Shown here one piece after another: positions 1 through 64,000 of a stretch of 64,000 nt of DNA. The stretch covers positions 41,346 to 105,345 of the forward strand of contig JADHYV010000064.1 of NCBI GenBank assembly GCA_027604705.1, written 5' to 3'. The DNA is from Allomyces arbusculus (lineage: Eukaryota > Blastocladiomycota > Blastocladiomycetes > Blastocladiales > Blastocladiaceae). A model generated the notes under the pieces. That model was not told the origin of the DNA. It saw only the letters and a program-made list of their open reading frames with translations, and searched no databases. Position numbers and translations under genes: made by a program. Position 1 is the first letter of the stretch. The number at the start of each line of letters is the position of its first letter.

Positions 1-1894
1 TCCCGGACGTGGTGCTCGAATCGCTGTGCGACTGGATCTACGTCACGACGCGCACGGGCCGCCGGACGGTCCTCGAATTTGCGCTCGCCTCCCCTGTCGT
101 GTACGCGACGGCCGTGCACGTTGCGATTCGTCGCGCGACCTACCTTGTCGTGCTCGACGACCGTAACGAGTGGGGCAAGCTGAATTGCAACACGATTGGT
201 GCTGTCGGTGCCCTCGGCACCTTTTGGAGCGAGCCCGTGCCCATCAATTCTCCACGCACATGGTATTTGGTCCTCCCGGCGCGCACGGCCGACCGGCATC
301 GCACGAACCAGGCTGTCACCGACGCGGCGCGCAAGTGGACGCTGCTCCCCGTGGCACCGCGCCAGATCAGGCACTGCCGGATCCAGAGCACCGAGGCCGA
401 GCGCGTCGGGTCGTTTTCCGTGCCACCACCCAAATGCCAGACGCTGACAATTGGGTCGGCACGGCACCGGTGGCGCGCCGAATTGCCTCCCGTCCCGCGC
501 ATCCCGTCGACCGTGAAGCGGCTGGTCCTGCACGATTTTTCGCCGAACCACGAGTCGATCTTTGCTGATTTGCTCGTGGGCGACGGCAAGCTGCCTCGCA
601 AATTACGGTCGCTCTCCATAATTGATTCGGGCGAGCGGCTCACCGCGTTGCTCGACATGATCACGCTGTCTTTGCCGCAGTCGCTCGTCGAGTTTCGAAT
701 TGATACCTACGACGAGCCCAAGGACCGGTGGGTCGCGATTGGGGACACGCTCGCTGAAAAGCTACCAGAGCTCACGTCGCTCCGGTATTTCGCATTTGGG
801 AATGGGCCACCCTGTTCCGCCGCACGGGTTCTGACGGCCCTGCCTAACGGCGGCCGGTTGCGGGAACTCAAGGTGGAGACGACTATTGATACGGTCGCGG
901 AAGTCATGGCGCTTCGGCAGCTCGGGCAGGCCATGCCCGACGAGGTGGACCAAGTGGAGATCAGTCTTCATATGATGGTCCATGACGGAGACGGGGAAGG
1001 TGAGGTACGTGACGTGGCAAGCAAATGAACGATCCAGTGTGTCCTACATCCTGACCACTATCTTTCGCTTCGCGTAGATTGAACCGGTGGTGGAGTTTCT
1101 CTCACGGACCCCAATTACGCGCGAGCACTTGTGCATTGTCCTGGAGGTTCGCACTCTACGACCTTGCGTTGACGTACACATTTTTTGTGGGCGGAGCTGA
1201 TAACTAACGGCTCATTTTCCGGTGGACATAGGACTACTACATTTCGGACCGCTTCAAGTGCTTTCTCACCTCACTCGGCCCGCGCCTCTCCTCGACGCTG
1301 CTCTCGCTCGATCTCTCCTCTTGCGGCCCGTTTCTCAGCAGCGAGCTCGTGACGGCGCTGTTCCCCTACCTCCCGCCGACGCTCGAGGCGCTGCTTCTCA
1401 TCAACAACGACCTGACCATGGCGCACTTTGCCGGTGTCTCGTCCTGGCCGCCAAACTTGCGGCACCTCGATCTCAGCGGTAACTGGCTCGACAAGGTGCC
1501 CGTCCCGGTTCCGCGAAAAATGCAGTACCTCGGCGTCTCTGGGAACGTGGCCGTGCGCATGTTCAATAACTCGGCCGCGGACCACGGCACGTGGGTCCGC
1601 GCGCTCCCGTCGTCGCTGCGCACGATCGAATTGTATTATGGGAAGGCGGCTGTAATGCAGGCGTTGCTCGAGCATTTCCCGGACCGGCCGGATCATTGGC
1701 GGTTGCGGATCATCAGTCGCGATTTACGCGGGGGGACGTGGGCCGAGTCGGCGGGGGAGTTGGGCGTCCCGCTCGACGCGATGCGCGCCAAGTTTGATAT
1801 GGTGGATGGCAAGGATTTAGCCGAGGAAGGATTATTGGGCATTGTGGGCCGCCCGCGGTGGCCGGACGTGACCAAGATTGATGAGGGGGAGTGA
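1..1894 (+). CDS. Leucine-rich-repeat protein with F-box-like start (5' partial)
   Basis: The reading frame is already open at the window edge, so the true start lies upstream. I read three exons, up to 1004, 1078-1146 and 1232-1894, joined by two phase-0 introns: GTACGT to CGTAG, and GTTCGC to ACATAG with a TAACTAAC branch site. The first visible residues (PDVVLESLCDW, then an LEFALASPVVYA stretch) resemble a degenerate F-box. The rest holds irregular leucine-rich repeats, for example LPRKLRSLSI, LPQSLVEFRI and LRHLDLSGNWL. The protein is soluble, without signal peptide or membrane helix. LRR proteins of this type bind other proteins, and with an F-box the product would be an SCF substrate receptor, but that half is cut off. 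It is unrelated in sequence to the F-box family elsewhere in the window. I am confident of the LRR call and the exon joins, not of function. Confidence 0.75.
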
Positions 1895-2536
1895 TGGTTT
1901 GGCGACGAGAAAAGTTGAGCCCAAAATGAGAGACATGCCTTCGATGCCCTCTCGTGTCAGCAAAGGAACAAAGACCAGGGGAACAAAGGCATCTCTGATT
2001 TCACACTTGCAGACATTCCCCGTTGTTTTTGGTTGCAGAACATAAATTTTTGCTAGATTCGCCCACACCTGATTACTTCACGCGTTGACTCAAATTTGGT
2101 TTGCGACAGGACCCATTGTCAGATTCAGGTTTTGACAGCCCGGGCCGTGACACGGGACACCAAAAGTGACCTAGACAGTGCGGTCAAGAGTCTTGCCCAA
2201 GGCGCCGTGTCAAGCCGAAATAATAAACCAGCATTCATGTAGAAAACAGAGCATTCAGGGAGGGAACTCACCAAACGTCCCTTTACGCTCGACCCACCTC
2301 TCCAGCGTCCCACTCGACCGAGGAATGCAGTTGGGATCCGCCGCCGATACGATTGAAGAGCGTCTCATCTAGGTGCATTCAGAAGCACAATAATTTCACC
2401 ACGAGCATCTCGCTGCAGTGGTCATGGCAAACCCATTCTTGACACCAATCATCATATTTTATTCGACCTCTCAAGGATCGCGGCCCTGTCGGCGCGCGAA
2501 TTCCTCCCGTCCACCGTTCCTGCAACTCGCGACCGG
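1895..2536. other. Convergent intergenic region
   Basis: This stretch lies between the 3' ends of the LRR gene (+) and F-box copy A (-). It is less GC-rich than the flanking genes. No conserved ORF, RNA gene or repeat was recognised; it presumably holds both 3' UTRs. Confidence 0.5.
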
Positions 2537-5092
2537 TCACATTCCAGCCTCCACCGACGCCCGCGGCCGACCATACCGCCATATTTCCACAGCCGCGCCG
2601 CGCATTGGCCCGAGACTCCGCACGACCGCGAGTCCCGTGCATGTTGGCGTGACGTACAGGACCGTGCCCGGCGAAAACACGTACCGTACGGGCCCGTCCT
2701 CGTCGCCGCCCTCCTCCTTCCTCGCGTCCATACTCTGCGCGAGCACATCGAGCACCCGTGCGTCGTCCCATAGCCAATCTTCCCCGCGCCGTGGCAGGAG
2801 AAGCATGTCCTGGGCCACAGCCTCGTCTATTGCACGCACCGCCGCCGTCGAACCGCCACTCACTGTCTCATTCTCCATTCCCCACGCCGGATTTGGCACC
2901 CCTGACCCGAGCACAAACTCGGTTGTCCTCGGCAACTCAACGCGCTCCACCAAACGCATCCCGGCGACATCCCAAACCTCCACCCGCACCCCGGGCCACG
3001 TCATGGCTGTATGACCGGCAGTACTAGACGTCGCAAACGGCGTTTGCACGGGCGACGCGCGCGAGACAATCACGAGCCGGTCCTGCCGTGTCCAGTGCAT
3101 CGACGCGACGCGGTACCAGGTGCCCTGCCGGGGCAGCCGTGGGAGGTGCGCAAGCGCGTGAAGTGCAGTCGGGCGGACGATGGATGAGAGGGCGGTGAGG
3201 GCCGCATCGGTCGTGTCGGCGGGGAAAAACGTGCGAAGGTAAGCGAGTTCAGTGGGCCGCAGGTCATACTGCGCGGCGAGCGCGATGTCATGGCCACACA
3301 TGTGCGCGAGGTACCGCTCCAGAACGTGTTCCCAGTCGTCAAGGAAATGGAACGCGCGCAGGAGCGGCTCACGCAAGAGAACCGAGACGGCAAAGAACCC
3401 GGCGCGAGTGACGTTGGTGAGCGCCGCGTGCAGGTCCGGTGTGACCTTGGTCTCCGCCGCGAGCCCCGAATCGTCGCGAGCAAACTGGACCGGCGGGCAA
3501 CAGGTCCCTTCGCGCGTGGACCCAACGAGAATCCGACCAAACAGCCGCCACATGCGGAAACTGCAGCAGGTGCCGCTCTCGGCAAAGTCGTACGGCTCGC
3601 CTTCGCTGTAGGTCGTGTGGTTCGGGATGATCCCGTACGGCTGCCACGCGACGAGCGTGACGGGTGCGGTTGGGTCGGTTACGTCGAAGGTGATGACGAC
3701 GAGACGCTGGCCAACGATCCGGTCGTCGCCCTGCTCGTTGACGACGACTTTGAGCAACTGCCGGCGCGGTTGCGTCGGGTGGGCGGGGTCAACTGCCCAC
3801 GGGTCCAGGTCAGTCACGGCAAACGGGTGCACGGCGTCCGGGTCGACGACAGAGTGCGTCAAACCGTGCTCGTAGGGTACCCACACCGCCGCGGCCTGCG
3901 TGATCCCGACATTGCTTGCATCGAGCCGTAGGCACTGACTGGACTCGATGTGCGGCGCCATTACGCCGCGCAAATCGTATACGGCCAAGATGCACGGCAT
4001 GGCAATGTGGCCCGGGTTATCCTCGTGGCGCCAGGGCACATCCGGGTCGGACTCAAACACCGTGGACCATGCGAGTGGGACACGGTAGAGAACGATGAGC
4101 CAGTCGTCGCAGCACGACGTGCCGAGGACATGGAAATGGTCAGCGTGCGCGATGTGGATGCACAGATTGGCCGTGGGTAGCTGGTACAGGTCGACGTGCG
4201 TCGCCGACTGCGTGCACACCCACCGCGACGCGGTCGCGCCAGTGGATTTGAAGAACGGGTCGCGCACCGTCATCAGGGCGCCGTCGTTGTCAATATCCTC
4301 GACAGGGTCCGGGGAGCCGTATATCAGGAATGGTTCTTGGGGTAAAGAGCCAGTGTCGGATGCTGAGGACAAGAATGGCTGGACTTGAAGCACTGATCGC
4401 GTCTGCCGCTCGTCCAAATGGCCTGCTACGTGACGATTCAATTCCCCGCGTTAGCGGCACCCTCTTTCTCTCAGCTCGGCGCGACAAAACGTACTTAACC
4501 GCGGCTCAAAAATGACGCAATTATCCGCGACCGCGACTAACGGCTCCCGCGTTTCCTCGCCCTCTTCCTCAATCGCCCCTGTGTGATCGCACACACCCCA
4601 GTACGGGCACCGCGCAGCCACTTCCCCGACGGGCACGTACTCCCGCACCGCATGCACCTGCTCGAGTCGAATCAGGTGCTCGTCCGGCACATTCGCCTCC
4701 GTGAGCCGGTCGGCAAACTCCTTGAGCCCACCCCAGTCGCGGTCATCGCGGAACGCCGCGACGAGCGCGAGCCACCGGTATCGCTGCCAAGTCGGCTTGC
4801 TTTCGAGCGGCGGGTCGTGACACTGCAGGCCCAGCTGCTTGTGGTATATGGCCGACCAGAGAATGGGCGCGCGCGAGTCCATGATGATAGAGCGCCATGT
4901 GCGACAGACGTGACTTGCACGGAACAGCGCGACAGGGTCGTCCGTCAGGTACGGGAAGATCAGAGCGAGAACATCGGTCAGGCAAACAGCCAGGTGCGCG
5001 GAGGGCGCCGCGGCATCGGCCGGATCAGTTGTTGGTGAGTCGGCCTGACAGCCGGCAGAGCATTTGAGAACGGGTGCGTCGGGTTCGTGCAT
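2537..5092 (-). CDS. F-box protein, family copy A (short-tail subfamily)
   Basis: Exons are 4495-5092 and 2537-4422, joined by a 72-nt phase-1 intron (GTACGT donor, GCTAAC branch, GCAG acceptor), giving about 827 aa. The start is the ATG before HEPDAPV; the reading frame opens slightly upstream only through a TTG. Residues about 35-90 are an F-box: LTDVLALIFPYL, then VCRTWRSIIMDSRAPILW. The intron follows EPRL, the position shared by every full family copy, and exon 2 opens with the family signature RSVLQVQPF. Family blocks follow in order: [41 protein letters not shown], the CC-x20-CC segment ending [34 protein letters not shown] and a final [15 protein letters not shown]. There is no basic/acidic tail, unlike copies B, F, G and I. 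The likely role is SCF substrate recognition; the C-terminal region is unassigned, possibly a beta-propeller. Confidence 0.85.
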
Positions 5093-5657
5093 GGCTGGTG
5101 TTCTTGACAGCGGTACAGGGCGCAAAGGGGATCAGACTCGTGTCGAATGCAGTCGCCGAGTTAGCCGATGAACCTTGGCCAGGAAAGAGCATGGGGTCCG
5201 ACGGCATGGTTGATCTTGAACCGTTCCGCGTCGTGCAGGCCATGGTGTCGAGTGCAGCGGCCCGTCGCCACCGTTGTCGTCGTCGCGGCGTTGGTGGCGT
5301 TGCAGCTGAACATGTCGCGTTTCAAGCTAAGTCGAGGAGCACCACGTCGAAGCAGACGTGGGATCGAGTCAAACCAGTTGACGTGGTCGGTGCTCTTTTC
5401 TGTCTGCAATGACGCGACCTGCTGTCTGTTATCTCGCCGCGAAACTCGCTCGGAACCGGCGAGTACTTTGGTCGCGGTGCGGACTGCCGATCTAGGACTT
5501 TGTCGAGCAAGGACCGTCCAGTCTAGGAATGTGAATGCGTCCTCGCCATGGATACGATCGATCTGACCTCAATCCTGCCATCGCAACACATTCCCTCCCT
5601 CCAACCTGCACAGCAACGCGGTTCGCTCCTTTGCATCGTCTCCGCCCACCCCCGTTT
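5093..5657. other. 5' flank of F-box copy A and 3' flank of the SLC35-like gene
   Basis: About 560 nt between two minus-strand genes. Only short overlapping ORFs of shadow type occur. No conserved feature was recognised; the copy A promoter must lie here. Confidence 0.45.
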
Positions 5658-6647
5658 TTACTTGACTGCGGCATACGCCGCCATCCCCAGCACCGACATG
5701 ACCATCCCGCCGACACGCACCGCATCCCACACTCCCGCACTCGGATCCACGACCACGCCCGCGGCCACAATTAACAACGTCTTGGCATGCCCAACGACAT
5801 TATACGTGACGGCACTCGTCTTCTGCACGAGCGAATTGCCCACGTAATTCGTCGCCACGGCCATCAGACTCGACGCGAGTATCCACGCCCACGGCGCCGC
5901 GCTCCACTCAATTCCGCGCGGGAGAATTTCAACCACCACGACCAAACCGGCCAGGACCAGCGTCGCCCAGGGACTCAGGACTGCAACCGACGCCATCCCC
6001 TTGACCCCCTTAAACGACTTCCGATGCTGCAGGGACACCTGGAACCACGCGGTCGCGAGGACCGCCAGCGCACCAGCAACGCACCCGGCAGGCTTCGCTG
6101 CGTACTCGCTCTGTGTTGCGGCCGCGACACCCAGGACAATCACTGCCAAGGTTGCGAGCACGCGCGGCGTCGGGACGGGCGCACCGTACGCGACCGTCTG
6201 GAGCACGACAATTGCGGGCAAACACGCGAGTTTGGTCAATTGGTAGACGCCGACCGAGTTGAGCGTCAGCGACGCGTTCATCAGGAACAGGCCGAATACA
6301 GACGCGGTGCCGACGGCCGCGGCTTCGCGGGATGGTGGGACCGATCGGGGTAGAGTCAGCCACCCGCGGGAAATCATGAACCGCGTGGCCAGCCAGCAGG
6401 TCGCTTGGTGGAAGAAAGTGAGCAGGACTGGGTACGGGAATACGCGCAGGACGCGCGTGTTGGCGAGGACAATGGAGACGGAGCAGAGGATGTTGGCGAT
6501 GATGAAACTCGACGCTTCGGCGTGCGAGACGTGGTTGTATACTGGTGATCCTCGCTGTCGGGTCGTGGGCGGGTTGGTGACGGGCAGGAGCAGGTGCTTA
6601 TTGACGTTGTCGTGCGCGTCGTGGGGCAGGTCGTGTTTGGAGTCCAT
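5658..6647 (-). CDS. SLC35E3-like nucleotide-sugar/triose-phosphate transporter family protein
   Basis: A single-exon gene of 329 aa, starting at ATG (MDSKHDLP). After a hydrophilic N-terminus of about 45 residues come around ten hydrophobic helices, the fold of the drug/metabolite transporter superfamily. Family landmarks are FIIANILCSVSIVLANT in helix 1, NSVGVYQLTKLACLPAIV in the middle (compare NTIGTYQLAK in animal SLC35E3), SLQHRKSF, and NSLVQKTSAVTYNVVGHAKT near the end (the TSPVTYNMFGHFK block of SLC35E3). These point to the TPT domain (PF03151) and a Golgi or ER membrane location. The substrate cannot be read from sequence; the E-subfamily is poorly characterised. Length is normal for the family and no lesion is visible. 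Confidence 0.9.
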   Translation of the reverse strand: MDSKHDLPHDAHDNVNKHLLLPVTNPPTTRQRGSPVYNHVSHAEASSFIIANILCSVSIVLANTRVLRVFPYPVLLTFFHQATCWLATRFMISRGWLTLPRSVPPSREAAAVGTASVFGLFLMNASLTLNSVGVYQLTKLACLPAIVVLQTVAYGAPVPTPRVLATLAVIVLGVAAATQSEYAAKPAGCVAGALAVLATAWFQVSLQHRKSFKGVKGMASVAVLSPWATLVLAGLVVVVEILPRGIEWSAAPWAWILASSLMAVATNYVGNSLVQKTSAVTYNVVGHAKTLLIVAAGVVVDPSAGVWDAVRVGGMVMSVLGMAAYAAVK

Positions 6648-7635
6648 GGTTGGGCAGTGTTGGTGCAGATGCGGCCGGATGTGCTGGCGAGGGCGTGCGA
6701 CGGTTGGCGTCGGTGTTGGGCTCGAGCAAAATCACGGCAAACTGGGTCGGGGACAACGACAGCGATTGTGAATCGCGCCATGCAGCATGCTGTGGCGAAA
6801 ATGGAGCGGCAGGGAGAGAACGTCGGCGACGGTGATGAGAGGCGAACTGGCGACCAGGAGACCGCGTGCTGCAACCATCCACCGGCAACCAACACCGTCG
6901 GCTTGTCACTTCGCGTCGCGAGTTGCGTCGCTCCTCACCCCCTCCCCCACGATGACAGAGACAAACCAAGAAGCATCATGTTGTCAAGAAAGATATGTCG
7001 TGGTAAGAGAAAGAGCAAAGGTTTTGACGATGAAAAAATGTGAATGGCGCAGCGGGCTCGCATTTGGGGCAGGGCTGGCACGACGCTGTCGGCCATGAGG
7101 ACCGATGCAATGATTGAGACAAGAACGAACAAGAACCAAGGCACAAGGTGGAAGAGCGCGGCACCGCTCCATCCGCGGACGACCATCAGGGAACGCGAAG
7201 GGACAGGAGGAAGACCGCGTGCACTCCACCGGCACAAACAAACGCAAACGAGAAAGAGAGAAGGTAAGAGCATGGTACAGATTACGCCGAGAACGGACGG
7301 GCACGGACGAGGCCGATGAACAAAACGACACGACGACGACGACGACAACGACCTGGCTCAAATGACGACTTGAGATCAGACCTGGGCGGGGCTTGGTGGT
7401 GGTTGCAGCAAACGCGCGGTCGACGCGGATCTCAGGGGACGAACGAACGCGAGCGAGTAGAGGCGCTTGGTGTGGTGGTGGCGTGCGCGCCCATGTCCTC
7501 GCCTGCCGACGTGGCCGTCGCCGAGTGGCTCCTCCATGGGAACGCCCACCGTCATTTCCCGACTCATCCATTCGCTTCTCACGACACCCCAATCCGTTCC
7601 TGAACCGCGCGCCGACTGCTGGCCACGCCGCGCCA
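6648..7635. other. Intergenic, no supported gene
   Basis: Nearly 1 kb between the SLC35-like start and the NudE stop, both on the minus strand. Several short ORFs overlap on both strands, but none shows a domain, a consistent exon model or a plausible start. The stretch includes a (CGA)n-like run near 7325-7350. It probably holds the NudE 3' UTR and the SLC35-like promoter. Confidence 0.4.
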
Positions 7636-8751
7636 TCACGCGCGCGACAGCGCCGACACGAGCGACGCCTTGCGCGACGCCGGCGGCGTGTTGGCGGGCG
7701 ACGACGCGGCCGAGCTCGCAGCACTCGACGAGGTCGACCGCGTCGCGGTCGTGGCCGAGATGAGCGAGCCCAGACGGCCCTTGATGCGGCCAAGCACCTG
7801 CGTGACCATCGAAGTCGACTCGGACCCGCGGCGCGCCGCCTGCCGCTTGCGCTGCTGCTGGTACTGCTGCCGCGAGAGCGACGCGCGGGGCGTGGGAGTC
7901 TGCGTGGCCTCGGGCATGGCGACCGACTTGGTCGAGGCGGCCGACGACACGACCATGGCGTCGATGGTCGGGTCGACCGAGTCGGTACGCGTCGGCGTGT
8001 GCGGTGGGGTCACGGGCTCCACGGCCATCGGGACCGCGGGAGTCATCAGCTGCGGTTGCTGCTCCTGCAGCTGCGGCTGAGCCTGCATCTGGGCCTGCTG
8101 AGTGGCCCCTTCTTCGGTTTGGCCATCGTCATGCACCGACGGGCACGGCGACGGGAGCGTGTGGTCGGGCGCGTTGCGCGCGGCCGTGGCTGCGGCAACG
8201 GTCGAGCGCACGTCGAGTTCCTCGCGCAGATCGCGCAGCTCGTCACGCAAACGCTGCGTGTCCTCCATGTCGCGCGCGGTGAGGGCCTCGAGTTCCGTCT
8301 CGAGTACGACATTCAGTTCGAGCAACCGGTTGAACCGACCCTCAAGATCGGCGAGCGATGATTCAAGTTCGCGCTTGCGGCGCGAGAGGGCATCATTCTC
8401 GTGTTCGAGCTCGGTAGTATGCGTGCGCGCCTGGGCGAGCTGCGTGTGCGCCGCGTCGAGCGAGGCCTGCAGGTGCTCGACGGTGGCCGTTGCGTCACGG
8501 ACAGCGGCCGCGTGACGGTCGCGCGCTGCAGCCAGGTCGGACGCGAGCCGCGCGTTCTGCTTGGCGAGGTCCTGCTTGGTGGCCTCGAGCCGACCGACTT
8601 CGGCCTCGAGCTCGGCCTCATACTCGTGCGAGTCAGCCTGGAACTCGCGCAGCTCGGCCTCCTTGGCGCGCAGCTGCGCGTGCAGTTCGGCAATGTGCGC
8701 GGCGAGGTCGGCCTCGGTGGCAGCGCGCGGCGGGAGCACGTCGACGTCCAT
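7636..8751 (-). CDS. nudE: NudE/NDEL1 family dynein-LIS1 regulator
   Basis: Single exon, 371 aa, starting MDVDVLPPR. Residues about 12-185 are an almost unbroken heptad coiled coil. It carries the family signatures LREFQADSHEYEAELEAEV and LNVVLETELEAL, followed by QRLRDELRDLREELDV, which match the conserved N-terminal domain of NudE, NDE1 and NDEL1. In that family the coil dimerises and binds LIS1 and dynein to control nuclear and organelle movement along microtubules. The C-terminal half is low-complexity (Q-rich at about 230-255, S/T/A-rich at the end) with a short amphipathic stretch, VTQVLGRIKGRLGSLI, where fungal NudE proteins also carry a small helix. Length is slightly below the usual 400-600 aa of filamentous-fungal homologues. 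Confidence 0.85.
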   Translation of the reverse strand: MDVDVLPPRAATEADLAAHIAELHAQLRAKEAELREFQADSHEYEAELEAEVGRLEATKQDLAKQNARLASDLAAARDRHAAAVRDATATVEHLQASLDAAHTQLAQARTHTTELEHENDALSRRKRELESSLADLEGRFNRLLELNVVLETELEALTARDMEDTQRLRDELRDLREELDVRSTVAAATAARNAPDHTLPSPCPSVHDDGQTEEGATQQAQMQAQPQLQEQQPQLMTPAVPMAVEPVTPPHTPTRTDSVDPTIDAMVVSSAASTKSVAMPEATQTPTPRASLSRQQYQQQRKRQAARRGSESTSMVTQVLGRIKGRLGSLISATTATRSTSSSAASSAASSPANTPPASRKASLVSALSRA

Positions 8752-9195
8752 GCTGGCACACGAATGCGGATAGTTGCGTGTGGGATCGGTTGGTAGGGGT
8801 GCGCCGTGGCCAAAATGGCGGGCGGCAGGATTAAAACGAGCGCGGTGGTGGTGCTCTCATGGTCGGTTCTTGGCTGTGCTGTGGAAGTGTGGTGATGACG
8901 AGCTGCCGTTCAGAAGCGCCTTGGCTGGTGGCGGCACCCAGTCGCTTGCACGCGCCTGCCATGCACATCGCACGCACGTGTACCCTGCAGCAGCAGAGCC
9001 ACCCCGCGTCCCGGAACCGCACCGCTTGCCCGCGATGAAAACCCGAAGTCGAATTCAGCACGGTGGAGGAGGCAAATCACGTCTTCATTTCCCACGCACG
9101 CCGATCCCAGTCCCTCTCTCCAAGAGTACACAATCAGTCCACCCGGATTCGTGTTGGCGTTCGCACGCGGAACAAGAGACTATCGTTCGAGGACG
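8752..9195. other. NudE 5' flank / GPR180-like 3' flank
   Basis: Intergenic stretch between two minus-strand genes. No ORF with recognisable content and no repeat was found. It should include the NudE promoter. Confidence 0.4.
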
Positions 9196-11476
9196 TCACG
9201 TCAGTCGCCGCGCTCCGATCCCTGCATCCTGCTCGCCCAAAAAGACTGCGACGTACCTCGTAAACGCGACATAAACGAGCACCAACACCTCCTCGGCAAC
9301 AATAGGAATCCACGAGTGCATCGGGTACGCGACCACGAGCGCGGTCTTGCTCTATGTGACCCCTCCGAGCGCGTGAGGTTCCATCCACTCCCCTTGACTC
9401 GCTTGAGACGGCAAACGTACCACGAGCACGCCCCACAGCGTCACTTGCACGACACGTGCATACTGTTTCAGGGCCCCTTGCTTGGCCCCGTACGCCTTGA
9501 CGACGTGCGGATCCACATCCGCCGCGGCCAACTCGCGCAGGTACGCCGTAACCTGCTCATCGTGCGCGCGTGCGGCCCATGCGAGGTACACGGCGAGCGT
9601 CGGGTAGAACAAAAGCGGACCGAGAATCGCGGTGCCGTAAACGAGCGCCCAGAATACCTCTGCCGCACCGCAACCCCGCACTCGGTCAGTATCTAGCGAG
9701 CACGACCAGAATCGAGAACCAAGGGAAACGGACCGGCAATCGCCAAGAACATGACAAGCCCGAGCCCCGTGCGGACTTCAACCCCCGCGAACCCATGAGC
9801 GCGTGTTACGCCATACCCTTTGGTGACCATGACCATGGGCACGGTCAGGCCCATGACCGTCGCTGCCGCCAAGAGAAACGCGCGGGCGACTTCGATGCCC
9901 GTCAAGAGCAGTCCCGCGTCCGAGATGACCGTCCACGCGAGCGTGTTGAGCGCGACCCACGCAAGCCGCGATCCGACCACGGCAACAAGTGCCCACTGCG
10001 GACCGGTCACGCCAAGCGGGCGGTCTCGTGGGTGTCGGCCCATGGGGGAGGTGGGGAAGAGCGGGCGGTCGTCGGCAAGCATGTCGGGAGAGTCGCGGAC
10101 GCGCCGTGGCCGGCGGGCGAAGAGATTGTGCAAGTACCGGATCCAGACCGGCCGGTCAGGGCGCCAGGGCTGCTCGACCCACCAGGCGTACGAAAAGTGC
10201 ACGAGGACCGCGGCGAAGAGGAGAAGGTAGATCGCGGTCAGGATTGGGTAGGCGGTGAGCAGCGGGATCATGCCGGCCGACAGGTGCGTCGAGGCCGTAT
10301 CGAAGGCGTCAAAGAAGGGATTGAATGCGGGCGGCGATGCGAGCTGGTTTTTGGTCGACAGTTCAATCTACCGGACAGAGTCGTTCTTGGTCAAATCGCC
10401 TGCGAGAGAGAGGGTTCGCGAGAGTCGTCACGTACCAGGCCCGCGACGCGGAAATGGCTCGAGTTCCCAATCCCGCCGCACTTGATCGTGCCCATCAGGT
10501 AGAGCCCCGAGTCCGGGACCGACCACACCATGTCGCGCTCGTCGGCGTCGCCAGGCTGTACGGGCATCGTCACGACCCCTAGTGAATGCACGTCCACCCC
10601 CGCGCTCTTAGCCAGCGGCACTCTTCTCGCCGTCGCCGCCGACGGCGCAGGAATCGGCGTCGGGATTCTGTCCCCGCGCGACGCGAGCGGGTCGCCCCAC
10701 CCGAGTTCCGAAACAAATTTCGGACTCTGCGCGACCTCGGGCTGCGTCGTTGTCGCAAACGCTGTCGAGTTGCCGACATCGATCACGATAAACGATTTCT
10801 GGAACACGTGGCGCACGCGGCATCCGGGGAAGGAGCGGAGGAACTGCACGCGGTCGTCGCACTGGGTGCCGGACATGGGAGCCGAGAGTAAGGGGGGCAC
10901 TGTGTCGTCGAACACGCTGCCGGGGAAATCGTCGGCGGGGCTCGTGGTCGTGCCGTACTGGATCCATGGGGCCGAGGCGGAGGTGGAGGTGGCGGTTACG
11001 GCGTGCGAAGGGCACATGAAGAAGAACACGACGTGCGAGTAGGTCATGCCGACGCGTAACGCGGCGAGGAGGTCCGGGCGGCTGATCTGTGGGGTGGAGA
11101 TGGTTAGGGTGGGTGGAGAGCGCGCGGACAGAAGGGAAGAGGAGCGAACCGAGAGGTAGGTCATGCTGTCAGCCGACCGCATCTGGGTCAGGGACGCGGT
11201 CATAATCCCGCGAGGAAGGAACGCGAACCGTGCCATGGCCGTCGCGGCCTCGAGCGTGCCAAGCACAAACAGGTCACCATCGTAGGTCATGGCAGCTGCG
11301 TGATTGACGAGTATTGCCGTGACGAGAAGGCATGCGACGGCCAGCGCGCGCAAGAACGGCCACGACCTTGAATGGCGGGCTGATGGAAGCGAACAGCTTG
11401 GCAACCGATAAAGGCTTGGTGCCAACCATGGTGACGATATCCTCCTCCAATCTCGGCTCGACTGGGCCTTGTCCAT
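9196..11476 (-). CDS. GPR180/TMEM145-like seven-transmembrane receptor protein
   Basis: I read four exons: 10436-11476, 9720-10367, 9421-9657 and 9196-9351, about 693 aa. The 10368-10435 and 9352-9420 introns have GTACGT donors and phase-0 joins; the 9658-9719 intron is less certain, with an alternative donor at 9706. After a signal-anchor (FLRALAVACLLVTAILV) comes a lumenal domain of about 300 residues starting MTYDGDLFVLGT and TAMARFAFLP, like the G-x-x-x-T...ARFCFL opening of the GPR180/TMEM145 ectodomain. It is followed by seven hydrophobic helices including PMVMVTKGYGVTR, the helix-3/loop signature of GpcrRhopsn4 (PF10192). Such proteins sit in Golgi or plasma membranes; ligands are poorly known. 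The N-terminal 40 residues before the signal segment are unusual, so the first exon boundary may be wrong. Confidence 0.72.
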
Positions 11477-11952
11477 GGTGTTGATCGGATCCACGAAAGT
11501 ATTTACTGCACGGATCGAGAACTTGGTGCCGAAATGGACGAATCCTGACCGAGCTGGCCAAACCGTGGCGTATCGCTTGGGTGAGAGGGACTAGGCGCGA
11601 GAAAAAGAAGATTGCGCCGAGTGATTGCCGGCTCGGACGGTCTGGTCAGCGCAGAAATGAGGGTGTACGTTGACGACAACGCAGCGTCCATCGATTTGCA
11701 AACCATCATCGCATCTTATGTGACGTCTCGCGGGCCTGGCAACAGAGTGCGTGCCAGCACGTGACCGCGTCCACACATCCAATTCTTTGCTGCTGTGATC
11801 TGTTTTGATCTTGCTGCCATGAACGCGAACCCGAACGCCTGAACCACTGGTAACCACCCAGTTTCGGCCCGAAATCGTAAAGGGGACCTGTCAATATTAG
11901 CCGCTGCACCGCGACAGTCGCAGTGTTTCCGATCAGCTGAAGTTTCGACACC
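11477..11952. promoter_or_regulatory. Divergent promoter region between the GPR180-like gene and NSUN5
   Basis: About 475 nt separate two head-to-head start codons. No TATA box or binding-site repeat stands out. The position alone supports a shared 5' regulatory role. Confidence 0.4.
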
Positions 11953-13891
11953 ATGGAGGACTACGAAATCGCTGCCGACATTCTCAGCAAACTGCGCGCG
12001 AAAAAGGGCAGCATCAAGGGCCTGTGCCTCGCGCCGCGCGTCAAGAACAAGAAAAAAGTCTACGCGCTGGTATGTGAGACGCTGAAATGTATGACCGGCC
12101 TGCCCGCCCTACCAATAAGAGGACCCTCGTGCAGTGAGACCCAGTCTCTGACCCTGCTGCCGTTTTTGCGACCTGTCCAGTGTACCCGATCCTGACCAGC
12201 CTGCTCGACCGCACCGACTTTTCGGCGCGCGAGCCGCGCGTCGCCCGCGACCTCGCCGCCGTCCTCGCGCACGACCTCCTGTTTGCGAAACGAGGCATTC
12301 TGTGCGGAGGGTGGATGAAGTCGACCATGACGCGGCACCGGACAGTCCTACGTGCCGCTCTTCTCGCGCTCGCGCGGGAACGGCGCGTCGAGGGCCTGCC
12401 AACCGATCCGGAAAACGCGCCGAGTGCGGTCGCTCGCGCCGTGCGCAAACACCTGGATTCAGGGAGCCAGGACGTGCTGCTGCCGCGCTACGTGCGCGTG
12501 AATACGCTGCGCACGACCGTGGCCAAGGCCGTCAAGGAGTTCCAGCGCACGAAGATCGTGCGCAAGGGCGTCGAGACGCAGACTGTGTGGAAGTATGGCG
12601 GGGTGATTGATGACTGGAGGAGCATGGCGTACGCCCGCATCAAATTCGTAGTCTTCTCGTCAATACACACCGCTGATTCGCCACCGCCCGCAATAGGCCT
12701 GACGCGTTCTACCAGGACCCGCATCTGCCCGAGCTCCTCGTGTTCCCGCCGAGCACCGACTTCCACATCGACGCGCAGTACAAGTCCGGCTCGATCGTCC
12801 TGCAGGACAAGGCCTCGTGCTTCCCCGCCTTCATTCTCGCTCCACCGGCCGGTTCACACTGTATTGACGGATGCGCCGCGCCCGGGAACAAGACGAGCCA
12901 TCTGTGCGCCAAGCTGCGCAACCAGGGCCACATTACCGCGTTTGACCTCGACGCGCGACGGCTCGAAACGCTCAAGAAAATGACGACCCGCGCCGGATGC
13001 CGCGTGATCGACGCTGTGCACGGCAGTTTTCTCGAAGCCAACCCGGCGCGGTTCCCGCAGGTCACGCACATTTTGCTCGACCCGTCGTGCTCCGGGTCCG
13101 GGATCGTTGCGCGGCTCGACGCGCTCGTGGATACGCAGCTGGCCGAGAACCCGGACGAGGCGACGGCCGCGGCGAATGATCCGGATCGGTTGGTCAAGCT
13201 GGCCGAGTTTCAGCAACAATGTGTGCTGCACGCCATGACGTGTACGTGAGATCTCCGCGATTTCTGATCGTCGTTGGGCGACAAACTGACATCCTCCTGG
13301 TCGAATCTAGTCCCGAGCGTCCAGTTTGTCAGCTACTCGACGTGTTCGATCCACGCACAGGAAAACGAGCAAGTCGTGGCCGCCATTCTCGCTGCACAAA
13401 ACAACTTTGAGCTAGCCCCGCGTGACCGCGTGCTGCCGACATGGCCTCATCGCGGCGAAGACGGGCATGGTCTCTCAGCCGAGGACGCGAACAAAGTCGT
13501 ACGCGCAGCCCCTGACGATGGGACGAACGGGTTCTTTGTTGCCTTGTTTGTGCGCAAGGGCATCGACGTGAATGCGCCGCTGGCGGCCGTCAAAGAGGGC
13601 AAGCCGAAGAACCGTGCGGAGCGGCGGGCGATGGCGGTACAGAGGGCACAGCCGGTGGGTAGTGATGTGGATGCGATGGAAGTGGATGGCGACGACGACG
13701 AGATGCAGGTGGAGCGCGAACCGATGCATGTACCGTCCGTGGGCAAGGGGTCTGTCAGCACGGGTTCGACGGCGGGTTTCTCGCCACCTCTGCCAGCACC
13801 AGTGGCGGGTGGAGCTGCTGGTGCAGCAAAGAAAAAGAAGACCAAGCGCAAGCACAAGCACTTGCCGATTGTGACCAAGAAAACAGCCTGA
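11953..13891 (+). CDS. NSUN5: NSUN5/Rcm1 25S (28S) rRNA m5C methyltransferase
   Basis: Four exons: 11953-12088, 12181-12628, 12697-13241 and 13311-13891, 569 aa. All three introns fit by phase and family alignment; the third restores MTFPSVQ where human NSUN5 has LTFPSLQ. The opening, GSIKGLCLAPRVKNKKKVYA then LVCETLK, is the NSUN5 N-terminal signature. SAM-binding motif I is CAAPGNKTSHL (about residue 255). Motif IV is DPSCSGSG (about 323), and the catalytic TCS cysteine is in YSTCS (C388). The enzyme methylates one cytosine in helix 70 of large-subunit rRNA in the nucleolus. The C-terminus after about residue 470 is a non-conserved tail: acidic MEVDGDDDEMQ, then basic KKKKTKRKHKH, a likely nucleolar-localisation signal. 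Both catalytic cysteines are intact. Confidence 0.95.
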
Positions 13892-15150
13892 ATCAGTTGT
13901 ATCTTTGCGTTTGACCGAAATAACGTTTACGGCCCCATCTGACATTGGTGGCTGCGTTGAGAATCAAGTCGTAGTACCACATTGTCGACTCACAGGCGTG
14001 GGGATCAGTCACCCGCTGCAAAATGCTGACCATCAGAAAAAAAGGTCGCACAAGCGAATCAGGCCCATCGTGCTCTGACGGAAAGGCGAGCGAGACTGCG
14101 GCGAAGTGTATTCTGCCGCTCCTCTGACTGCAAAAAGCAGACTGAAACCGCACTAGTAGGTACGGGAGGACGCCCCAGGAACTGCTGCGAGCACACCTGG
14201 GCGGAGTTAAGTTAAGGTTGTCGTCAAGGACGACTTGTGCTGAGACAATGAAGAGGCAAATGGCGACCCCGAAGTGCCGAGTCCAGCTTTCATTTTTGTC
14301 GCATTTTCTGGTGCGTGCCTGTCGCGGATTGTGGTTGATCGTCAAGGTCAATTTACCCAGACCCATGTCTGAACCAAGCGCGCCACCAGTCAGGACGGAA
14401 ATCGAAACGATGTTGATGATGATCGTAACAAGTTCAATTCTCTCCACAGGCTCGACTGCATTGACCACGGTCGTGTGCAGCTTACCACCCACCAAGCACC
14501 AAACATCAATTGATGATCTCGTCCAACCGGCTCTGCGCCTCCCTTGATCCGCTACAGAAGAACACGCAGTGCGACATAGCGCCCATCGATAGCAGGCGAA
14601 TTTTGAGCGTCTGCGCAATCACGTCAAGCAACCAGTTCCAGTCCTGCCATTTCGAGTGCGCGTTCGCCTGTCACTGACGCAAGCACGCCCACACCAGCGC
14701 GTGCAGGGCCGGAATTCCCGACAACAGCAGGACAAGCACTGATCACCGGCAGTTTCAAGAATAGTAATGAAACGCCGAGGATTCGAGGATTGACTCAAAT
14801 ATCAAGAAACGAAAAGTGGTGGTCGTGAAGCATATTTGCCGCTCGTTTTGGCCGCGGACAAAAAGTCATGATTGAAAGTGCCAAGCTTCAAATGTTCGTT
14901 TGACTCATTTTGTGGTCGCCAAGCAAGAAATCATGGCCGATGGTCGTGTGCCCAATCACACACACATCGGCTCACGACAACGGCAAGCAGCGACCCACAG
15001 CAACGACAACGAGGTTGAGGGATGTCTATATATGTCGAAACGACCAGTGCCGAGCGCACACCAGAATATTTGACAACCGAGGACGGCACCATCTGCGCGT
15101 CTGACCCTGCTTCCCCGCGCCTTTGACGGTCACGCTGCAAGAGCCTCATC
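13892..15150. other. Long intergenic region, AT-richer, with an unassigned minus-strand ORF
   Basis: About 1.26 kb without a recognised gene. A 241-codon minus-strand ORF spans 13893-14618, including hydrophobic segments such as ELVTIIINIVSISVLTGG and VAICLFIVSAQVVL. It has no recognised domain or splice-consistent extension, and base composition is nearer intergenic than coding. It could be a decayed membrane-protein gene or chance. From 14619 to 15000 I see nothing specific. Confidence 0.35.
15027..15034 (+). promoter_or_regulatory. TATA-like element upstream of F-box copy B
   Basis: TATATATG about 120 nt before the copy B start codon is the clearest TATA-like sequence upstream of any family member. 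Copy G has a weaker GATATAGG-like element about 70-80 nt upstream of its ATG. Function is inferred from position only. Confidence 0.35.
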
Positions 15151-18085
15151 ATGACGGCTACCAACGCTGGATTCTTACTTGCGACGAGCCCTCAGGCCTT
15201 GGCCGCAAGACTTGATACCCTCAACGATGCGCGCGTCGCGACTGTTCCTGTGCCTGCACCAGAGTCTCCACAGACTCACCACGTTGTTCTGATTCCTGAC
15301 GTGCTCGCTCATATTTTCAAGTACTTGACCAATGCCGTGCATCTTTTGCGAGCGAGCCGAGTCTGTCGTGTCTGGCGCGACACAATCATGGACTCGCACG
15401 CGCCGCTTCTCTGGCCTGCCGTGTATCACCGTTTGCCCGACTTGCGCTACTGCGACTCGCCGCTCGAGACGGGAAACATGACCTGGCGCGATTATCGCCG
15501 GCTAGTACTCATTTCCGAGATTCGGGACCGCGTGAATTGGCTCAACCTCAAGCAGCTCGGCGAGCGACTTGCCTCGGCTGGCGCCGTGAAGGGTGTTGAC
15601 GTGAACTGCGACGTTCCGCTCGAGAAGGTGCACATTGCGCGCCAGTACGTGCCCGTCGAGGCCGTGGTCGCGCAGTGCCCGCATTTCTTGGACGTGCCCG
15701 ATGGTGGCGCGCCGCTTGTTGCCGTCACAGAAAAATGTGTCGTGTTTGAGCCGCGACTGAGTACGTCGAATCGACCTGGCGCCATGCTTTTCCAATTCCA
15801 TCGTTCGTGAACCTGAATTAAGCTTGCCGCTTTTTGTAGCGGGAGAGCTGCGTGCTCAGCAGACCCGATCGTTCGTCCAGGTCCAGCCATTGTCGCCCTT
15901 TACCTCGTCTGCCATTCCTCCGCACCATGATGCGGTTCTCCTTCAGAGTCGCCCGGAATCTGTCGAAATAATCAGAAACGGCAATGTGGTTCCGAGCATC
16001 GACTCCTTCTTCAAGAGCGCGGGTGCGACGTCGACCAAATGGGCATTTACGCGGTCTGCGACGCGCGTGCGCCTGTACCCGCTCCTGACGGCCAACGCCA
16101 GCATTTGCGTTGCGCACCCGAAACGGCTCTCGATTCTCGACGTGTCGTGCTGTGATGATTGGCTCGTTGTGCTCTACCGTGTCCCTCTCGAATGGCCCCG
16201 ACATTTTGCGAGCGACCTGAGCGTCCCTTGGCGCCGCAACGACAATCCAGATCTCATGTCGACGCCGTGCATTCTGGCCGTGTACGACCTGCGCGCCGCC
16301 CAGATCCCGCGCGCCGAGCCGGACCGGTGCTTCTTGCTCAACGCCGCTGATGCTGGTGTCAAGGCAATTGGCGCCGTTTGGGTACCGTATCAGCACGGCC
16401 TGACGCATGCCGTCGTCGACCCGGATGCGCACCCGTTCCCTGTTCCGGAGACGGACCCATGGACGGTGAAGGAGCCCACTGACACTTCTCGTCGGCAGCT
16501 GCTCAAGATCATGGTCAACGAGCAGGGCGAGGACCGGATTCGCGGCCAGCGGCTCGTGGTCGTGTCGTTTGACGTGTCGATGCAGGCAACGCCCAAGCTC
16601 GTCGCATGGCAGCCGTACGGGATCGTACCCGAGCACCCGACCAAGCTACGCGGCGCTGAGCAAGACGAATCGTTTGCGGCGCACGGTCCGTGCTGCAGTT
16701 ACACGGCGTGGCGCCTATTCGGCCGCATTCTCGTCGGCACGCCGCTCGACCCAGTTTGTTGCCCGAGGCTTCAGTTTGCCCGCGACGATTCTGGGCTCGC
16801 ACCAGATGCGGTCATCGCGCCCGACTTCAAGGCCGTCCTGACGCAGATCACGCGCCGCGGATTCTTGACCGTGTCGGTCTTGATGCGCGAACCGCTGTTG
16901 CGCACATTCCATTTTAACGCCGGCGATCGCGCGAACGTCATGACTCGATATGTCGCGCAGCTTTGCGGTATGGATCACGAGCGTCTCGTGGAATTCGACC
17001 TGCGCCCGCTCGAGTCGGCTTACATTCAGGCCAATTTGGCCACGACCACGCGCCCAAACGTTGCGACACTCGCCGCGTGGTTGCCCGCTCTGCGCCCAGC
17101 ACCACTCCATGTCCGAGCAACGCTCCCGCGCGTCGTTCTTGCTCCGGGCCAGCTGACGTACCATGTAGCTAAGATGCATTGGACGCGTCGCGACCGGATC
17201 GTCGCTATTTCTCGCCCATCCGCGTCGGCTGCTCCGCTTCAGCAGCTTCGCAGTTTTTTTGGCAATCATGACGCCTTCATGCACCGCGGCTCGCGGATCG
17301 AGGTGATTGATGTCGCGGCGATGCGCATTGTCGCGGTCACGGACTTGCCGCCGACGACCGAGTTTCAGATCAATCACCGGCGGTTAAACCCGGCCTGGTA
17401 CGATCAATTTGAGGATGAGCCGTGGTACAAGCCGCTCGTCTATGAGAGGGGTCCGGTCATCCGCCGCGACCACTGGGATAATGCACTGATGTTGCCGGCG
17501 TGGAACTCGGAGCTCGACAAGGACGGCCCGCTGACCGACGAGTGGGTGCTCGATCCGGTCCGGATCGCGTGGAAACACAACTGGTCGGGTGCGACACGCC
17601 GGCGCGTGTGTGCGCCCGGGACCGTGCTGCACGTTGAGCCAACAGCCAAGGGGCTCGCAGTTGTGCGCAGTCTTGGGCCGATGCGTGGGTCGGTCGTCGA
17701 GCTGTGCACCTACTCGAATCAGCGCAAACCGAGTGCTGTCGTGACGCCGCCCAAGATTGCGCCGATTTCTCCTCCTCCTCCGTCACTTTCCTCTCCACCG
17801 CTCGACGACACTCGCGTCCCTGAGGTGGATCGCAACCAGGCGCGGTGGCAGGCAAAGGCCCAAGGTCGTCGCAGCAGCGTCCGTAGGATTGTCGCTGGCG
17901 ATGATCGCATGAGTGTAGCGATGCGTTCATTCAAGGGGACGAGACGGAACAGGGCGCCGGCGCTTGTCGTGGCGAGAGACGACGTTGAGGAGTGGAGACA
18001 TTTGACGCACGATGAGCTTGGGTGGGATGACGGGTGGGATGACGAGGATGACGAAGGTGTGGGCGGGCGAGTGGGAGGTAGATAG
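15151..18085 (+). CDS. F-box protein, family copy B (long-tail subfamily)
   Basis: Exons are 15151-15760 and 15840-18085, joined by a 79-nt phase-1 intron with a GTACGT donor; 951 aa. Residues about 50-95 are a clear F-box: [19 protein letters not shown], then [18 protein letters not shown]. The intron again follows EPRL, and exon 2 opens [12 protein letters not shown]-terminal blocks: [53 protein letters not shown], a CC-x20-CC segment around [42 protein letters not shown] and [16 protein letters not shown] with [15 protein letters not shown]. The tail has the basic block [14 protein letters not shown] and a strongly acidic end. It is the most complete, undamaged copy, and a good reference for the family. 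Expected to dock on Skp1 through the F-box; the substrate-binding C-terminal region has no assigned fold. Confidence 0.88.
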
Positions 18086-18440
18086 GCTGGACGCGGATGG
18101 GTAGGGCATTGACCTGCTCTATCGCGAACACGACGAGGGGTTGGTGAATGCTTTTGGTGATGGATGTGTGCATGTAAACGTGCCTTTGAGCAAGGCCAAA
18201 TCGAAAGGTCTTTTGAACGTGGTTCGGTTTGCGCCACATTGTCGAGGACAGTTTCGTTTCATGCAAAAACACTCCTGTCCACCACCAGAGCGAGTCTTCG
18301 GGCGCAATGCAAATCAGTGCAATGCAGTTCAGATTTTTGTGGTGATTTGCGCAAGGATCACTTGTGCACCCCTGGCGCAGCGACAGTGAAGAGATGCTTG
18401 GCGGCAGGCAAAGTCAGACTTGCAGCTGCCAACAGCGACC
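18086..18440. other. Short intergenic region between F-box copies B and C
   Basis: About 355 nt with no supported gene. It probably holds the copy B terminator and the remains of a copy C promoter. Confidence 0.35.
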
Positions 18441-18909
18441 AAGCCGGCTATCGCCTGAAGCAGAGACGCGTGCAAAGCTGCTCCCGCACCATGCCGCGCT
18501 GCTTCCCTATGTGCTCGCTCATATTTTCAAGTTCTTGACCAATGCCGCGCGCCTGTTCGTTGCGAGTCACGTTTGCCGCGTCTGGCACGATACTACCATG
18601 GGCTCGTATGCAGTGATCCTCTGGCGCGCCGTTTACCATTGTTTGCAAGGGCTCTGGTACCACGACAAGCCACTGCTCGAGGAGGACCGAGCAATGACTT
18701 GTACCCAGTCCACCCCCAGCCTCCCCCACTGCTTGGCTTCATGCACTTGGTCCATGCAAGCGCAACCCTGTCTTGCTGCGTCGTCCAGCTCTCGGCGGAT
18801 CATCTTGCTTAACAGGATTACGAGCTGGTATTGTGGAGGTGTGCCAAAATTGGGAGATACGCTCGCTGCATCGTTTAGCCACAAGTGCGTTGATTTCGGC
18901 AAAAAATGA
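18441..18909 (+). pseudogene. Truncated F-box family copy C
   Basis: Homology to the family begins near [19 protein letters not shown] and continues through an intact-looking F-box (YVLAHIFKFLTNAARLF, VCRVWHDTTMGSY) to LEEDRAMT at about 18705. There it stops abruptly: the next residues are unrelated and the frame ends at 18909. The intron, linker and the whole 600-residue C-terminal region are missing. The closest visible relative is copy G, which shares [13 protein letters not shown] and [10 protein letters not shown]. This is a 3'-truncated duplicate lying directly downstream of copy B on the same strand. A short F-box-only protein could still be made, and would act as a Skp1 decoy if so, but I see no sign of selection for that. 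Confidence 0.7.
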
Positions 18910-19211
18910 ACGTTGAGGATCAGTCGATGAGGAGCACCGCAAGTGAGCACGCGGCGACAGGCCATCAAGTCTCAGCCAACCTGACAGCACGTCTCCCATC
19001 GCGAGGGACTGCCAAATGGCTCATCATGCATCATGGCGCGTGGTTTGTCTCTATGAGCGTCGAAACCGACTTTGCCCCCATGGGAGAAAAATGGATCAAT
19101 CCCGCCGTCCGAATGCAGTCTCCACCCTCGTCGCCGTTACCGCGCGACCCAGTCCACCCACTACCCAGTACCCACTCTCCCGCACACGCCGCACCCGCGC
19201 GAGATCCGCGC

Positions 19212-21765
19212 CTACTTGTCACGATTCCTCCCGCCGGCGCGCCCGCGCACCGGAACATTCTCGTCGTCCTCATCCACATCCACTTCGTCCATATCGTCCG
19301 GGTCCGCGACCTGGAATAGCGCCGGCTGCGCCTTGGTCACGGCCGCCTTGGCTGGCGCCGTTGGCGACTTGACCTGAACTTGCGCCGTCTTCTCGGCCGA
19401 TTCGGCCTTCTTACCCGCGCTCGCCGACGCCGGTTTCTTGGCCGCTGCGACCTTCCTGGCGCTCCGCGTCTCGTCCTCGTCGCTACTCTCGTCCTCGTCG
19501 TCGCGCTCGGCCAGGACAAACATGGGCCGATGCATCGCGGCGGCGCGAATCGCGGCAATCTTGGCATCCCGTTCCTCAGGTTCCTCCTCCATGACCGACA
19601 ACGGGATCGGCGGCGGCGGCAGCGGCTGCAACTGTACGTGCAGTTCGCGCGACACCTGCGCGAGAATCGCAGCGCCGTCGTGGCCTGGGGACACCGGCGG
19701 CGCATTCCCGGCCTTCCGCATGCGCCGCGCGTGCCGGACGCGCGCGTCGTGCGTCAAGTGCAGCATCAGTTTCAGCGTGGGTTCGAGCGAATGCATCCCC
19801 GCGGCTACGCCCACCCGCATCTGGTCTCCTTCGTTGGCCGGTAAATTGCGCCATGCCGTCTGCGCGCGACGTACGGCCTTGTGCCCGCCCTCGTCATTCA
19901 ACACGGCCTCTTTCTCTTCGTCGTGCAGGTCGCTGCGTTTTTTGCGCGCGTCCCACGGCATGACCGACCGTTTCCGCACGTCGCGGAAGAACTTGAGCAA
20001 TGTCCGCACGCCCGTCACGTCGCGCTGCATGACGGGGATCCAAAGGATCAGGGTCATCGCGCCCATGACGACCGCAATCGCCACGACCACGTGCGAGTAC
20101 ATGGTTTGCTGCAGATACCGCTTCACCACCACCTTGTCCATGACGTACCGCACGTTGGGCGTCGCGACCGTGACCGAATTCGCCTGCGTGCCGTTTGTCA
20201 GAAGACACCCGTTCGTGCCCGGCGTCGTCGCCAAATCAATCTCATATCGGAACGGATGGTGCATGAGCCCGAGCCCCATGTACGTCAAGAGCACGGCGAA
20301 ATCGTGCGCGACAAACGCGTCGGTCGCGGTCAGCAAGTACTCGTTGGCGTCAAATAGGACCGAGAGCGCGCGCGACATCCACGACCACTGCGACGCCGTG
20401 GTCCAGCCCGTCAGGACCGACTTCATCGTTTTCGTAACGAGCGGCATTGGCGTCAGGTCCGGATTGCGCACGGCGACCGACACGCGCTCCACGTTCGACC
20501 AGTCCTTGGTCGGGTCATACGCGATTGACTCTAGCACGTCCGGCGGAATCCCTTTGGTCACGGTCACGTCGACGAGAACCGCATGCGCCGCGCACGCGAC
20601 ACCCACGAGCGTGTCTTGCCGGAACGCCTGGCACAGGCCGCGATAGCATCCCGGTCGCGTCAATGAACTCGGCCGCGTGCGCACGGTTGCGAGGGTGTCG
20701 GGTGTCGGAACGCCGAGAAGGTTATATCCGCGCAAAAACACTTCCGTGTCGTTGTAGACGAGTTCGTACCCCTTCGGCAGGGCGCCGAGCTTGGTCTGGA
20801 TCTGGTGGTAGTCGAACGTGCCGGACTCGAGCGACCCCGAGGTCGTGTCGGGTTTTACGGCACAGGTCACGTTCATGGCCACGACCGAGGCGTTGTAGGT
20901 GTAGTAGTCGGCGCGCGTCGCCGGCAGCATGACCATGTACCGGCGCCCGTTCAGGTAGAGTTCCGAGAAATCGTCGAGGTAGGTGAACGAGGCATTGCGG
21001 ATCGCCTTCTCCGTGTCGAGGATCGCCGCCTGGTAGACCTCTTGCAGGAGCGTGGCGACAGCGTCTTGCGGTCCGGAATCAAACTAGTGCAGCCGCCGTG
21101 GGGAGGAGAGTGAGTGTCTACATCGACGCTGGCGTCCAAGCAGGTTCGAAAACGGCAGCACCATAAACGACACGTTGCCGGCCATGAGCGCGTCAGTGCA
21201 GGCGTTCCAGGCAAACGGGTTCTCGGACTTGACCGAAGGAATGTTCAAGTGCCGCGTATACCGCACTTCGCGCGTGCCCTCCCACGCCATGAGGGCCGAG
21301 AACGTGGTCCACAAGAAGCACACGGCCCAGGTAAACACGGCCGAGGCCATAAGCGCGAGCCGGTACCCGCCGACGCGCTTGATCCCGCCGCCGCGCTTCT
21401 TGTTGGTGAGCTCGTTGCCGAGCCGCTCAACCATGGCAGGTACGCCGTCAGCCCATGCGGCAAACGCCTGGAGTGAGGTCGAGAACAAGCGGTCAGTCAT
21501 CAGCGTGAGCGAGGATGGAGAGGTGGGAGCGCTGTACCGCGTGCATGATGAGCGCATCTTCGTGCGCGCCGCGAATTAGGATGCGGAGCGAGTTGCGCGC
21601 GTGCAATTCCTGGATGATGGTGCCGACCGTGATGGAGAGCAGCGATAGCGCCGACGAGGCGAGACTCGAGTTGGGCAGGATGCGGAAGACGCCAAACTCG
21701 GGCAGGACCTTGTCGACAAGCAGCGTCAGGGTCAAGAACGCGGTCGCGATGGTTGGAAAGAACAT
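19212..21765 (-). CDS. Orphan multi-pass membrane protein J (paralogue of K)
   Basis: Exons are 21538-21765, 21162-21467 and 19212-21083, joined by phase-0 introns of 70 and 78 nt; 801 aa. The exon joins are confirmed by alignment with K. Hydrophobic segments: residues 2-20 (membrane anchor, then the shared VLPEFG), a weaker segment at 33-50, one in exon 2 (LALMASAVFTWAVCFLW), and one after the ectodomain (HVVVAIAVVMGAMTLILWI). Between the last two lies a region of about 350 residues with N-glycosylation sequons (NVS, NAS, NVT, NDT, NGT) and a conserved C-x-RG-x-CQ motif, so it is probably extracellular or lumenal. The remaining 240 residues are a charged, probably cytoplasmic tail with the conserved MHSLEPTLKLMLHLTHDARV block and acidic S/D/E runs. 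I recognise no domain. A receptor or sensor-like topology is inference. It converges on F-box copies B/C. Confidence 0.8.
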
Positions 21766-22951
21766 AATGATGGTTGGTTGGTAGGCTGTTGCTGCGGAGA
21801 TTGATTGATTGGTGGTTCAAAAATGGTCTGGTCCGCGCGCGCGACTCCTCGGCAGGGGGCGTCGATAATGGTCGCGCTTCACAGACGAGCCGGGCCGCCG
21901 GGGAATGTAATGGCGGCGACAAGCACGGCCGTGGGTCCTTGACGGGGCTCGAATCGTCGTTGGGCTCGACCGATCTCTCGCGTGTGCTGGGTCGTCCGTG
22001 GCCGAGAGTCGGCGCCAGCTGCTGCAGCCGCTTTCGATGCGCTTGCTGCAGCCGCTTTCGATGCGCTTGCCGGTGCTGTCAGTCACGGCACAGCGCGGTC
22101 AACTACAGCAAGCTGTCGTCGTCGTCGTGGCCAGCAATCGAGCGGCGGGCAGGAAGGCTGGGGAGAGACCTGGCAAACCGACGCGTCTTGGATCACCACG
22201 TGCAAGTCGCGTGGGCCACGCCAACGCACTGTCTCCCACTCCTCAAAATATGCGAAATCAAGGCTTGTCTCGCCGCTTTGATCATGATTGAGAAAGCGTC
22301 GCGCTCCCCTCGTCGCCACTCAATCGCGACCACACACATCTTACCAGCACGGCAACGACGCGACTTGCCGCATGACAAAGCCCGCCATGCAGCGCATCCC
22401 GTGGGCCCGCCGGACCACGCCGGCTTGGCAACGAAGTCTGTGGACCTCGGTCCTCTCTCGCTGCTGCTCCAGCTTCTGCCAACCACCATCACTGGCCCGC
22501 CTGTCCGCCCAGATCAGACGAACCACGCCGCGAGCTCCCCCTCTCTCCACCTTGTCCACCCGCGGTCCTCTGGATCGCGTCCTCGCGTCCCCTCCGGTCC
22601 CCACAACTTGCCGCGTTCCATTCGTCTCCTCGGCTGCGCTCGAGCGGCCCCGCCATTACGCACGCGCTCGCCGACTGCTACCGCGCTACCGCTCTCTTTT
22701 CCACCGTCGTGCACGACGAGCCGCAACGACTGGCCCTTCATCTGATCCGCTTCGGCGGCTCTACGCTCTTCTCGTGCGTCCGCCACGTATCGTGCGCTCG
22801 ACCAATCGACCGAGTTTGTCGTCGCACCACGCACCTAGTCCTTGCGGCCTGCGCGCGTCGCGATTCGTCTTCCTTGGCACCTGCTCGCTCGGCACCCGCT
22901 CGACATCCTCCCCCCACCCTTCCTTCGTCACCCCCCGTCGCCGTCACCACC
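21766..22951. promoter_or_regulatory. Divergent promoter region between gene J and the DUF1275 gene
   Basis: Almost 1.2 kb between head-to-head starts. Short ORFs run through it on all frames but none is supported. It contains a perfect 24-nt tandem duplication, listed separately. Confidence 0.45.
22021..22068 (+). repeat. Perfect 24-nt tandem duplication
   Basis: Positions 22021-22044 and 22045-22068 are identical 24-mers beginning GCTGCAGCCGC. They lie in the J/DUF1275 divergent promoter region, about 255-300 nt upstream of the J start and 880-930 nt upstream of the DUF1275 start. Confidence 0.9.
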
Positions 22952-24103
22952 ATGGCTTCGACGCTCGACCAATTCGCAACGCGCGAATTCTACTCGGTTG
23001 TGATCGGCGGCACCGCGCTCGCCGGGATAGCTGGATTCATCAACGCCGTGTCCCTCGCGGGCGTCTACGCGGCGACGGTCGCGCACGTGACAGGCAATGT
23101 GACGAAAGCGGGCATAGCGCTCGCCGCCGGCAATTTCACGACATTTGGGATCATGGGTGGGATCATTGGCGCGTTCACCTGTGGGTCCTTCGTGTCTGGG
23201 TTCGTGATTGACTCGACCAAGTTCCAGCTCGGGTCACGGTACGGGTTACTGCTCATGGTCGAGTCGCTCGCATTGTTTATGTCCTGCGGGTTACGGAACT
23301 TGGAAATGATCACGGGCGAGCTGGTCGCCGCGTTCGCGTGCGGTCTGCAGAACGCGATCGCGACGAACTACTCCGGGGCCGTCGTGCGCACGACGCACAT
23401 GACGGGCATTTGCACGGATATCGGGATCGTGTTGGGCCAGGCGGCGTCACGCAACCCGCGTGCCGAAATGTGGAAACTGAAGGTGCTCGTCCCGCTGCTC
23501 GCCGGGTTCTTTGGCGGATCCATGGCCGGGTCGCTCTGCTACCAAGGGATGGGTCCACTGTCGATGCTGATCCCGGCTGGCGCGGTGTTTGCGATCGGCG
23601 TGTTCTACTTGACGTGGAAGCCCGCGCGGAAAGCGCGCGAAGTATTGGTCACGGCCGTGAAAAAAGTGCAGAATGAGGTCGAGTTGGGCATTCGCATGGT
23701 CGCGACGCCGATCATGGATTTCGCCAAGCATCATACGCCGACGCTGATGCGGTCGCCGTCTGGCACGATTATCACGACGGGCGTGGCGGCGGCGGCAGGG
23801 GCAGCGGCAAGCGTGACCGCGCCGGAACGGTCGCTGCAGCATCCGATCCCGAGTCCGTCGACGCCGACGGAGGTCCTGGCCAAGACGCGCGCCAAGGAGG
23901 AGCTGGAGCGCAAGATTGATCGCGTCAAGGAGAACATTCAGCTGCAGGTACGCGTTTGCTGGATTTTGGTGGCGGGGATGGTGGATAGGATAGTTCACTA
24001 ACGCGTCGCGCGTTTTCCTTACTAGTCGTCGCCCGAGGACGTGATGCCGCTCACGGGCAATGACAAGTTTGAGCTCGGCGACGGCGATGAGGATGACAAC
24101 TGA
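22952..24103 (+). CDS. DUF1275 (YoaK-type) multi-pass membrane protein
   Basis: Exons 22952-23947 and 24026-24103, joined by a phase-0 78-nt intron (GTACGC to ACTAG, GTTCACTAACG branch); 357 aa. The start has a good context (accATGg). The N-terminal two thirds hold about six hydrophobic helices with the DUF1275 (PF06912) signatures AGFINAVSLAGVYAATVAHV, HVTGNVTKAG, ACGLQNAIATNYSGAVVRTTH and HMTGICTDIG. The family is widespread in bacteria and also found in fungi; transport is suspected but unproven. The last 120 residues are a hydrophilic extension not typical of bacterial members. They have a charged helix (KTRAKEELERKIDRVKENIQ) and an acidic C-terminus (GDGDEDDN), probably cytoplasmic. The intron and normal codon use argue against very recent transfer. 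Confidence 0.88.
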
Positions 24104-24481
24104 ACGATAGCGACGTGCGCTGCCGCGGCTCGGTTCGTCGCGATGAGGTCGTGCAGGCCACGTACGACGCGTAAAGTCTTGTCGGACTCGGCGTCGGGCG
24201 AGCCACGGCGCTTGCGTCGTGGTCGCGTGGAAACTATACGGTGGAGAAGACTGGGCTGGACGTGAAGCAATAGAACTCGACTTTGATTCGTCGTCACGAC
24301 CGAAATGGAATCGATTACCCATGTTCTTTCTTTGAGAGTCGCTCGACACGGTAGGTTACAGGCCCAACACTAGAAAAAGGAAAAAGCTCATGTTCTCGCA
24401 ACCCCCTCTCCATCCCCACACCCCATCCAAAATAAATACCTGACCATCCCGACTTCCTGTCTCCCTCCATCCACCCTCCCT
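24104..24481. other. Convergent intergenic region (DUF1275 / bZIP)
   Basis: About 380 nt between the two 3' ends. AT-richer than the genes; no feature recognised beyond expected 3' UTRs. Confidence 0.4.
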
Positions 24482-26512
24482 TCACTCACCATCCAAATCC
24501 ATCGCGACCCCTGCCATGACATCCTCCAAGACCATCATCTCATGCGGCACCTCCACCTCGTACTTCATCAGTTCGCCATGAAACCAGCGAATCCGATCAT
24601 TTGCGCGCGCAACCATCTCCTCCAACGCATTCACGCGCTGCTCCAAGTACGTAATCTTGGCCGCTTTCCGCGCGCGCGATTTCCGCGCGGAAAGCGTATT
24701 CCGAATGCGTTTCGCGTCGCGCGGATCCATCGACTCGAGATCGACCAGGTCCGGGTGCGTTTCCGGGATCGCCGCTGGCGCCGCGGCGGCCGCGGAGGTG
24801 CGGGTGGGCGGGACGCTCGGGGTCGCGGCAGTGGCGGCGGCGGCGGCTGCGCGCCGAGCGCGCTTTCTCGCGGGTCCCGACCGGACGTCCGAGAGGTCAA
24901 TCGCGTCGGCGTCAGCTGCCGCGGATGCGGCGGCCGCGGCCGCGAGTTCGGCCATCCCCGTGTGCCCGTTCCTTCCGCCGGCGGTGCGGCGTGCCGGGGT
25001 CGATGGCGCTGCGGCTGTTGATGCAGACGCGGCGGTGGAGGGCGCCTTGTGCTGGATCGGCGCGTCGAGCGGAATCAAGTTGCTGGGGTAGCTGAGGACC
25101 GGCGGAAGGGATTTGCACAGGGTCGTGGATTTCTTGGTCACGGACGGGATCAGGACAGGGGCTGTGGTCGACGAGGTCGTGGATGTACGTGACGCGGACC
25201 GCGGTGGTGGCGGTGGCGCGTCGCCCGCAGGCGTCGGTGCTGGGAATGAGTACCCGCTGGGCCGGAACAGGTGCGTGTGCGTGTGCGCAGCGGCCGCGGC
25301 GGCCGTCGACTGCGACGGCGGCGGCGTGACCGTCTGCGTCCCCTGCGGCGGCGGTGGGGGTGCCGCCACGGGTGGACCGGCAAGGAACGGTGCGCCGAGC
25401 GTGTTCGCGTACTGCGTTGGCATCCCGTACTCGCCGCCGCCGCCACCCGCGTACGCCGCCGCGTACTCGCCGCTCGCGGCCTCGGGTGGAAACGCCGCCG
25501 TCGAGCTGTACAAGTCCTGGAACGCCTCGGGCATCGACATACTGCGGCGCAGCGATGCGGCGGCCGACGTTGCGCGCGATCCCCGGCGACTCTGCGCGCG
25601 CACGTTACTGATGGGCATGAGCCCCTGTGCTGCGTCCATCGGGTCGACACGCGCGAGCGGATCGTCGTCGTCGTCGTCGGTATCGAGGCCGAAATGCATC
25701 CCGCGCGACGACGATTGCGGCGGGGGCGGGGGCAGCGGGACTGTCGTGACGGTCGTCGCCAAGTGGTGCTGCTGGTGCTGCTGCTGCGCGCTGCCGCGAT
25801 GGTGCATGCGCGACGCCGCGGGAGGCGGCGGTGGGGACATGGCGGCTGCTGCGAGGACGGGCGTGAGTGCCTCGCCCACGAGCTCGTCGTCGTCCTCGTC
25901 GCGCCCTTCGTCATCGTCCTCCTCGCCATCGTCCCCACGATGGCCCGGCTGCGTGTTATTTCCCGCCCACGGCACGGTGCGCCGCGCAGCGGGCGAACTG
26001 AGCGCATTCACGTGCTGCGACATATTGAATGCCGACAGCGGCAGCGACGCCTGGTCGCGCGGCGGTAACGGCGGAGCAATGGGTCCGTTTACGACGACGG
26101 GCGCGTGCGAGGGCGGCATCCGTGCGGGGGACGAGAGCAGATCGTCGTCGTCGTCCGAAAGGACGTCCGCCGCAGCCGCCGAGACGAGACTGCTTGCGGT
26201 CACGAGCGACGCAAACGAGGTGCCGCCGTGCGCCCAGTGCGGGACCGGGACGGGCGGTGGCCCTGCAGAGCGCGTCTCGGCGTCGACGTCGACGTCGACG
26301 GGTGCGAGCGGCGGCGGCGGCGAGGCCAGCGGCGGCGGACGCCGCGCGAGGTCGAACAGGGGCGGCGCTGGCGGCGCGCCCGAGCTGCTGCTGCCCGTCG
26401 ATGGCACCCGCGCGGCACGACGCGTGGACGGCGCAGCCGACGTGGCCGAGGGCAGCGTGCGCGGCAGCGGCGGCGGGGTCGCGGCGCGCGCGTCGTTGGT
26501 CGTGGTGGCCAT
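24482..26512 (-). CDS. bZIP transcription factor, Gcn4/CPC1-like basic region
   Basis: Single exon, 676 aa from the ATG in context ccaccATGg (MATTTNDARA); the frame opens 57 nt earlier only through a GTG. Most of the protein is low-complexity A/P/S/D-rich sequence, typical of fungal activation regions, with acidic runs (DDDDDL, GEEDDDEGRDEDDDEL). The DNA-binding domain is at the extreme C-terminus, about residues 597-650. The basic region is KRIRNTLSARKSRARKAAK, with the N-x7-R pattern (N-T-L-S-A-R-K-S-R) of Gcn4-type factors (Gcn4 has NTEAARRSR; CPC1 is similar). It is followed by a short zipper: YLEQRVNALEEMVARANDRI. Gcn4/CPC1 proteins drive amino-acid biosynthesis genes in starvation and are controlled by upstream ORFs; a possible uORF is listed. 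Orthology to Gcn4 is likely but the zipper is short. Confidence 0.8.
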   Translation of the reverse strand: MATTTNDARAATPPPLPRTLPSATSAAPSTRRAARVPSTGSSSSGAPPAPPLFDLARRPPPLASPPPPLAPVDVDVDAETRSAGPPPVPVPHWAHGGTSFASLVTASSLVSAAAADVLSDDDDDLLSSPARMPPSHAPVVVNGPIAPPLPPRDQASLPLSAFNMSQHVNALSSPAARRTVPWAGNNTQPGHRGDDGEEDDDEGRDEDDDELVGEALTPVLAAAAMSPPPPPAASRMHHRGSAQQQHQQHHLATTVTTVPLPPPPPQSSSRGMHFGLDTDDDDDDPLARVDPMDAAQGLMPISNVRAQSRRGSRATSAAASLRRSMSMPEAFQDLYSSTAAFPPEAASGEYAAAYAGGGGGEYGMPTQYANTLGAPFLAGPPVAAPPPPPQGTQTVTPPPSQSTAAAAAAHTHTHLFRPSGYSFPAPTPAGDAPPPPPRSASRTSTTSSTTAPVLIPSVTKKSTTLCKSLPPVLSYPSNLIPLDAPIQHKAPSTAASASTAAAPSTPARRTAGGRNGHTGMAELAAAAAASAAADADAIDLSDVRSGPARKRARRAAAAAATAATPSVPPTRTSAAAAAPAAIPETHPDLVDLESMDPRDAKRIRNTLSARKSRARKAAKITYLEQRVNALEEMVARANDRIRWFHGELMKYEVEVPHEMMVLEDVMAGVAMDLDGE

Positions 26513-26624
26513 GGTGGGATGGCCGTCGGTTGGTTGATGGTGCAGAGTGAGTCCTACGTGCAGCGCCACCGTTAGCGTTGCGCTGTGCCAAAAACCAAGT
26601 CACACCGCCGCCGCTCACATCATC

Positions 26625-26639
26625 AGCATCGTCGCCAAC
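26625..26639 (-). promoter_or_regulatory. Possible upstream ORF in the bZIP leader
   Basis: A minimal ORF, ATG CTG ATG ATG TGA, lies about 110 nt upstream of the bZIP start codon on the same strand. Gcn4-class mRNAs use such very short uORFs for translational control. Whether it is within the transcript is not known from sequence. Confidence 0.35.
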
Positions 26640-27326
26640 GCCCAAACGGACAAACGCACCTCTCGCACACTCGGATGGCGCGCCAGGCTGGAATCAATGC
26701 GTGCGTGGGCGCGTCGTCGACGTCGTTGCGGTCGAAGTCGTACGGGCCGCCGACGTGGGCGCAGCGCCGGTGCTGGTCGTGCGTGGGGGCAGGAGCGCTG
26801 CTGCTGCTGGTGCTGCGAGCCGCCGAGAACGATGGTGGGTCTCGCCGACGGTCGGGATCGCGGATGCGCGGCTGCTGAGTGCTTTCGTCGCCTCGTCCTT
26901 GCCGTCGACGGGCGCTGCGGGCGGGTGTCGCGGCGTGCACGGCGTCGGTGGTGGGGCGCGGGAGGCACTGGGCAGGCAGCGCTGGCAGGGTTCCGCGCTC
27001 GCTTCGAGCAGCAGGCTCGGTGCAGCACTCGAACAAGAGAAAAGTCGAAAGCGCTGCAGCAGTGAGTCGGACGCTTCAGCGCGTGACTCCCAGGCGCCCC
27101 CCTTTCGTTTGCACACCGCACGTCATGCCCATCCACCCTGCTTGACAGCGCCACGTGTCGTTGTCTCATTCATAGAGGCGGGGCTTGCCCACCGCGAAAG
27201 CCCTCATAACCTAACGCACTGACGAAACCTCGGAACAAAAGGCTCTTCTTTCTTCTTTCTGACGTTTACAAACAAACGCACAAAGGGAAAATATACACTC
27301 CCTCCCCATCCCGCTCCGCTCCACCT
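26640..27326. other. bZIP upstream / GATA 3' flank
   Basis: About 690 nt with overlapping short ORFs in several frames, none with recognised content. It holds the bZIP promoter and leader and the GATA 3' UTR. Confidence 0.4.
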
Positions 27327-27453
27327 TTACTCGATCCGCACGTACTCGGCCAGATCAATCCCGTTGCTCATCGCACCCAGCATGCTCCCGCCCGGCGGCG
27401 ACATGCCGAGCGGCGGCGACTCGCCCGCGGGAATCACCACCGCGCGCGTGCGC

Positions 27454-27507
<54 letters not shown>

Positions 27508-29939
27508 GGGACTGGCGCCGCGGCAGTCGGCGGCGGCATCATCACGACCACCGGTGTCGGCGCGCCCGCGGGCCCACCGGCCGCGGCCGCCGCGGCGAGA
27601 CCCTGCACGACGTGCAGCGGTAAATGCACGATCGTGCCGTTCGAGACCATGACGGGCACCAGCTGGTCGGGCGCCATGGCCGGCGCGGACGCGGCGGGTG
27701 CGGGAGGTGCTGGGGGTGGGGGTGGAGACGCGAGCGCCGTCGGTGCGGACGTGGGTGGCGGGAGGACCATGTCCATGGACATCGGCGCGGGGGACGCAAA
27801 AGTCGGCTGCGGAGCATAGGTCGTGGCCGGGACCGGTGGTGGTGGCATGCTCGAGGACGCGGTCGTGAACATGGACATGGGCCGCATCGGCGCGCCGTTG
27901 GGCACCATCGACGTTGGTGCGGCGGGCGGAAGCGACGTGGGCATCGCCATGGACAGAGTCGTGGCCGACGGCAGGATCGGCGCCGACTGGAACGGTGTGA
28001 GCAGCGGCGGGACTTGCTGCTGCTGCGGTTGCTGCGGTTGCGTCTGCATCGGCGCCGTCGTCACTTGCGCCTGCGCCTGCGCCTGCGCGGCCGCACGCAA
28101 CGCGGCCATGTTATCGAGACTCGCCGACCGCAACAGGCCCGGTGGCGGTGCCGCAAGCGACGCGGCACCGATGAGCGGCGTGCCTGGTGGGACCGCCGAA
28201 GGCAGATTCATGGGCGACGTGAACGACGGCCGTACTTGGTGCTGCTGCATTTGCTGCGCCTGCTGGTGCTGAAATTGCTGCTGCTGCATCTGCTGCTGTG
28301 AGACCGGCGCATACATCCCGACCGCCGGCGTCCCCGGCGCCGACGCGACGATCCCCGTGTTCATCGGGTGCGGTACGGGTCCCGGCTGAGGCACTCCATT
28401 GCCGTACCCCGACGCCGCCGCTGCCGCAAACTGCGCGAGTGCCAACGGGTTCCCCGCGGCGACCGCCGCTGCCGCTGCCGCCAAGAACGCGTCCACCGAC
28501 GCAGCTGCCGCGGGCGCGCCGACAAACGGCGCCCCACCCGCGGCAGCTGCCGCCGCATACAGATGCTGTGCGTGCTGCGCATGCTGCTGCTTGACGGCTG
28601 CGGCAGCCGCGGCACGCGACTTCGCCGAAGCGCGATTACGTTTCTTGATCACGTCCGACCGCATTTCAATCGGCCGTTCGGTACCATGCAGCTTGTGGTA
28701 GAGGCCGCACGCGTTGCAGAGCGTCTCGCCGTTGCCGCCGCGCCGCCACAGGGGGGTCGTCGTCGTGTGACAGTTGGAACAGGTGAAGTTTTGCGGCGGT
28801 TGCGTGGGTTTCTTGCCGTTGGTGCCGTTGGTCGTGGTCGGTTCGGGCGCGGGCGCGGATGCGGCGGGCGTCGTGGATGGTGGTGGTGAGGTGGTGGTGG
28901 TGGTCGGGACGGCGGGACTCGACCGCGTCGCGTGCAGTCCTGGCGGCGACCCGGAAACTAGCGGCGGGTGCGGCGTGCACGGCGCCGACACCGACGCGTG
29001 CGTTGGTTCACTGGTCGACGTCGCGGCCACGGGCGTTGGTGCTGAGATCGTCGTCGAGGGGTACTCGCCCACACTCTCGGAAAACGACGCCTGCCGCGGC
29101 CGCTTCGACTTGCGGTACAATGTCGCATCCGACCCGGCGTCGGCTGCGGGCAGCGGTGGACACGACGGCCATGACTCCCGCGCGGCCACAGCAGCACCGG
29201 CAGTCGGACTTGCGGTGAGAATCTCGGCCATGGCAACGTCCCCGTCGGCGTCATCGCTGCCGTTGGTGGAACCCTCACGCATTGCCACGTCCAGGAACAC
29301 GTCTTCGTCACGACGTCCCGGGGCCGGGTCCGCGGCCGGTGCGACCCCCGCCGCCGTAGGTGGGGGTGGGGCAAAGTGCGGCCCCCACATGGGGTGCGGC
29401 CGTGCTGGGGCCGCCGCCGCCGCCGTGGTCGTTGCGGGTGGCGACGCCGTCCGTCGCGCGTTGGCCGCGAGCGTCTCTGCCGCGGTGTCCGAACTCGACG
29501 GCAACGACGCGCGGCGCGTTCGCGTCGATGGCGGCTTGGAACTATTGTTGGCTTGGTGCACCGACAGCGCCATAAGCCGCCACGTCAGGTTCTCCATGCG
29601 TTTCCCGTTGGGCAGCGCGTCCTTGGCCTTGGTGTACAACCGCCACAGTTCCTGGTTTTCGTCGCGCGTTGCCGCGGCCGCAGCTTCGTCCGGGTCCACG
29701 TCGGCGCCGTCATTCTGGTGTTGAGGAGGCAGGAGATCGGGCGAGTCACGGCGCCGCGCGGCGCGCCGGTGCGGCGGGATTTCGGGGAAGTGCAGCGTGT
29801 CGGCAAGCACCTTGGAGACGAGCCGCGTTGTCGTTGACGCGCCCGTGGTGCCGTCGCCGGGCTTGCGGTTGGTGGTGGAGGGGGTGGCGGGCACGGGCGA
29901 CGGCGACGCCCGTAGACCGGCGGGATCCATTCGGAGCGA
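27327..29939 (-). CDS. GATA transcription factor, AreA/Nit2-type
   Basis: 870 aa, single exon from the first convincing ATG (MDPAGLRAS); the frame stays open much further upstream but that part is compositionally random. Residues about 88-125 ([19 protein letters not shown], then [10 protein letters not shown]) are the conserved N-terminal block of fungal nitrogen regulators (DUF1752 in AreA/Nit2/Gln3). The single GATA finger is at about 380-433: CSNC-x17-CNAC, with [10 protein letters not shown] and [11 protein letters not shown], then a basic VIKKRNR tail. The C-terminal 430 residues are A/P/Q/M-rich with several poly-Gln runs, the longest of about 18. Such factors bind HGATAR sites and activate nitrogen-catabolite genes. 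No Nmr-binding C-terminus is obvious. The gene shares its upstream region with the STK32-like kinase. Confidence 0.9.
27454..27507 (+). repeat. (CTG)n trinucleotide tract encoding poly-Gln in the GATA factor
   Basis: About 18 uninterrupted triplets, read as CAG/Gln on the coding strand. Pure triplet runs of this length are length-polymorphic in most genomes. Confidence 0.9.
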
Positions 29940-30910
29940 GCTTGGTGGGTGGAGGTGGGCGGGCGGAATGCGGGTAGCTGGGTGCGCGGGGGCAGGGCGC
30001 GTGAGTCCTCGGTGCGGGGGGGGGGGGGGGGGGCCGATGTCGACGTCGAGGTCGTTGTTGGGTTGACACGGTTGTTGTCGCGCACGGGGAGAGAGACCGA
30101 GCCGGGAGCGGCCGATCGACCAAATCGTCCTCGGTTGCAGTGCACGCGCACGTTTTGCTCCAGGCTTGGATTTGGCTGGGGGAGCGCTGGGGGGTGGGGT
30201 CGGCGGCGTCGGCGGCGTCGGCGGAGGCGTCGGCCAGGGTTCTCTCGCCCGGCGGGGTGGTTGCGTTGGCGTGGGGCTGAATTGAAACAGGCGTCCGGCG
30301 CCGGTCCTGCGGTGGCGACGGTCCACGTGCTGCGTACAGCACAAGCCACGGGGCCACCTGCTGCGCCGCGAAGCGCTGCGCCACACGGCTGCATCTGGAA
30401 GCGTGCGATGCCTATTCCAAGACGCAGCCACGCCGCTGTTCGGCTCTCGTGGCACCACTCCGGCGCAAGCCCTCGTCGCCCTCGTTGCTGGCCATTTCGA
30501 CGCCGGCGCCTTCATTTCTCGGCCGGCATCTCGCCTGGCTTGCGCAACCCCGCCTGCACGGCGAGCACGCTCTCTCTTCGCCGCCAACAACTCGGCGCAC
30601 GACGGTGCTGCCCGCGCAACCACGACGCCGACGCTGCACGCGCAAGAACCGGCCCATTCGCGCACCGTGACGGCGCACTCGGCTCGCTGTTTCGTGACCG
30701 TCTCGCTGTGTGCGACCGTCCAACCGCACGGTCTCGCCGAGCACCCCGCACTGCCAACGACCGCCCAGTGCTTGCCTCGCCGACCGCGCGCCGATCCTGC
30801 CAACGACGCGGCGATCTTGTCGCGCCGCTGCCGATACCCCGGTCCAGCAGTCCCTTCCGCCGTGCCGTGGACAACCACGACCGCCACGACCGCACCGACC
30901 CGCTGCAACT
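29940..30910. promoter_or_regulatory. Divergent promoter region of the GATA factor and the STK32-like kinase
   Basis: About 970 nt between head-to-head start codons. The GATA reading frame stays open through it without meaningful content. It includes an 18-base G run at 30016-30033 (a C run on the GATA mRNA strand) and GGCGTCGGC repeats near 30195-30230. Confidence 0.45.
30016..30033 (+). repeat. Poly(G) run of 18
   Basis: Uninterrupted G homopolymer about 80 nt upstream of the GATA start codon. Such runs are slippage-prone and error-prone to sequence, so the exact length is uncertain. Confidence 0.85.
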
Positions 30911-33192
30911 ATGGGCGGCCAATGGTCCGAGCCCGTCGACCTCAATGGACCAGGTAAATGTCATGACAACCCGGGCCATTGAACCAGTCGAACCATCGCC
31001 CGGCCCGACTCCCATGGAGATGGATGGCGTGGGCACGTTGACGCTTTCATGCCGCCGCCTGCCGTTACTCACCGCACGGCGACACGACCGGCACTTTTGA
31101 CCTAGTGGAGCTCCGCCACTTCCACATTGGCCGGGTCATTGGCAAGGGCGCCTTTGGCAAAGTGCGCATCATCGAGCGCCGCGGGCCCGACAAGACGACC
31201 TACGCGCTCAAGTACATGTACGCCGCCCGTTTTCTCTTCGTTCCAGTACCCGCGCGCTGTCTATGGCTGACCACGCGCCGCGCCGCTGCGCGCACCGTTC
31301 ACAGGAGCAAGGAGCACATTATCAAGCAGCGCGCCTACCGCAACATCATTCGCGAGCGACAGCTGCTCGAAAAGGTCTTTCACCCGTTCATTGTCAACCT
31401 GTGCTTTGCCTGGCAAGACGACCTCTACCTCTACATGGCCTTTGACCTGATGCTTGGCGGCGACCTGCGGTTCCACTTGGGGCGCCACGACCGGTTACCC
31501 GAGGCGGTGGTGCGTGCCCTTTTCAGCACTGACGCCAACTTGATGTCGTTATGTGCTCTGACGGGAGGTTTCTATGCGTGTAGGTTGCGTTCTACGCCGC
31601 CGAAGTGTCGAGTGCCTTGATTTACCTGCATTCCCGAAAAGTTATCCATCGGTGCGTGGGCGCGACCGCGTTTCGGCTGTTTCTCGCCCATTGGGAGCAG
31701 TTTGCTGACCTGATTTGTTTTGCGTTCTTTTAGTGATGTGAAACCCGACAATTTGTTGCTTGACCTGCAAGGTTCGTTTCTTTCCCTTTGCACTTCGCGG
31801 CCGCAGTTGAACTGGAGCTAACGACACGACGCTTCCCAGGTCACGTTCACATCACTGACTTCAACTGCGCGTGCTACCTCGAGGACGGCAAGGCCATCAT
31901 TTCCGAAACCGGCACGCAGGGCTACATGGCGCCTGGTACTGCTCGCGTCGCCGTCCATTACTCCCCGCTCTCCTTCTGCCGCTTCGCTGACCCTGATTCT
32001 GACACCTTCACCAGAGGTCTACACGGACGTTGGGTACCGCGAATCCGTCGACTGGTGGTCGCTTGGCGTGACGCTCTACGAGCTATTACACGGGGAGCGC
32101 CCGTTTATTGCCAACTCGATCGAGGAACTCGCACGGCTCGTCAAGACCGAACCCGTCACGTGGAACTGCGACGCGTCGCCCGAAATGCGCGAGTTTGTGC
32201 TGGGCCTGTTGACGCGATCCACGTCACGCCGACTCGGGTGCGGGCGGAACGGACCGCTCGCCGTGCGCAACCACATGTTGTTCGACAAGTACGGATACGA
32301 CTGGGATCTGTTGGTGGCGAAAGAACTCGAGCCGCCGTTTGCGCCAGACGTACGTTGCCCGGATTCGGTCCCACCACCGCTTCACTCGATAGATGGATGG
32401 ATGGTCTGACACGTCTGGAAATGATAGCCGACCGCATCCAATTTCGACGCACGGTTCGAACTCGAAGAACTGCTCCTCGAAGAAGAAGCGCCGCTCGTCG
32501 CACAGCGCCGCGCACACCGCAAGTCGCGCCGCGCCTCCCCCACCGCCTCCGGCGCGACCGCCGACGGCGGCACCTCCTCCCCACCGAACCCGATGGCGCG
32601 TGAACTCGCGGTCCTCGAATCCGAATTCCACATGTTCGACTACCTGATCTTCGAGCGGTACACGGGCATCGTCGACCCGTTCAAGGCCTCCGTCGGCGAC
32701 CCGCCCGATTGGGTCAAGTGCGTCGACCCGCCGAAACCCGCGGTCGAGGACGAACCTCCGACGCCGGAACCGGCGGCAGCGGCGGCGGCGGCGGCGGTGA
32801 CCCCGCCGCCACTCCCAAGGCGTGCCCGCGCCGCGTCCGCGAGCATGCGCCGCGTCGCATCGACCACGTCGGCGCTGCGGGACGTGGTGGTCGGGTTGTT
32901 ACATCGCGGGTCGAACGCGTCGTCGATGAATGGCGGGTCGGCGGCAGGGTCGCCCGTGGGTTCGAATGCGGGGTCCACGCGCAGCAGTTCGCTGATCACG
33001 ACTCCGCCGTCGTCGTGGCTCGCGCCGCCGAGGCGCGCCGTGCATAGGGCTCCGAATGGCGGGGCCGCCGTGGTGTCGACGGGACCGGGGGGTGGGGGAA
33101 ATGGAGGAGGTGGGGGTGGGGGTGGGGGTGGAGGGGGAGGGATAGTGCCGCCGGTGCAGCCGCAGCAGCCGCAGGTCGCGCCGGCGATGTAG
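30911..33192 (+). CDS. STK32/YANK-family serine/threonine kinase
   Basis: Eight exons: 30911-30953, 31106-31217, 31305-31509, 31584-31651, 31734-31771, 31840-31935, 32015-32349 and 32428-33192; 553 aa with every phase consistent. Kinase landmarks: GKGAFGKV (about 25-32), lysine in ALKYM (about 50), HRDVKPDN (142-149), DFN at 162-164 where most kinases have DFG, MAPE, and DWWSLGVTLYELL. DFN is characteristic of the YANK family, as are HVHITDFN and the post-kinase FELEELLLEE block. The protein starts MGGQWSEP, a good N-myristoylation signal (Gly2, Ser6), as in human STK32 (MGANTS); membrane attachment is likely. The last 150 residues are A/S/P/G-rich with a glycine run near the end. Substrates of the family are poorly known. 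All catalytic residues are present. Confidence 0.93.
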
Positions 33193-33676
33193 GTGGGTAA
33201 GTAGGTAGAGTGTATATTGTAATTTTGGGGAATAGAGACTGGTCAGGTCGTCAACTGGGACTGGAGAACCATGCAGGCCAGACTAATGGGCAGGCACGTT
33301 GAGACGGGAAGGAAATCTTTGACATGCAAGTCGTGACAAGAAGGAAAAACAACGGTTTTGTGCAATGGCCGTTCGGCGAGGAGCAAAAGACGATATGTGC
33401 ACCGGACGATACTTATCGCATCCCAGAGCGCCTTTTCTTACACTGTGCTGGAGACCCGGTTAGGAGATACCTTCCAGACGAAGTGAAATGCAAGTGCGCG
33501 CTCATGATTCGTGGGCAACATTGATGGAGGGGGAGGGCGGCAGGAAATCGCCATCAAAGTCATGAGAGTGTGAAACTAGGCGTTGAGTCCCGGTTGCTCA
33601 AAATCAATATCAACGAAAAAAGGGACGGAACAATACCTATCACAAGCATCAGAAATAATCAGCGGAACTGACAACC
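33193..33676. other. Intergenic region before F-box copy D
   Basis: About 480 nt between the kinase stop and copy D start on the same strand. A 66-codon ORF at 33324-33524 has no recognisable content. The copy D promoter should lie here. Confidence 0.4.
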
Positions 33677-36242
33677 ATGGGCAAACCCCGCCAGACAAGA
33701 TCGTCTGTCGCTGACGGTCCAGCACGAGCCTCTGTCGTAAATCTAAGCACACCGGCCAATCACCATGGCCAAGATGACAAGAGGAGCCCCACACTAATTG
33801 AGACACACCCTGCTCTCACCGTCCCCGACACTCTCGCGCTCGTTTTTGCGTTCCTCGACAATGTCGTGGATCTGTTCTACGCGAGCCACGTCTGCCGCGT
33901 TTGGCGCGACACGATCATGAACTCGTGCGCGGCGACACTTTGGCCGCGCCTGTACTGCCATGTGCTCGGTGAGCGCTACGCGCACCCACCTCTCGAATCC
34001 GGCGCTCCGTCATGGCGTGCGATGCGTCGGCATTTGATGAACGCCGCTTTCCACGACCGAAGGGACTGGGTGGGTCTTGCGCGGATCGGGTCGCGGCTCA
34101 CAAAGGCAGGCGCGGTCAAGGCGTGGAAAGAGCGCGAGACCGAGGTCCCACTCGACCACGTGCATCTCGCGCGGCAGTACGTGCGCATCGGTACCGTGGT
34201 TGCGCAGTGCCCGCATCTCTCGGAAGTGGGGAGGACAGCGAGCTCGTTCGTCAAGGTGGGCGAGAATTGTATCGTATTTGAGCCGCGCCTCAGTACGTTT
34301 TTTGTTCCTGGTCGTTCTTCCAGCTCGATTTGTGCGCCCTCTTGAAAGAGATAAACGATGGGCATGAATCTAACAAATTCGGTATTCTTTTTTTCCAGCG
34401 GGCAGCGCCAAGAGATTGCTCTCGCGCTCGTTTCTCCAAGTGCAGCCATTCTCCACCGTCGCGCACTCGCCGCCGCCGCTCTTACTTGCCAGCGGCACCG
34501 AGTCTCTCGAAGTTGTCCAAAATGACGGCACGATTTCGACCGACTTCCCGGACCGCCACTTTTCCTGTGCTGGCGCGTCGCGCACTAAGTGGGCCTTCAC
34601 GGCCTCAGCGCTGCGAGTGTTTCTCTACCCGCAGCATGATCCGCGCGCACGGATCGAAGTTGTCCACCTAGACCGGCTGCAAGTCGAGGCCGTGTCGTGC
34701 TGCGACGATTGGCTCGTCGTCACGTACCAGGCACCCGCCGCCTGGCTCGCTGATTTGCTGCGCATGGGCCTTGTTACGGATTTGCAGCACGTACCGTTTA
34801 TCTTGGTTGTGTATGACTTGCGCGACGTGCAGGTGCCGCATGTGGATCCGGATCGGTGCGTGCGATTAACGGCCGAGGAGATGGGGGTCAAGTCGATGCC
34901 GGTGTGGGTGCCGTACGGGTGCCATTTGGATCATGCCGTGCTCGAGGACCCCGAGGATACGTTCCCAGTTGCAATCCCAGAGTCGGATCCGTGGTTTCCA
35001 CCGCTGCTGCGAACGGCATCCTCTCGCCGCCGTCTCCTCAAGGTCATGGCCGCTGAAAAAGTCGACGACGGCGTGACTGGGCATCGGTTGATTGTCGTAA
35101 CGTTTGACGTGACCTATGCCGAGCAATGCGACCTCGTTGCGTGGCAACCGTACGGCGTCCTGCCCGAAAATCCGGCCACGCAGGGTAAGGGAGCACCATT
35201 CTCGTTGGGCGGACCGTGCTGCAGTTTCACGTCCTGGAAACTGTTTGGCCGGATCCTGATCGGCACGCCGCTCGACCCGATATGTTGCCCACGGCTCCAG
35301 TTTGCGCGCGACGATTCGGGGCTTGATCCTGGCGCTGATATTCCGCTGGACCTGAAGGCGCTTCTGACCGATTTAGCGCCGCACGCCTTCATGGTCGTCA
35401 CTCGGCTGTTCGACGACTCTCTTCTCCACCCGATCCCACGCGGCGAGGGCGACGCGCACGTCCTCCAGCGGTACATTTCCTGCGTCACAGGCAAGCTCGA
35501 CAACACGCCGCCACCCGACGCGATCTTCGTCCAGGACCAGTTCCCCGCCGCATCATGGCCCGCCCCCACCGCCGCGACCATCGCCAAATGGTCACTTCAC
35601 GGACGCCCTGCCCCCCTCCGCATTCTCGCCACCCTCCCCCCGCTCGCCCGCAGCCTCGACCACCCACCGGCACACGTCGCGTCGATGCACTGGGCAAGTC
35701 GCGACCGCCTCGTCCTCGTTTCGCGCACGTCGGGCTTACCACTCGCCTACGCCCCGCGTCCTTATGGCACAGCTGTCACCACGCGCGGCGCGCACATCGC
35801 CGTTCTCGACTCTGCGGCGATGCAGATTGTCTCGAAGGTCACGTTCCCGCCCACGACCGCGTACCACATTGACGCGTACACAAGTAACCCGGCGTGGTGG
35901 GAACGTGAAGAGACGGCGCGGTCGGTGTCGAAAGAAGGCGAGTTGCGGCGCGCGCTGTTTGTGCGGGAGCGGGGGGAGGTGTCGGGTGCGTGGGTGATTG
36001 AGCCGATGCTGGATGCGATGCGGGCCGCAAGAAGAGGAACGATTGAGAGCGTGCGCCGCGTCGTGTATGCGCCTGGGTCCGTGATGGGGGTCGAAGTGAC
36101 GAGTCGCGGGATCATGCTCGTGCGATCGCTTGGGCCTGCCAGCGGGGCGGTTGTCGAGGTGTGTGCGTTTGATGGGCGGAATAGGGAGCCGGGGTTGGCG
36201 GTGGTGATGCCGCAAGCTGAGCGGGGCCATGAGAACAAGTAG
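33677..36242 (+). CDS. F-box protein, family copy D (short-tail subfamily)
   Basis: Exons are 33677-34292 and 34399-36242, joined by a phase-1 106-nt intron, the longest of the family (GTACGT donor, TTCCAG acceptor); 819 aa. The F-box is at residues about 52-98: VPDTLALVFAFLDNVVDLF, then [18 protein letters not shown]. After the shared EPRL/intron point, exon 2 has SRSFLQVQPF. C-terminal blocks are recognisable but more diverged than in [43 protein letters not shown], the CC-x20-CC segment around WKLFGRILIGTPLDPI, MHWASRDRLVLVSR and RRVVYAPGSVMGV with VRSLGPASGAVVEV. Like copy A it lacks the basic/acidic tail. It ends at GHENK. No damage seen. The partial copy E downstream is its closest relative. 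Confidence 0.86.
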
Positions 36243-36762
36243 CAGCAACGTTAATGACAATAGACCGCGGAGGGGAATGGTCGATGTGTTAGCTTTGAGC
36301 ATGACATGTCTGTAAAATGTTCACTTCCTGCATGAGGCAAACGTTTGCCACCCCGCGCAAGCGCTGATATCACCAACCGATGAACATCAACGGAACCGTT
36401 GCCACGGGCAATGTCCGTTCACAATTCGTCATGTTGGTGTGTGCGTCGGAAAAAGAGCATCGCCATTCACATTCAGAGCAGAGGGGCGCGGAGAGGGGTA
36501 CCTATTCTCTTTGAAGATTTCCTGGCAAGGATGAACTTGTCCTGGCGCAGGTGCCCGCGACGCGGTCCAGGGAAGCCGACGTGACTTTGCACACCAGAGC
36601 GTGCCATGTGCACCGCATCACGGTTCCCAGTATTGCACCGAGGGGCACGTTGTGCAGTTCTTGCAGGATGTGGAGCAGCAACATGAAGCGTCCCAGGCAA
36701 TTCGGTTGGACAAATAGTGAGAGGTGACTCGGGCGCATTTGCCCTGATGCATTAAACCCTTG
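36243..36762. other. Intergenic or unrecognisable decayed sequence between copies D and E
   Basis: About 520 nt without a supported gene. The missing N-terminal half of copy E would fall here, but I cannot recognise F-box residues in any frame. Confidence 0.35.
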
Positions 36763-37830
36763 TCGCTGCAGTTTCTCTACCTGGCGGATATTCGGTCGCA
36801 TTCTTGTCGGCACCCCGTACGGCGTTACGCAGCTCCAGTTTGCGCGTGACGATTGGGGCCTGGAAGCGGGTTCCGGCATTGCACCGGACCTGAAACATCT
36901 CCTGACGGTGTTCGTTCGCGCGGCACGCTTTCTTCGCTGTCGCGCGTCTCTTCTACGATCCTCTTCTCTACCCGCTCCCACACGACGTGAAATATGACGA
37001 AAACGAGGTCATTGAAGTGGAGGAAGGCCTTCTCGCCCCGGCGCGCTACGTTTGCAACATCACGCGGCTCTGGCGTGATGTCGACTCAAGTGGTTCATCT
37101 CCTTCTGAAATTGCCTTGATCCAGGACCGGTTTCGCGCTGCGAGCCTACCTGTTCCCACCACCGCAACCGTTGCGGCCTTATCGGAGTCTGTGCGGCCCG
37201 TGCCTTTGCTCATCCGCGCCTCACTTGAAGAGGATCCTGACTAACCCGATGAGAGTCAAGCCGGTCCGTCGTGATCGTCTTGTCCTGGTCTCAAGCGCGC
37301 CGCGCAGTAGTTCGCGCATATCGCGTTCATTCAGATTGGCCAATACAACGCATGGCGCGCGGATTGAAGTTCTTGACACGTCGGCAATGCAGATCGTCGC
37401 GTCGGCGACACTCTCTCCGACGACCTCCTCCCTCATCAATTCGTACACGGCAAATCCGGCCTGGTGGAGTCGCACAGAGCCGCCCCGGTCTGAGTCCAGT
37501 AATGGTGTCGCGCGACGCGCCCAGTTTCTACCTGAGCGCGGGGGCGTGCCGGGTTCGTGGGCCGTGGACTCGATTTTGCATGGATTGGAGGAAGAGCGGA
37601 ACCGCGAGATTGGGCGCATGCGCCGCGTCGTGCAGGCGCCCGGGACCGTGCTCGCCATTGATGCGACGAGCCGTGGGGTGATGCTCGTGCGATCGTTGGG
37701 GCCGACGCGCAGCGCGGTTGTCGAAGTGTGTGCGTACAACGGGCGGAATCTAGGGCCGGTGCCGGTGACGGTTCCACACGCGGATCAGGATGATAAAGCG
37801 ACGTTTCGGTCGCGTACTTGTCCGGGTGGA
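36763..37830 (+). pseudogene. Degenerate, 5'-truncated F-box family copy E
   Basis: Homology to copy D starts in the middle of the C-terminal region ([24 protein letters not shown] at about 36790-36870). It then shifts frame near 36925 and again around 37240-37260, and finishes in frame with STRRVVQ-like sequence and MLVRSLGPTRSAVVEV near 37680-37735. The F-box, the linker and the first 200 residues of the C-terminal region are absent, and the second cysteine pair of the CC-x20-CC motif is lost. The normal stop is missing, so the last frame runs on into the 3' end of gene K on the opposite strand. These lesions make it a clear pseudogene. The surviving parts are closer to D than to any other copy (NGRNLGPV versus DGRNREPG). 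Confidence 0.8.
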
Positions 37831-37890
37831 GTGCAGCGCACGTATCTGAGCAATGTACATCTTGTGGTCGTTCCGAACAGTCGTCACCAG

Positions 37891-40812
37891 TCACACTCCT
37901 GGTCCCAATCCAGTCCCCGACGGTCCTCTTTCCACCGGATCCTCGTTCTTCCCGCCCTCTTCTTGCTCCTCTACCGCGTCAGTCTTAGCCCTGAACTCGC
38001 TCGACTTGGCCGACCGCGCCAGGACCACCATAGACCGCGATGTGACCGGCGACGGAGCGAGCAGACCTGACTTGACCGGGTGCGACATGAGCGCGACCGC
38101 GTCCATGGACGCGCTCCCATGCCGCAGGCTCCGCGCTGGCGAGGACAGTGGCGAAAGAGACAGCGCCGTCTCGGGCGGACTCGACGTTCCCCCACCGCGC
38201 GCGACCACAGACGACAGCGACAGTGGCCCGTTCGGGAGCCCATGCCCCGACGGCAGGTTCGGCAAGACTAGCGCCGACGACAATTTCGGCTGCGTGCTCG
38301 CATGCGCCAACAGATTGTGCTCGGAGCTGGTCGCGTCGGGGTAGTACTTAGCGAGCAAGTAAGTCGTGTCGGCGGCCTTGCCACGGCGCGGCTGCGCCTG
38401 CATCTGCACGTACATGCCGGCACTGTGCCCGAGCTTGCGCAGTCGCCGGCGCATCGCCGAGTCGTGCGCGAGATGCAGAAGCAGTCGCAGTGCCGGCTCA
38501 AACTCGTGCATGCGCGCGGCAGCGGCGGCACGCACGGCGCGGCCGACATTGGTCGGTGGAGTGGGCACGATGCCGGTGTGCGTGAGCGTTCCTGTTGTCA
38601 GGTCCGGGAGCGAATGTAGGGTGACAGAAGTCGGGCATCGCGGCCCCGTGGATGAACCCGAGGGGAGCAGCGATGTCGAGCTCGGCCGGTCCGTGGAGAG
38701 CGCCCCATCATCGGATGCTGTTGCGGCGTGGGTCGGCGACGGGCGGCGGCTCGACGAGCGGAAGGGACTTTCGGGACGCAAGACGCCGTCCGAGGGCGTC
38801 CTCGGCGTCGCCAGCGAGTGTGTTGGCGACGGGACCATCGCATCAATCGCGCGCAGCACGGCCTGCGACGAGTCTTGGTCCGTCGAGGTGCGTTGTTGCG
38901 CTCGTCGCCGACTCTGGGAACGAAGCAGGCCAAAGAAGGGGTCCTTGGCGGTCACCTTTGAGCGCTTGATCGGTACTTTTCGTTCGCGGTGGGCGTGCAC
39001 GCCGCTTTCCGAGTGGTCGATTGCGTGTTGAGCTTTCTGGCGCCGCCGGCACCACCCCGTCGTGGCGCGAATGCCGAGACAATCCCACTTGGCCACGGGC
39101 ACGGCCAAGACCACGACGAGCGTGCCGAGCGTCCCGGCAAATAGCGCGACAAACGATGAGTATTTGGTTTGCGCGAGGTACCGCTTCACAACCACGTGTC
39201 CGACGCGGTCGTTGAAAACGGGCGTGCGGACGTGGACTCCCGTTGCCGAGCGGGAAAGACACGCGGGCGGACTGGTCGAGTTGAGTGCCGTGAGCTGAAT
39301 CGTGTAGTTGGCTGGATGGTGGATCAGGCCGAGAACCAGGTACGAGAGCATCAGTTCCATGTCGTGCCGAGAAAAATCGACCGTGGCGGTGCGCAGGTAC
39401 TGGTCAGCGTCAAACAAGATCCCAAGCGCGCGCGTTGTCCACGACCATTGCACGGCCGTCGTCCACTCGGTGAGCAAGTTCTTGGCAAACTGCGGAACGA
39501 TCGGCACAGGCGTCATGGTATTGCGGAGCGGCGTCACGGTCACGCGCTCCACGTCGGCGAGCGACTTGCGCGGGTCATATTCCATGTCGAGCAGCACGTC
39601 GGACGGCACGGCCTTGGTGACGCTCACATCGAGCAGGCCAGCGTACATACCGCACTTGAGCGAGACGATCGTGTCATTTTGGATCGCCTGGCACTGGCCG
39701 CGGCGGCACCCGGGCGACGACACGTACTCGGGCCGCGCATTGACCAAGTCCAACGTGTCCTGCGACGGCCACCCGAGCAAAAAGAAGCCGCTCGGCACGA
39801 TATTGACGTCGTCGATGATCGTGACGAATCCCGGCGGCAGTGGGCCCAGCGGTGCGCTCGGCGGCGGCCAGGTCATGTTCTCGTTCCAGTTGTAGAGCGA
39901 GGAGCGGTCAGCGACCATGCCGCACGACACGCTCACGGCTAGCACCGTGGTGTTGTAGGCGTAGTAATTGTCGGGCGTGTGCGGGAGGATGAAGTAATAA
40001 GGGTGGCCGTTGAGCTCGAGGTCGGCAAAGTCATCGGCATACAGCCACGACGCGTTACGCGCTGCCTGCTCGCTGTCGAGAATGCCCGTCGCGTAGATTT
40101 CGCGGAGTAGCGTCGCAGCAGCCCCTTCGCTACCCGACGAAAACTGTTGATTGCCAGTTGGAGGGTCAGCGTTCTACGGATTCTCATCCCAAGCACCGCG
40201 AGCCTAATGGTACCTGGAACTGAGCATTGCCGGCTACCAAGTCGTCGACACAAGCGTCCCACCCAAACGGATTCCGGAAATTCACGGTGGGGATGACGCC
40301 CGTGCGCAACGTGCGTACTTCTTTGATCCCGTCCCATGCGAGCAGCGCCGAAAACGAGTGCCAGAGGAAAATCGAGGTCCACGTCGTGAGCGCCGTTGCA
40401 AGCAACATGAACCGCGTCGCGCCGACTTGCCGCCATCCACCGTTGCGCGACACGAGCTCGCGCACGATGCGACGCAGTAATCCAAGAACACCGTCGGCCC
40501 AAGCAGAAAACGACTACCGCTGGCTTGCGTCAGCTGTGATTCGAAGACCGAACGGCAAGAAACGGTGCAAGTGCGATTTACCATTTGCATAATCAGCCCG
40601 TCTTCGTGACAGCCGGAAATCACGATACGGAGAGCGTTGCGAGCGTGCAGGTCACGCAAAACGGCGCCGGTTGCAGTGGCGAGCAACGACATGCCGGCAG
40701 ATGAGTACTGCGCGCTTGGAAAGAGCCGCTCATAGCCGAATTCTGGCAGCACTTGATCGATGGTCAGGACGAGGCATGTAGAGACGATGACAAGCGTGGA
40801 CCACCAAATCAT
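37891..40812 (-). CDS. Orphan multi-pass membrane protein K (paralogue of J)
   Basis: Exons are 40582-40812, 40214-40513 and 37891-40143, with phase-0 introns of 68 and 70 nt at exactly the positions used by J; 927 aa. The start is the ATG of MIWWSTLVIV, matching the J start; the frame is open 40 codons earlier but that part has no counterpart. Features shared with J: DQVLPEFG after helix 1, LLATATGAVLRDLHARNALRI, SAWADGV opening exon 2, FLWHSFSALLAWDGIKEVR, a glycosylation-rich lumenal region with C-x-RG-x-CQ, TTAVQWSWTTRALGILFDADQYL, VVVKRYLAQTKYS, and in the tail MHEFEPALRLLLHLAHDSAM. The cytoplasmic tail is about 120 residues longer than in J and S/T/P-rich. No known domain is recognised. 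A role in signalling or adhesion is possible but not shown. Confidence 0.8.
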
Positions 40813-42004
40813 GGTGGTGCAGGCGGCTGGTCGTCGACTTGGTGTGTTGCGGTTGAGAGTCGAGATTGAGCAAGCGGGTCGGCGTCGGGTCGCGTTTCCA
40901 GAAAAGCAATCAGTTTCGCTGCTGCTGATCACCGATGCACTGGCGTGAAGTCATCGTCTAGTTGCGTGAGCAAAAACTTGCGGCCAGATCAAAGCGCGTT
41001 CAGTTGTCCCATTATTTTGCACATTGGCTCGACCTGCACGTCGACGACGACAGCCGGCTTGCCATCTTGAATGGTCTTCGCGTCTTGGGTGCGAGACTTG
41101 GGAGACGTTTTGCCAGCGGATCACGCCAGTCACCTAGATGTCTCATGACTGACGTCGCGACATTTTTCAAGGCATTTCAGCACGACCATGACTTTTGACC
41201 ATTGATCATGGCATTCGCGGCCCTCCACGACTTGCACAGCAGAGTGCCGGGCCGGAAAGAATTTGTTGACCTGAAAAAGCTGAGGTGCCAAATGCCATTC
41301 CGCAAATCGCTGCTCCTTTGCAGGCGTGGTGGTTGTTGACAACAAATTTTTTTTGATTTGATTGAAACTCGCAGACCAAAAGATTGCGGGCGAAAGGAAT
41401 ATCTAGATCAATTTCTTCATATTTTCCTCGATTTTCGCCTGACCGCTTAAATCGTCGCCAAAACATCATTATCACACCATTTTCCTGCCGTTTCTGGTAA
41501 TGCTGGTTGGTCTTCTTGAGTTTGAAATGATGCAGTGCCTGCATCAACCCGAGTCCGAAATCCGAGACGTATGCCCTGCACGCGACGTGTTTCGCCCTGG
41601 ATCGGACGCCACCGCCAACACGGTGCACGCTGTGCAGTCCAGGAGAGTGGGTCCTCGAACAACGGCGCGAACGACCAACACGGTTTTGACCCTGGCCCTC
41701 TCGCCGTCGAGTGGGCGAACAGGCGGCAACCATGAGCGCACCTTTCCGCCCAGTACGTCTCTCGACCAGCACGCTGAAGGATCGACGCGTGCTCCGCTCC
41801 TCCATTGCTCGAAAACACAATCATCCAGCTGGCCTACCCACGAATTCGCCTCTCGCTTGCCGCGACAGAAGCTCTGATCAACTGCTTTGAGCATCTGCTT
41901 TCCCTGCGAACCACCGTCCACGCTGCTCTTAACCTCAAATCAACGCACTACCGAACCACTTTGCGCGATCCGACTTTCAAATCTGCTGCTTTGCCCCGTC
42001 TACC
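40813..42004. promoter_or_regulatory. Divergent region between genes K and L
   Basis: About 1.2 kb between head-to-head starts. Short ORFs on both strands show no recognisable content. AT-rich around 41340-41470. Promoters of K and L are expected here. Confidence 0.4.
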
Positions 42005-43474
42005 ATGATACCAACAACTTCCACGGTTCACGTGTCGTTTCTGACATGGATGGGCACCATCTCGCCGTATCCGGACACGCTCACGACGCTCAAGAGCGGC
42101 GACATGATTGCCCTCATGGTTGTGTCGCTGCTGCTCTCCGTCGCAGTCTTGGTGTGGTCGGCCTACCAATGGTCGCGCCGACGAACCAAGTTCAATCTGG
42201 CCGTGATCATGCTCGCGTTCTTGTTCCTCTTCTACGACGTGTACTACTTTGTGGCCGTGGCGACTGGGCGAGTGCATGCGTATTTTGTCGAGCTGGTTCG
42301 CGGCGTAACCGGTTTTTTCGCAGCGGCACACATTCCCGGTATGAATGAGTGTGCGCACATGCCATGATCCAATGTTTGAAATGGCTTTTGACCATCTCTT
42401 CGTTTTCGCTGATGGTCCTATAATAGCACTGGCGATTTGGCGCTTTTCCGTCTTTGCCGAGACCCCGCTCGCGAGTTGGTACTCAATCCGCGTGCGAAAC
42501 ACGCTCTTGGTCATCAACTATCTGCTCGAAGCCGTGATTGGCGGATTGCTTGTGTGGACGATTGTGGATCCACCCACTCCACATCGCGACTCGCGTCGCC
42601 CACTTCTATTTTCAATTTTTATGTCCTGGGTTCGTGTCATCTCGTTGCTCCGAGAGTTATCGCGAAAATTGAGCTTCTCAGACATGAAGTGTGATCTGTA
42701 TCCATTCCTAGGCCGTCGTGATCGACTTGATTCTCAACGTGTTCACGTTCTATTGCGTGTTGCACATTCATCGTCACCTCGACGCGTCCATGGCGGGGTG
42801 CCGCATCCGGTCATCGCTGGTCCTGTTTCTCCTCGTCGCCTTGGCGGTCGTGTCAGTCATCTTCATGGTCATGTTCAACGAACACTTTACGACGTGGGGT
42901 CAGAGCATGACGGGAATTGGAGCTCGAATTTATGCATTGCTGGCCATGGGTGTCTGGTACGCTGTGCATGCCCTTTCTCCTGTTTCACGCTGCCGTTCTC
43001 AATTTATAACGCGCCATCGGTCGTGTTTTTCTCAAGGTACTTGATCGTCGACATTGTTAAGCACCGCAACCGCGCGCTGCCGTCGTTTCTGGCCGTGGCC
43101 GTCCATCGTCCATTCGCACCCGCAGGCCTTCCAGGTCTCTTGCCACCCGACATTCTCATGTCGCCCCGCACGCTCGTCGCGACGGCGGCGGTACCGCCCA
43201 AGCCGACGTACTCGACCGTCAACGGCTCATCGCACTTGAGCGCAGGCTTGGACTCTGGCGGGAGCAGCACATGTTGCACATCGCGCGTTTGGAGCTGGGT
43301 CTGCAGCAGCAGCGACACGAGCGGCGCATCGGCATCCGCCGGGCTGCGGCCTCCACCAAGAACGGCGACGGCGAGCCTTGCCGCACACGTTCCCGGCACC
43401 CTCGGCTACCGCAGTGGTGGCGTCCCGGCGCACGACCTTCATCACATCACAGCAGGTCAGTAAATGCGCGCTGA
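42005..43474 (+). CDS. Orphan seven-helix membrane protein L (paralogue of M)
   Basis: Exons 42005-42338, 42427-42629, 42712-42956 and 43037 onward; the first three introns match M in position and phase. Seven hydrophobic segments: MIALMVVSLLLSVAVLVW, FNLAVIMLAFLFLFYDVYYF, RGVTGFFAAAHIPALAIWRF, NTLLVINYLLEAVIGGLLVW, FMSWAVVIDLILNVFTFYCV, SLVLFLLVALAVVSVIFMVM and ARIYALLAMGVWYLIVDIV. The topology is receptor-like, but there is no DRY, NPxxY or other known GPCR signature. The C-terminus is uncertain. Reading straight on ends at 43463 with a composition-biased tail. A fourth 68-nt phase-1 intron at 43135-43202 instead gives a charged coiled-coil tail (LDRQRLIALERRLGLWREQH...) ending at 43474, 383 aa in all. 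I prefer the second model. Function unknown. Confidence 0.7.
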
Positions 43475-45104
43475 TATTGGTTTTGGCGGTGCACGAGCGT
43501 GCGACCGTGTGATCGTCATCATTGCGCTGTGCCTCGATAATATCGTTTAATGGATTTCCAATACCCATTTGGCGTTGTCTCTTGTGGGCTGGTGCCATGC
43601 TGGCCACCTGGAACAAAAACATGGGTCGTCGAGGCAGCAGAGCTCACACATTTCTTTTCCTGTCGCGATCCGAGAAGGGTCGTGCATCGCCGCATCAGTG
43701 CACATGAGTAAGAAATATTTATTTTGGATGCGTTCGCACTTTTTTTCTTACTTTTGTGTGTTCACCTTCGCAAATCCACATCTGACCGCGCACATCACCA
43801 GCAACGACTTGGCAAAGTGGCCACCTGGACGCACCGGCCACAAGCGCAGCTGATTCACGTCCACACAGACCAGGCACAACTGCAAGCAAACGATCGTGAA
43901 AAACTTGTCGCAAAAGATGTCACAACAACTCTACAGCCGTACACTCTCCTCTAAAGCGGGTCCAGCCGCAGCCCAAGGCCGAGCATCGTAGTGCGCCACC
44001 AAACTCGTCTTCAGTGATGCCCCAAAACGCGTTTTTCTGTTGAGTTCATGACCAGCGAGCAACCCAACACGCCCGACCCGGCCCTTGATTCATGGATCTT
44101 TCCACAATATGGTCATGAAAAGCACGCCTTGTCGCGATGGCGCGCACTTCCGCTCCAATCTGGTCAGGCATAATCCAATCGACCGGCTGTGGTCCCTCCG
44201 TCCAGTCGCGGGAATTGTCGACAGCAACGTGCATAATTGCACGGAGGATATAGCGTTGCAATACACGTAGATCATGGCCGATCATTGGGCTGCGCTTGCG
44301 CAATCAAAGGTCTCCGCTTCGGTGCGCAGTGGCTGGCATGCAGGCTCGCCACAGCAGGCACAACCTCGGCAGCAAATCGGACGAAAAGAAACGCCCCCCG
44401 GATCATGACTGCCACCGGCCTCACCGGCACAGTGTTGGCGGAAGTGAAGGGAGAAGGGGCGCCCGCGATGCCGTGCCCCTCCGCTCCTCTTTTCGTCGTG
44501 CTCTTCTCCACCTTCGCGTCCGCGCACGCACGCGACGACAACCCCCTTCGTCCTGGACGCCGCTGCTTGCGCGGTGACATTTCAACGCCGCTTCCTGCCA
44601 CGGATACATAGGCGGCGCCTGGGTCCTCTCGGCGGCGTACTTTTCATGGACCGGCGTCCGACGCGGAGTGCCCTCCAACCGTCGGGTCCTCTCCGGCCCT
44701 CTCATCAAGGCGCTATTGTCGCGCCGTCCGTGTCCGTCCTTCATGGACTTGATTCCCTTCTCCCCTCGTCGAGCCTCCCTCTGGACAAGCTGGCCCGACA
44801 ACGCGACGCGCGTGGCCGTGATCCGACGCGCTTTGGTCGCGAACTGAAGTAAACGACCGCGCTACCACGTTTTTCCTGCCAACTTTCGACTTGTATCACC
44901 AAGAACGGATCACCACTCGAAGCGTGTTCGTCCAGCGATATTGGCGCGGCGTTCGGTGCTTGAGGACCCGTTGTCCAAGTCTCGAGTGTCCTCGACGTGC
45001 TCGCGCAGCGTCGCACCAACCAGGTGTCAACACCGCGCCGCCGCTACTGTCGGGCGGCTGCATTCCAGGGCCCAGTTCGCTACTCCGTGCCACCGTCAGG
45101 CACC
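43475..45104. other. Long intergenic region between genes L and M
   Basis: About 1.6 kb with no supported gene. Short ORFs occur on both strands without recognisable content. It separates the two tandem paralogues and should contain the M promoter. Confidence 0.4.
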
Positions 45105-46751
45105 ATGGCCCCGTTTCCGCACACGCAAACGACGCCGGCCAACCTGGCCGCGGCCGCCGAAGCCGCGGTGGCCGACCGCGGCGGCCTCTTCCACTCGCTC
45201 GCCAAGGATGAACGCATGAAGGCCTACCAGTACAACGTCGCCTACGTGACGGCGCCGCGCATGCTCGCCGCCAACGGCATTTCGCTGGCGCTCTCGCTGC
45301 TCCTGTTTGGCATGTCGGCGCGGCACTACTGGCAGCGCCGGTCGTCGTTTTACCTGGCCGTGCTCGGGCTCGCCGTCGTGTTCCTGTCGAGCGATATCTA
45401 CTATTTTGCAACGTTCGCCATGGGCAACCTCGAGCCGTACTTGCTCGAGGAAGTGCGCGCGGCGCTCGGGATGATTTCGGGCGCGCACATTTCGGGTACG
45501 TTGAGTTTCTTTTCGGTCGGAATCAAGGGTCCGAAAGGCGGTCGGCGTCAGGAAAATTAACCCTTTTGATACGCGTCTAGGACTTTCGATTTACCGATTT
45601 GCCGTGTTCCGCAAGACGACGTTTGCGCGGTGGTATACGACGCGGCTGCGCAACGCCTTGCTTGTCTTCAACTACGCGCTGTGCCTCGGCGCGCTGTGTA
45701 TCTTGATCTGGCTCTTCTCCACCGACTCGACCTCCGTCGACGTCGAGGCCTTGCGCGCACCGATTGTCACGACCGTGCTCGCGTGGGTGAGTCGTTTGTC
45801 GCGCCTCTCGTGCGTGCTCCTCTCCGCACATGTTGACTGATCCGCTCCCTGATCCTGATCGTCGGTAGGCCATTTTCTCGGATGGCGCCATCAACCTGCT
45901 CACCTTCTTGGCCGTCTACTCGATCCAAAAGCGGTTGGGCCGCGACGCCTCGGCGCACCGGCGGCACCAGATTCGCGAGGTCCTGATTCTCGTGTGCGTG
46001 ATCACCATGTCGGCCACAACCTCGTTGATCTACTACAATATCGAGAAGAACCCGTGGGGGCAGGTCATCATGAACATTGATGGCCGGTTCTACTCGGTCC
46101 TCGCGCTCGTCATCTGGTACGCTCCATTCTTCACTCGGTCGCGAGTGCCGCTGACTGACCCCATCCGCGCCGTGCGATTCCAGGTACCTGATCGTGCAAA
46201 TCGTGCGCAACCGTAACCGGTCTGTTGGGACCGGCTCCTCGTCCGGCACGACCTCCGATTCGAAGCTCCGCTCGGCGAGCGGTGGCGGCCCAGGGTCCAC
46301 CGGCATCAACCGGTCCATGCCCAACACGTCGTCCGGATCGCGCACGTTCCCGTCGTCGACCGGCAGCTCCAACGGCGCGCGGACGGCGTACCCATGGGGT
46401 AACAGTAACCCGACTTCCCCACTTGTCCCGTCGGCGGCACCGCTGCGTTCCACGGCGGGGGCCGCGCCCCCGTTGAAGCCCGTCGCGCCCGTGTACCATA
46501 AGGGCGCGTCCGACATTTGGCCGATGCATGCGATGCCCCCCGGACAGACGCAGGGGCTGCAGGGGACGCAGGGGATGCCGCAGGGGATGCCGCAGAGGCA
46601 GGGGACGCCGCAGGGGCATGGACAGCATGGCCAGTGGCAAGGGCAGGGCGGGTCGTACCAGGGCGGCGGCGGTGGGAGGCCGTATGCGGGCGGCGGTGGT
46701 GGTGGATACGGCAGTGGCGGTGGGTACGGCAGCGAGTACCCGAGCAAGTGA
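45105..46751 (+). CDS. Orphan seven-helix membrane protein M (paralogue of L)
   Basis: Exons 45105-45495, 45581-45786, 45869-46116 and 46184-46751; 470 aa, with start in context caccATGg. Helices align one to one with L: MLAANGISLALSLLLFGM, FYLAVLGLAVVFLSSDIYYF, LGMISGAHISGLSIYRFAVF, NALLVFNYALCLGALCILIW, TTVLAWAIFSDGAINLLTFL, VLILVCVITMSATTSLIYYN and GRFYSVLALVIWYLIVQIV. Shared landmarks are D-x-YYF in helix 2, GAHIS/AAHIP before helix 3, WY-x-x-R-x-RN before helix 4, and IWYLIV-IV at the end of helix 7. Unlike L, the C-terminal tail of about 170 residues is low-complexity: S/G/T-rich, then a G/Q/P/M repeat (GMPQGMPQRQGTPQGHGQ) and a G/Y-rich end. The family is unassigned; a sensory or receptor role is inferred only from topology. 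Confidence 0.78.
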
Positions 46752-46952
46752 GTTCCCGGTTTTGTGCGATCCATTTTGTGATGAAGAACCAGGCGAGTCA
46801 CTGTCGTCGGTTGAGGTCCCTCGTTTTGTGTTGTTGATGATCTTTGTCGGCCACCAGAATTGAATACAGACGGCAAAAACGTATAGATGATATCAACCTC
46901 CACTCCCTCCCTCCTCTCCACAACTTTGAGCGCGCGCCTGCGCGCGCCTGAC

Positions 46953-49183
46953 CTACCGCGACCGCGCCACAGACCCACGGGTCGGCTGCACGACCGTGAT
47001 CGACGCGAGTTCCTGGTGCCCAAGCGGGTCGGCCACAGGCGGCGGCGTTGCTGATTCGTCGTCGGGGCCCGACAACCGCCACCGGCTCCACAACTGGCTC
47101 ACCTTCTCGACGACTGCGCCCGACGCCATCGAGAGCGTCGATGACGGCGGCACCGGGTCCATGACCGACATTACCATGTCCCCCGTGGGCGTCACGACGC
47201 GCGAGGAAGTTGTCGCAGCGGCAAAGGCGACAGTGGCCGGGTCGTCGCCCGCAGCAGGGGAGGGCGCCGAGGACGGGCGCGACGAGGACGTGGTGGAGGT
47301 CGGTGGTGCGGGTACGGCGGTGGTGGAGGTGGTAGCGGCAGAGTCGGTGGTGGCGGTCGCAGAGGGTTCAGCAGCGTCGGGCGGGACGACTTCGAATTGC
47401 ATCGTCGCGGCGTCAACGACGAGGTGGTCCGACGGACAGTTGAGCAGGCCCGTCCAGTACCGCAGCCGGCGCAGCTTGCACGAGAGCGGTTCCACCGTCT
47501 CGGGCGCGATGGGCGCAACGTAATTCGGGTTGCGATACGTGTCCTCGGGCGCCGAATTGACCATCGACCAGAGCGAGTGCGTGCGGTCCGGGACCTTGTG
47601 CACAATCCGGTCCTGCTCGGTATTAAACAGGAACGTGCCGTACTGGCACGAGTAGACGTGGAAGTGCAGCATGATCAAGAACGCCTCGTTGAACTCGAAC
47701 GCCGTCGGGTAGGCGCACGTCAGCTGGTAGACGCAGTCGAGAAACTGGTGGAAGACGGGCGAAACTTCGCGCTGCTCGACCGTCTGCAAGATCTTGTTTT
47801 GCATTTTCAGCAACGCCCCCGTCGCGCCCGAGGCCGTCACCGTGTAGTCGGTCGACATGTGGCCCGACCGGTCGGCAAACTTGTGGCCAAACGCGCACCA
47901 GTCCTTTTCAATCAGGACCTCGAATCCGCGGATCGTGCGATAGAACGGGTCGAGACAGACTTGCGCGAGCGCACAGAGTTGCGCGGTACGGTCCCACCCG
48001 TCGCTGCAGTGCACCAAGACGTGGTGGCCCGACGTGATCGTGTCGACAACGACTTGCGTGCCGTCGAGCAGCATCTTGATGTGTCGCAACCACCCGGACC
48101 GTTCGAGCAACGCCGGGTTGATAGGAATGGCCTCGATCTCGGCCTGCGTGATCACTATCAAATCGAACGGAAGACCAGTCAGATCGAGCTGAACAAAATG
48201 CGTCCAACAAATAAAAAGAGCGTACCCTCGACCATTTTCGACAGACTGTCGCGCATCACATGAATATTGTCGATACCCATAAACTCCTTGCGGCAGTTGC
48301 GATAATACTCCATGATCTCCGTGCCGGCGCCCTTCGCTGTATTGGCCATGGCATTGGCCGACGGTCGCGCATCGACAATTAAGTGACCATCACTCCTCCT
48401 GGCCTCTTCGGGCACATTTACGGGCGTCGCAAAGATCGTATCGACCAATTTCTCGTCCTGCAGCGACCGGTTCTGCTTCAGCCCGACGAGCGGCTGCGAA
48501 CACCGCGTAATCGTCGCACCGGTGCGGTATCGGAAGGTGAGCGCTGGTAAGCGCGCTTTCGAGCGGTGCTTGGCGGCGTGTCGTAGGACCAGGTCGGAAA
48601 TGCGCGCGGGTACGCAGAGTACGGCCGGGTAGGTGCCGCACAGCTGGTAGTTCAGGTTCAGGTCGGTCAGGCGCCAGTCCGGGTTCGACGCGGTGACACC
48701 CTGCCGGGCCAGCTCGGCGCGCGGGTCGTAGACGGTCCATCCGTTGGATGGGAAGGTGGCGGCGAGGTGGTAGTGGAACGCGTAAAAGAGGTCGGGCGAA
48801 TCTGTTTGGTCGCAGCAATTGCGGAAAAGGTGAGCAGGAAGAAGCGCACGGAAATTGGACTCGGTCCGGCCCAAGGAATCTGTACCCAAGTGGATCAGCT
48901 TGGTGAGCGAGTCGTAGACGTCGTTGGCGTGCGCCTCGTGCTGAATGAGCAGGCGGATGAAGAGGAAGTTGCGGCAGCGAAAGTCGAGCGTGACCTGCAT
49001 CTGCGCGTTGAGCGCGTGGCGCACGATGTCGTGAATTGTCGAGTAGAAGACCCAGACCTCGTCGTCCGACTCGGCGTAACGGAAGATCATTTGGTGCGCT
49101 GTCAGGTGCAGCGTGCCGAGAAAGGCACGCCGGCCCTTCATGAGCAGCACGTTCTCGACCTTGGCAATCTTGAGGTGCTCCAT
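46953..49183 (-). CDS. Myotubularin-family phosphoinositide 3-phosphatase
   Basis: Exons 48226-49183 and 46953-48154, joined by a 71-nt phase-1 intron; 719 aa. The start (MEHLKIAKVENV) begins a PH-GRAM domain (about 1-110: GTLHLTAHQMIFRY). The phosphatase domain follows, with NGWTVYDPRAELARQG, LCGTYPAVLCVPA, ATITRCSQPLVGL, LIVDARPSANAMAN and NIHVMRDSL. The active site is HCSDGWDRTAQL (Cys369, Arg375), so the enzyme should be active on PI3P and PI(3,5)P2 in endosomal or vacuolar membranes. Domain order matches MTM1/MTMR2 and yeast Ymr1. The last 180 residues are low-complexity S/T/P/A-rich, with no FYVE, PH or PDZ-binding motif seen. The gene is divergent from KAP3. Confidence 0.94.
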
Positions 49184-49667
49184 GATTGCGGCGAGCGGAT
49201 GGCGGCGCGCGGGTGGTCGCGGCTCGGCGGGCACTGTGCGGCAAGTCGGAGCGCGCGGCAGGGCGCGGAGAGTGCTCGTGGTTGACGGCGCCGTGGCCGG
49301 CCAGACTCTCGACGAAGACGCTGGTGCAGATGGTAGGGCCAGGAAGACGCGTCGTTGGTGCGGCTTGAAGAGTGAACCGTTCCATCGCAGCGTCCCTTGC
49401 TTCCACACGGGAGCGACAAGGGCAGGGACGCTTCGTCAAGCGCCACAATCTGCCTTGATTCCAACGTGACCGCGACCAGACGCTGTCAAACTCGCTTTCA
49501 TCCGGCTTTCCTCGTTCCCTGTGCTCTTCGACCGCGCCCTGCCCGCCAACTTCCCCAATTTTGCAGCGATCCAACTTGCCGCATACCGACCCAGCCCATC
49601 TGTCAAAGGAACAGCCCGCTGCTCAACCGCCGCAGACGCCTGAGATCCTAATTTGCTGCAGCCCACC
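49184..49667. promoter_or_regulatory. Divergent promoter region between the myotubularin gene and KAP3
   Basis: About 480 nt between the two presumed start codons. The KAP3 side is uncertain because its first exon is uncertain. No element stands out. Confidence 0.4.
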
Positions 49668-52511
49668 ATGCCCGACTCGGCACCTTCCAACGGCGCTGCC
49701 GGCCAAAAGCGGTATTGCATCAACAGTGAACCCAACGAGGACCAAGGCAACAGCCTGGCCGCTTTCATGATCATGGTGACAGTGTTTTGACTTTGCCGCC
49801 GCTCGGTTCGTGACACGCACCCGTCGCTTAGCCGCTTGATCCCAGGCGCCATTGAACCGCACCCGACCGAGTGCGCACTTGTCGTGCATTACTTAATTGT
49901 GTCGCCGCCAGACGACCCGATCCCGTCGACGAAAACGTAATTGCTCCGTTCCTTTGCAGCTGCTCTCCTGTTCCTGTCCCCGCTCTTGACCGCTCAACGG
50001 ACTTCGTCAACAGCATCTCGCTCAAGTCGCTCGGCCCCACGGCCAACTTGCCCGGCCTTGCACAAGAAATCATTGCCAAGTGCAAGCTTATCCACCCGGC
50101 CAAGCAATCACTCGTCGAACAGGCCCTGAGCACGCTGCAGTCTCGCCACGCCATGCGCGCCGCGTCGGGCCGAGCACCCTCATCGCGACCTGTGCCATCG
50201 TCGTCCTCAACGCGCCCAACGGCATCGACAAGTGGACGGAACAGCGCGCTTGGTTCCGAGGGGTCACTTTGGGGAATGGTACGTCGCGGTGCCTCGGTGG
50301 ATGTTTGCGCGTCACTTGCTTCTGCTCACAGCTCAGTGGACAGGACGGCAACGCGGGACCCGATGACGATGAAGAGTTTGCGTCGCTTGAAATGCTCGAC
50401 CAATACGTCGACTTGCTCTACGAGGACGCTCCCGCCAAATTGCGGGCGACGGGCCTGATCTTGGCCCTTGCCATGCAGCATAGCAACCTGCCGCTCCTGG
50501 CTGAAAAGGGTGCGCACCGTCCTGTTGCGCACCTGCTCGAGGTCCATAACTGACCATTTGACTGTTTTAGAGTACCTCTTCTCGGCGCTCTCGCGAACGC
50601 TGCGCGAGGAAACTATTAAGTCGCTCGAGCTCTCGGCCAACATCATTGCCATCTTCCACCAATTCGCCATGTACCCGCCCTACCACCCGCTGCTCACTGC
50701 CAACAAGGTCGGCGACATGTGCATGAAGCTTCTCGACCAGGAAATTAAGCGACTCGACGTGCTCACGGCCAATGGCTGTGGCACCGCCGACGTCGCATCA
50801 CCGCCCGCGTCGGCGCGCAAAGCCGCGAGCAGCGCTAAGCCGGGCAGCAACTCAAAGGTCGCTGCGGTGCTCGCCAAGCAGGACGCGCTCCTCTACGGCG
50901 TCGTCTCGATCTTGCTGCACCAGGCCACGGATCCGGGGATTCAAGTGAAAATGGTCAAGCGCGGGATCGTGCCGGCGCTCGCGCGGCTCGCCGACCGGCC
51001 GACCCAGAACGTGCACGTCATGCTCATCATGGCCCAATTCTTGATCGTTCTCGCGCAGTACCGCGAGAACATCGAGGCGCTGCGCGCGGTGGCGGAGCGG
51101 GTCGCGGCGCTGATTCCCCTGATTGGGTCGCGGAATGCGGTACCGTGCCGACGCTCCGCCTCGCACAGGGGGATGTTGGTGGCTCACAAAGCGGCGTGAA
51201 TGTGTAGGAGCTGCAAGAGGCAACCCTTAAGCTGTTTCTCAACCTGTCGCACGACGGCGAGTGGCGCAACGAGCTGATTCGCATGGGCGTCGTCTCGGCG
51301 CTCGTTGACAAGCTGCACGATGAGATTGTAACGCCTGAACTGCTACTGCTCCTCTACCAAATCAGCTGCGACGAGCGGTCCAAGGCCATGTTCACTTACA
51401 CGGACGCCCTCCCGACGGTGCGTGATGTGGTCGTCTTCACCGCAACGTAAGGTCACTCACTTTGGCCTCCTGCGCGCACAGCTGCTCCACCTGGTCCTGA
51501 CGTACCCGAAAGACCATTTGCCACCCGAGCTCATGGCGCTCGCCATCAACCTGGCCGTCAACGAGCACAATGCCGAACTGTGGGCCGAAAATGGTGGGTT
51601 GACCGCGCTCTTCAAGCGGCTCATGAAGACGCGCGACTACTTGTTGCTCAAGATGTTGCGCAACATGAGCATGCACCCGGAGCTTCACTTGCTGTTCCTG
51701 GTACCGTCCTTGCGTTCTCTTGCATCCACGCCCCACCGCCATCTCATCCGCCATCTGATTCCAGGACCACCTCGACGACCTCCTGGCGCTCTTCACCACC
51801 ACCTCTGCGGCCGACACGCACGTCGAGCTGCTCGGCATCCTCGCCAACCTGCGCGTCCCGGACCTCGACTACGCCGCGCTCGCACACGCCTACCCGACCC
51901 TGCTCCCCTCGCTCGCGCGCTTTCTCGCGGCGCAGAACGGCGACGACCTGGTCCTGGAAGCCGTGCAATTCGTCTGTGCCGCCGCGTCCGACACGGGGAT
52001 CGACGACCCCTTTGTGCAGCATCGAATCCCGGGCTTGGTCCTGGCCGTGATGCGGTCACACGAGGACGACGACGAAATGGTCCTGCAGTCGCTGCTCGCG
52101 TGCACGGCCATGGTCCAGCACTTGCCGGCGTGTCGTGCGGTGTTGTTGGACGAGCTGGTCCCGGCGCTGTTGGATGTGGTGTATGATCGGCACCCGGCGA
52201 TTCGGGCGGCCGCGGATGCAGGTTTGGATGCGGTTGCGGATTTGGCGGCGGCGGATGGGGCCGAAGGTGAGGGTGGAGTGGATGCCTGGGCCAACCGGAT
52301 TCGCAGAGATAAGTTCCACTTTCATAACGCCGAGTGGATCGCGCTCGCGACCATGGCGCACGAGGGGCATGGCGGCGGTGAGGAGGAGGAGGAGCACGAG
52401 CAGCATGAGGAGGAGGGGGAGATGGGGGGCGAGGACGTGCATGACCATCATGATGGGAGCACGCATCATGTCGCGGATACGTTTGGGCACGTCAAGTTGG
52501 TGTATGCGTGA
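49668..52511 (+). CDS. KAP3: Kinesin-associated protein KAP3 (kinesin-II accessory subunit)
   Basis: Well-supported exons: up to 49936, 50014-50278, 50332-50509, 50571-51139, 51208-51417, 51482-51700 and 51765-52511, all phase-consistent. The first exon (from ATG 49668, probably to about 49783, resuming near 49832) is tentative. Total is about 800 aa, like animal KAP3 (792). Family matches run end to end: IEPHPTECALVVHY (animal IDVHPSEKALIVQY), AKCKLIHPAK, DQYVDLLYEDAPAKLR, CMKLLDQEIKRLD, LKLFLNLSHDGEWRNELI, CDERSKAMFTYTDALP, ALAINLAVNEHNAELWAENG, LGILANLRVPDLDY and DKFHFHNAEW. The middle consists of armadillo repeats. KAP3 links kinesin-II motors to cargo for anterograde intraflagellar transport, so the organism almost certainly builds a flagellum. 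The C-terminus is shorter than in animals, with an acidic E/H-rich tail. Confidence 0.9.
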
Positions 52512-52663
52512 CAGGGGACGGTGAGACTGGAAGACCGGACGCGCAAATACATACCATCGTAGAATCCACCGAATTCTTCTTGGACCGATATCGGAGGTGC
52601 AAGAAACTGCAATTACAAACACAGACATGTTCACCATGGAGCCCGCTCGCTGTCTACATCGTT

Positions 52664-55590
52664 TCACTCGGCACCTTCCTCGTCGCTCTCTGCGCCTGAC
52701 TCTTCAGTGCCTGACTCTTCAGCGCCCGCCTCTTCAGCACCCCATCCCTCCCGCCCATCCCATCCAAACTCCTCCAACAGCTGCCGCCCCTCCTCCACCT
52801 CATTCCGCGGCACGAGCGCCGGCCATCTTCTACGCCCTCCACCCACAGACCGCGCGATCAGAGTCCCCCTGTTCACCCCCACCGCAACCGTCGTGCGCAC
52901 CACCGCGGCACGTCCCTGCGCCTTAGCACTCCAACGCGCCTGGTTCCGTTCCGAGCGCGACACTGGCCCCACAACAGCTGGAGCACGCACTGGTATCGAT
53001 CGGACAGGCCCGATCCTTGGCCCCGTCACGAACGCCGGCGGCGCTCGCATTTTCGAATACGTGCACAATTCGACCACCGCCCCACGCATCGGCCCCAAAC
53101 TTCGCACGATCGCGAGCCCCTTGGCCGTGGGCGCGACATGCAGGACGGTCCCCGGCGCATGCACGTGTCGCGTAGGCCGCCCGAGCCGTACCGGTCCCGG
53201 GGGCAACGACGCGTGCCGCAGCGGGTCGAGAATCCACGCGTCATTCAATGGGCCGTCCGGATCAGCGTCGGCCGGCGGCGGAAGCAACCGATTACGCCGC
53301 CACGCCATTTCCTCGGTGATGTTTCTGCTGCTCCCGGCCATGGGTGACGGCGAGGACAACGGGCCGTAGGTGCCGAGATCGTGCCAGCGCGGGTTCTCCA
53401 CCCAGTGCGCGCAGCTGATGCGGTACGTGGTGGTCGGCGGTAAGTCAGTGCGCCCAACGACGCGCATCCCCGCTGTGTCGATCACGTCGATCCGCGCGCC
53501 GGGGTCGGTCGTTGTGTCGAACCAGTAGGTGCGGTCGAATGAAGGATGCGGGGCGCGGTGCGGGCGGGATATGAGGACGAGACGGTCGCGGCGCGTCCAG
53601 TGCATGTCGACGACGTGGTAGGCGGGTTGGCCCGGGACGTGGTGCTGCCGCGGGAGCGTGGCGCGGACGGGGAGTGGGGTCGCGCGCATGTGGGTGGACC
53701 AGGCCGCCAAGGTCGCGTCGTTCGGACGGGTGGGGGCGGCGAATTGGGTGAGAATGAACTCGGCCTCGATGGTGCGGAGGTCGTACTGGGCCATAAGCGC
53801 GAGGTTCGAGCCGAAGAGGTGCGCCACGTACTGCGCCATGAGTTGAGCGCGGCAGGGAGCGTCAAAGTGGAACGCGCGCAGCAACGGCTCGCGCATCAAG
53901 AGCGACACGGCCAAGAAGCCGCGACGGGTGATCTGCGTCAGGACGGCCTTGAGATCGGGCGCGATGGTAGTGTCCGGTGCGAGCCCCGAATCGTCACGCG
54001 CAAACTGGAGCCGCGGGCAACAGACGGGATCGAGAGGCGTGCCGACGAGAATGCGGCCGAATAGGCGCCATGACGTGTAACTGCAGCATGGGCCGTGCGT
54101 CGCAAACGATTCGTCCTGCTCCGGGCCGCGCATCGATTCTGGATTTTCCGGAACGACGCCGTACGGCTGCCACGCGACGAGATCTGCCACGGGCATCGAA
54201 ACATCGAACGTCACGACCATGACCCGTTGGCCGCGAATACGGTCGTCACCTTGCTCGTTGACCATGACCTTGAGAAATTGCCGACCAGAAGCTTCATTGG
54301 GTACGCTCCCCATCCACGGGCCCGTGTCCGGAACGGGGAATGGGTGTGCGTTCGGGTCGACGACAGCATGAGTCAATCCATGCCGATACGGCACCCAGAC
54401 GGCGCCAGTTGCCTTGACGCCGACGTCAACAGCATTGAGCAGCAAGCACCGGTCCGGGTCGCAATCCGGGATCTGCACGCCACGCAAGTCATACGCGGCC
54501 AGAATGCACGGCATCGTCACGAGTTTCGGGTCGTCCCCTTCCCGCCACGGCACGCGCGGGCTCCACGCAAAGTCCATGGACCAGTCGAGTGGGACCTCGT
54601 GGAGCACGACGAGCCAGTCGTCGCTGCACGAAACGCCGAGAATCTGCAGTTTTTTCGGGTGCGCGACGCGGATGCACAGGCCGTTGACGGTTGGCAGCGG
54701 ATGCAGTCGGACGCAAGTCGCGGATTGCGCGTACATCCAGCGCGTTCTGGTCGCGCCGGCCGCGTGGAAGTAGGGATCGGATATTGTGTACCGGCCTCCA
54801 TTGTCGTTGACGCCCTCCACTGTCTCTGCGCCGCTGCCGATCACGATTGCGTCGTGCGGCGCCGAAAAACGAGAGAAGGAAGCCGTTGAAAAGGGCTGGA
54901 CGTGCAGGATCGACCGCTTCTGCTTGGTGACCGTGCAACCTGCTACATGTGCAAAGTATCCGTCTAAGTGACCAGAATCTTGGCTCGCAATTGCAATGAA
55001 TGTGTTTTCCACATACTCAAGCGCGGCTGAAAAATGATGGCACTCTCCGTCACCGTCAACAGCGGCTTCCCGCTGCCTTCAGCCACATTGGTGAGATGCG
55101 GGATCTCGGCAACAACGGCCTCGACAGGTACATACTTGCGCGCAATGTGCACCTCCTCGAGCGGGACCTCGGCCGGGTTCACCTTTTTCACAACACCGGA
55201 CGACGCGAGCCGCTTGCCGAGCTGCTTGACCTTGTGCCATTCGTGCGTGTCACGAACCGCGCGCAAGGCAAGTCGGCGATACTCTTGCCAGGTTACGGTG
55301 CCGTCGTCGAGCGCTGGGTCACGATACCGGATCCCCTGCTGCATGCGGTAAATGGACGGCCACAACAGTGGCGCATGCGAGTCCATGATCGTATCGCGCC
55401 AGACGCGGCAGACGTGACTCGAGCGCAGGAGATGGGCCGGGTTCGACAAGAAGCGGAACACATGTCCGAGCACGTCGTGTAAAAAGAGGGCATCGTGCGG
55501 CGCAGGAACGCGGTTCTTGCGCTTGGAATTTGGCGAGACTGCCGGGTCGTCGTGCTGAAGAGCCTCCTGCTCGTGGCGGTTGGAAGGCAT
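52664..55590 (-). CDS. F-box protein, family copy F (long-tail subfamily)
   Basis: Exons 55017-55590 and 52664-54939, joined by a 77-nt phase-1 intron (GTATGT donor, GTAGCAG acceptor) at the family position after QPRL; 949 aa. The F-box is at about 33-80: [19 protein letters not shown], then [18 protein letters not shown]. Exon 2 opens [13 protein letters not shown]-terminal blocks: [15 protein letters not shown] (the first cysteine pair of this block is C-S here), [33 protein letters not shown], the CC-x20-CC segment, [24 protein letters not shown] and [12 protein letters not shown] with [15 protein letters not shown]. The tail carries [13 protein letters not shown] and a long acidic end with EESG repeats. 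The stop lies 152 nt beyond the KAP3 stop, so the two genes converge closely. It is the first member of a four-copy minus-strand array. Confidence 0.88.
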
Positions 55591-56140
55591 GCCAAAGTCG
55601 CTGGCTGCAAGGCAGCGTCGCGGGTGGGGAGCGTTCTGATACAGTCGAGGATGCGGGCGACAAGTCCACTTTTATCATTCGTTGCTTTTGCAAATGCCCA
55701 GTGTGGGCGGCGGGATGGACGAGGTGGGTTGACGCACTTAACAGTTGACATGAACAGGTGGCGTGGTTGTGGTCGTCACAACTGACGCATGTCGTCGAAG
55801 GATGCGAACTTGTGTGAGGTGAGTGCGAGGATCCGCATGGCCATTTCACGTCGTACCTCTCATTTGTAAGTCTGGCGTCAAACAACGGATAGGCTCAATG
55901 AAGTATTGTAATTGTGTAGAAACCCAGCGCGGTATTCATCGATATTCATTTTGTTTGTGTTCATGTTTCGTGGGATGGAGCGCGCTTGAAAGCCAAACAA
56001 GAGAATCTCGACAGAAGGAAAAGTCTGCAAATCGCGAAAAAAGAAAGAAAAGAAAAAAAGAAGAAAATTGGGCCAGATGAGAAATTGCAACGTTCAATGT
56101 CGACTGACAAGGTAAGAATTCGTAACTATTACTCCAGCAA
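55591..56140. other. Spacer between F-box copies F and G
   Basis: About 550 nt between minus-strand genes. It contains a marked purine tract (A with scattered G) at about 56030-56070, near the G stop, and is AT-rich compared with the genes. No gene recognised. The copy F promoter must lie here. Confidence 0.45.
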
Positions 56141-59062
56141 TCAACACGGCTCATCTTCAACATGTTCTTCTTCGCCACTTTCTTCTTCTTCATCGCCCCA
56201 CTCGTACTCGTCCAAAACTTGCATTCCTTCCTCGACCTCATCCCTCGGCATCATCATCGGGCCCTTGATCCGACTCTTCCCCACACCGGGCCGTACCACC
56301 GCGACCAGTGCACCCTCTGCGACCACCGTTTGCACATTCGCACGACGCCCCTGGGCTTTGGCCTGCCAACGGGCCCGGTTCCGAGCCGTACGCGAGGCAC
56401 TCATTGAGCCCGTCGCCTGCAGGGAGTCCGGATCAACGATGCGCGCAATCCTTGGTAGTTTCACAGTCGCGGGCGGTGCGGGCGCCTTCGAGTAGGTGCA
56501 CAGCTCGACCACCGACCCGCGCATCGGCCCGAGACTGCGAACCATGGCCAAACCGTTTGCCGTAGGCGCAACGTGCAGTACCGTCCCGGGCGCGTACACA
56601 TTCCGCCTTGGGCTGAGCCGCCAACTTGGTCGGTAAGCGTGCGCAAGCGGGCCCAACACCCACGCATCGTTCAACGGACCGTCCGCGTCCGTGTCCACGC
56701 GCCACATGGGCAGGAACAGCGCGCGTCGCCAGAAACCCGACAGCGACTTGTCGCGCTCCCGAGTCTCGACTAGCGTGACCCCTATGGGCGGAGTGTCGCA
56801 CCACAGCGGGTTGTCGCTCCAAGGGAGATAGTAGGTCGGCGACGGCGGCAGGTCGGTCCTGACCACGATGCGCATCACGGCCACGTCCACAACCTCGATC
56901 CGGGTGCCGTGATTCAGCCAGGAACGGAGACCGGAAAATTGGTGAACATATCGAGCAACTGGTGGCGCAGATGGTGACGGGCGCGAGACAGCGACGAGCC
57001 GGTCGCGACGTGTCCAATGCAAGCTGGTGATGTGGTACGGTGGCTCGCCAGCGATGCGAGGGAGGCGCGGGAGAGTCGCTCGGACACGGAGCGGGGCTGG
57101 GCGCAGCGCGAGCGACCACGCGGCCAGCGCGGCGTTGGATGGGCGGTCGGACTTGGCCATGAGCTGAGTCGCAATATATGTCGACTCGAGCTGGCGCAGT
57201 TCGTACTGCGCGAGGAGCTCGTGGTCCATCCCGCAAATCTGAGCGACGTGCCGCGCCACCACGCTTTCACGGTCCCTGGCAGTGAAATGAAATGGGCGCA
57301 GCAGCGGCTCGCGCATCAAGACCGAAATGGCGTAGAACCCGCCACGCGTAATGTGCGTCAAGGCAGCCTTGAGGTCCGGTGCCATGACATCGTCGGCCGC
57401 GAGTCCCGAATCGTCACGCGCAAACTGGAGCCGCGGGCAGCACACTGGATCGAGCGGCGTGCCGACGAGAATGCGGCCGAATAGGCGCCACGACGTGTAA
57501 CTGCAGCACAGCCCGTGCGTCACAAACGACTCGCCACCGCGCATCTCGGTCGAATGCTCCGGCACGACGCCGTACGGCCGATACGCGACGAGCTCGGGCG
57601 TCGCCCACGACACGGCAAAAGTCACGACTACGACTCGATGGCCGCGGGTCCGGTCATTCCCCTGCTCATTGATCACAATCTTGAGCAGCTGCCGATGCGG
57701 CGACGACGCGTCGACGGGCTTGGCTACCGACCAAGGGTCTGGCTCCGAGACGGGGAACGGGTGCGCGTCCGGATCAACGATGGTATGCGTCAGGCCGTGT
57801 TGATACGGCACCCAAACGGCGCCAATCGCCCTGACACCAGCATCAACGGCGTTGATCAAAAAGCACCGGTCCGGCTCGGCGCGCGGAATCTGGACGGCGC
57901 GCAGGTCATACACAGCCAGAATGCATGGCGTGGCCATGAGCTTGGGATCGTCGCCATCACGCCACGGCACGCGCGGGTTGCGCACAAAGTCCATGGACCA
58001 GTCAAGTGGGACCTGGTAGAGCACGACAAGCCAGTCGTCGCAGCACGACATGCTTAGAATCTGCAGCTTTTTCGGATGCGCAACGCGAATGCACGCGTGA
58101 GCAGCAGGCTGCGCGTACAAATGAATGTGCGTCGCTGATTGCACAAACACCCATTTGGTTGACGTTGCGCCCGCGGCCTTGAAGAAGCAATCGTGCTCGG
58201 TGATTACGTCTCCGTGGTTGTCGATCTTTTCGACGGGCTCTGGGACACTGTGCAGCAAGAATGGCGCTCGTGTTGGGCCAGTGAACTTAACAGGCTGCGA
58301 CAAGGACTGAGCTTGGAGGAAAGAAGTAGCACGCTGAGGGCGCATATTGCCCGCTAAAATTGCGGCATGCGAGTTAGTTTTTGGCGTGTCAGTTATTGGC
58401 GCGTCAAACCGAGAGACCAAACCAGTATGACACTGCAACGTACAGATACGCGGCTCAAACACAACGAAACTGTCCGTCACGGACATGAACGGCTCCCCAT
58501 CCTCAGGCACGTCCAAAAAGTGTGGACACTGTGCGACCACGGCCTCGACAGGAACGTAATTGCGTGCGTCGTGAACGTCCTCGACCGGGATGTACAGCTC
58601 GCGATCCGCAGTCGTCTTCGCACCGGCCGATGCAAGACGCCGCCTGAGCTGCTTGAGCTTGTGCCAGTTGTGCTGGTCACGTACCTCGGCCACGAGCGCG
58701 AGCCGGCGACATTCTTGCCAGGACATTGGTCTGTCCTCCTCGAGCGGCTTGTCCTCGTAGCGTAGCCATTGCAAACGGCGGTAAACGGTGGGCCAGAGAA
58801 TCGGCGCGTGCGTGTCCATGATGGTATCGCGCCAGACGCGGCAGACGTGGCTCGCAGTGAACAGGTGCGCGGCATTGTTCAAATGCTTGAAAATATGAGC
58901 GAGCACGTCAGGAAGAAGCGCGGCTTGGTGTGGGAGCAGATTGGCGCGCGTCGTCGCTTGCTTCGTGCGAGGGACAGCTTGGTCGCTGATGGCGCCAGCA
59001 CGATGGCTGTCCTCGGCCGTGGTCGTGGAGGGTGCTCGTTGGTTGGCTTGCAGAGCTGTCAT
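56141..59062 (-). CDS. F-box protein, family copy G (long-tail subfamily, in-frame intron)
   Basis: The family intron is present at 58354-58443 (GTACGT donor, ACTAACTC branch, TTTTAG acceptor), giving exons 58444-59062 and 56141-58353 and 943 aa. This 90-nt intron has no stop in frame, so unspliced RNA would encode a 973-aa protein; alignment with copies A, B, D and F supports splicing (EPRIS-GNMRPQ). The F-box is at about 45-92: [37 protein letters not shown]. Blocks follow as in [50 protein letters not shown], the CC-x20-CC segment, [24 protein letters not shown] and [12 protein letters not shown] with [15 protein letters not shown]. The tail has [14 protein letters not shown] and an acidic end. 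A 229-nt stretch is identical to pseudogene H. Confidence 0.88.
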
Positions 59063-59984
59063 GGGTCTGGTCTTGCCGATGTGGAGGAGGGCAGCCAGGT
59101 TGCGAGGCAGAGGGTGCGACGCGGGAAGGAGACCTATATCAATGTGGTCGCATCTTGGTTACATAAATCGCCGTCGTTGCTGCTTGCTCTCGGCCGGGCG
59201 GGCGGGCTTCGGAGCAGAATGACTTGTCCCTGAGTCGGAAGGGGTGGGCAGGACGGCGAAGAGGGGCCAAAAGACTCAACACATGCGCCATGCCACCATT
59301 CCAGTTTTTGCAGAGGGACTGCTGTCTCCGTGGGTGAATGTGGCGCTGAAACGCCCAGGGGACGCTCCTTCATGGGATGTGGCCTGTTTGTGTGGCCATG
59401 GCCATGGCCAGCGTGTCCTTGGTTGAGAAGGCACAGGTGGGAAGATATTTCGGCATGGAAGACGCCAACGTGTCAGGTCGCCAAGACGTCGATGGCGACC
59501 CTTGCTGATTCTGCCTTGCCTGTCATTTTGCTGAACCATGAATAATGGAGTCCAGCCAATGCATCTGGCAGTCTCGCTCCTGCTGGTGCTCGTGCTTGCA
59601 AACCACCCTAATTGTTTGAATCCTCCGATCAACAGCGTTCTCTGGTGGTGGACAAGAGCATTGAGACGATTAAATTGCGCTGCGTCGCAAATCCATTTGC
59701 AATCCACCCCATCGACGCCTCCTCTATTTGCAACGTGGCCCGCAATTCCACCTCCGGTATCATCGCCATCGTTCACCCGCTCGTCATTTTCGCGTTTGAG
59801 CAGGTCGGTTCCACACGCGCTTGCGTCCATATCGTCCACTCCTCAATCGTCGACGCCCTCGTCATCTCCGTCATCCCATTCGAGCTTAAAGCCACCGCAC
59901 CTGGTTGCGAGCCGGGAGCGAGGCACTTGCGCCACCCGGTGGAAAACCCTCAGAATATGCATGCCAATCACGAGGAAGCGGTAC
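59063..59984. other. Spacer between copy G and pseudogene H
   Basis: About 920 nt without a supported gene. A weak TATA-like GATATAGG lies on the minus strand near 59131-59140, upstream of copy G. A GGCCATGGCCATGGCCA palindromic run lies near 59393-59409. The 3' remnant of pseudogene H fades into this stretch. Confidence 0.4.
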
Positions 59985-62165
59985 AATCTTGGGCGGCTTC
60001 ACATACGTGCGCGGAGCGGGCGCGCGCGAGTACGTGCACAGCTCGACGACTTACCCACGCATCGGTCCAAGACTGCGCACAACCGCGAGCCCCTTGATCG
60101 TCGGCTCAACGTGCACGACAGTACCCGGCACGTACACGCGCCGGCGCGTGCCGCTCCAGTCCTTTTTGAATTCGTTCCGCAGCGGATCGATGATCCACTC
60201 GTCGGTCAGCCGGCCGTCCTTGTCGAGGTCCGAGCCCCATGGCAACAGGAGCGCTTTAAGCCACCGTTCGTGATAGTTCTGGTCATTGACAAGCGGATTG
60301 TCCCACGGCAAATGCTTAACCTGGTCGCGCCACGCCGGGTGGTTGGCCAAGTGCTCGATCTTGAACTCGGTAATGGGCGGCAGGTCGGTGGCCGTCGAGC
60401 TCGTGTTCCATGCCGCAAAGCTGCGCAACATGCCGCGCCATGACAGTCGCGCGGTCATCAGCGTTGAAATGAAACGCGCGGAGCAGCGGCTCACGCATCA
60501 GAACCGACATGGCCAAGAACCCACGACGCGAAATGAGCGTCAGAGCAACCTTGAGGTCCGGTGCCATGACATCGTCGGCCGCGAGTCCCGAATCGTCACG
60601 CGCAAACTGGAGCCGCGGGCAGCACACTGGATCGAGCGGCGTGCCGACGAGAATGCGGCCGAATAGGCGCCACGACGTGTAACTGCAGCACAGCCCGTGC
60701 GTCACAAACGACTCGCCACCGCGCATCTCGGTCGAATGCTCCGGCACGACGCCGTACGGCCGATACGCGACGAGCTCAGGCGTCGCCCACGACACTGCAA
60801 ACGTGACGGCTACGAGCCAGTGGCCGCGAATCCGGTCGTCGCCCTGCTCATTCACCACAAACTTGATCAATTTCCGACGAGGTGCCACGTCAGATCTGTC
60901 GTCGCCCACGGGTCCGGCTCCGCGACGGGAAATAGGTGCGCGTTCGGATACACGACAAGTGAGCAAGACCGTGCGCGTCCAGCACCAACATGGCTGTGAC
61001 GGGCTTGACCATCGAGCATCCGGTATCGGTCCGAGTTGATGGGCGGGAGCGAGACGTTCCGCAGATTGTACATGGCCAGGATGGTCGGCGTCGCGATGTG
61101 GTCCGGCTCGTCGACTTCACTTCGCCAGGGCACGCGTGTTGCGAGCATAGTGGATGAGCCAGTCGAGTGGGACGCAGTAGAGCACGACGAGCCAGTCGCC
61201 GCAGCACGGCATGTCGAGAATAATGAGCTTTTTCGGGTGCGCGACGAGGATGCACGCGTTGGGGGCCGCCAACGGGTGCAGGCGTATGCTCGCCGCGGAA
61301 CGCCTAACAACCCATTTGGTCGAGGTCCCGCGCTTTCAAAGAAAGGATGACAAATGAGGTCACGTCGCCGTTGCGGTTAATATCCTCGACGCGTTCCAGC
61401 CCACTATGGAGCAAAGAGCGTCGCGGTCGTGCGGTAGGCTGGGAGAAGCAGCAGTCGATGCTGGCAGTGTGGGCTGGACTTGAACAGACGAGTCTTTTTG
61501 CTCCACGCGCAACTCGCCCGCTACAAATCCAAACCAATGTCGTGAGTTTGTAAAGAAAGGCAGGCCAGATTCCGTGCATGTTCTGCTTGACGTGCTCAGA
61601 CGCGGCTCAATTACGCCACACTTGTCCGTGATGGCCACGAACGGTTCGCCGCCGCCACGTATGTCGAGAAAATGCAGGCACTGCGCAACCACCGTCTTGA
61701 CGGGTGCGTGCTTGCGCGCAACAAATGTTTCCTCGAGCGGAAGGTCAACGGTCACGTCCACATCTTTCACGACGCCGGCCGCTGTAAGCCGCTTGCTGAG
61801 CTCTTTGAGCTCGAACCGATTGCTGCGGTCGCGAATCTCGGCAATCAGAGCGAGTTAGCGATAGTCGCGCCAGGTCATGAGAGCAAACTCGAGTGGAGTA
61901 TCGGGATATTGCCCGCAATCGTGAGCCCTTGCAGCAAATGGCGGTACGCGCCTGGCCAGAGAAGCAGTGCGTGCGAGTTCATGACCGTGTCGCGCCAGAC
62001 ACGGCAGACTTGACTCGTGCGCAGCAACTGTGCGGCATTGGTCAGGTTCTCGAAAATATGCGCGAGCACGTCGGGAAGCAGAGCGGCATGGTGCGGCAGT
62101 GACTTGGTACCCGGTACTTGCTCGAAAGAACCGCCCTCGATGGCACTGTGTCGATCTTCAGCCAT
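59985..62165 (-). pseudogene. F-box family copy H, multiply disrupted
   Basis: The copy begins like the others (ATG, then [19 protein letters not shown] and [18 protein letters not shown]), but is broken many times. There is a frameshift near 61900, an in-frame TAA at 61855-61857, and frameshifts around 61310-61450 and 60950-61250. An internal deletion near 60395 joins QLCGME directly to the late DLPP-TEFKI block, removing about 160 codons. A stop replaces the serine after RSLGPMRG. The conserved intron is recognisable at about 61500-61590, but its donor is GC rather than GT. Parts are very well preserved: 60549-60777 is identical to copy G 57367-57595, and 60397-60467 is nearly identical to copy I. 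It is therefore a recent mosaic pseudogene. No product is expected. Confidence 0.88.
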
Positions 62166-62786
62166 GGCCGTGGGGTGCTGGTCGGTCTTCTTGCTGGGAT
62201 TTCATAGTCGGAGAGCATTGGTCGCCGTCGTTCGTGAGCCGAGAACCGGGGGCTGTGGTGCAAACGCGAAAGTTGGATAGCCGTGAAGAAGTACCATATT
62301 TGTAGCGGCGAGGTTGACGCCGTTGGTGCCTGCTGCGGCGGCAACTTGTTGACAGGTGGGATACGCGTGCGCCTGACACAACGCCCATGTGCAACATGTC
62401 GCGGAACAATGACATGACATGTCTTTACTTGTATTTGAGTCGGAAAGTCAGGTTCAGTTCTGTCCTGCCCGGCAGATTACGTACCAAATTCGTTGGACCC
62501 ATACCATGGCCCAAACCATAACTTGGGATTCAGTGCATCCAAGAACAACACGATTTTTGTCGAAAAATGTGATATCTATCAGCGGCCCCTCGCAAGCCAA
62601 GGACGGGTATGAAACTAATGAATGCTTTGTTGCTGCCTTCTTGCCTTCTTGCAGCGTTTGAGCGACGATGGTCGTGGCAAAGAGAAGGAATGTTATTACG
62701 AGTGATCAAATGATTGAAAATACAGTCGTGCGTAACGCAACAAATTGAGGTAGCAAATCTCTCTCACGACCAGCAATCCCATAATT
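62166..62786. other. Spacer between pseudogene H and copy I
   Basis: About 620 nt, AT-richer, with no gene recognised. It would hold the former promoter of H and the 3' UTR of I. Confidence 0.4.
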
Positions 62787-64000
62787 TCATTCACAATTAT
62801 CTTGGCCCTGACCGTCCTCATTGCTGCCGCAAGCATCATCAGCTCCCCACTCGCCCTCGTCCCAATCGCTCCTGTCCTCTACGTCCTCATCTTCCCATCC
62901 AAAATCATCTTCCATCAGCTGTCTGCTTTCCACGATCTCATCCGTTTCCACAGCCAGCGCTGGAGCTCTATTTCGGCTGGCACCGACAGCAGAGCGTACC
63001 GTCGCACCCACACGATCCCCACCCGCGACAATCGTCTGAACGTCAGAGCGGCGACCCTGGGCTTTGGCCTGCCACCGCGCACGGTTACGATCGACACGCG
63101 AGACACCGGCGGCAGGTGGGGGTGCAGGAGCGGGAACCGGGCCAACCTTTGGCGGCGCCACCGTAACCAGTGGTGCGCGCGCACGCGAATACGTGCAAAG
63201 CTCGACGACGGACCCGCGCATCGGCCCAAGACTGCGCACGATCGCGAGTCCGTTTCCTGTGGGTTCCAAATGAATCACCGTGCCGGGTAAATAGATCCGT
63301 CGCCGAACTTCATCGGACCAATTCCAATTGGTGTTTAGCGCATTGCGCAGCGGATCGAGCACCCACTCGTCGGTCAGGGGCCCGTCCTTGTCAAGGTCCG
63401 ATTCCCACATGGGCAGCAGCAGCGCCTTCCGCCACTCGCCTTCGATAAACGTCGCGTCCGGCTCCCATGACGGCGGTTTCACCCATGGAGCATGATTCGC
63501 GTTGTCACGCCAGCCCAAGTTATTGGCCCAGTGCTGGATCTTGAACTCGGTCGTGGGCGGCAAGTCGACTTGCGCGACGATGCGCATCGCCGCGATATCG
63601 ACCACCTCGATCCGCGACCCGTGGCGCAGGAACGCATCGTGCTCGGCGTATCGAAGATCACGGTACCACGCGATTGGAGGGGCATGTGGGGAGGGGCGAG
63701 AAACAACGACGAGCCGGTCGCGGCGCGTCCAGTGCATTTTAGACACGCGGTATTGCGGCTGGTCCGGAACAGCAACAATTCGCGGCAGCGTGGCACGGAC
63801 ATGGAGCGGCGCAGGACGCAGCGCGAGCGACAACGCGGACAGTGTTGCTTCACTTGGGTAGTCGGATGCGGTCGCGAGCTGGGACGCAACAAACGCTTCC
63901 TCGGGCGGGTGCAAGTCGTACTTCGCGACGAGCTCGTGGTCCATGCCGCAAAGCTGCGCAACGTGCCGCGCCATGACAGTCGCGCGGTCATCAGCGTTGA
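62787..64000 (-). CDS. F-box protein family copy I, C-terminal part (cut by the window end)
   Basis: The frame is open through the right edge, so the F-box, intron and first half lie outside. The 400 visible residues contain [89 protein letters not shown] and [13 protein letters not shown]. Then come the long-subfamily tail ([14 protein letters not shown], then [16 protein letters not shown]) and an acidic D/E/G-rich end. No lesion is seen in the visible part. It is closest to copies B and G by eye, and its edge sequence matches pseudogene H. Confidence 0.8.

What the first reader, a model, noticed from the sequence alone, without database searches (positions are those of the whole stretch)
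2537..64000. Undescribed, rapidly expanding F-box family with a conserved 600-residue C-terminal region
Nine copies occur in 64 kb: A, B, D, F and G intact, I intact where visible, C and E partial, H decayed. All intact copies pair an N-terminal F-box with a long region I cannot match to WD40, Kelch, LRR or other usual F-box partners. Conserved blocks are [37 protein letters not shown]-x20-[52 protein letters not shown] beta-propeller fold is possible. Fast-expanding F-box families often recognise variable targets such as pathogen or self-incompatibility proteins; that part is inference.
Basis: partly seen in the sequence, partly recalled or inferred. Interest (0 to 1): 0.85.

Follow-up and report, generated by a model that had tools for sequence, protein, structure and literature searches.

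The report
Clustered fungal F-box family, unknown domain
A probably fungal genome carries a family of about twelve gene copies, probably nearly all in one cluster, that join a protein-destruction tag (F-box) to a large region that the searched databases do not recognise; it looks like a set of target receptors for protein degradation, interesting but built on a known plan.

Summary
The window has nine copies: A, B, D, F, G intact, I cut by the contig end, C, E, H decayed. Intact copies join an F-box to a ~600-residue region without Pfam, NCBIfam or PDB sequence match.

New here. (1) All seven intact genes found in the genome (five in the window) share one phase-1 intron, 69-106 nt, after F[E/Q]PR[L/I]. 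(2) The family is small: 12 loci detected, 11 probably in one cluster broken over three contigs; it gives 11 of 51 detected F-box hits. (3) It is not young: pairwise dS 0.95-1.64, dN/dS 0.29-0.52, no window of 1846 above 1.5, though dS is near saturation. (4) Copies exchange sequence: G and H share an exact 229-nt tract between 71-75%-identical flanks. (5) A membrane-protein family has three detected copies, all in this cluster.

Best reading: SCF substrate receptors whose C-terminal region is perhaps a divergent beta-propeller (low-confidence models), evolving by old duplication, decay and gene conversion. 'Rapidly expanding' and recognition of pathogens or self are not supported. Relatives in other fungi could not be searched.

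The parts
4495..5092 (-). copy A exon 1 with F-box
   Evidence: PF12937 32.4 bits
4426..4494 (-). copy A intron, phase 1, 69 nt (predicted)
   Evidence: GTACGT..AG; two other AG sites possible
2537..4425 (-). copy A exon 2, C-terminal region
15151..15760 (+). copy B exon 1 with F-box
   Evidence: PF12937 35.3 bits
15761..15839 (+). copy B intron, phase 1, 79 nt (predicted)
15840..18085 (+). copy B exon 2, C-terminal region
18451..18702 (+). copy C, F-box fragment
33677..34292 (+). copy D exon 1 with weak F-box (20.8 bits, under the cut-off of 24.3)
34293..34398 (+). copy D intron, phase 1, 106 nt (predicted)
34399..36242 (+). copy D exon 2, C-terminal region
36731..37788 (+). copy E, decayed, 3' pieces in three frames
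55017..55590 (-). copy F exon 1 with F-box
   Evidence: 30.4 bits
54943..55016 (-). copy F intron, phase 1, 74 nt (predicted)
52664..54942 (-). copy F exon 2, C-terminal region
58444..59062 (-). copy G exon 1 with F-box
   Evidence: PF12937 28.4 bits
58354..58443 (-). copy G intron, phase 1, 90 nt (predicted), open in frame
56141..58353 (-). copy G exon 2, C-terminal region
57367..57595 (-). 229-nt tract identical to copy H (read as gene conversion)
59868..62171 (-). copy H, decayed
60549..60777 (-). 229-nt tract identical to copy G
62787..63998 (-). copy I, C-terminal part of exon 2, cut by the contig end
63924..64000 (-). terminal 77-mer, identical to the end of contig C140
19215..21083 (-). 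membrane-protein paralogue M1; three detected copies in the genome, all in this cluster
37894..40173 (-). membrane-protein paralogue M2

Best explanation
A lineage-specific family of SCF substrate receptors. The N-terminal F-box would dock on the genome's one detected Skp1 and so on a cullin-1 ligase; the ~600-residue C-terminal region would bind the protein to be ubiquitinated. That region is perhaps a divergent beta-propeller with a helical insertion around and after the CC-x20-CC block, and a variable tail that is acidic in four of the seven intact copies. The genes arose by old duplication inside one cluster, some copies died, and gene conversion copies stretches between them. Shown: F-box, open frames, common predicted intron, tight family, decay, age, exact shared tracts. 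Inferred: splicing, one continuous cluster, conversion as the cause of the tracts, Skp1 binding, ubiquitination, fold, substrate binding.
For: F-box over the Pfam cut-off in A, B, F, G, K140 and, in the genome search, also in C, H, J35, N103 and O140. One Skp1 gene found. Seven intact copies keep one phase-1 intron position and frames of 819-951 aa with dN/dS 0.29-0.52 over 21 pairs, so they are maintained proteins. The C-terminal region is conserved with variable stretches between (80% mean pair identity at B 498-517, 9% at B 729-745), as expected of a scaffold with variable surfaces. Models of B and G, though poor, have strands before and after a helical middle; by recall of names most of the 50 PDB hits listed for the G model and many for the B model are propellers, with the ligase receptors DET1 and beta-TrCP among those of the B model. 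Exchange: 229-nt exact G/H tract; I and M140 identical over 77 nt, then at dS 1.14.
Against: Both models have low confidence and no Foldseek hit at E <= 0.001; the viral library gave scattered hits, few of them WD40 proteins by name; no internal sequence repeat was found; hhalign gives no support for DET1 (score 12.7 against a shuffled median of 17.1). D's F-box is under the cut-off. No expression, Skp1-binding or substrate data; cullin 1 was not looked for.
Confidence: 0.6

Rival explanations
1. The cluster is a self or non-self recognition system: F-box receptors with variable C-terminal regions clear partner-derived or foreign proteins, in the manner of plant S-locus F-box genes or nematode F-box antidotes, perhaps with the co-duplicated membrane protein M as partner.
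For: Clustered copies with exact shared tracts; M has 3 detected copies, all inside the cluster; linked F-box and partner genes in toxin-antidote and self-incompatibility systems are discussed in PMC12680543 (passages).
Against: Copies are old and under purifying selection, with no window over 1.5 of 1846 (weak because of saturation); M has no known function; one genome only, so no polymorphism data.
Confidence: 0.08
2. Housekeeping receptors under genomic drift: ordinary tandem copies with overlapping substrates, homogenised by conversion without any arms race.
For: dN/dS 0.29-0.52, old dS, conserved core, three decayed copies in the window.
Against: Seven intact copies at 38-58% protein identity suggest separate roles.
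Confidence: 0.25
3. F-box proteins that bind Skp1 but act outside SCF ubiquitination, e.g. as scaffolds or in trafficking.
For: Some F-box proteins do so (recalled); nothing here shows a ligase role.
Against: None specific from these calls; SCF action is the commoner role of F-box proteins (established knowledge).
Confidence: 0.1

Closest known systems
FBXW-type F-box proteins (beta-TrCP, FBXW7/Cdc4: F-box + WD40 propeller)
   Same: N-terminal F-box followed by a linker and a long, probably strand-rich C-terminal region; beta-TrCP/Skp1 chains are among the weak Foldseek hits of the B model (E about 1)
   Different: no WD40 match in Pfam in any of 7 members scanned with the limit at E 10 (HMMER's filters drop most matches above 0.1); no detectable internal repeat
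DET1 (CRL4 receptor; a propeller with one blade replaced by helices, PMC12808801, passages)
   Same: best Foldseek hit of the B model, 481 alignment columns, E 0.05; strands, then helices, then strands
   Different: no sequence support; no PF09737 match (one search found nothing in any genome, controls included, so it shows little); DET1 has no F-box (recalled)
Species-specific F-box clusters of Caenorhabditis (F-box + FBA2 or FTH)
   Same: tandem F-box copies joined to lineage-specific C-terminal regions (PMC8665587, passages)
   Different: 192 to 1296 genes per species there, with dN/dS peaks over 1.5 in the C-terminus of most pairs; 12 loci here and no such peak
Plant S-locus F-box (SLF) clusters
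   Same: clustered F-box genes with sequence exchange (recalled)
   Different: no known partner toxin and no polymorphism data here; no shared Pfam family in the C-terminal region

Membership tests
F-box proteins | F-box domain over the curated cut-off | tested here: met
   A, B, F, G, K140 over the cut-off of PF12937, and C, H, J35, N103, O140 in the genome search; D under it (20.8 of 24.3 bits)
F-box proteins | binds Skp1 in an SCF complex | not testable with these tools
   one Skp1 gene is present; no binding data
FBXW (F-box/WD40) | WD40 repeats recognised by profile | tested here: not met
FBXW-like by fold (beta-propeller) | propeller fold of the C-terminal region | tested here: inconclusive
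   pLDDT 37.3 and 42.5; many listed PDB hits are propellers, none at E <= 0.001; viral hits scattered
FBXL, Kelch, plant FBA-type F-box families | profile match of the C-terminal region in Pfam | tested here: not met
   none reported (limits E 1 and 10; filters drop most weak matches)
DET1 | sequence homology to DET1 | tested here: not met
   hhalign score under the median of 60 shuffles
Fast-evolving recognition F-box families (nematode, plant) | diversifying selection in the C-terminal region | tested here: inconclusive
   0 of 1846 windows over 1.5, but dS near saturation
S-locus or allorecognition cluster | polymorphic haplotypes and a linked partner | not testable with these tools
   one genome; a linked membrane family M exists

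The most novel reading that the evidence does not exclude
The C-terminal region is a new F-box-associated domain, and the ~90-kb cluster of F-box genes with its private membrane-protein family M is a recognition locus of a zoosporic fungus in which gene conversion shuffles receptor modules: a fungal counterpart of S-locus F-box clusters.
Probability: 0.07. Interest if true: 0.85.

Novelty: new variant of a known kind. Interest (0 to 1): 0.42.

Why it matters
Lineage-specific F-box families are well known in plants and nematodes. In seven searches of one open-access library, whose listings are capped, no listed paper described such a family in a zoosporic fungus. A ~600-residue conserved region that no searched profile recognises is a gap in the domain catalogue, and a small clustered family with visible exchange tracts is a tractable place to watch how ligase receptors diversify.

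Tried and rejected
Rejected or led nowhere. A weak match on contig C65 (E 0.01): the frame there had no hit to the family profile and looks by eye GTPase-like and Hint-like; dropped. Weak matches on C161 (E 0.045) and C102 (E 2.7): dropped as chance. BphC_D1 and Phage_sheath hits in Pfam (E 0.27 and 0.083): chance. Viral and prokaryote contigs: short patterns matched (14, 41 and 36 stretches), no relative confirmed. DET1 homology: attractive from Foldseek, not supported by sequence against 60 shuffles. Internal repeats: none. A dip of synonymous divergence at the most conserved block as a sign of conversion among all copies: not clear (four-fold differences there run from 4/20 to 10/14 by pair), so I rest conversion on the exact tracts. 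Trees: 0 of 8 and 0 of 6 inner branches starred for the F-box and C-terminal parts, 2 of 5 for the middle (D with K140, G with H). VIA-align was not available. The other F-box genes of the genome were not read.
Full report
WHAT IS THERE. The window lies at the end of contig C64 of a 25.9-Mb genome held in 197 contigs. Two neighbours speak for a flagellated fungus: an AreA-type GATA factor and a kinesin-associated protein (what they imply is recalled).

GENE STRUCTURE. In all seven intact genes found (A, B, D, F, G in the window; J35 on contig C35; K140 on C140) the F-box exon ends after FEPR[L/I] (FQPRL in F), and a phase-1 intron of 69-106 nt, GTACGT or GTATGT to AG, precedes exon 2. Other AG sites were possible in A, B, F and J35; I chose the one that gives the same joint in all. 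There are no RNA data. Proteins are 819-951 aa if the Met that I chose is the start. In G and K140 the intron is open in frame, which is why G looks like one long frame.

FAMILY SIZE. Loci found: the nine in the window, J35, K140, and contig-end pieces N103 (F-box exon, C103), O140 (F-box exon, C140 start) and M140 (C-terminal half, C140 end). With copy I the four contig-end pieces would make two genes, hence 12 loci: seven intact, two split by the assembly, three decayed. The smallest contigs that I looked at are 10.65 and 10.84 kb (C197, C196) and contig numbers seem to follow size, so smaller contigs are probably not held and the count is a lower bound. No convincing more distant relative was found in the genome. 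Of 51 F-box hits in the genome at E <= 0.01, 11 belong to this family.

ONE BROKEN CLUSTER (inferred). N103 and O140 end in the same exact 77-mer; I and M140 begin with another; each was found exactly at those two contig ends only, and elsewhere as diverged copies of 77-96% identity. This is what a k-mer assembly leaves at the edges of stretches shared by two genes. By the spacing in B and G the missing middle is about 1.4 kb. The only linear order that uses all four ends is C103 - C140 reversed - C64 reversed, which puts 11 of 12 loci in one cluster of roughly 90 kb; the other pairing would close C140 into a circle. Identity of the whole middle is not shown, only of its two edges.

SEQUENCE EXCHANGE. 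G and its decayed neighbour H share 229 exact nucleotides (57367-57595 and 60549-60777), with 85 of 120 and 90 of 120 identical sites on the two sides; at 77% identity the expected number of such runs is about 10 to the -23. I and M140 are identical over the 77-mer and then stand at dS 1.14, dN 0.30. A 43-nt exact run joins B to both G and H (expected 0.0007 at 73% identity over 2000 sites). I read these as gene conversion; an assembly error in the G/H tract is not excluded.

AGE AND SELECTION. Among the seven intact genes protein identity is 38-58%, dS 0.95-1.64 and dN/dS 0.29-0.52 over 21 pairs. Of 1846 windows of 45 codons none was counted with dN/dS over 1.5; windows with saturated dS were counted as not exceeding it. 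With dS near saturation this cannot exclude old or episodic positive selection, but it gives no sign of it. The trees are mostly unresolved; J35, outside the cluster, joins F in the C-terminal tree at 87/93, under the tool's star. So the family looks like an old radiation with turnover, not a recent burst.

THE C-TERMINAL REGION. Pfam: no family in 7 of 7 members scanned with the limit at E 10, save one chance hit. NCBIfam: none in 5 of 5 at E <= 1. PDB: none with the C-terminal profiles at E <= 10; with the F-box included only F-box proteins, at E 0.089-1.6. No relative confirmed in viral or prokaryote contigs. AlphaFold2 models of B exon 2 (7 rows) and of G (13 rows) have pLDDT 37.3 and 42.5. 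Foldseek gives nothing at E <= 0.001. Of 828 PDB hits at E <= 10 for the G model and 331 for the B model, 50 each are listed; by my recall of their names most of the first list and many of the second are propellers. The best hit of the B model is DET1 (E 0.05, 481 columns; chain named DET1), a propeller with a blade replaced by helices (PMC12808801, passages). Sequence comparison gives no support for kinship with DET1, and the viral library gave scattered hits. I hold the propeller at about even odds. The most conserved 20-column block is [20 protein letters not shown] (80% mean pair identity); the most variable inner block is near B 729-745 (9%). Four of seven tails are rich in acidic residues (B, F, G, K140).

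MECHANISM. Shown: F-box, maintained frames, tight family, exact shared tracts. Known background: F-box proteins are substrate receptors of SCF ligases; this genome has one detected Skp1. Inferred: docking on Skp1/Cul1, substrate binding by exon 2, degradation of targets. Targets are unknown.

NEIGHBOUR FAMILY. A probable membrane protein, M, has three detected copies in the genome: behind C and behind E, each on the strand opposite to its F-box neighbour, and on C140 behind M140, on the same strand (hydropathy for the two window copies). It matches no Pfam family in the two copies scanned. Linked F-box/partner pairs are known from toxin-antidote systems (PMC12680543, passages), which makes this the boldest reading, but nothing here tests it.

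LITERATURE. Ten searches of one open-access library were used; lists are capped (e.g. 10 of 192 papers). No listed paper described an F-box family of this kind in a zoosporic fungus. PMC10406608 (its one F-box mention is in a figure legend), PMC8665587, PMC12680543 and PMC12808801 were seen as passages only; all other papers as search listings.

Noticed in passing
19215-21083 (-), 37894-40173 (-), C140:22654-23676 (-): Probable membrane-protein family M without Pfam match in the two copies scanned; three detected copies in the genome, all beside this F-box family; 37-44% identical to M1 over its first 350-370 residues.
   Followed up: partly
L046 (C65:78500-83500): A 989-residue frame that by eye joins a GTPase-like region and coiled coils to a Hint-like C-terminal part; no hit to the F-box family profile.
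   Followed up: no
22952-24001 (+): DUF1275 protein (PF06912, E 7.6e-30).
   Followed up: no
48182-49435 (-): Myotubularin-related phosphatase with GRAM domain; the frame 46953-48389 beside it may be a further exon (not scanned).
   Followed up: no
51332-52183 (+): Kinesin-associated protein exon (PF05804), which suggests a flagellated organism.
   Followed up: no
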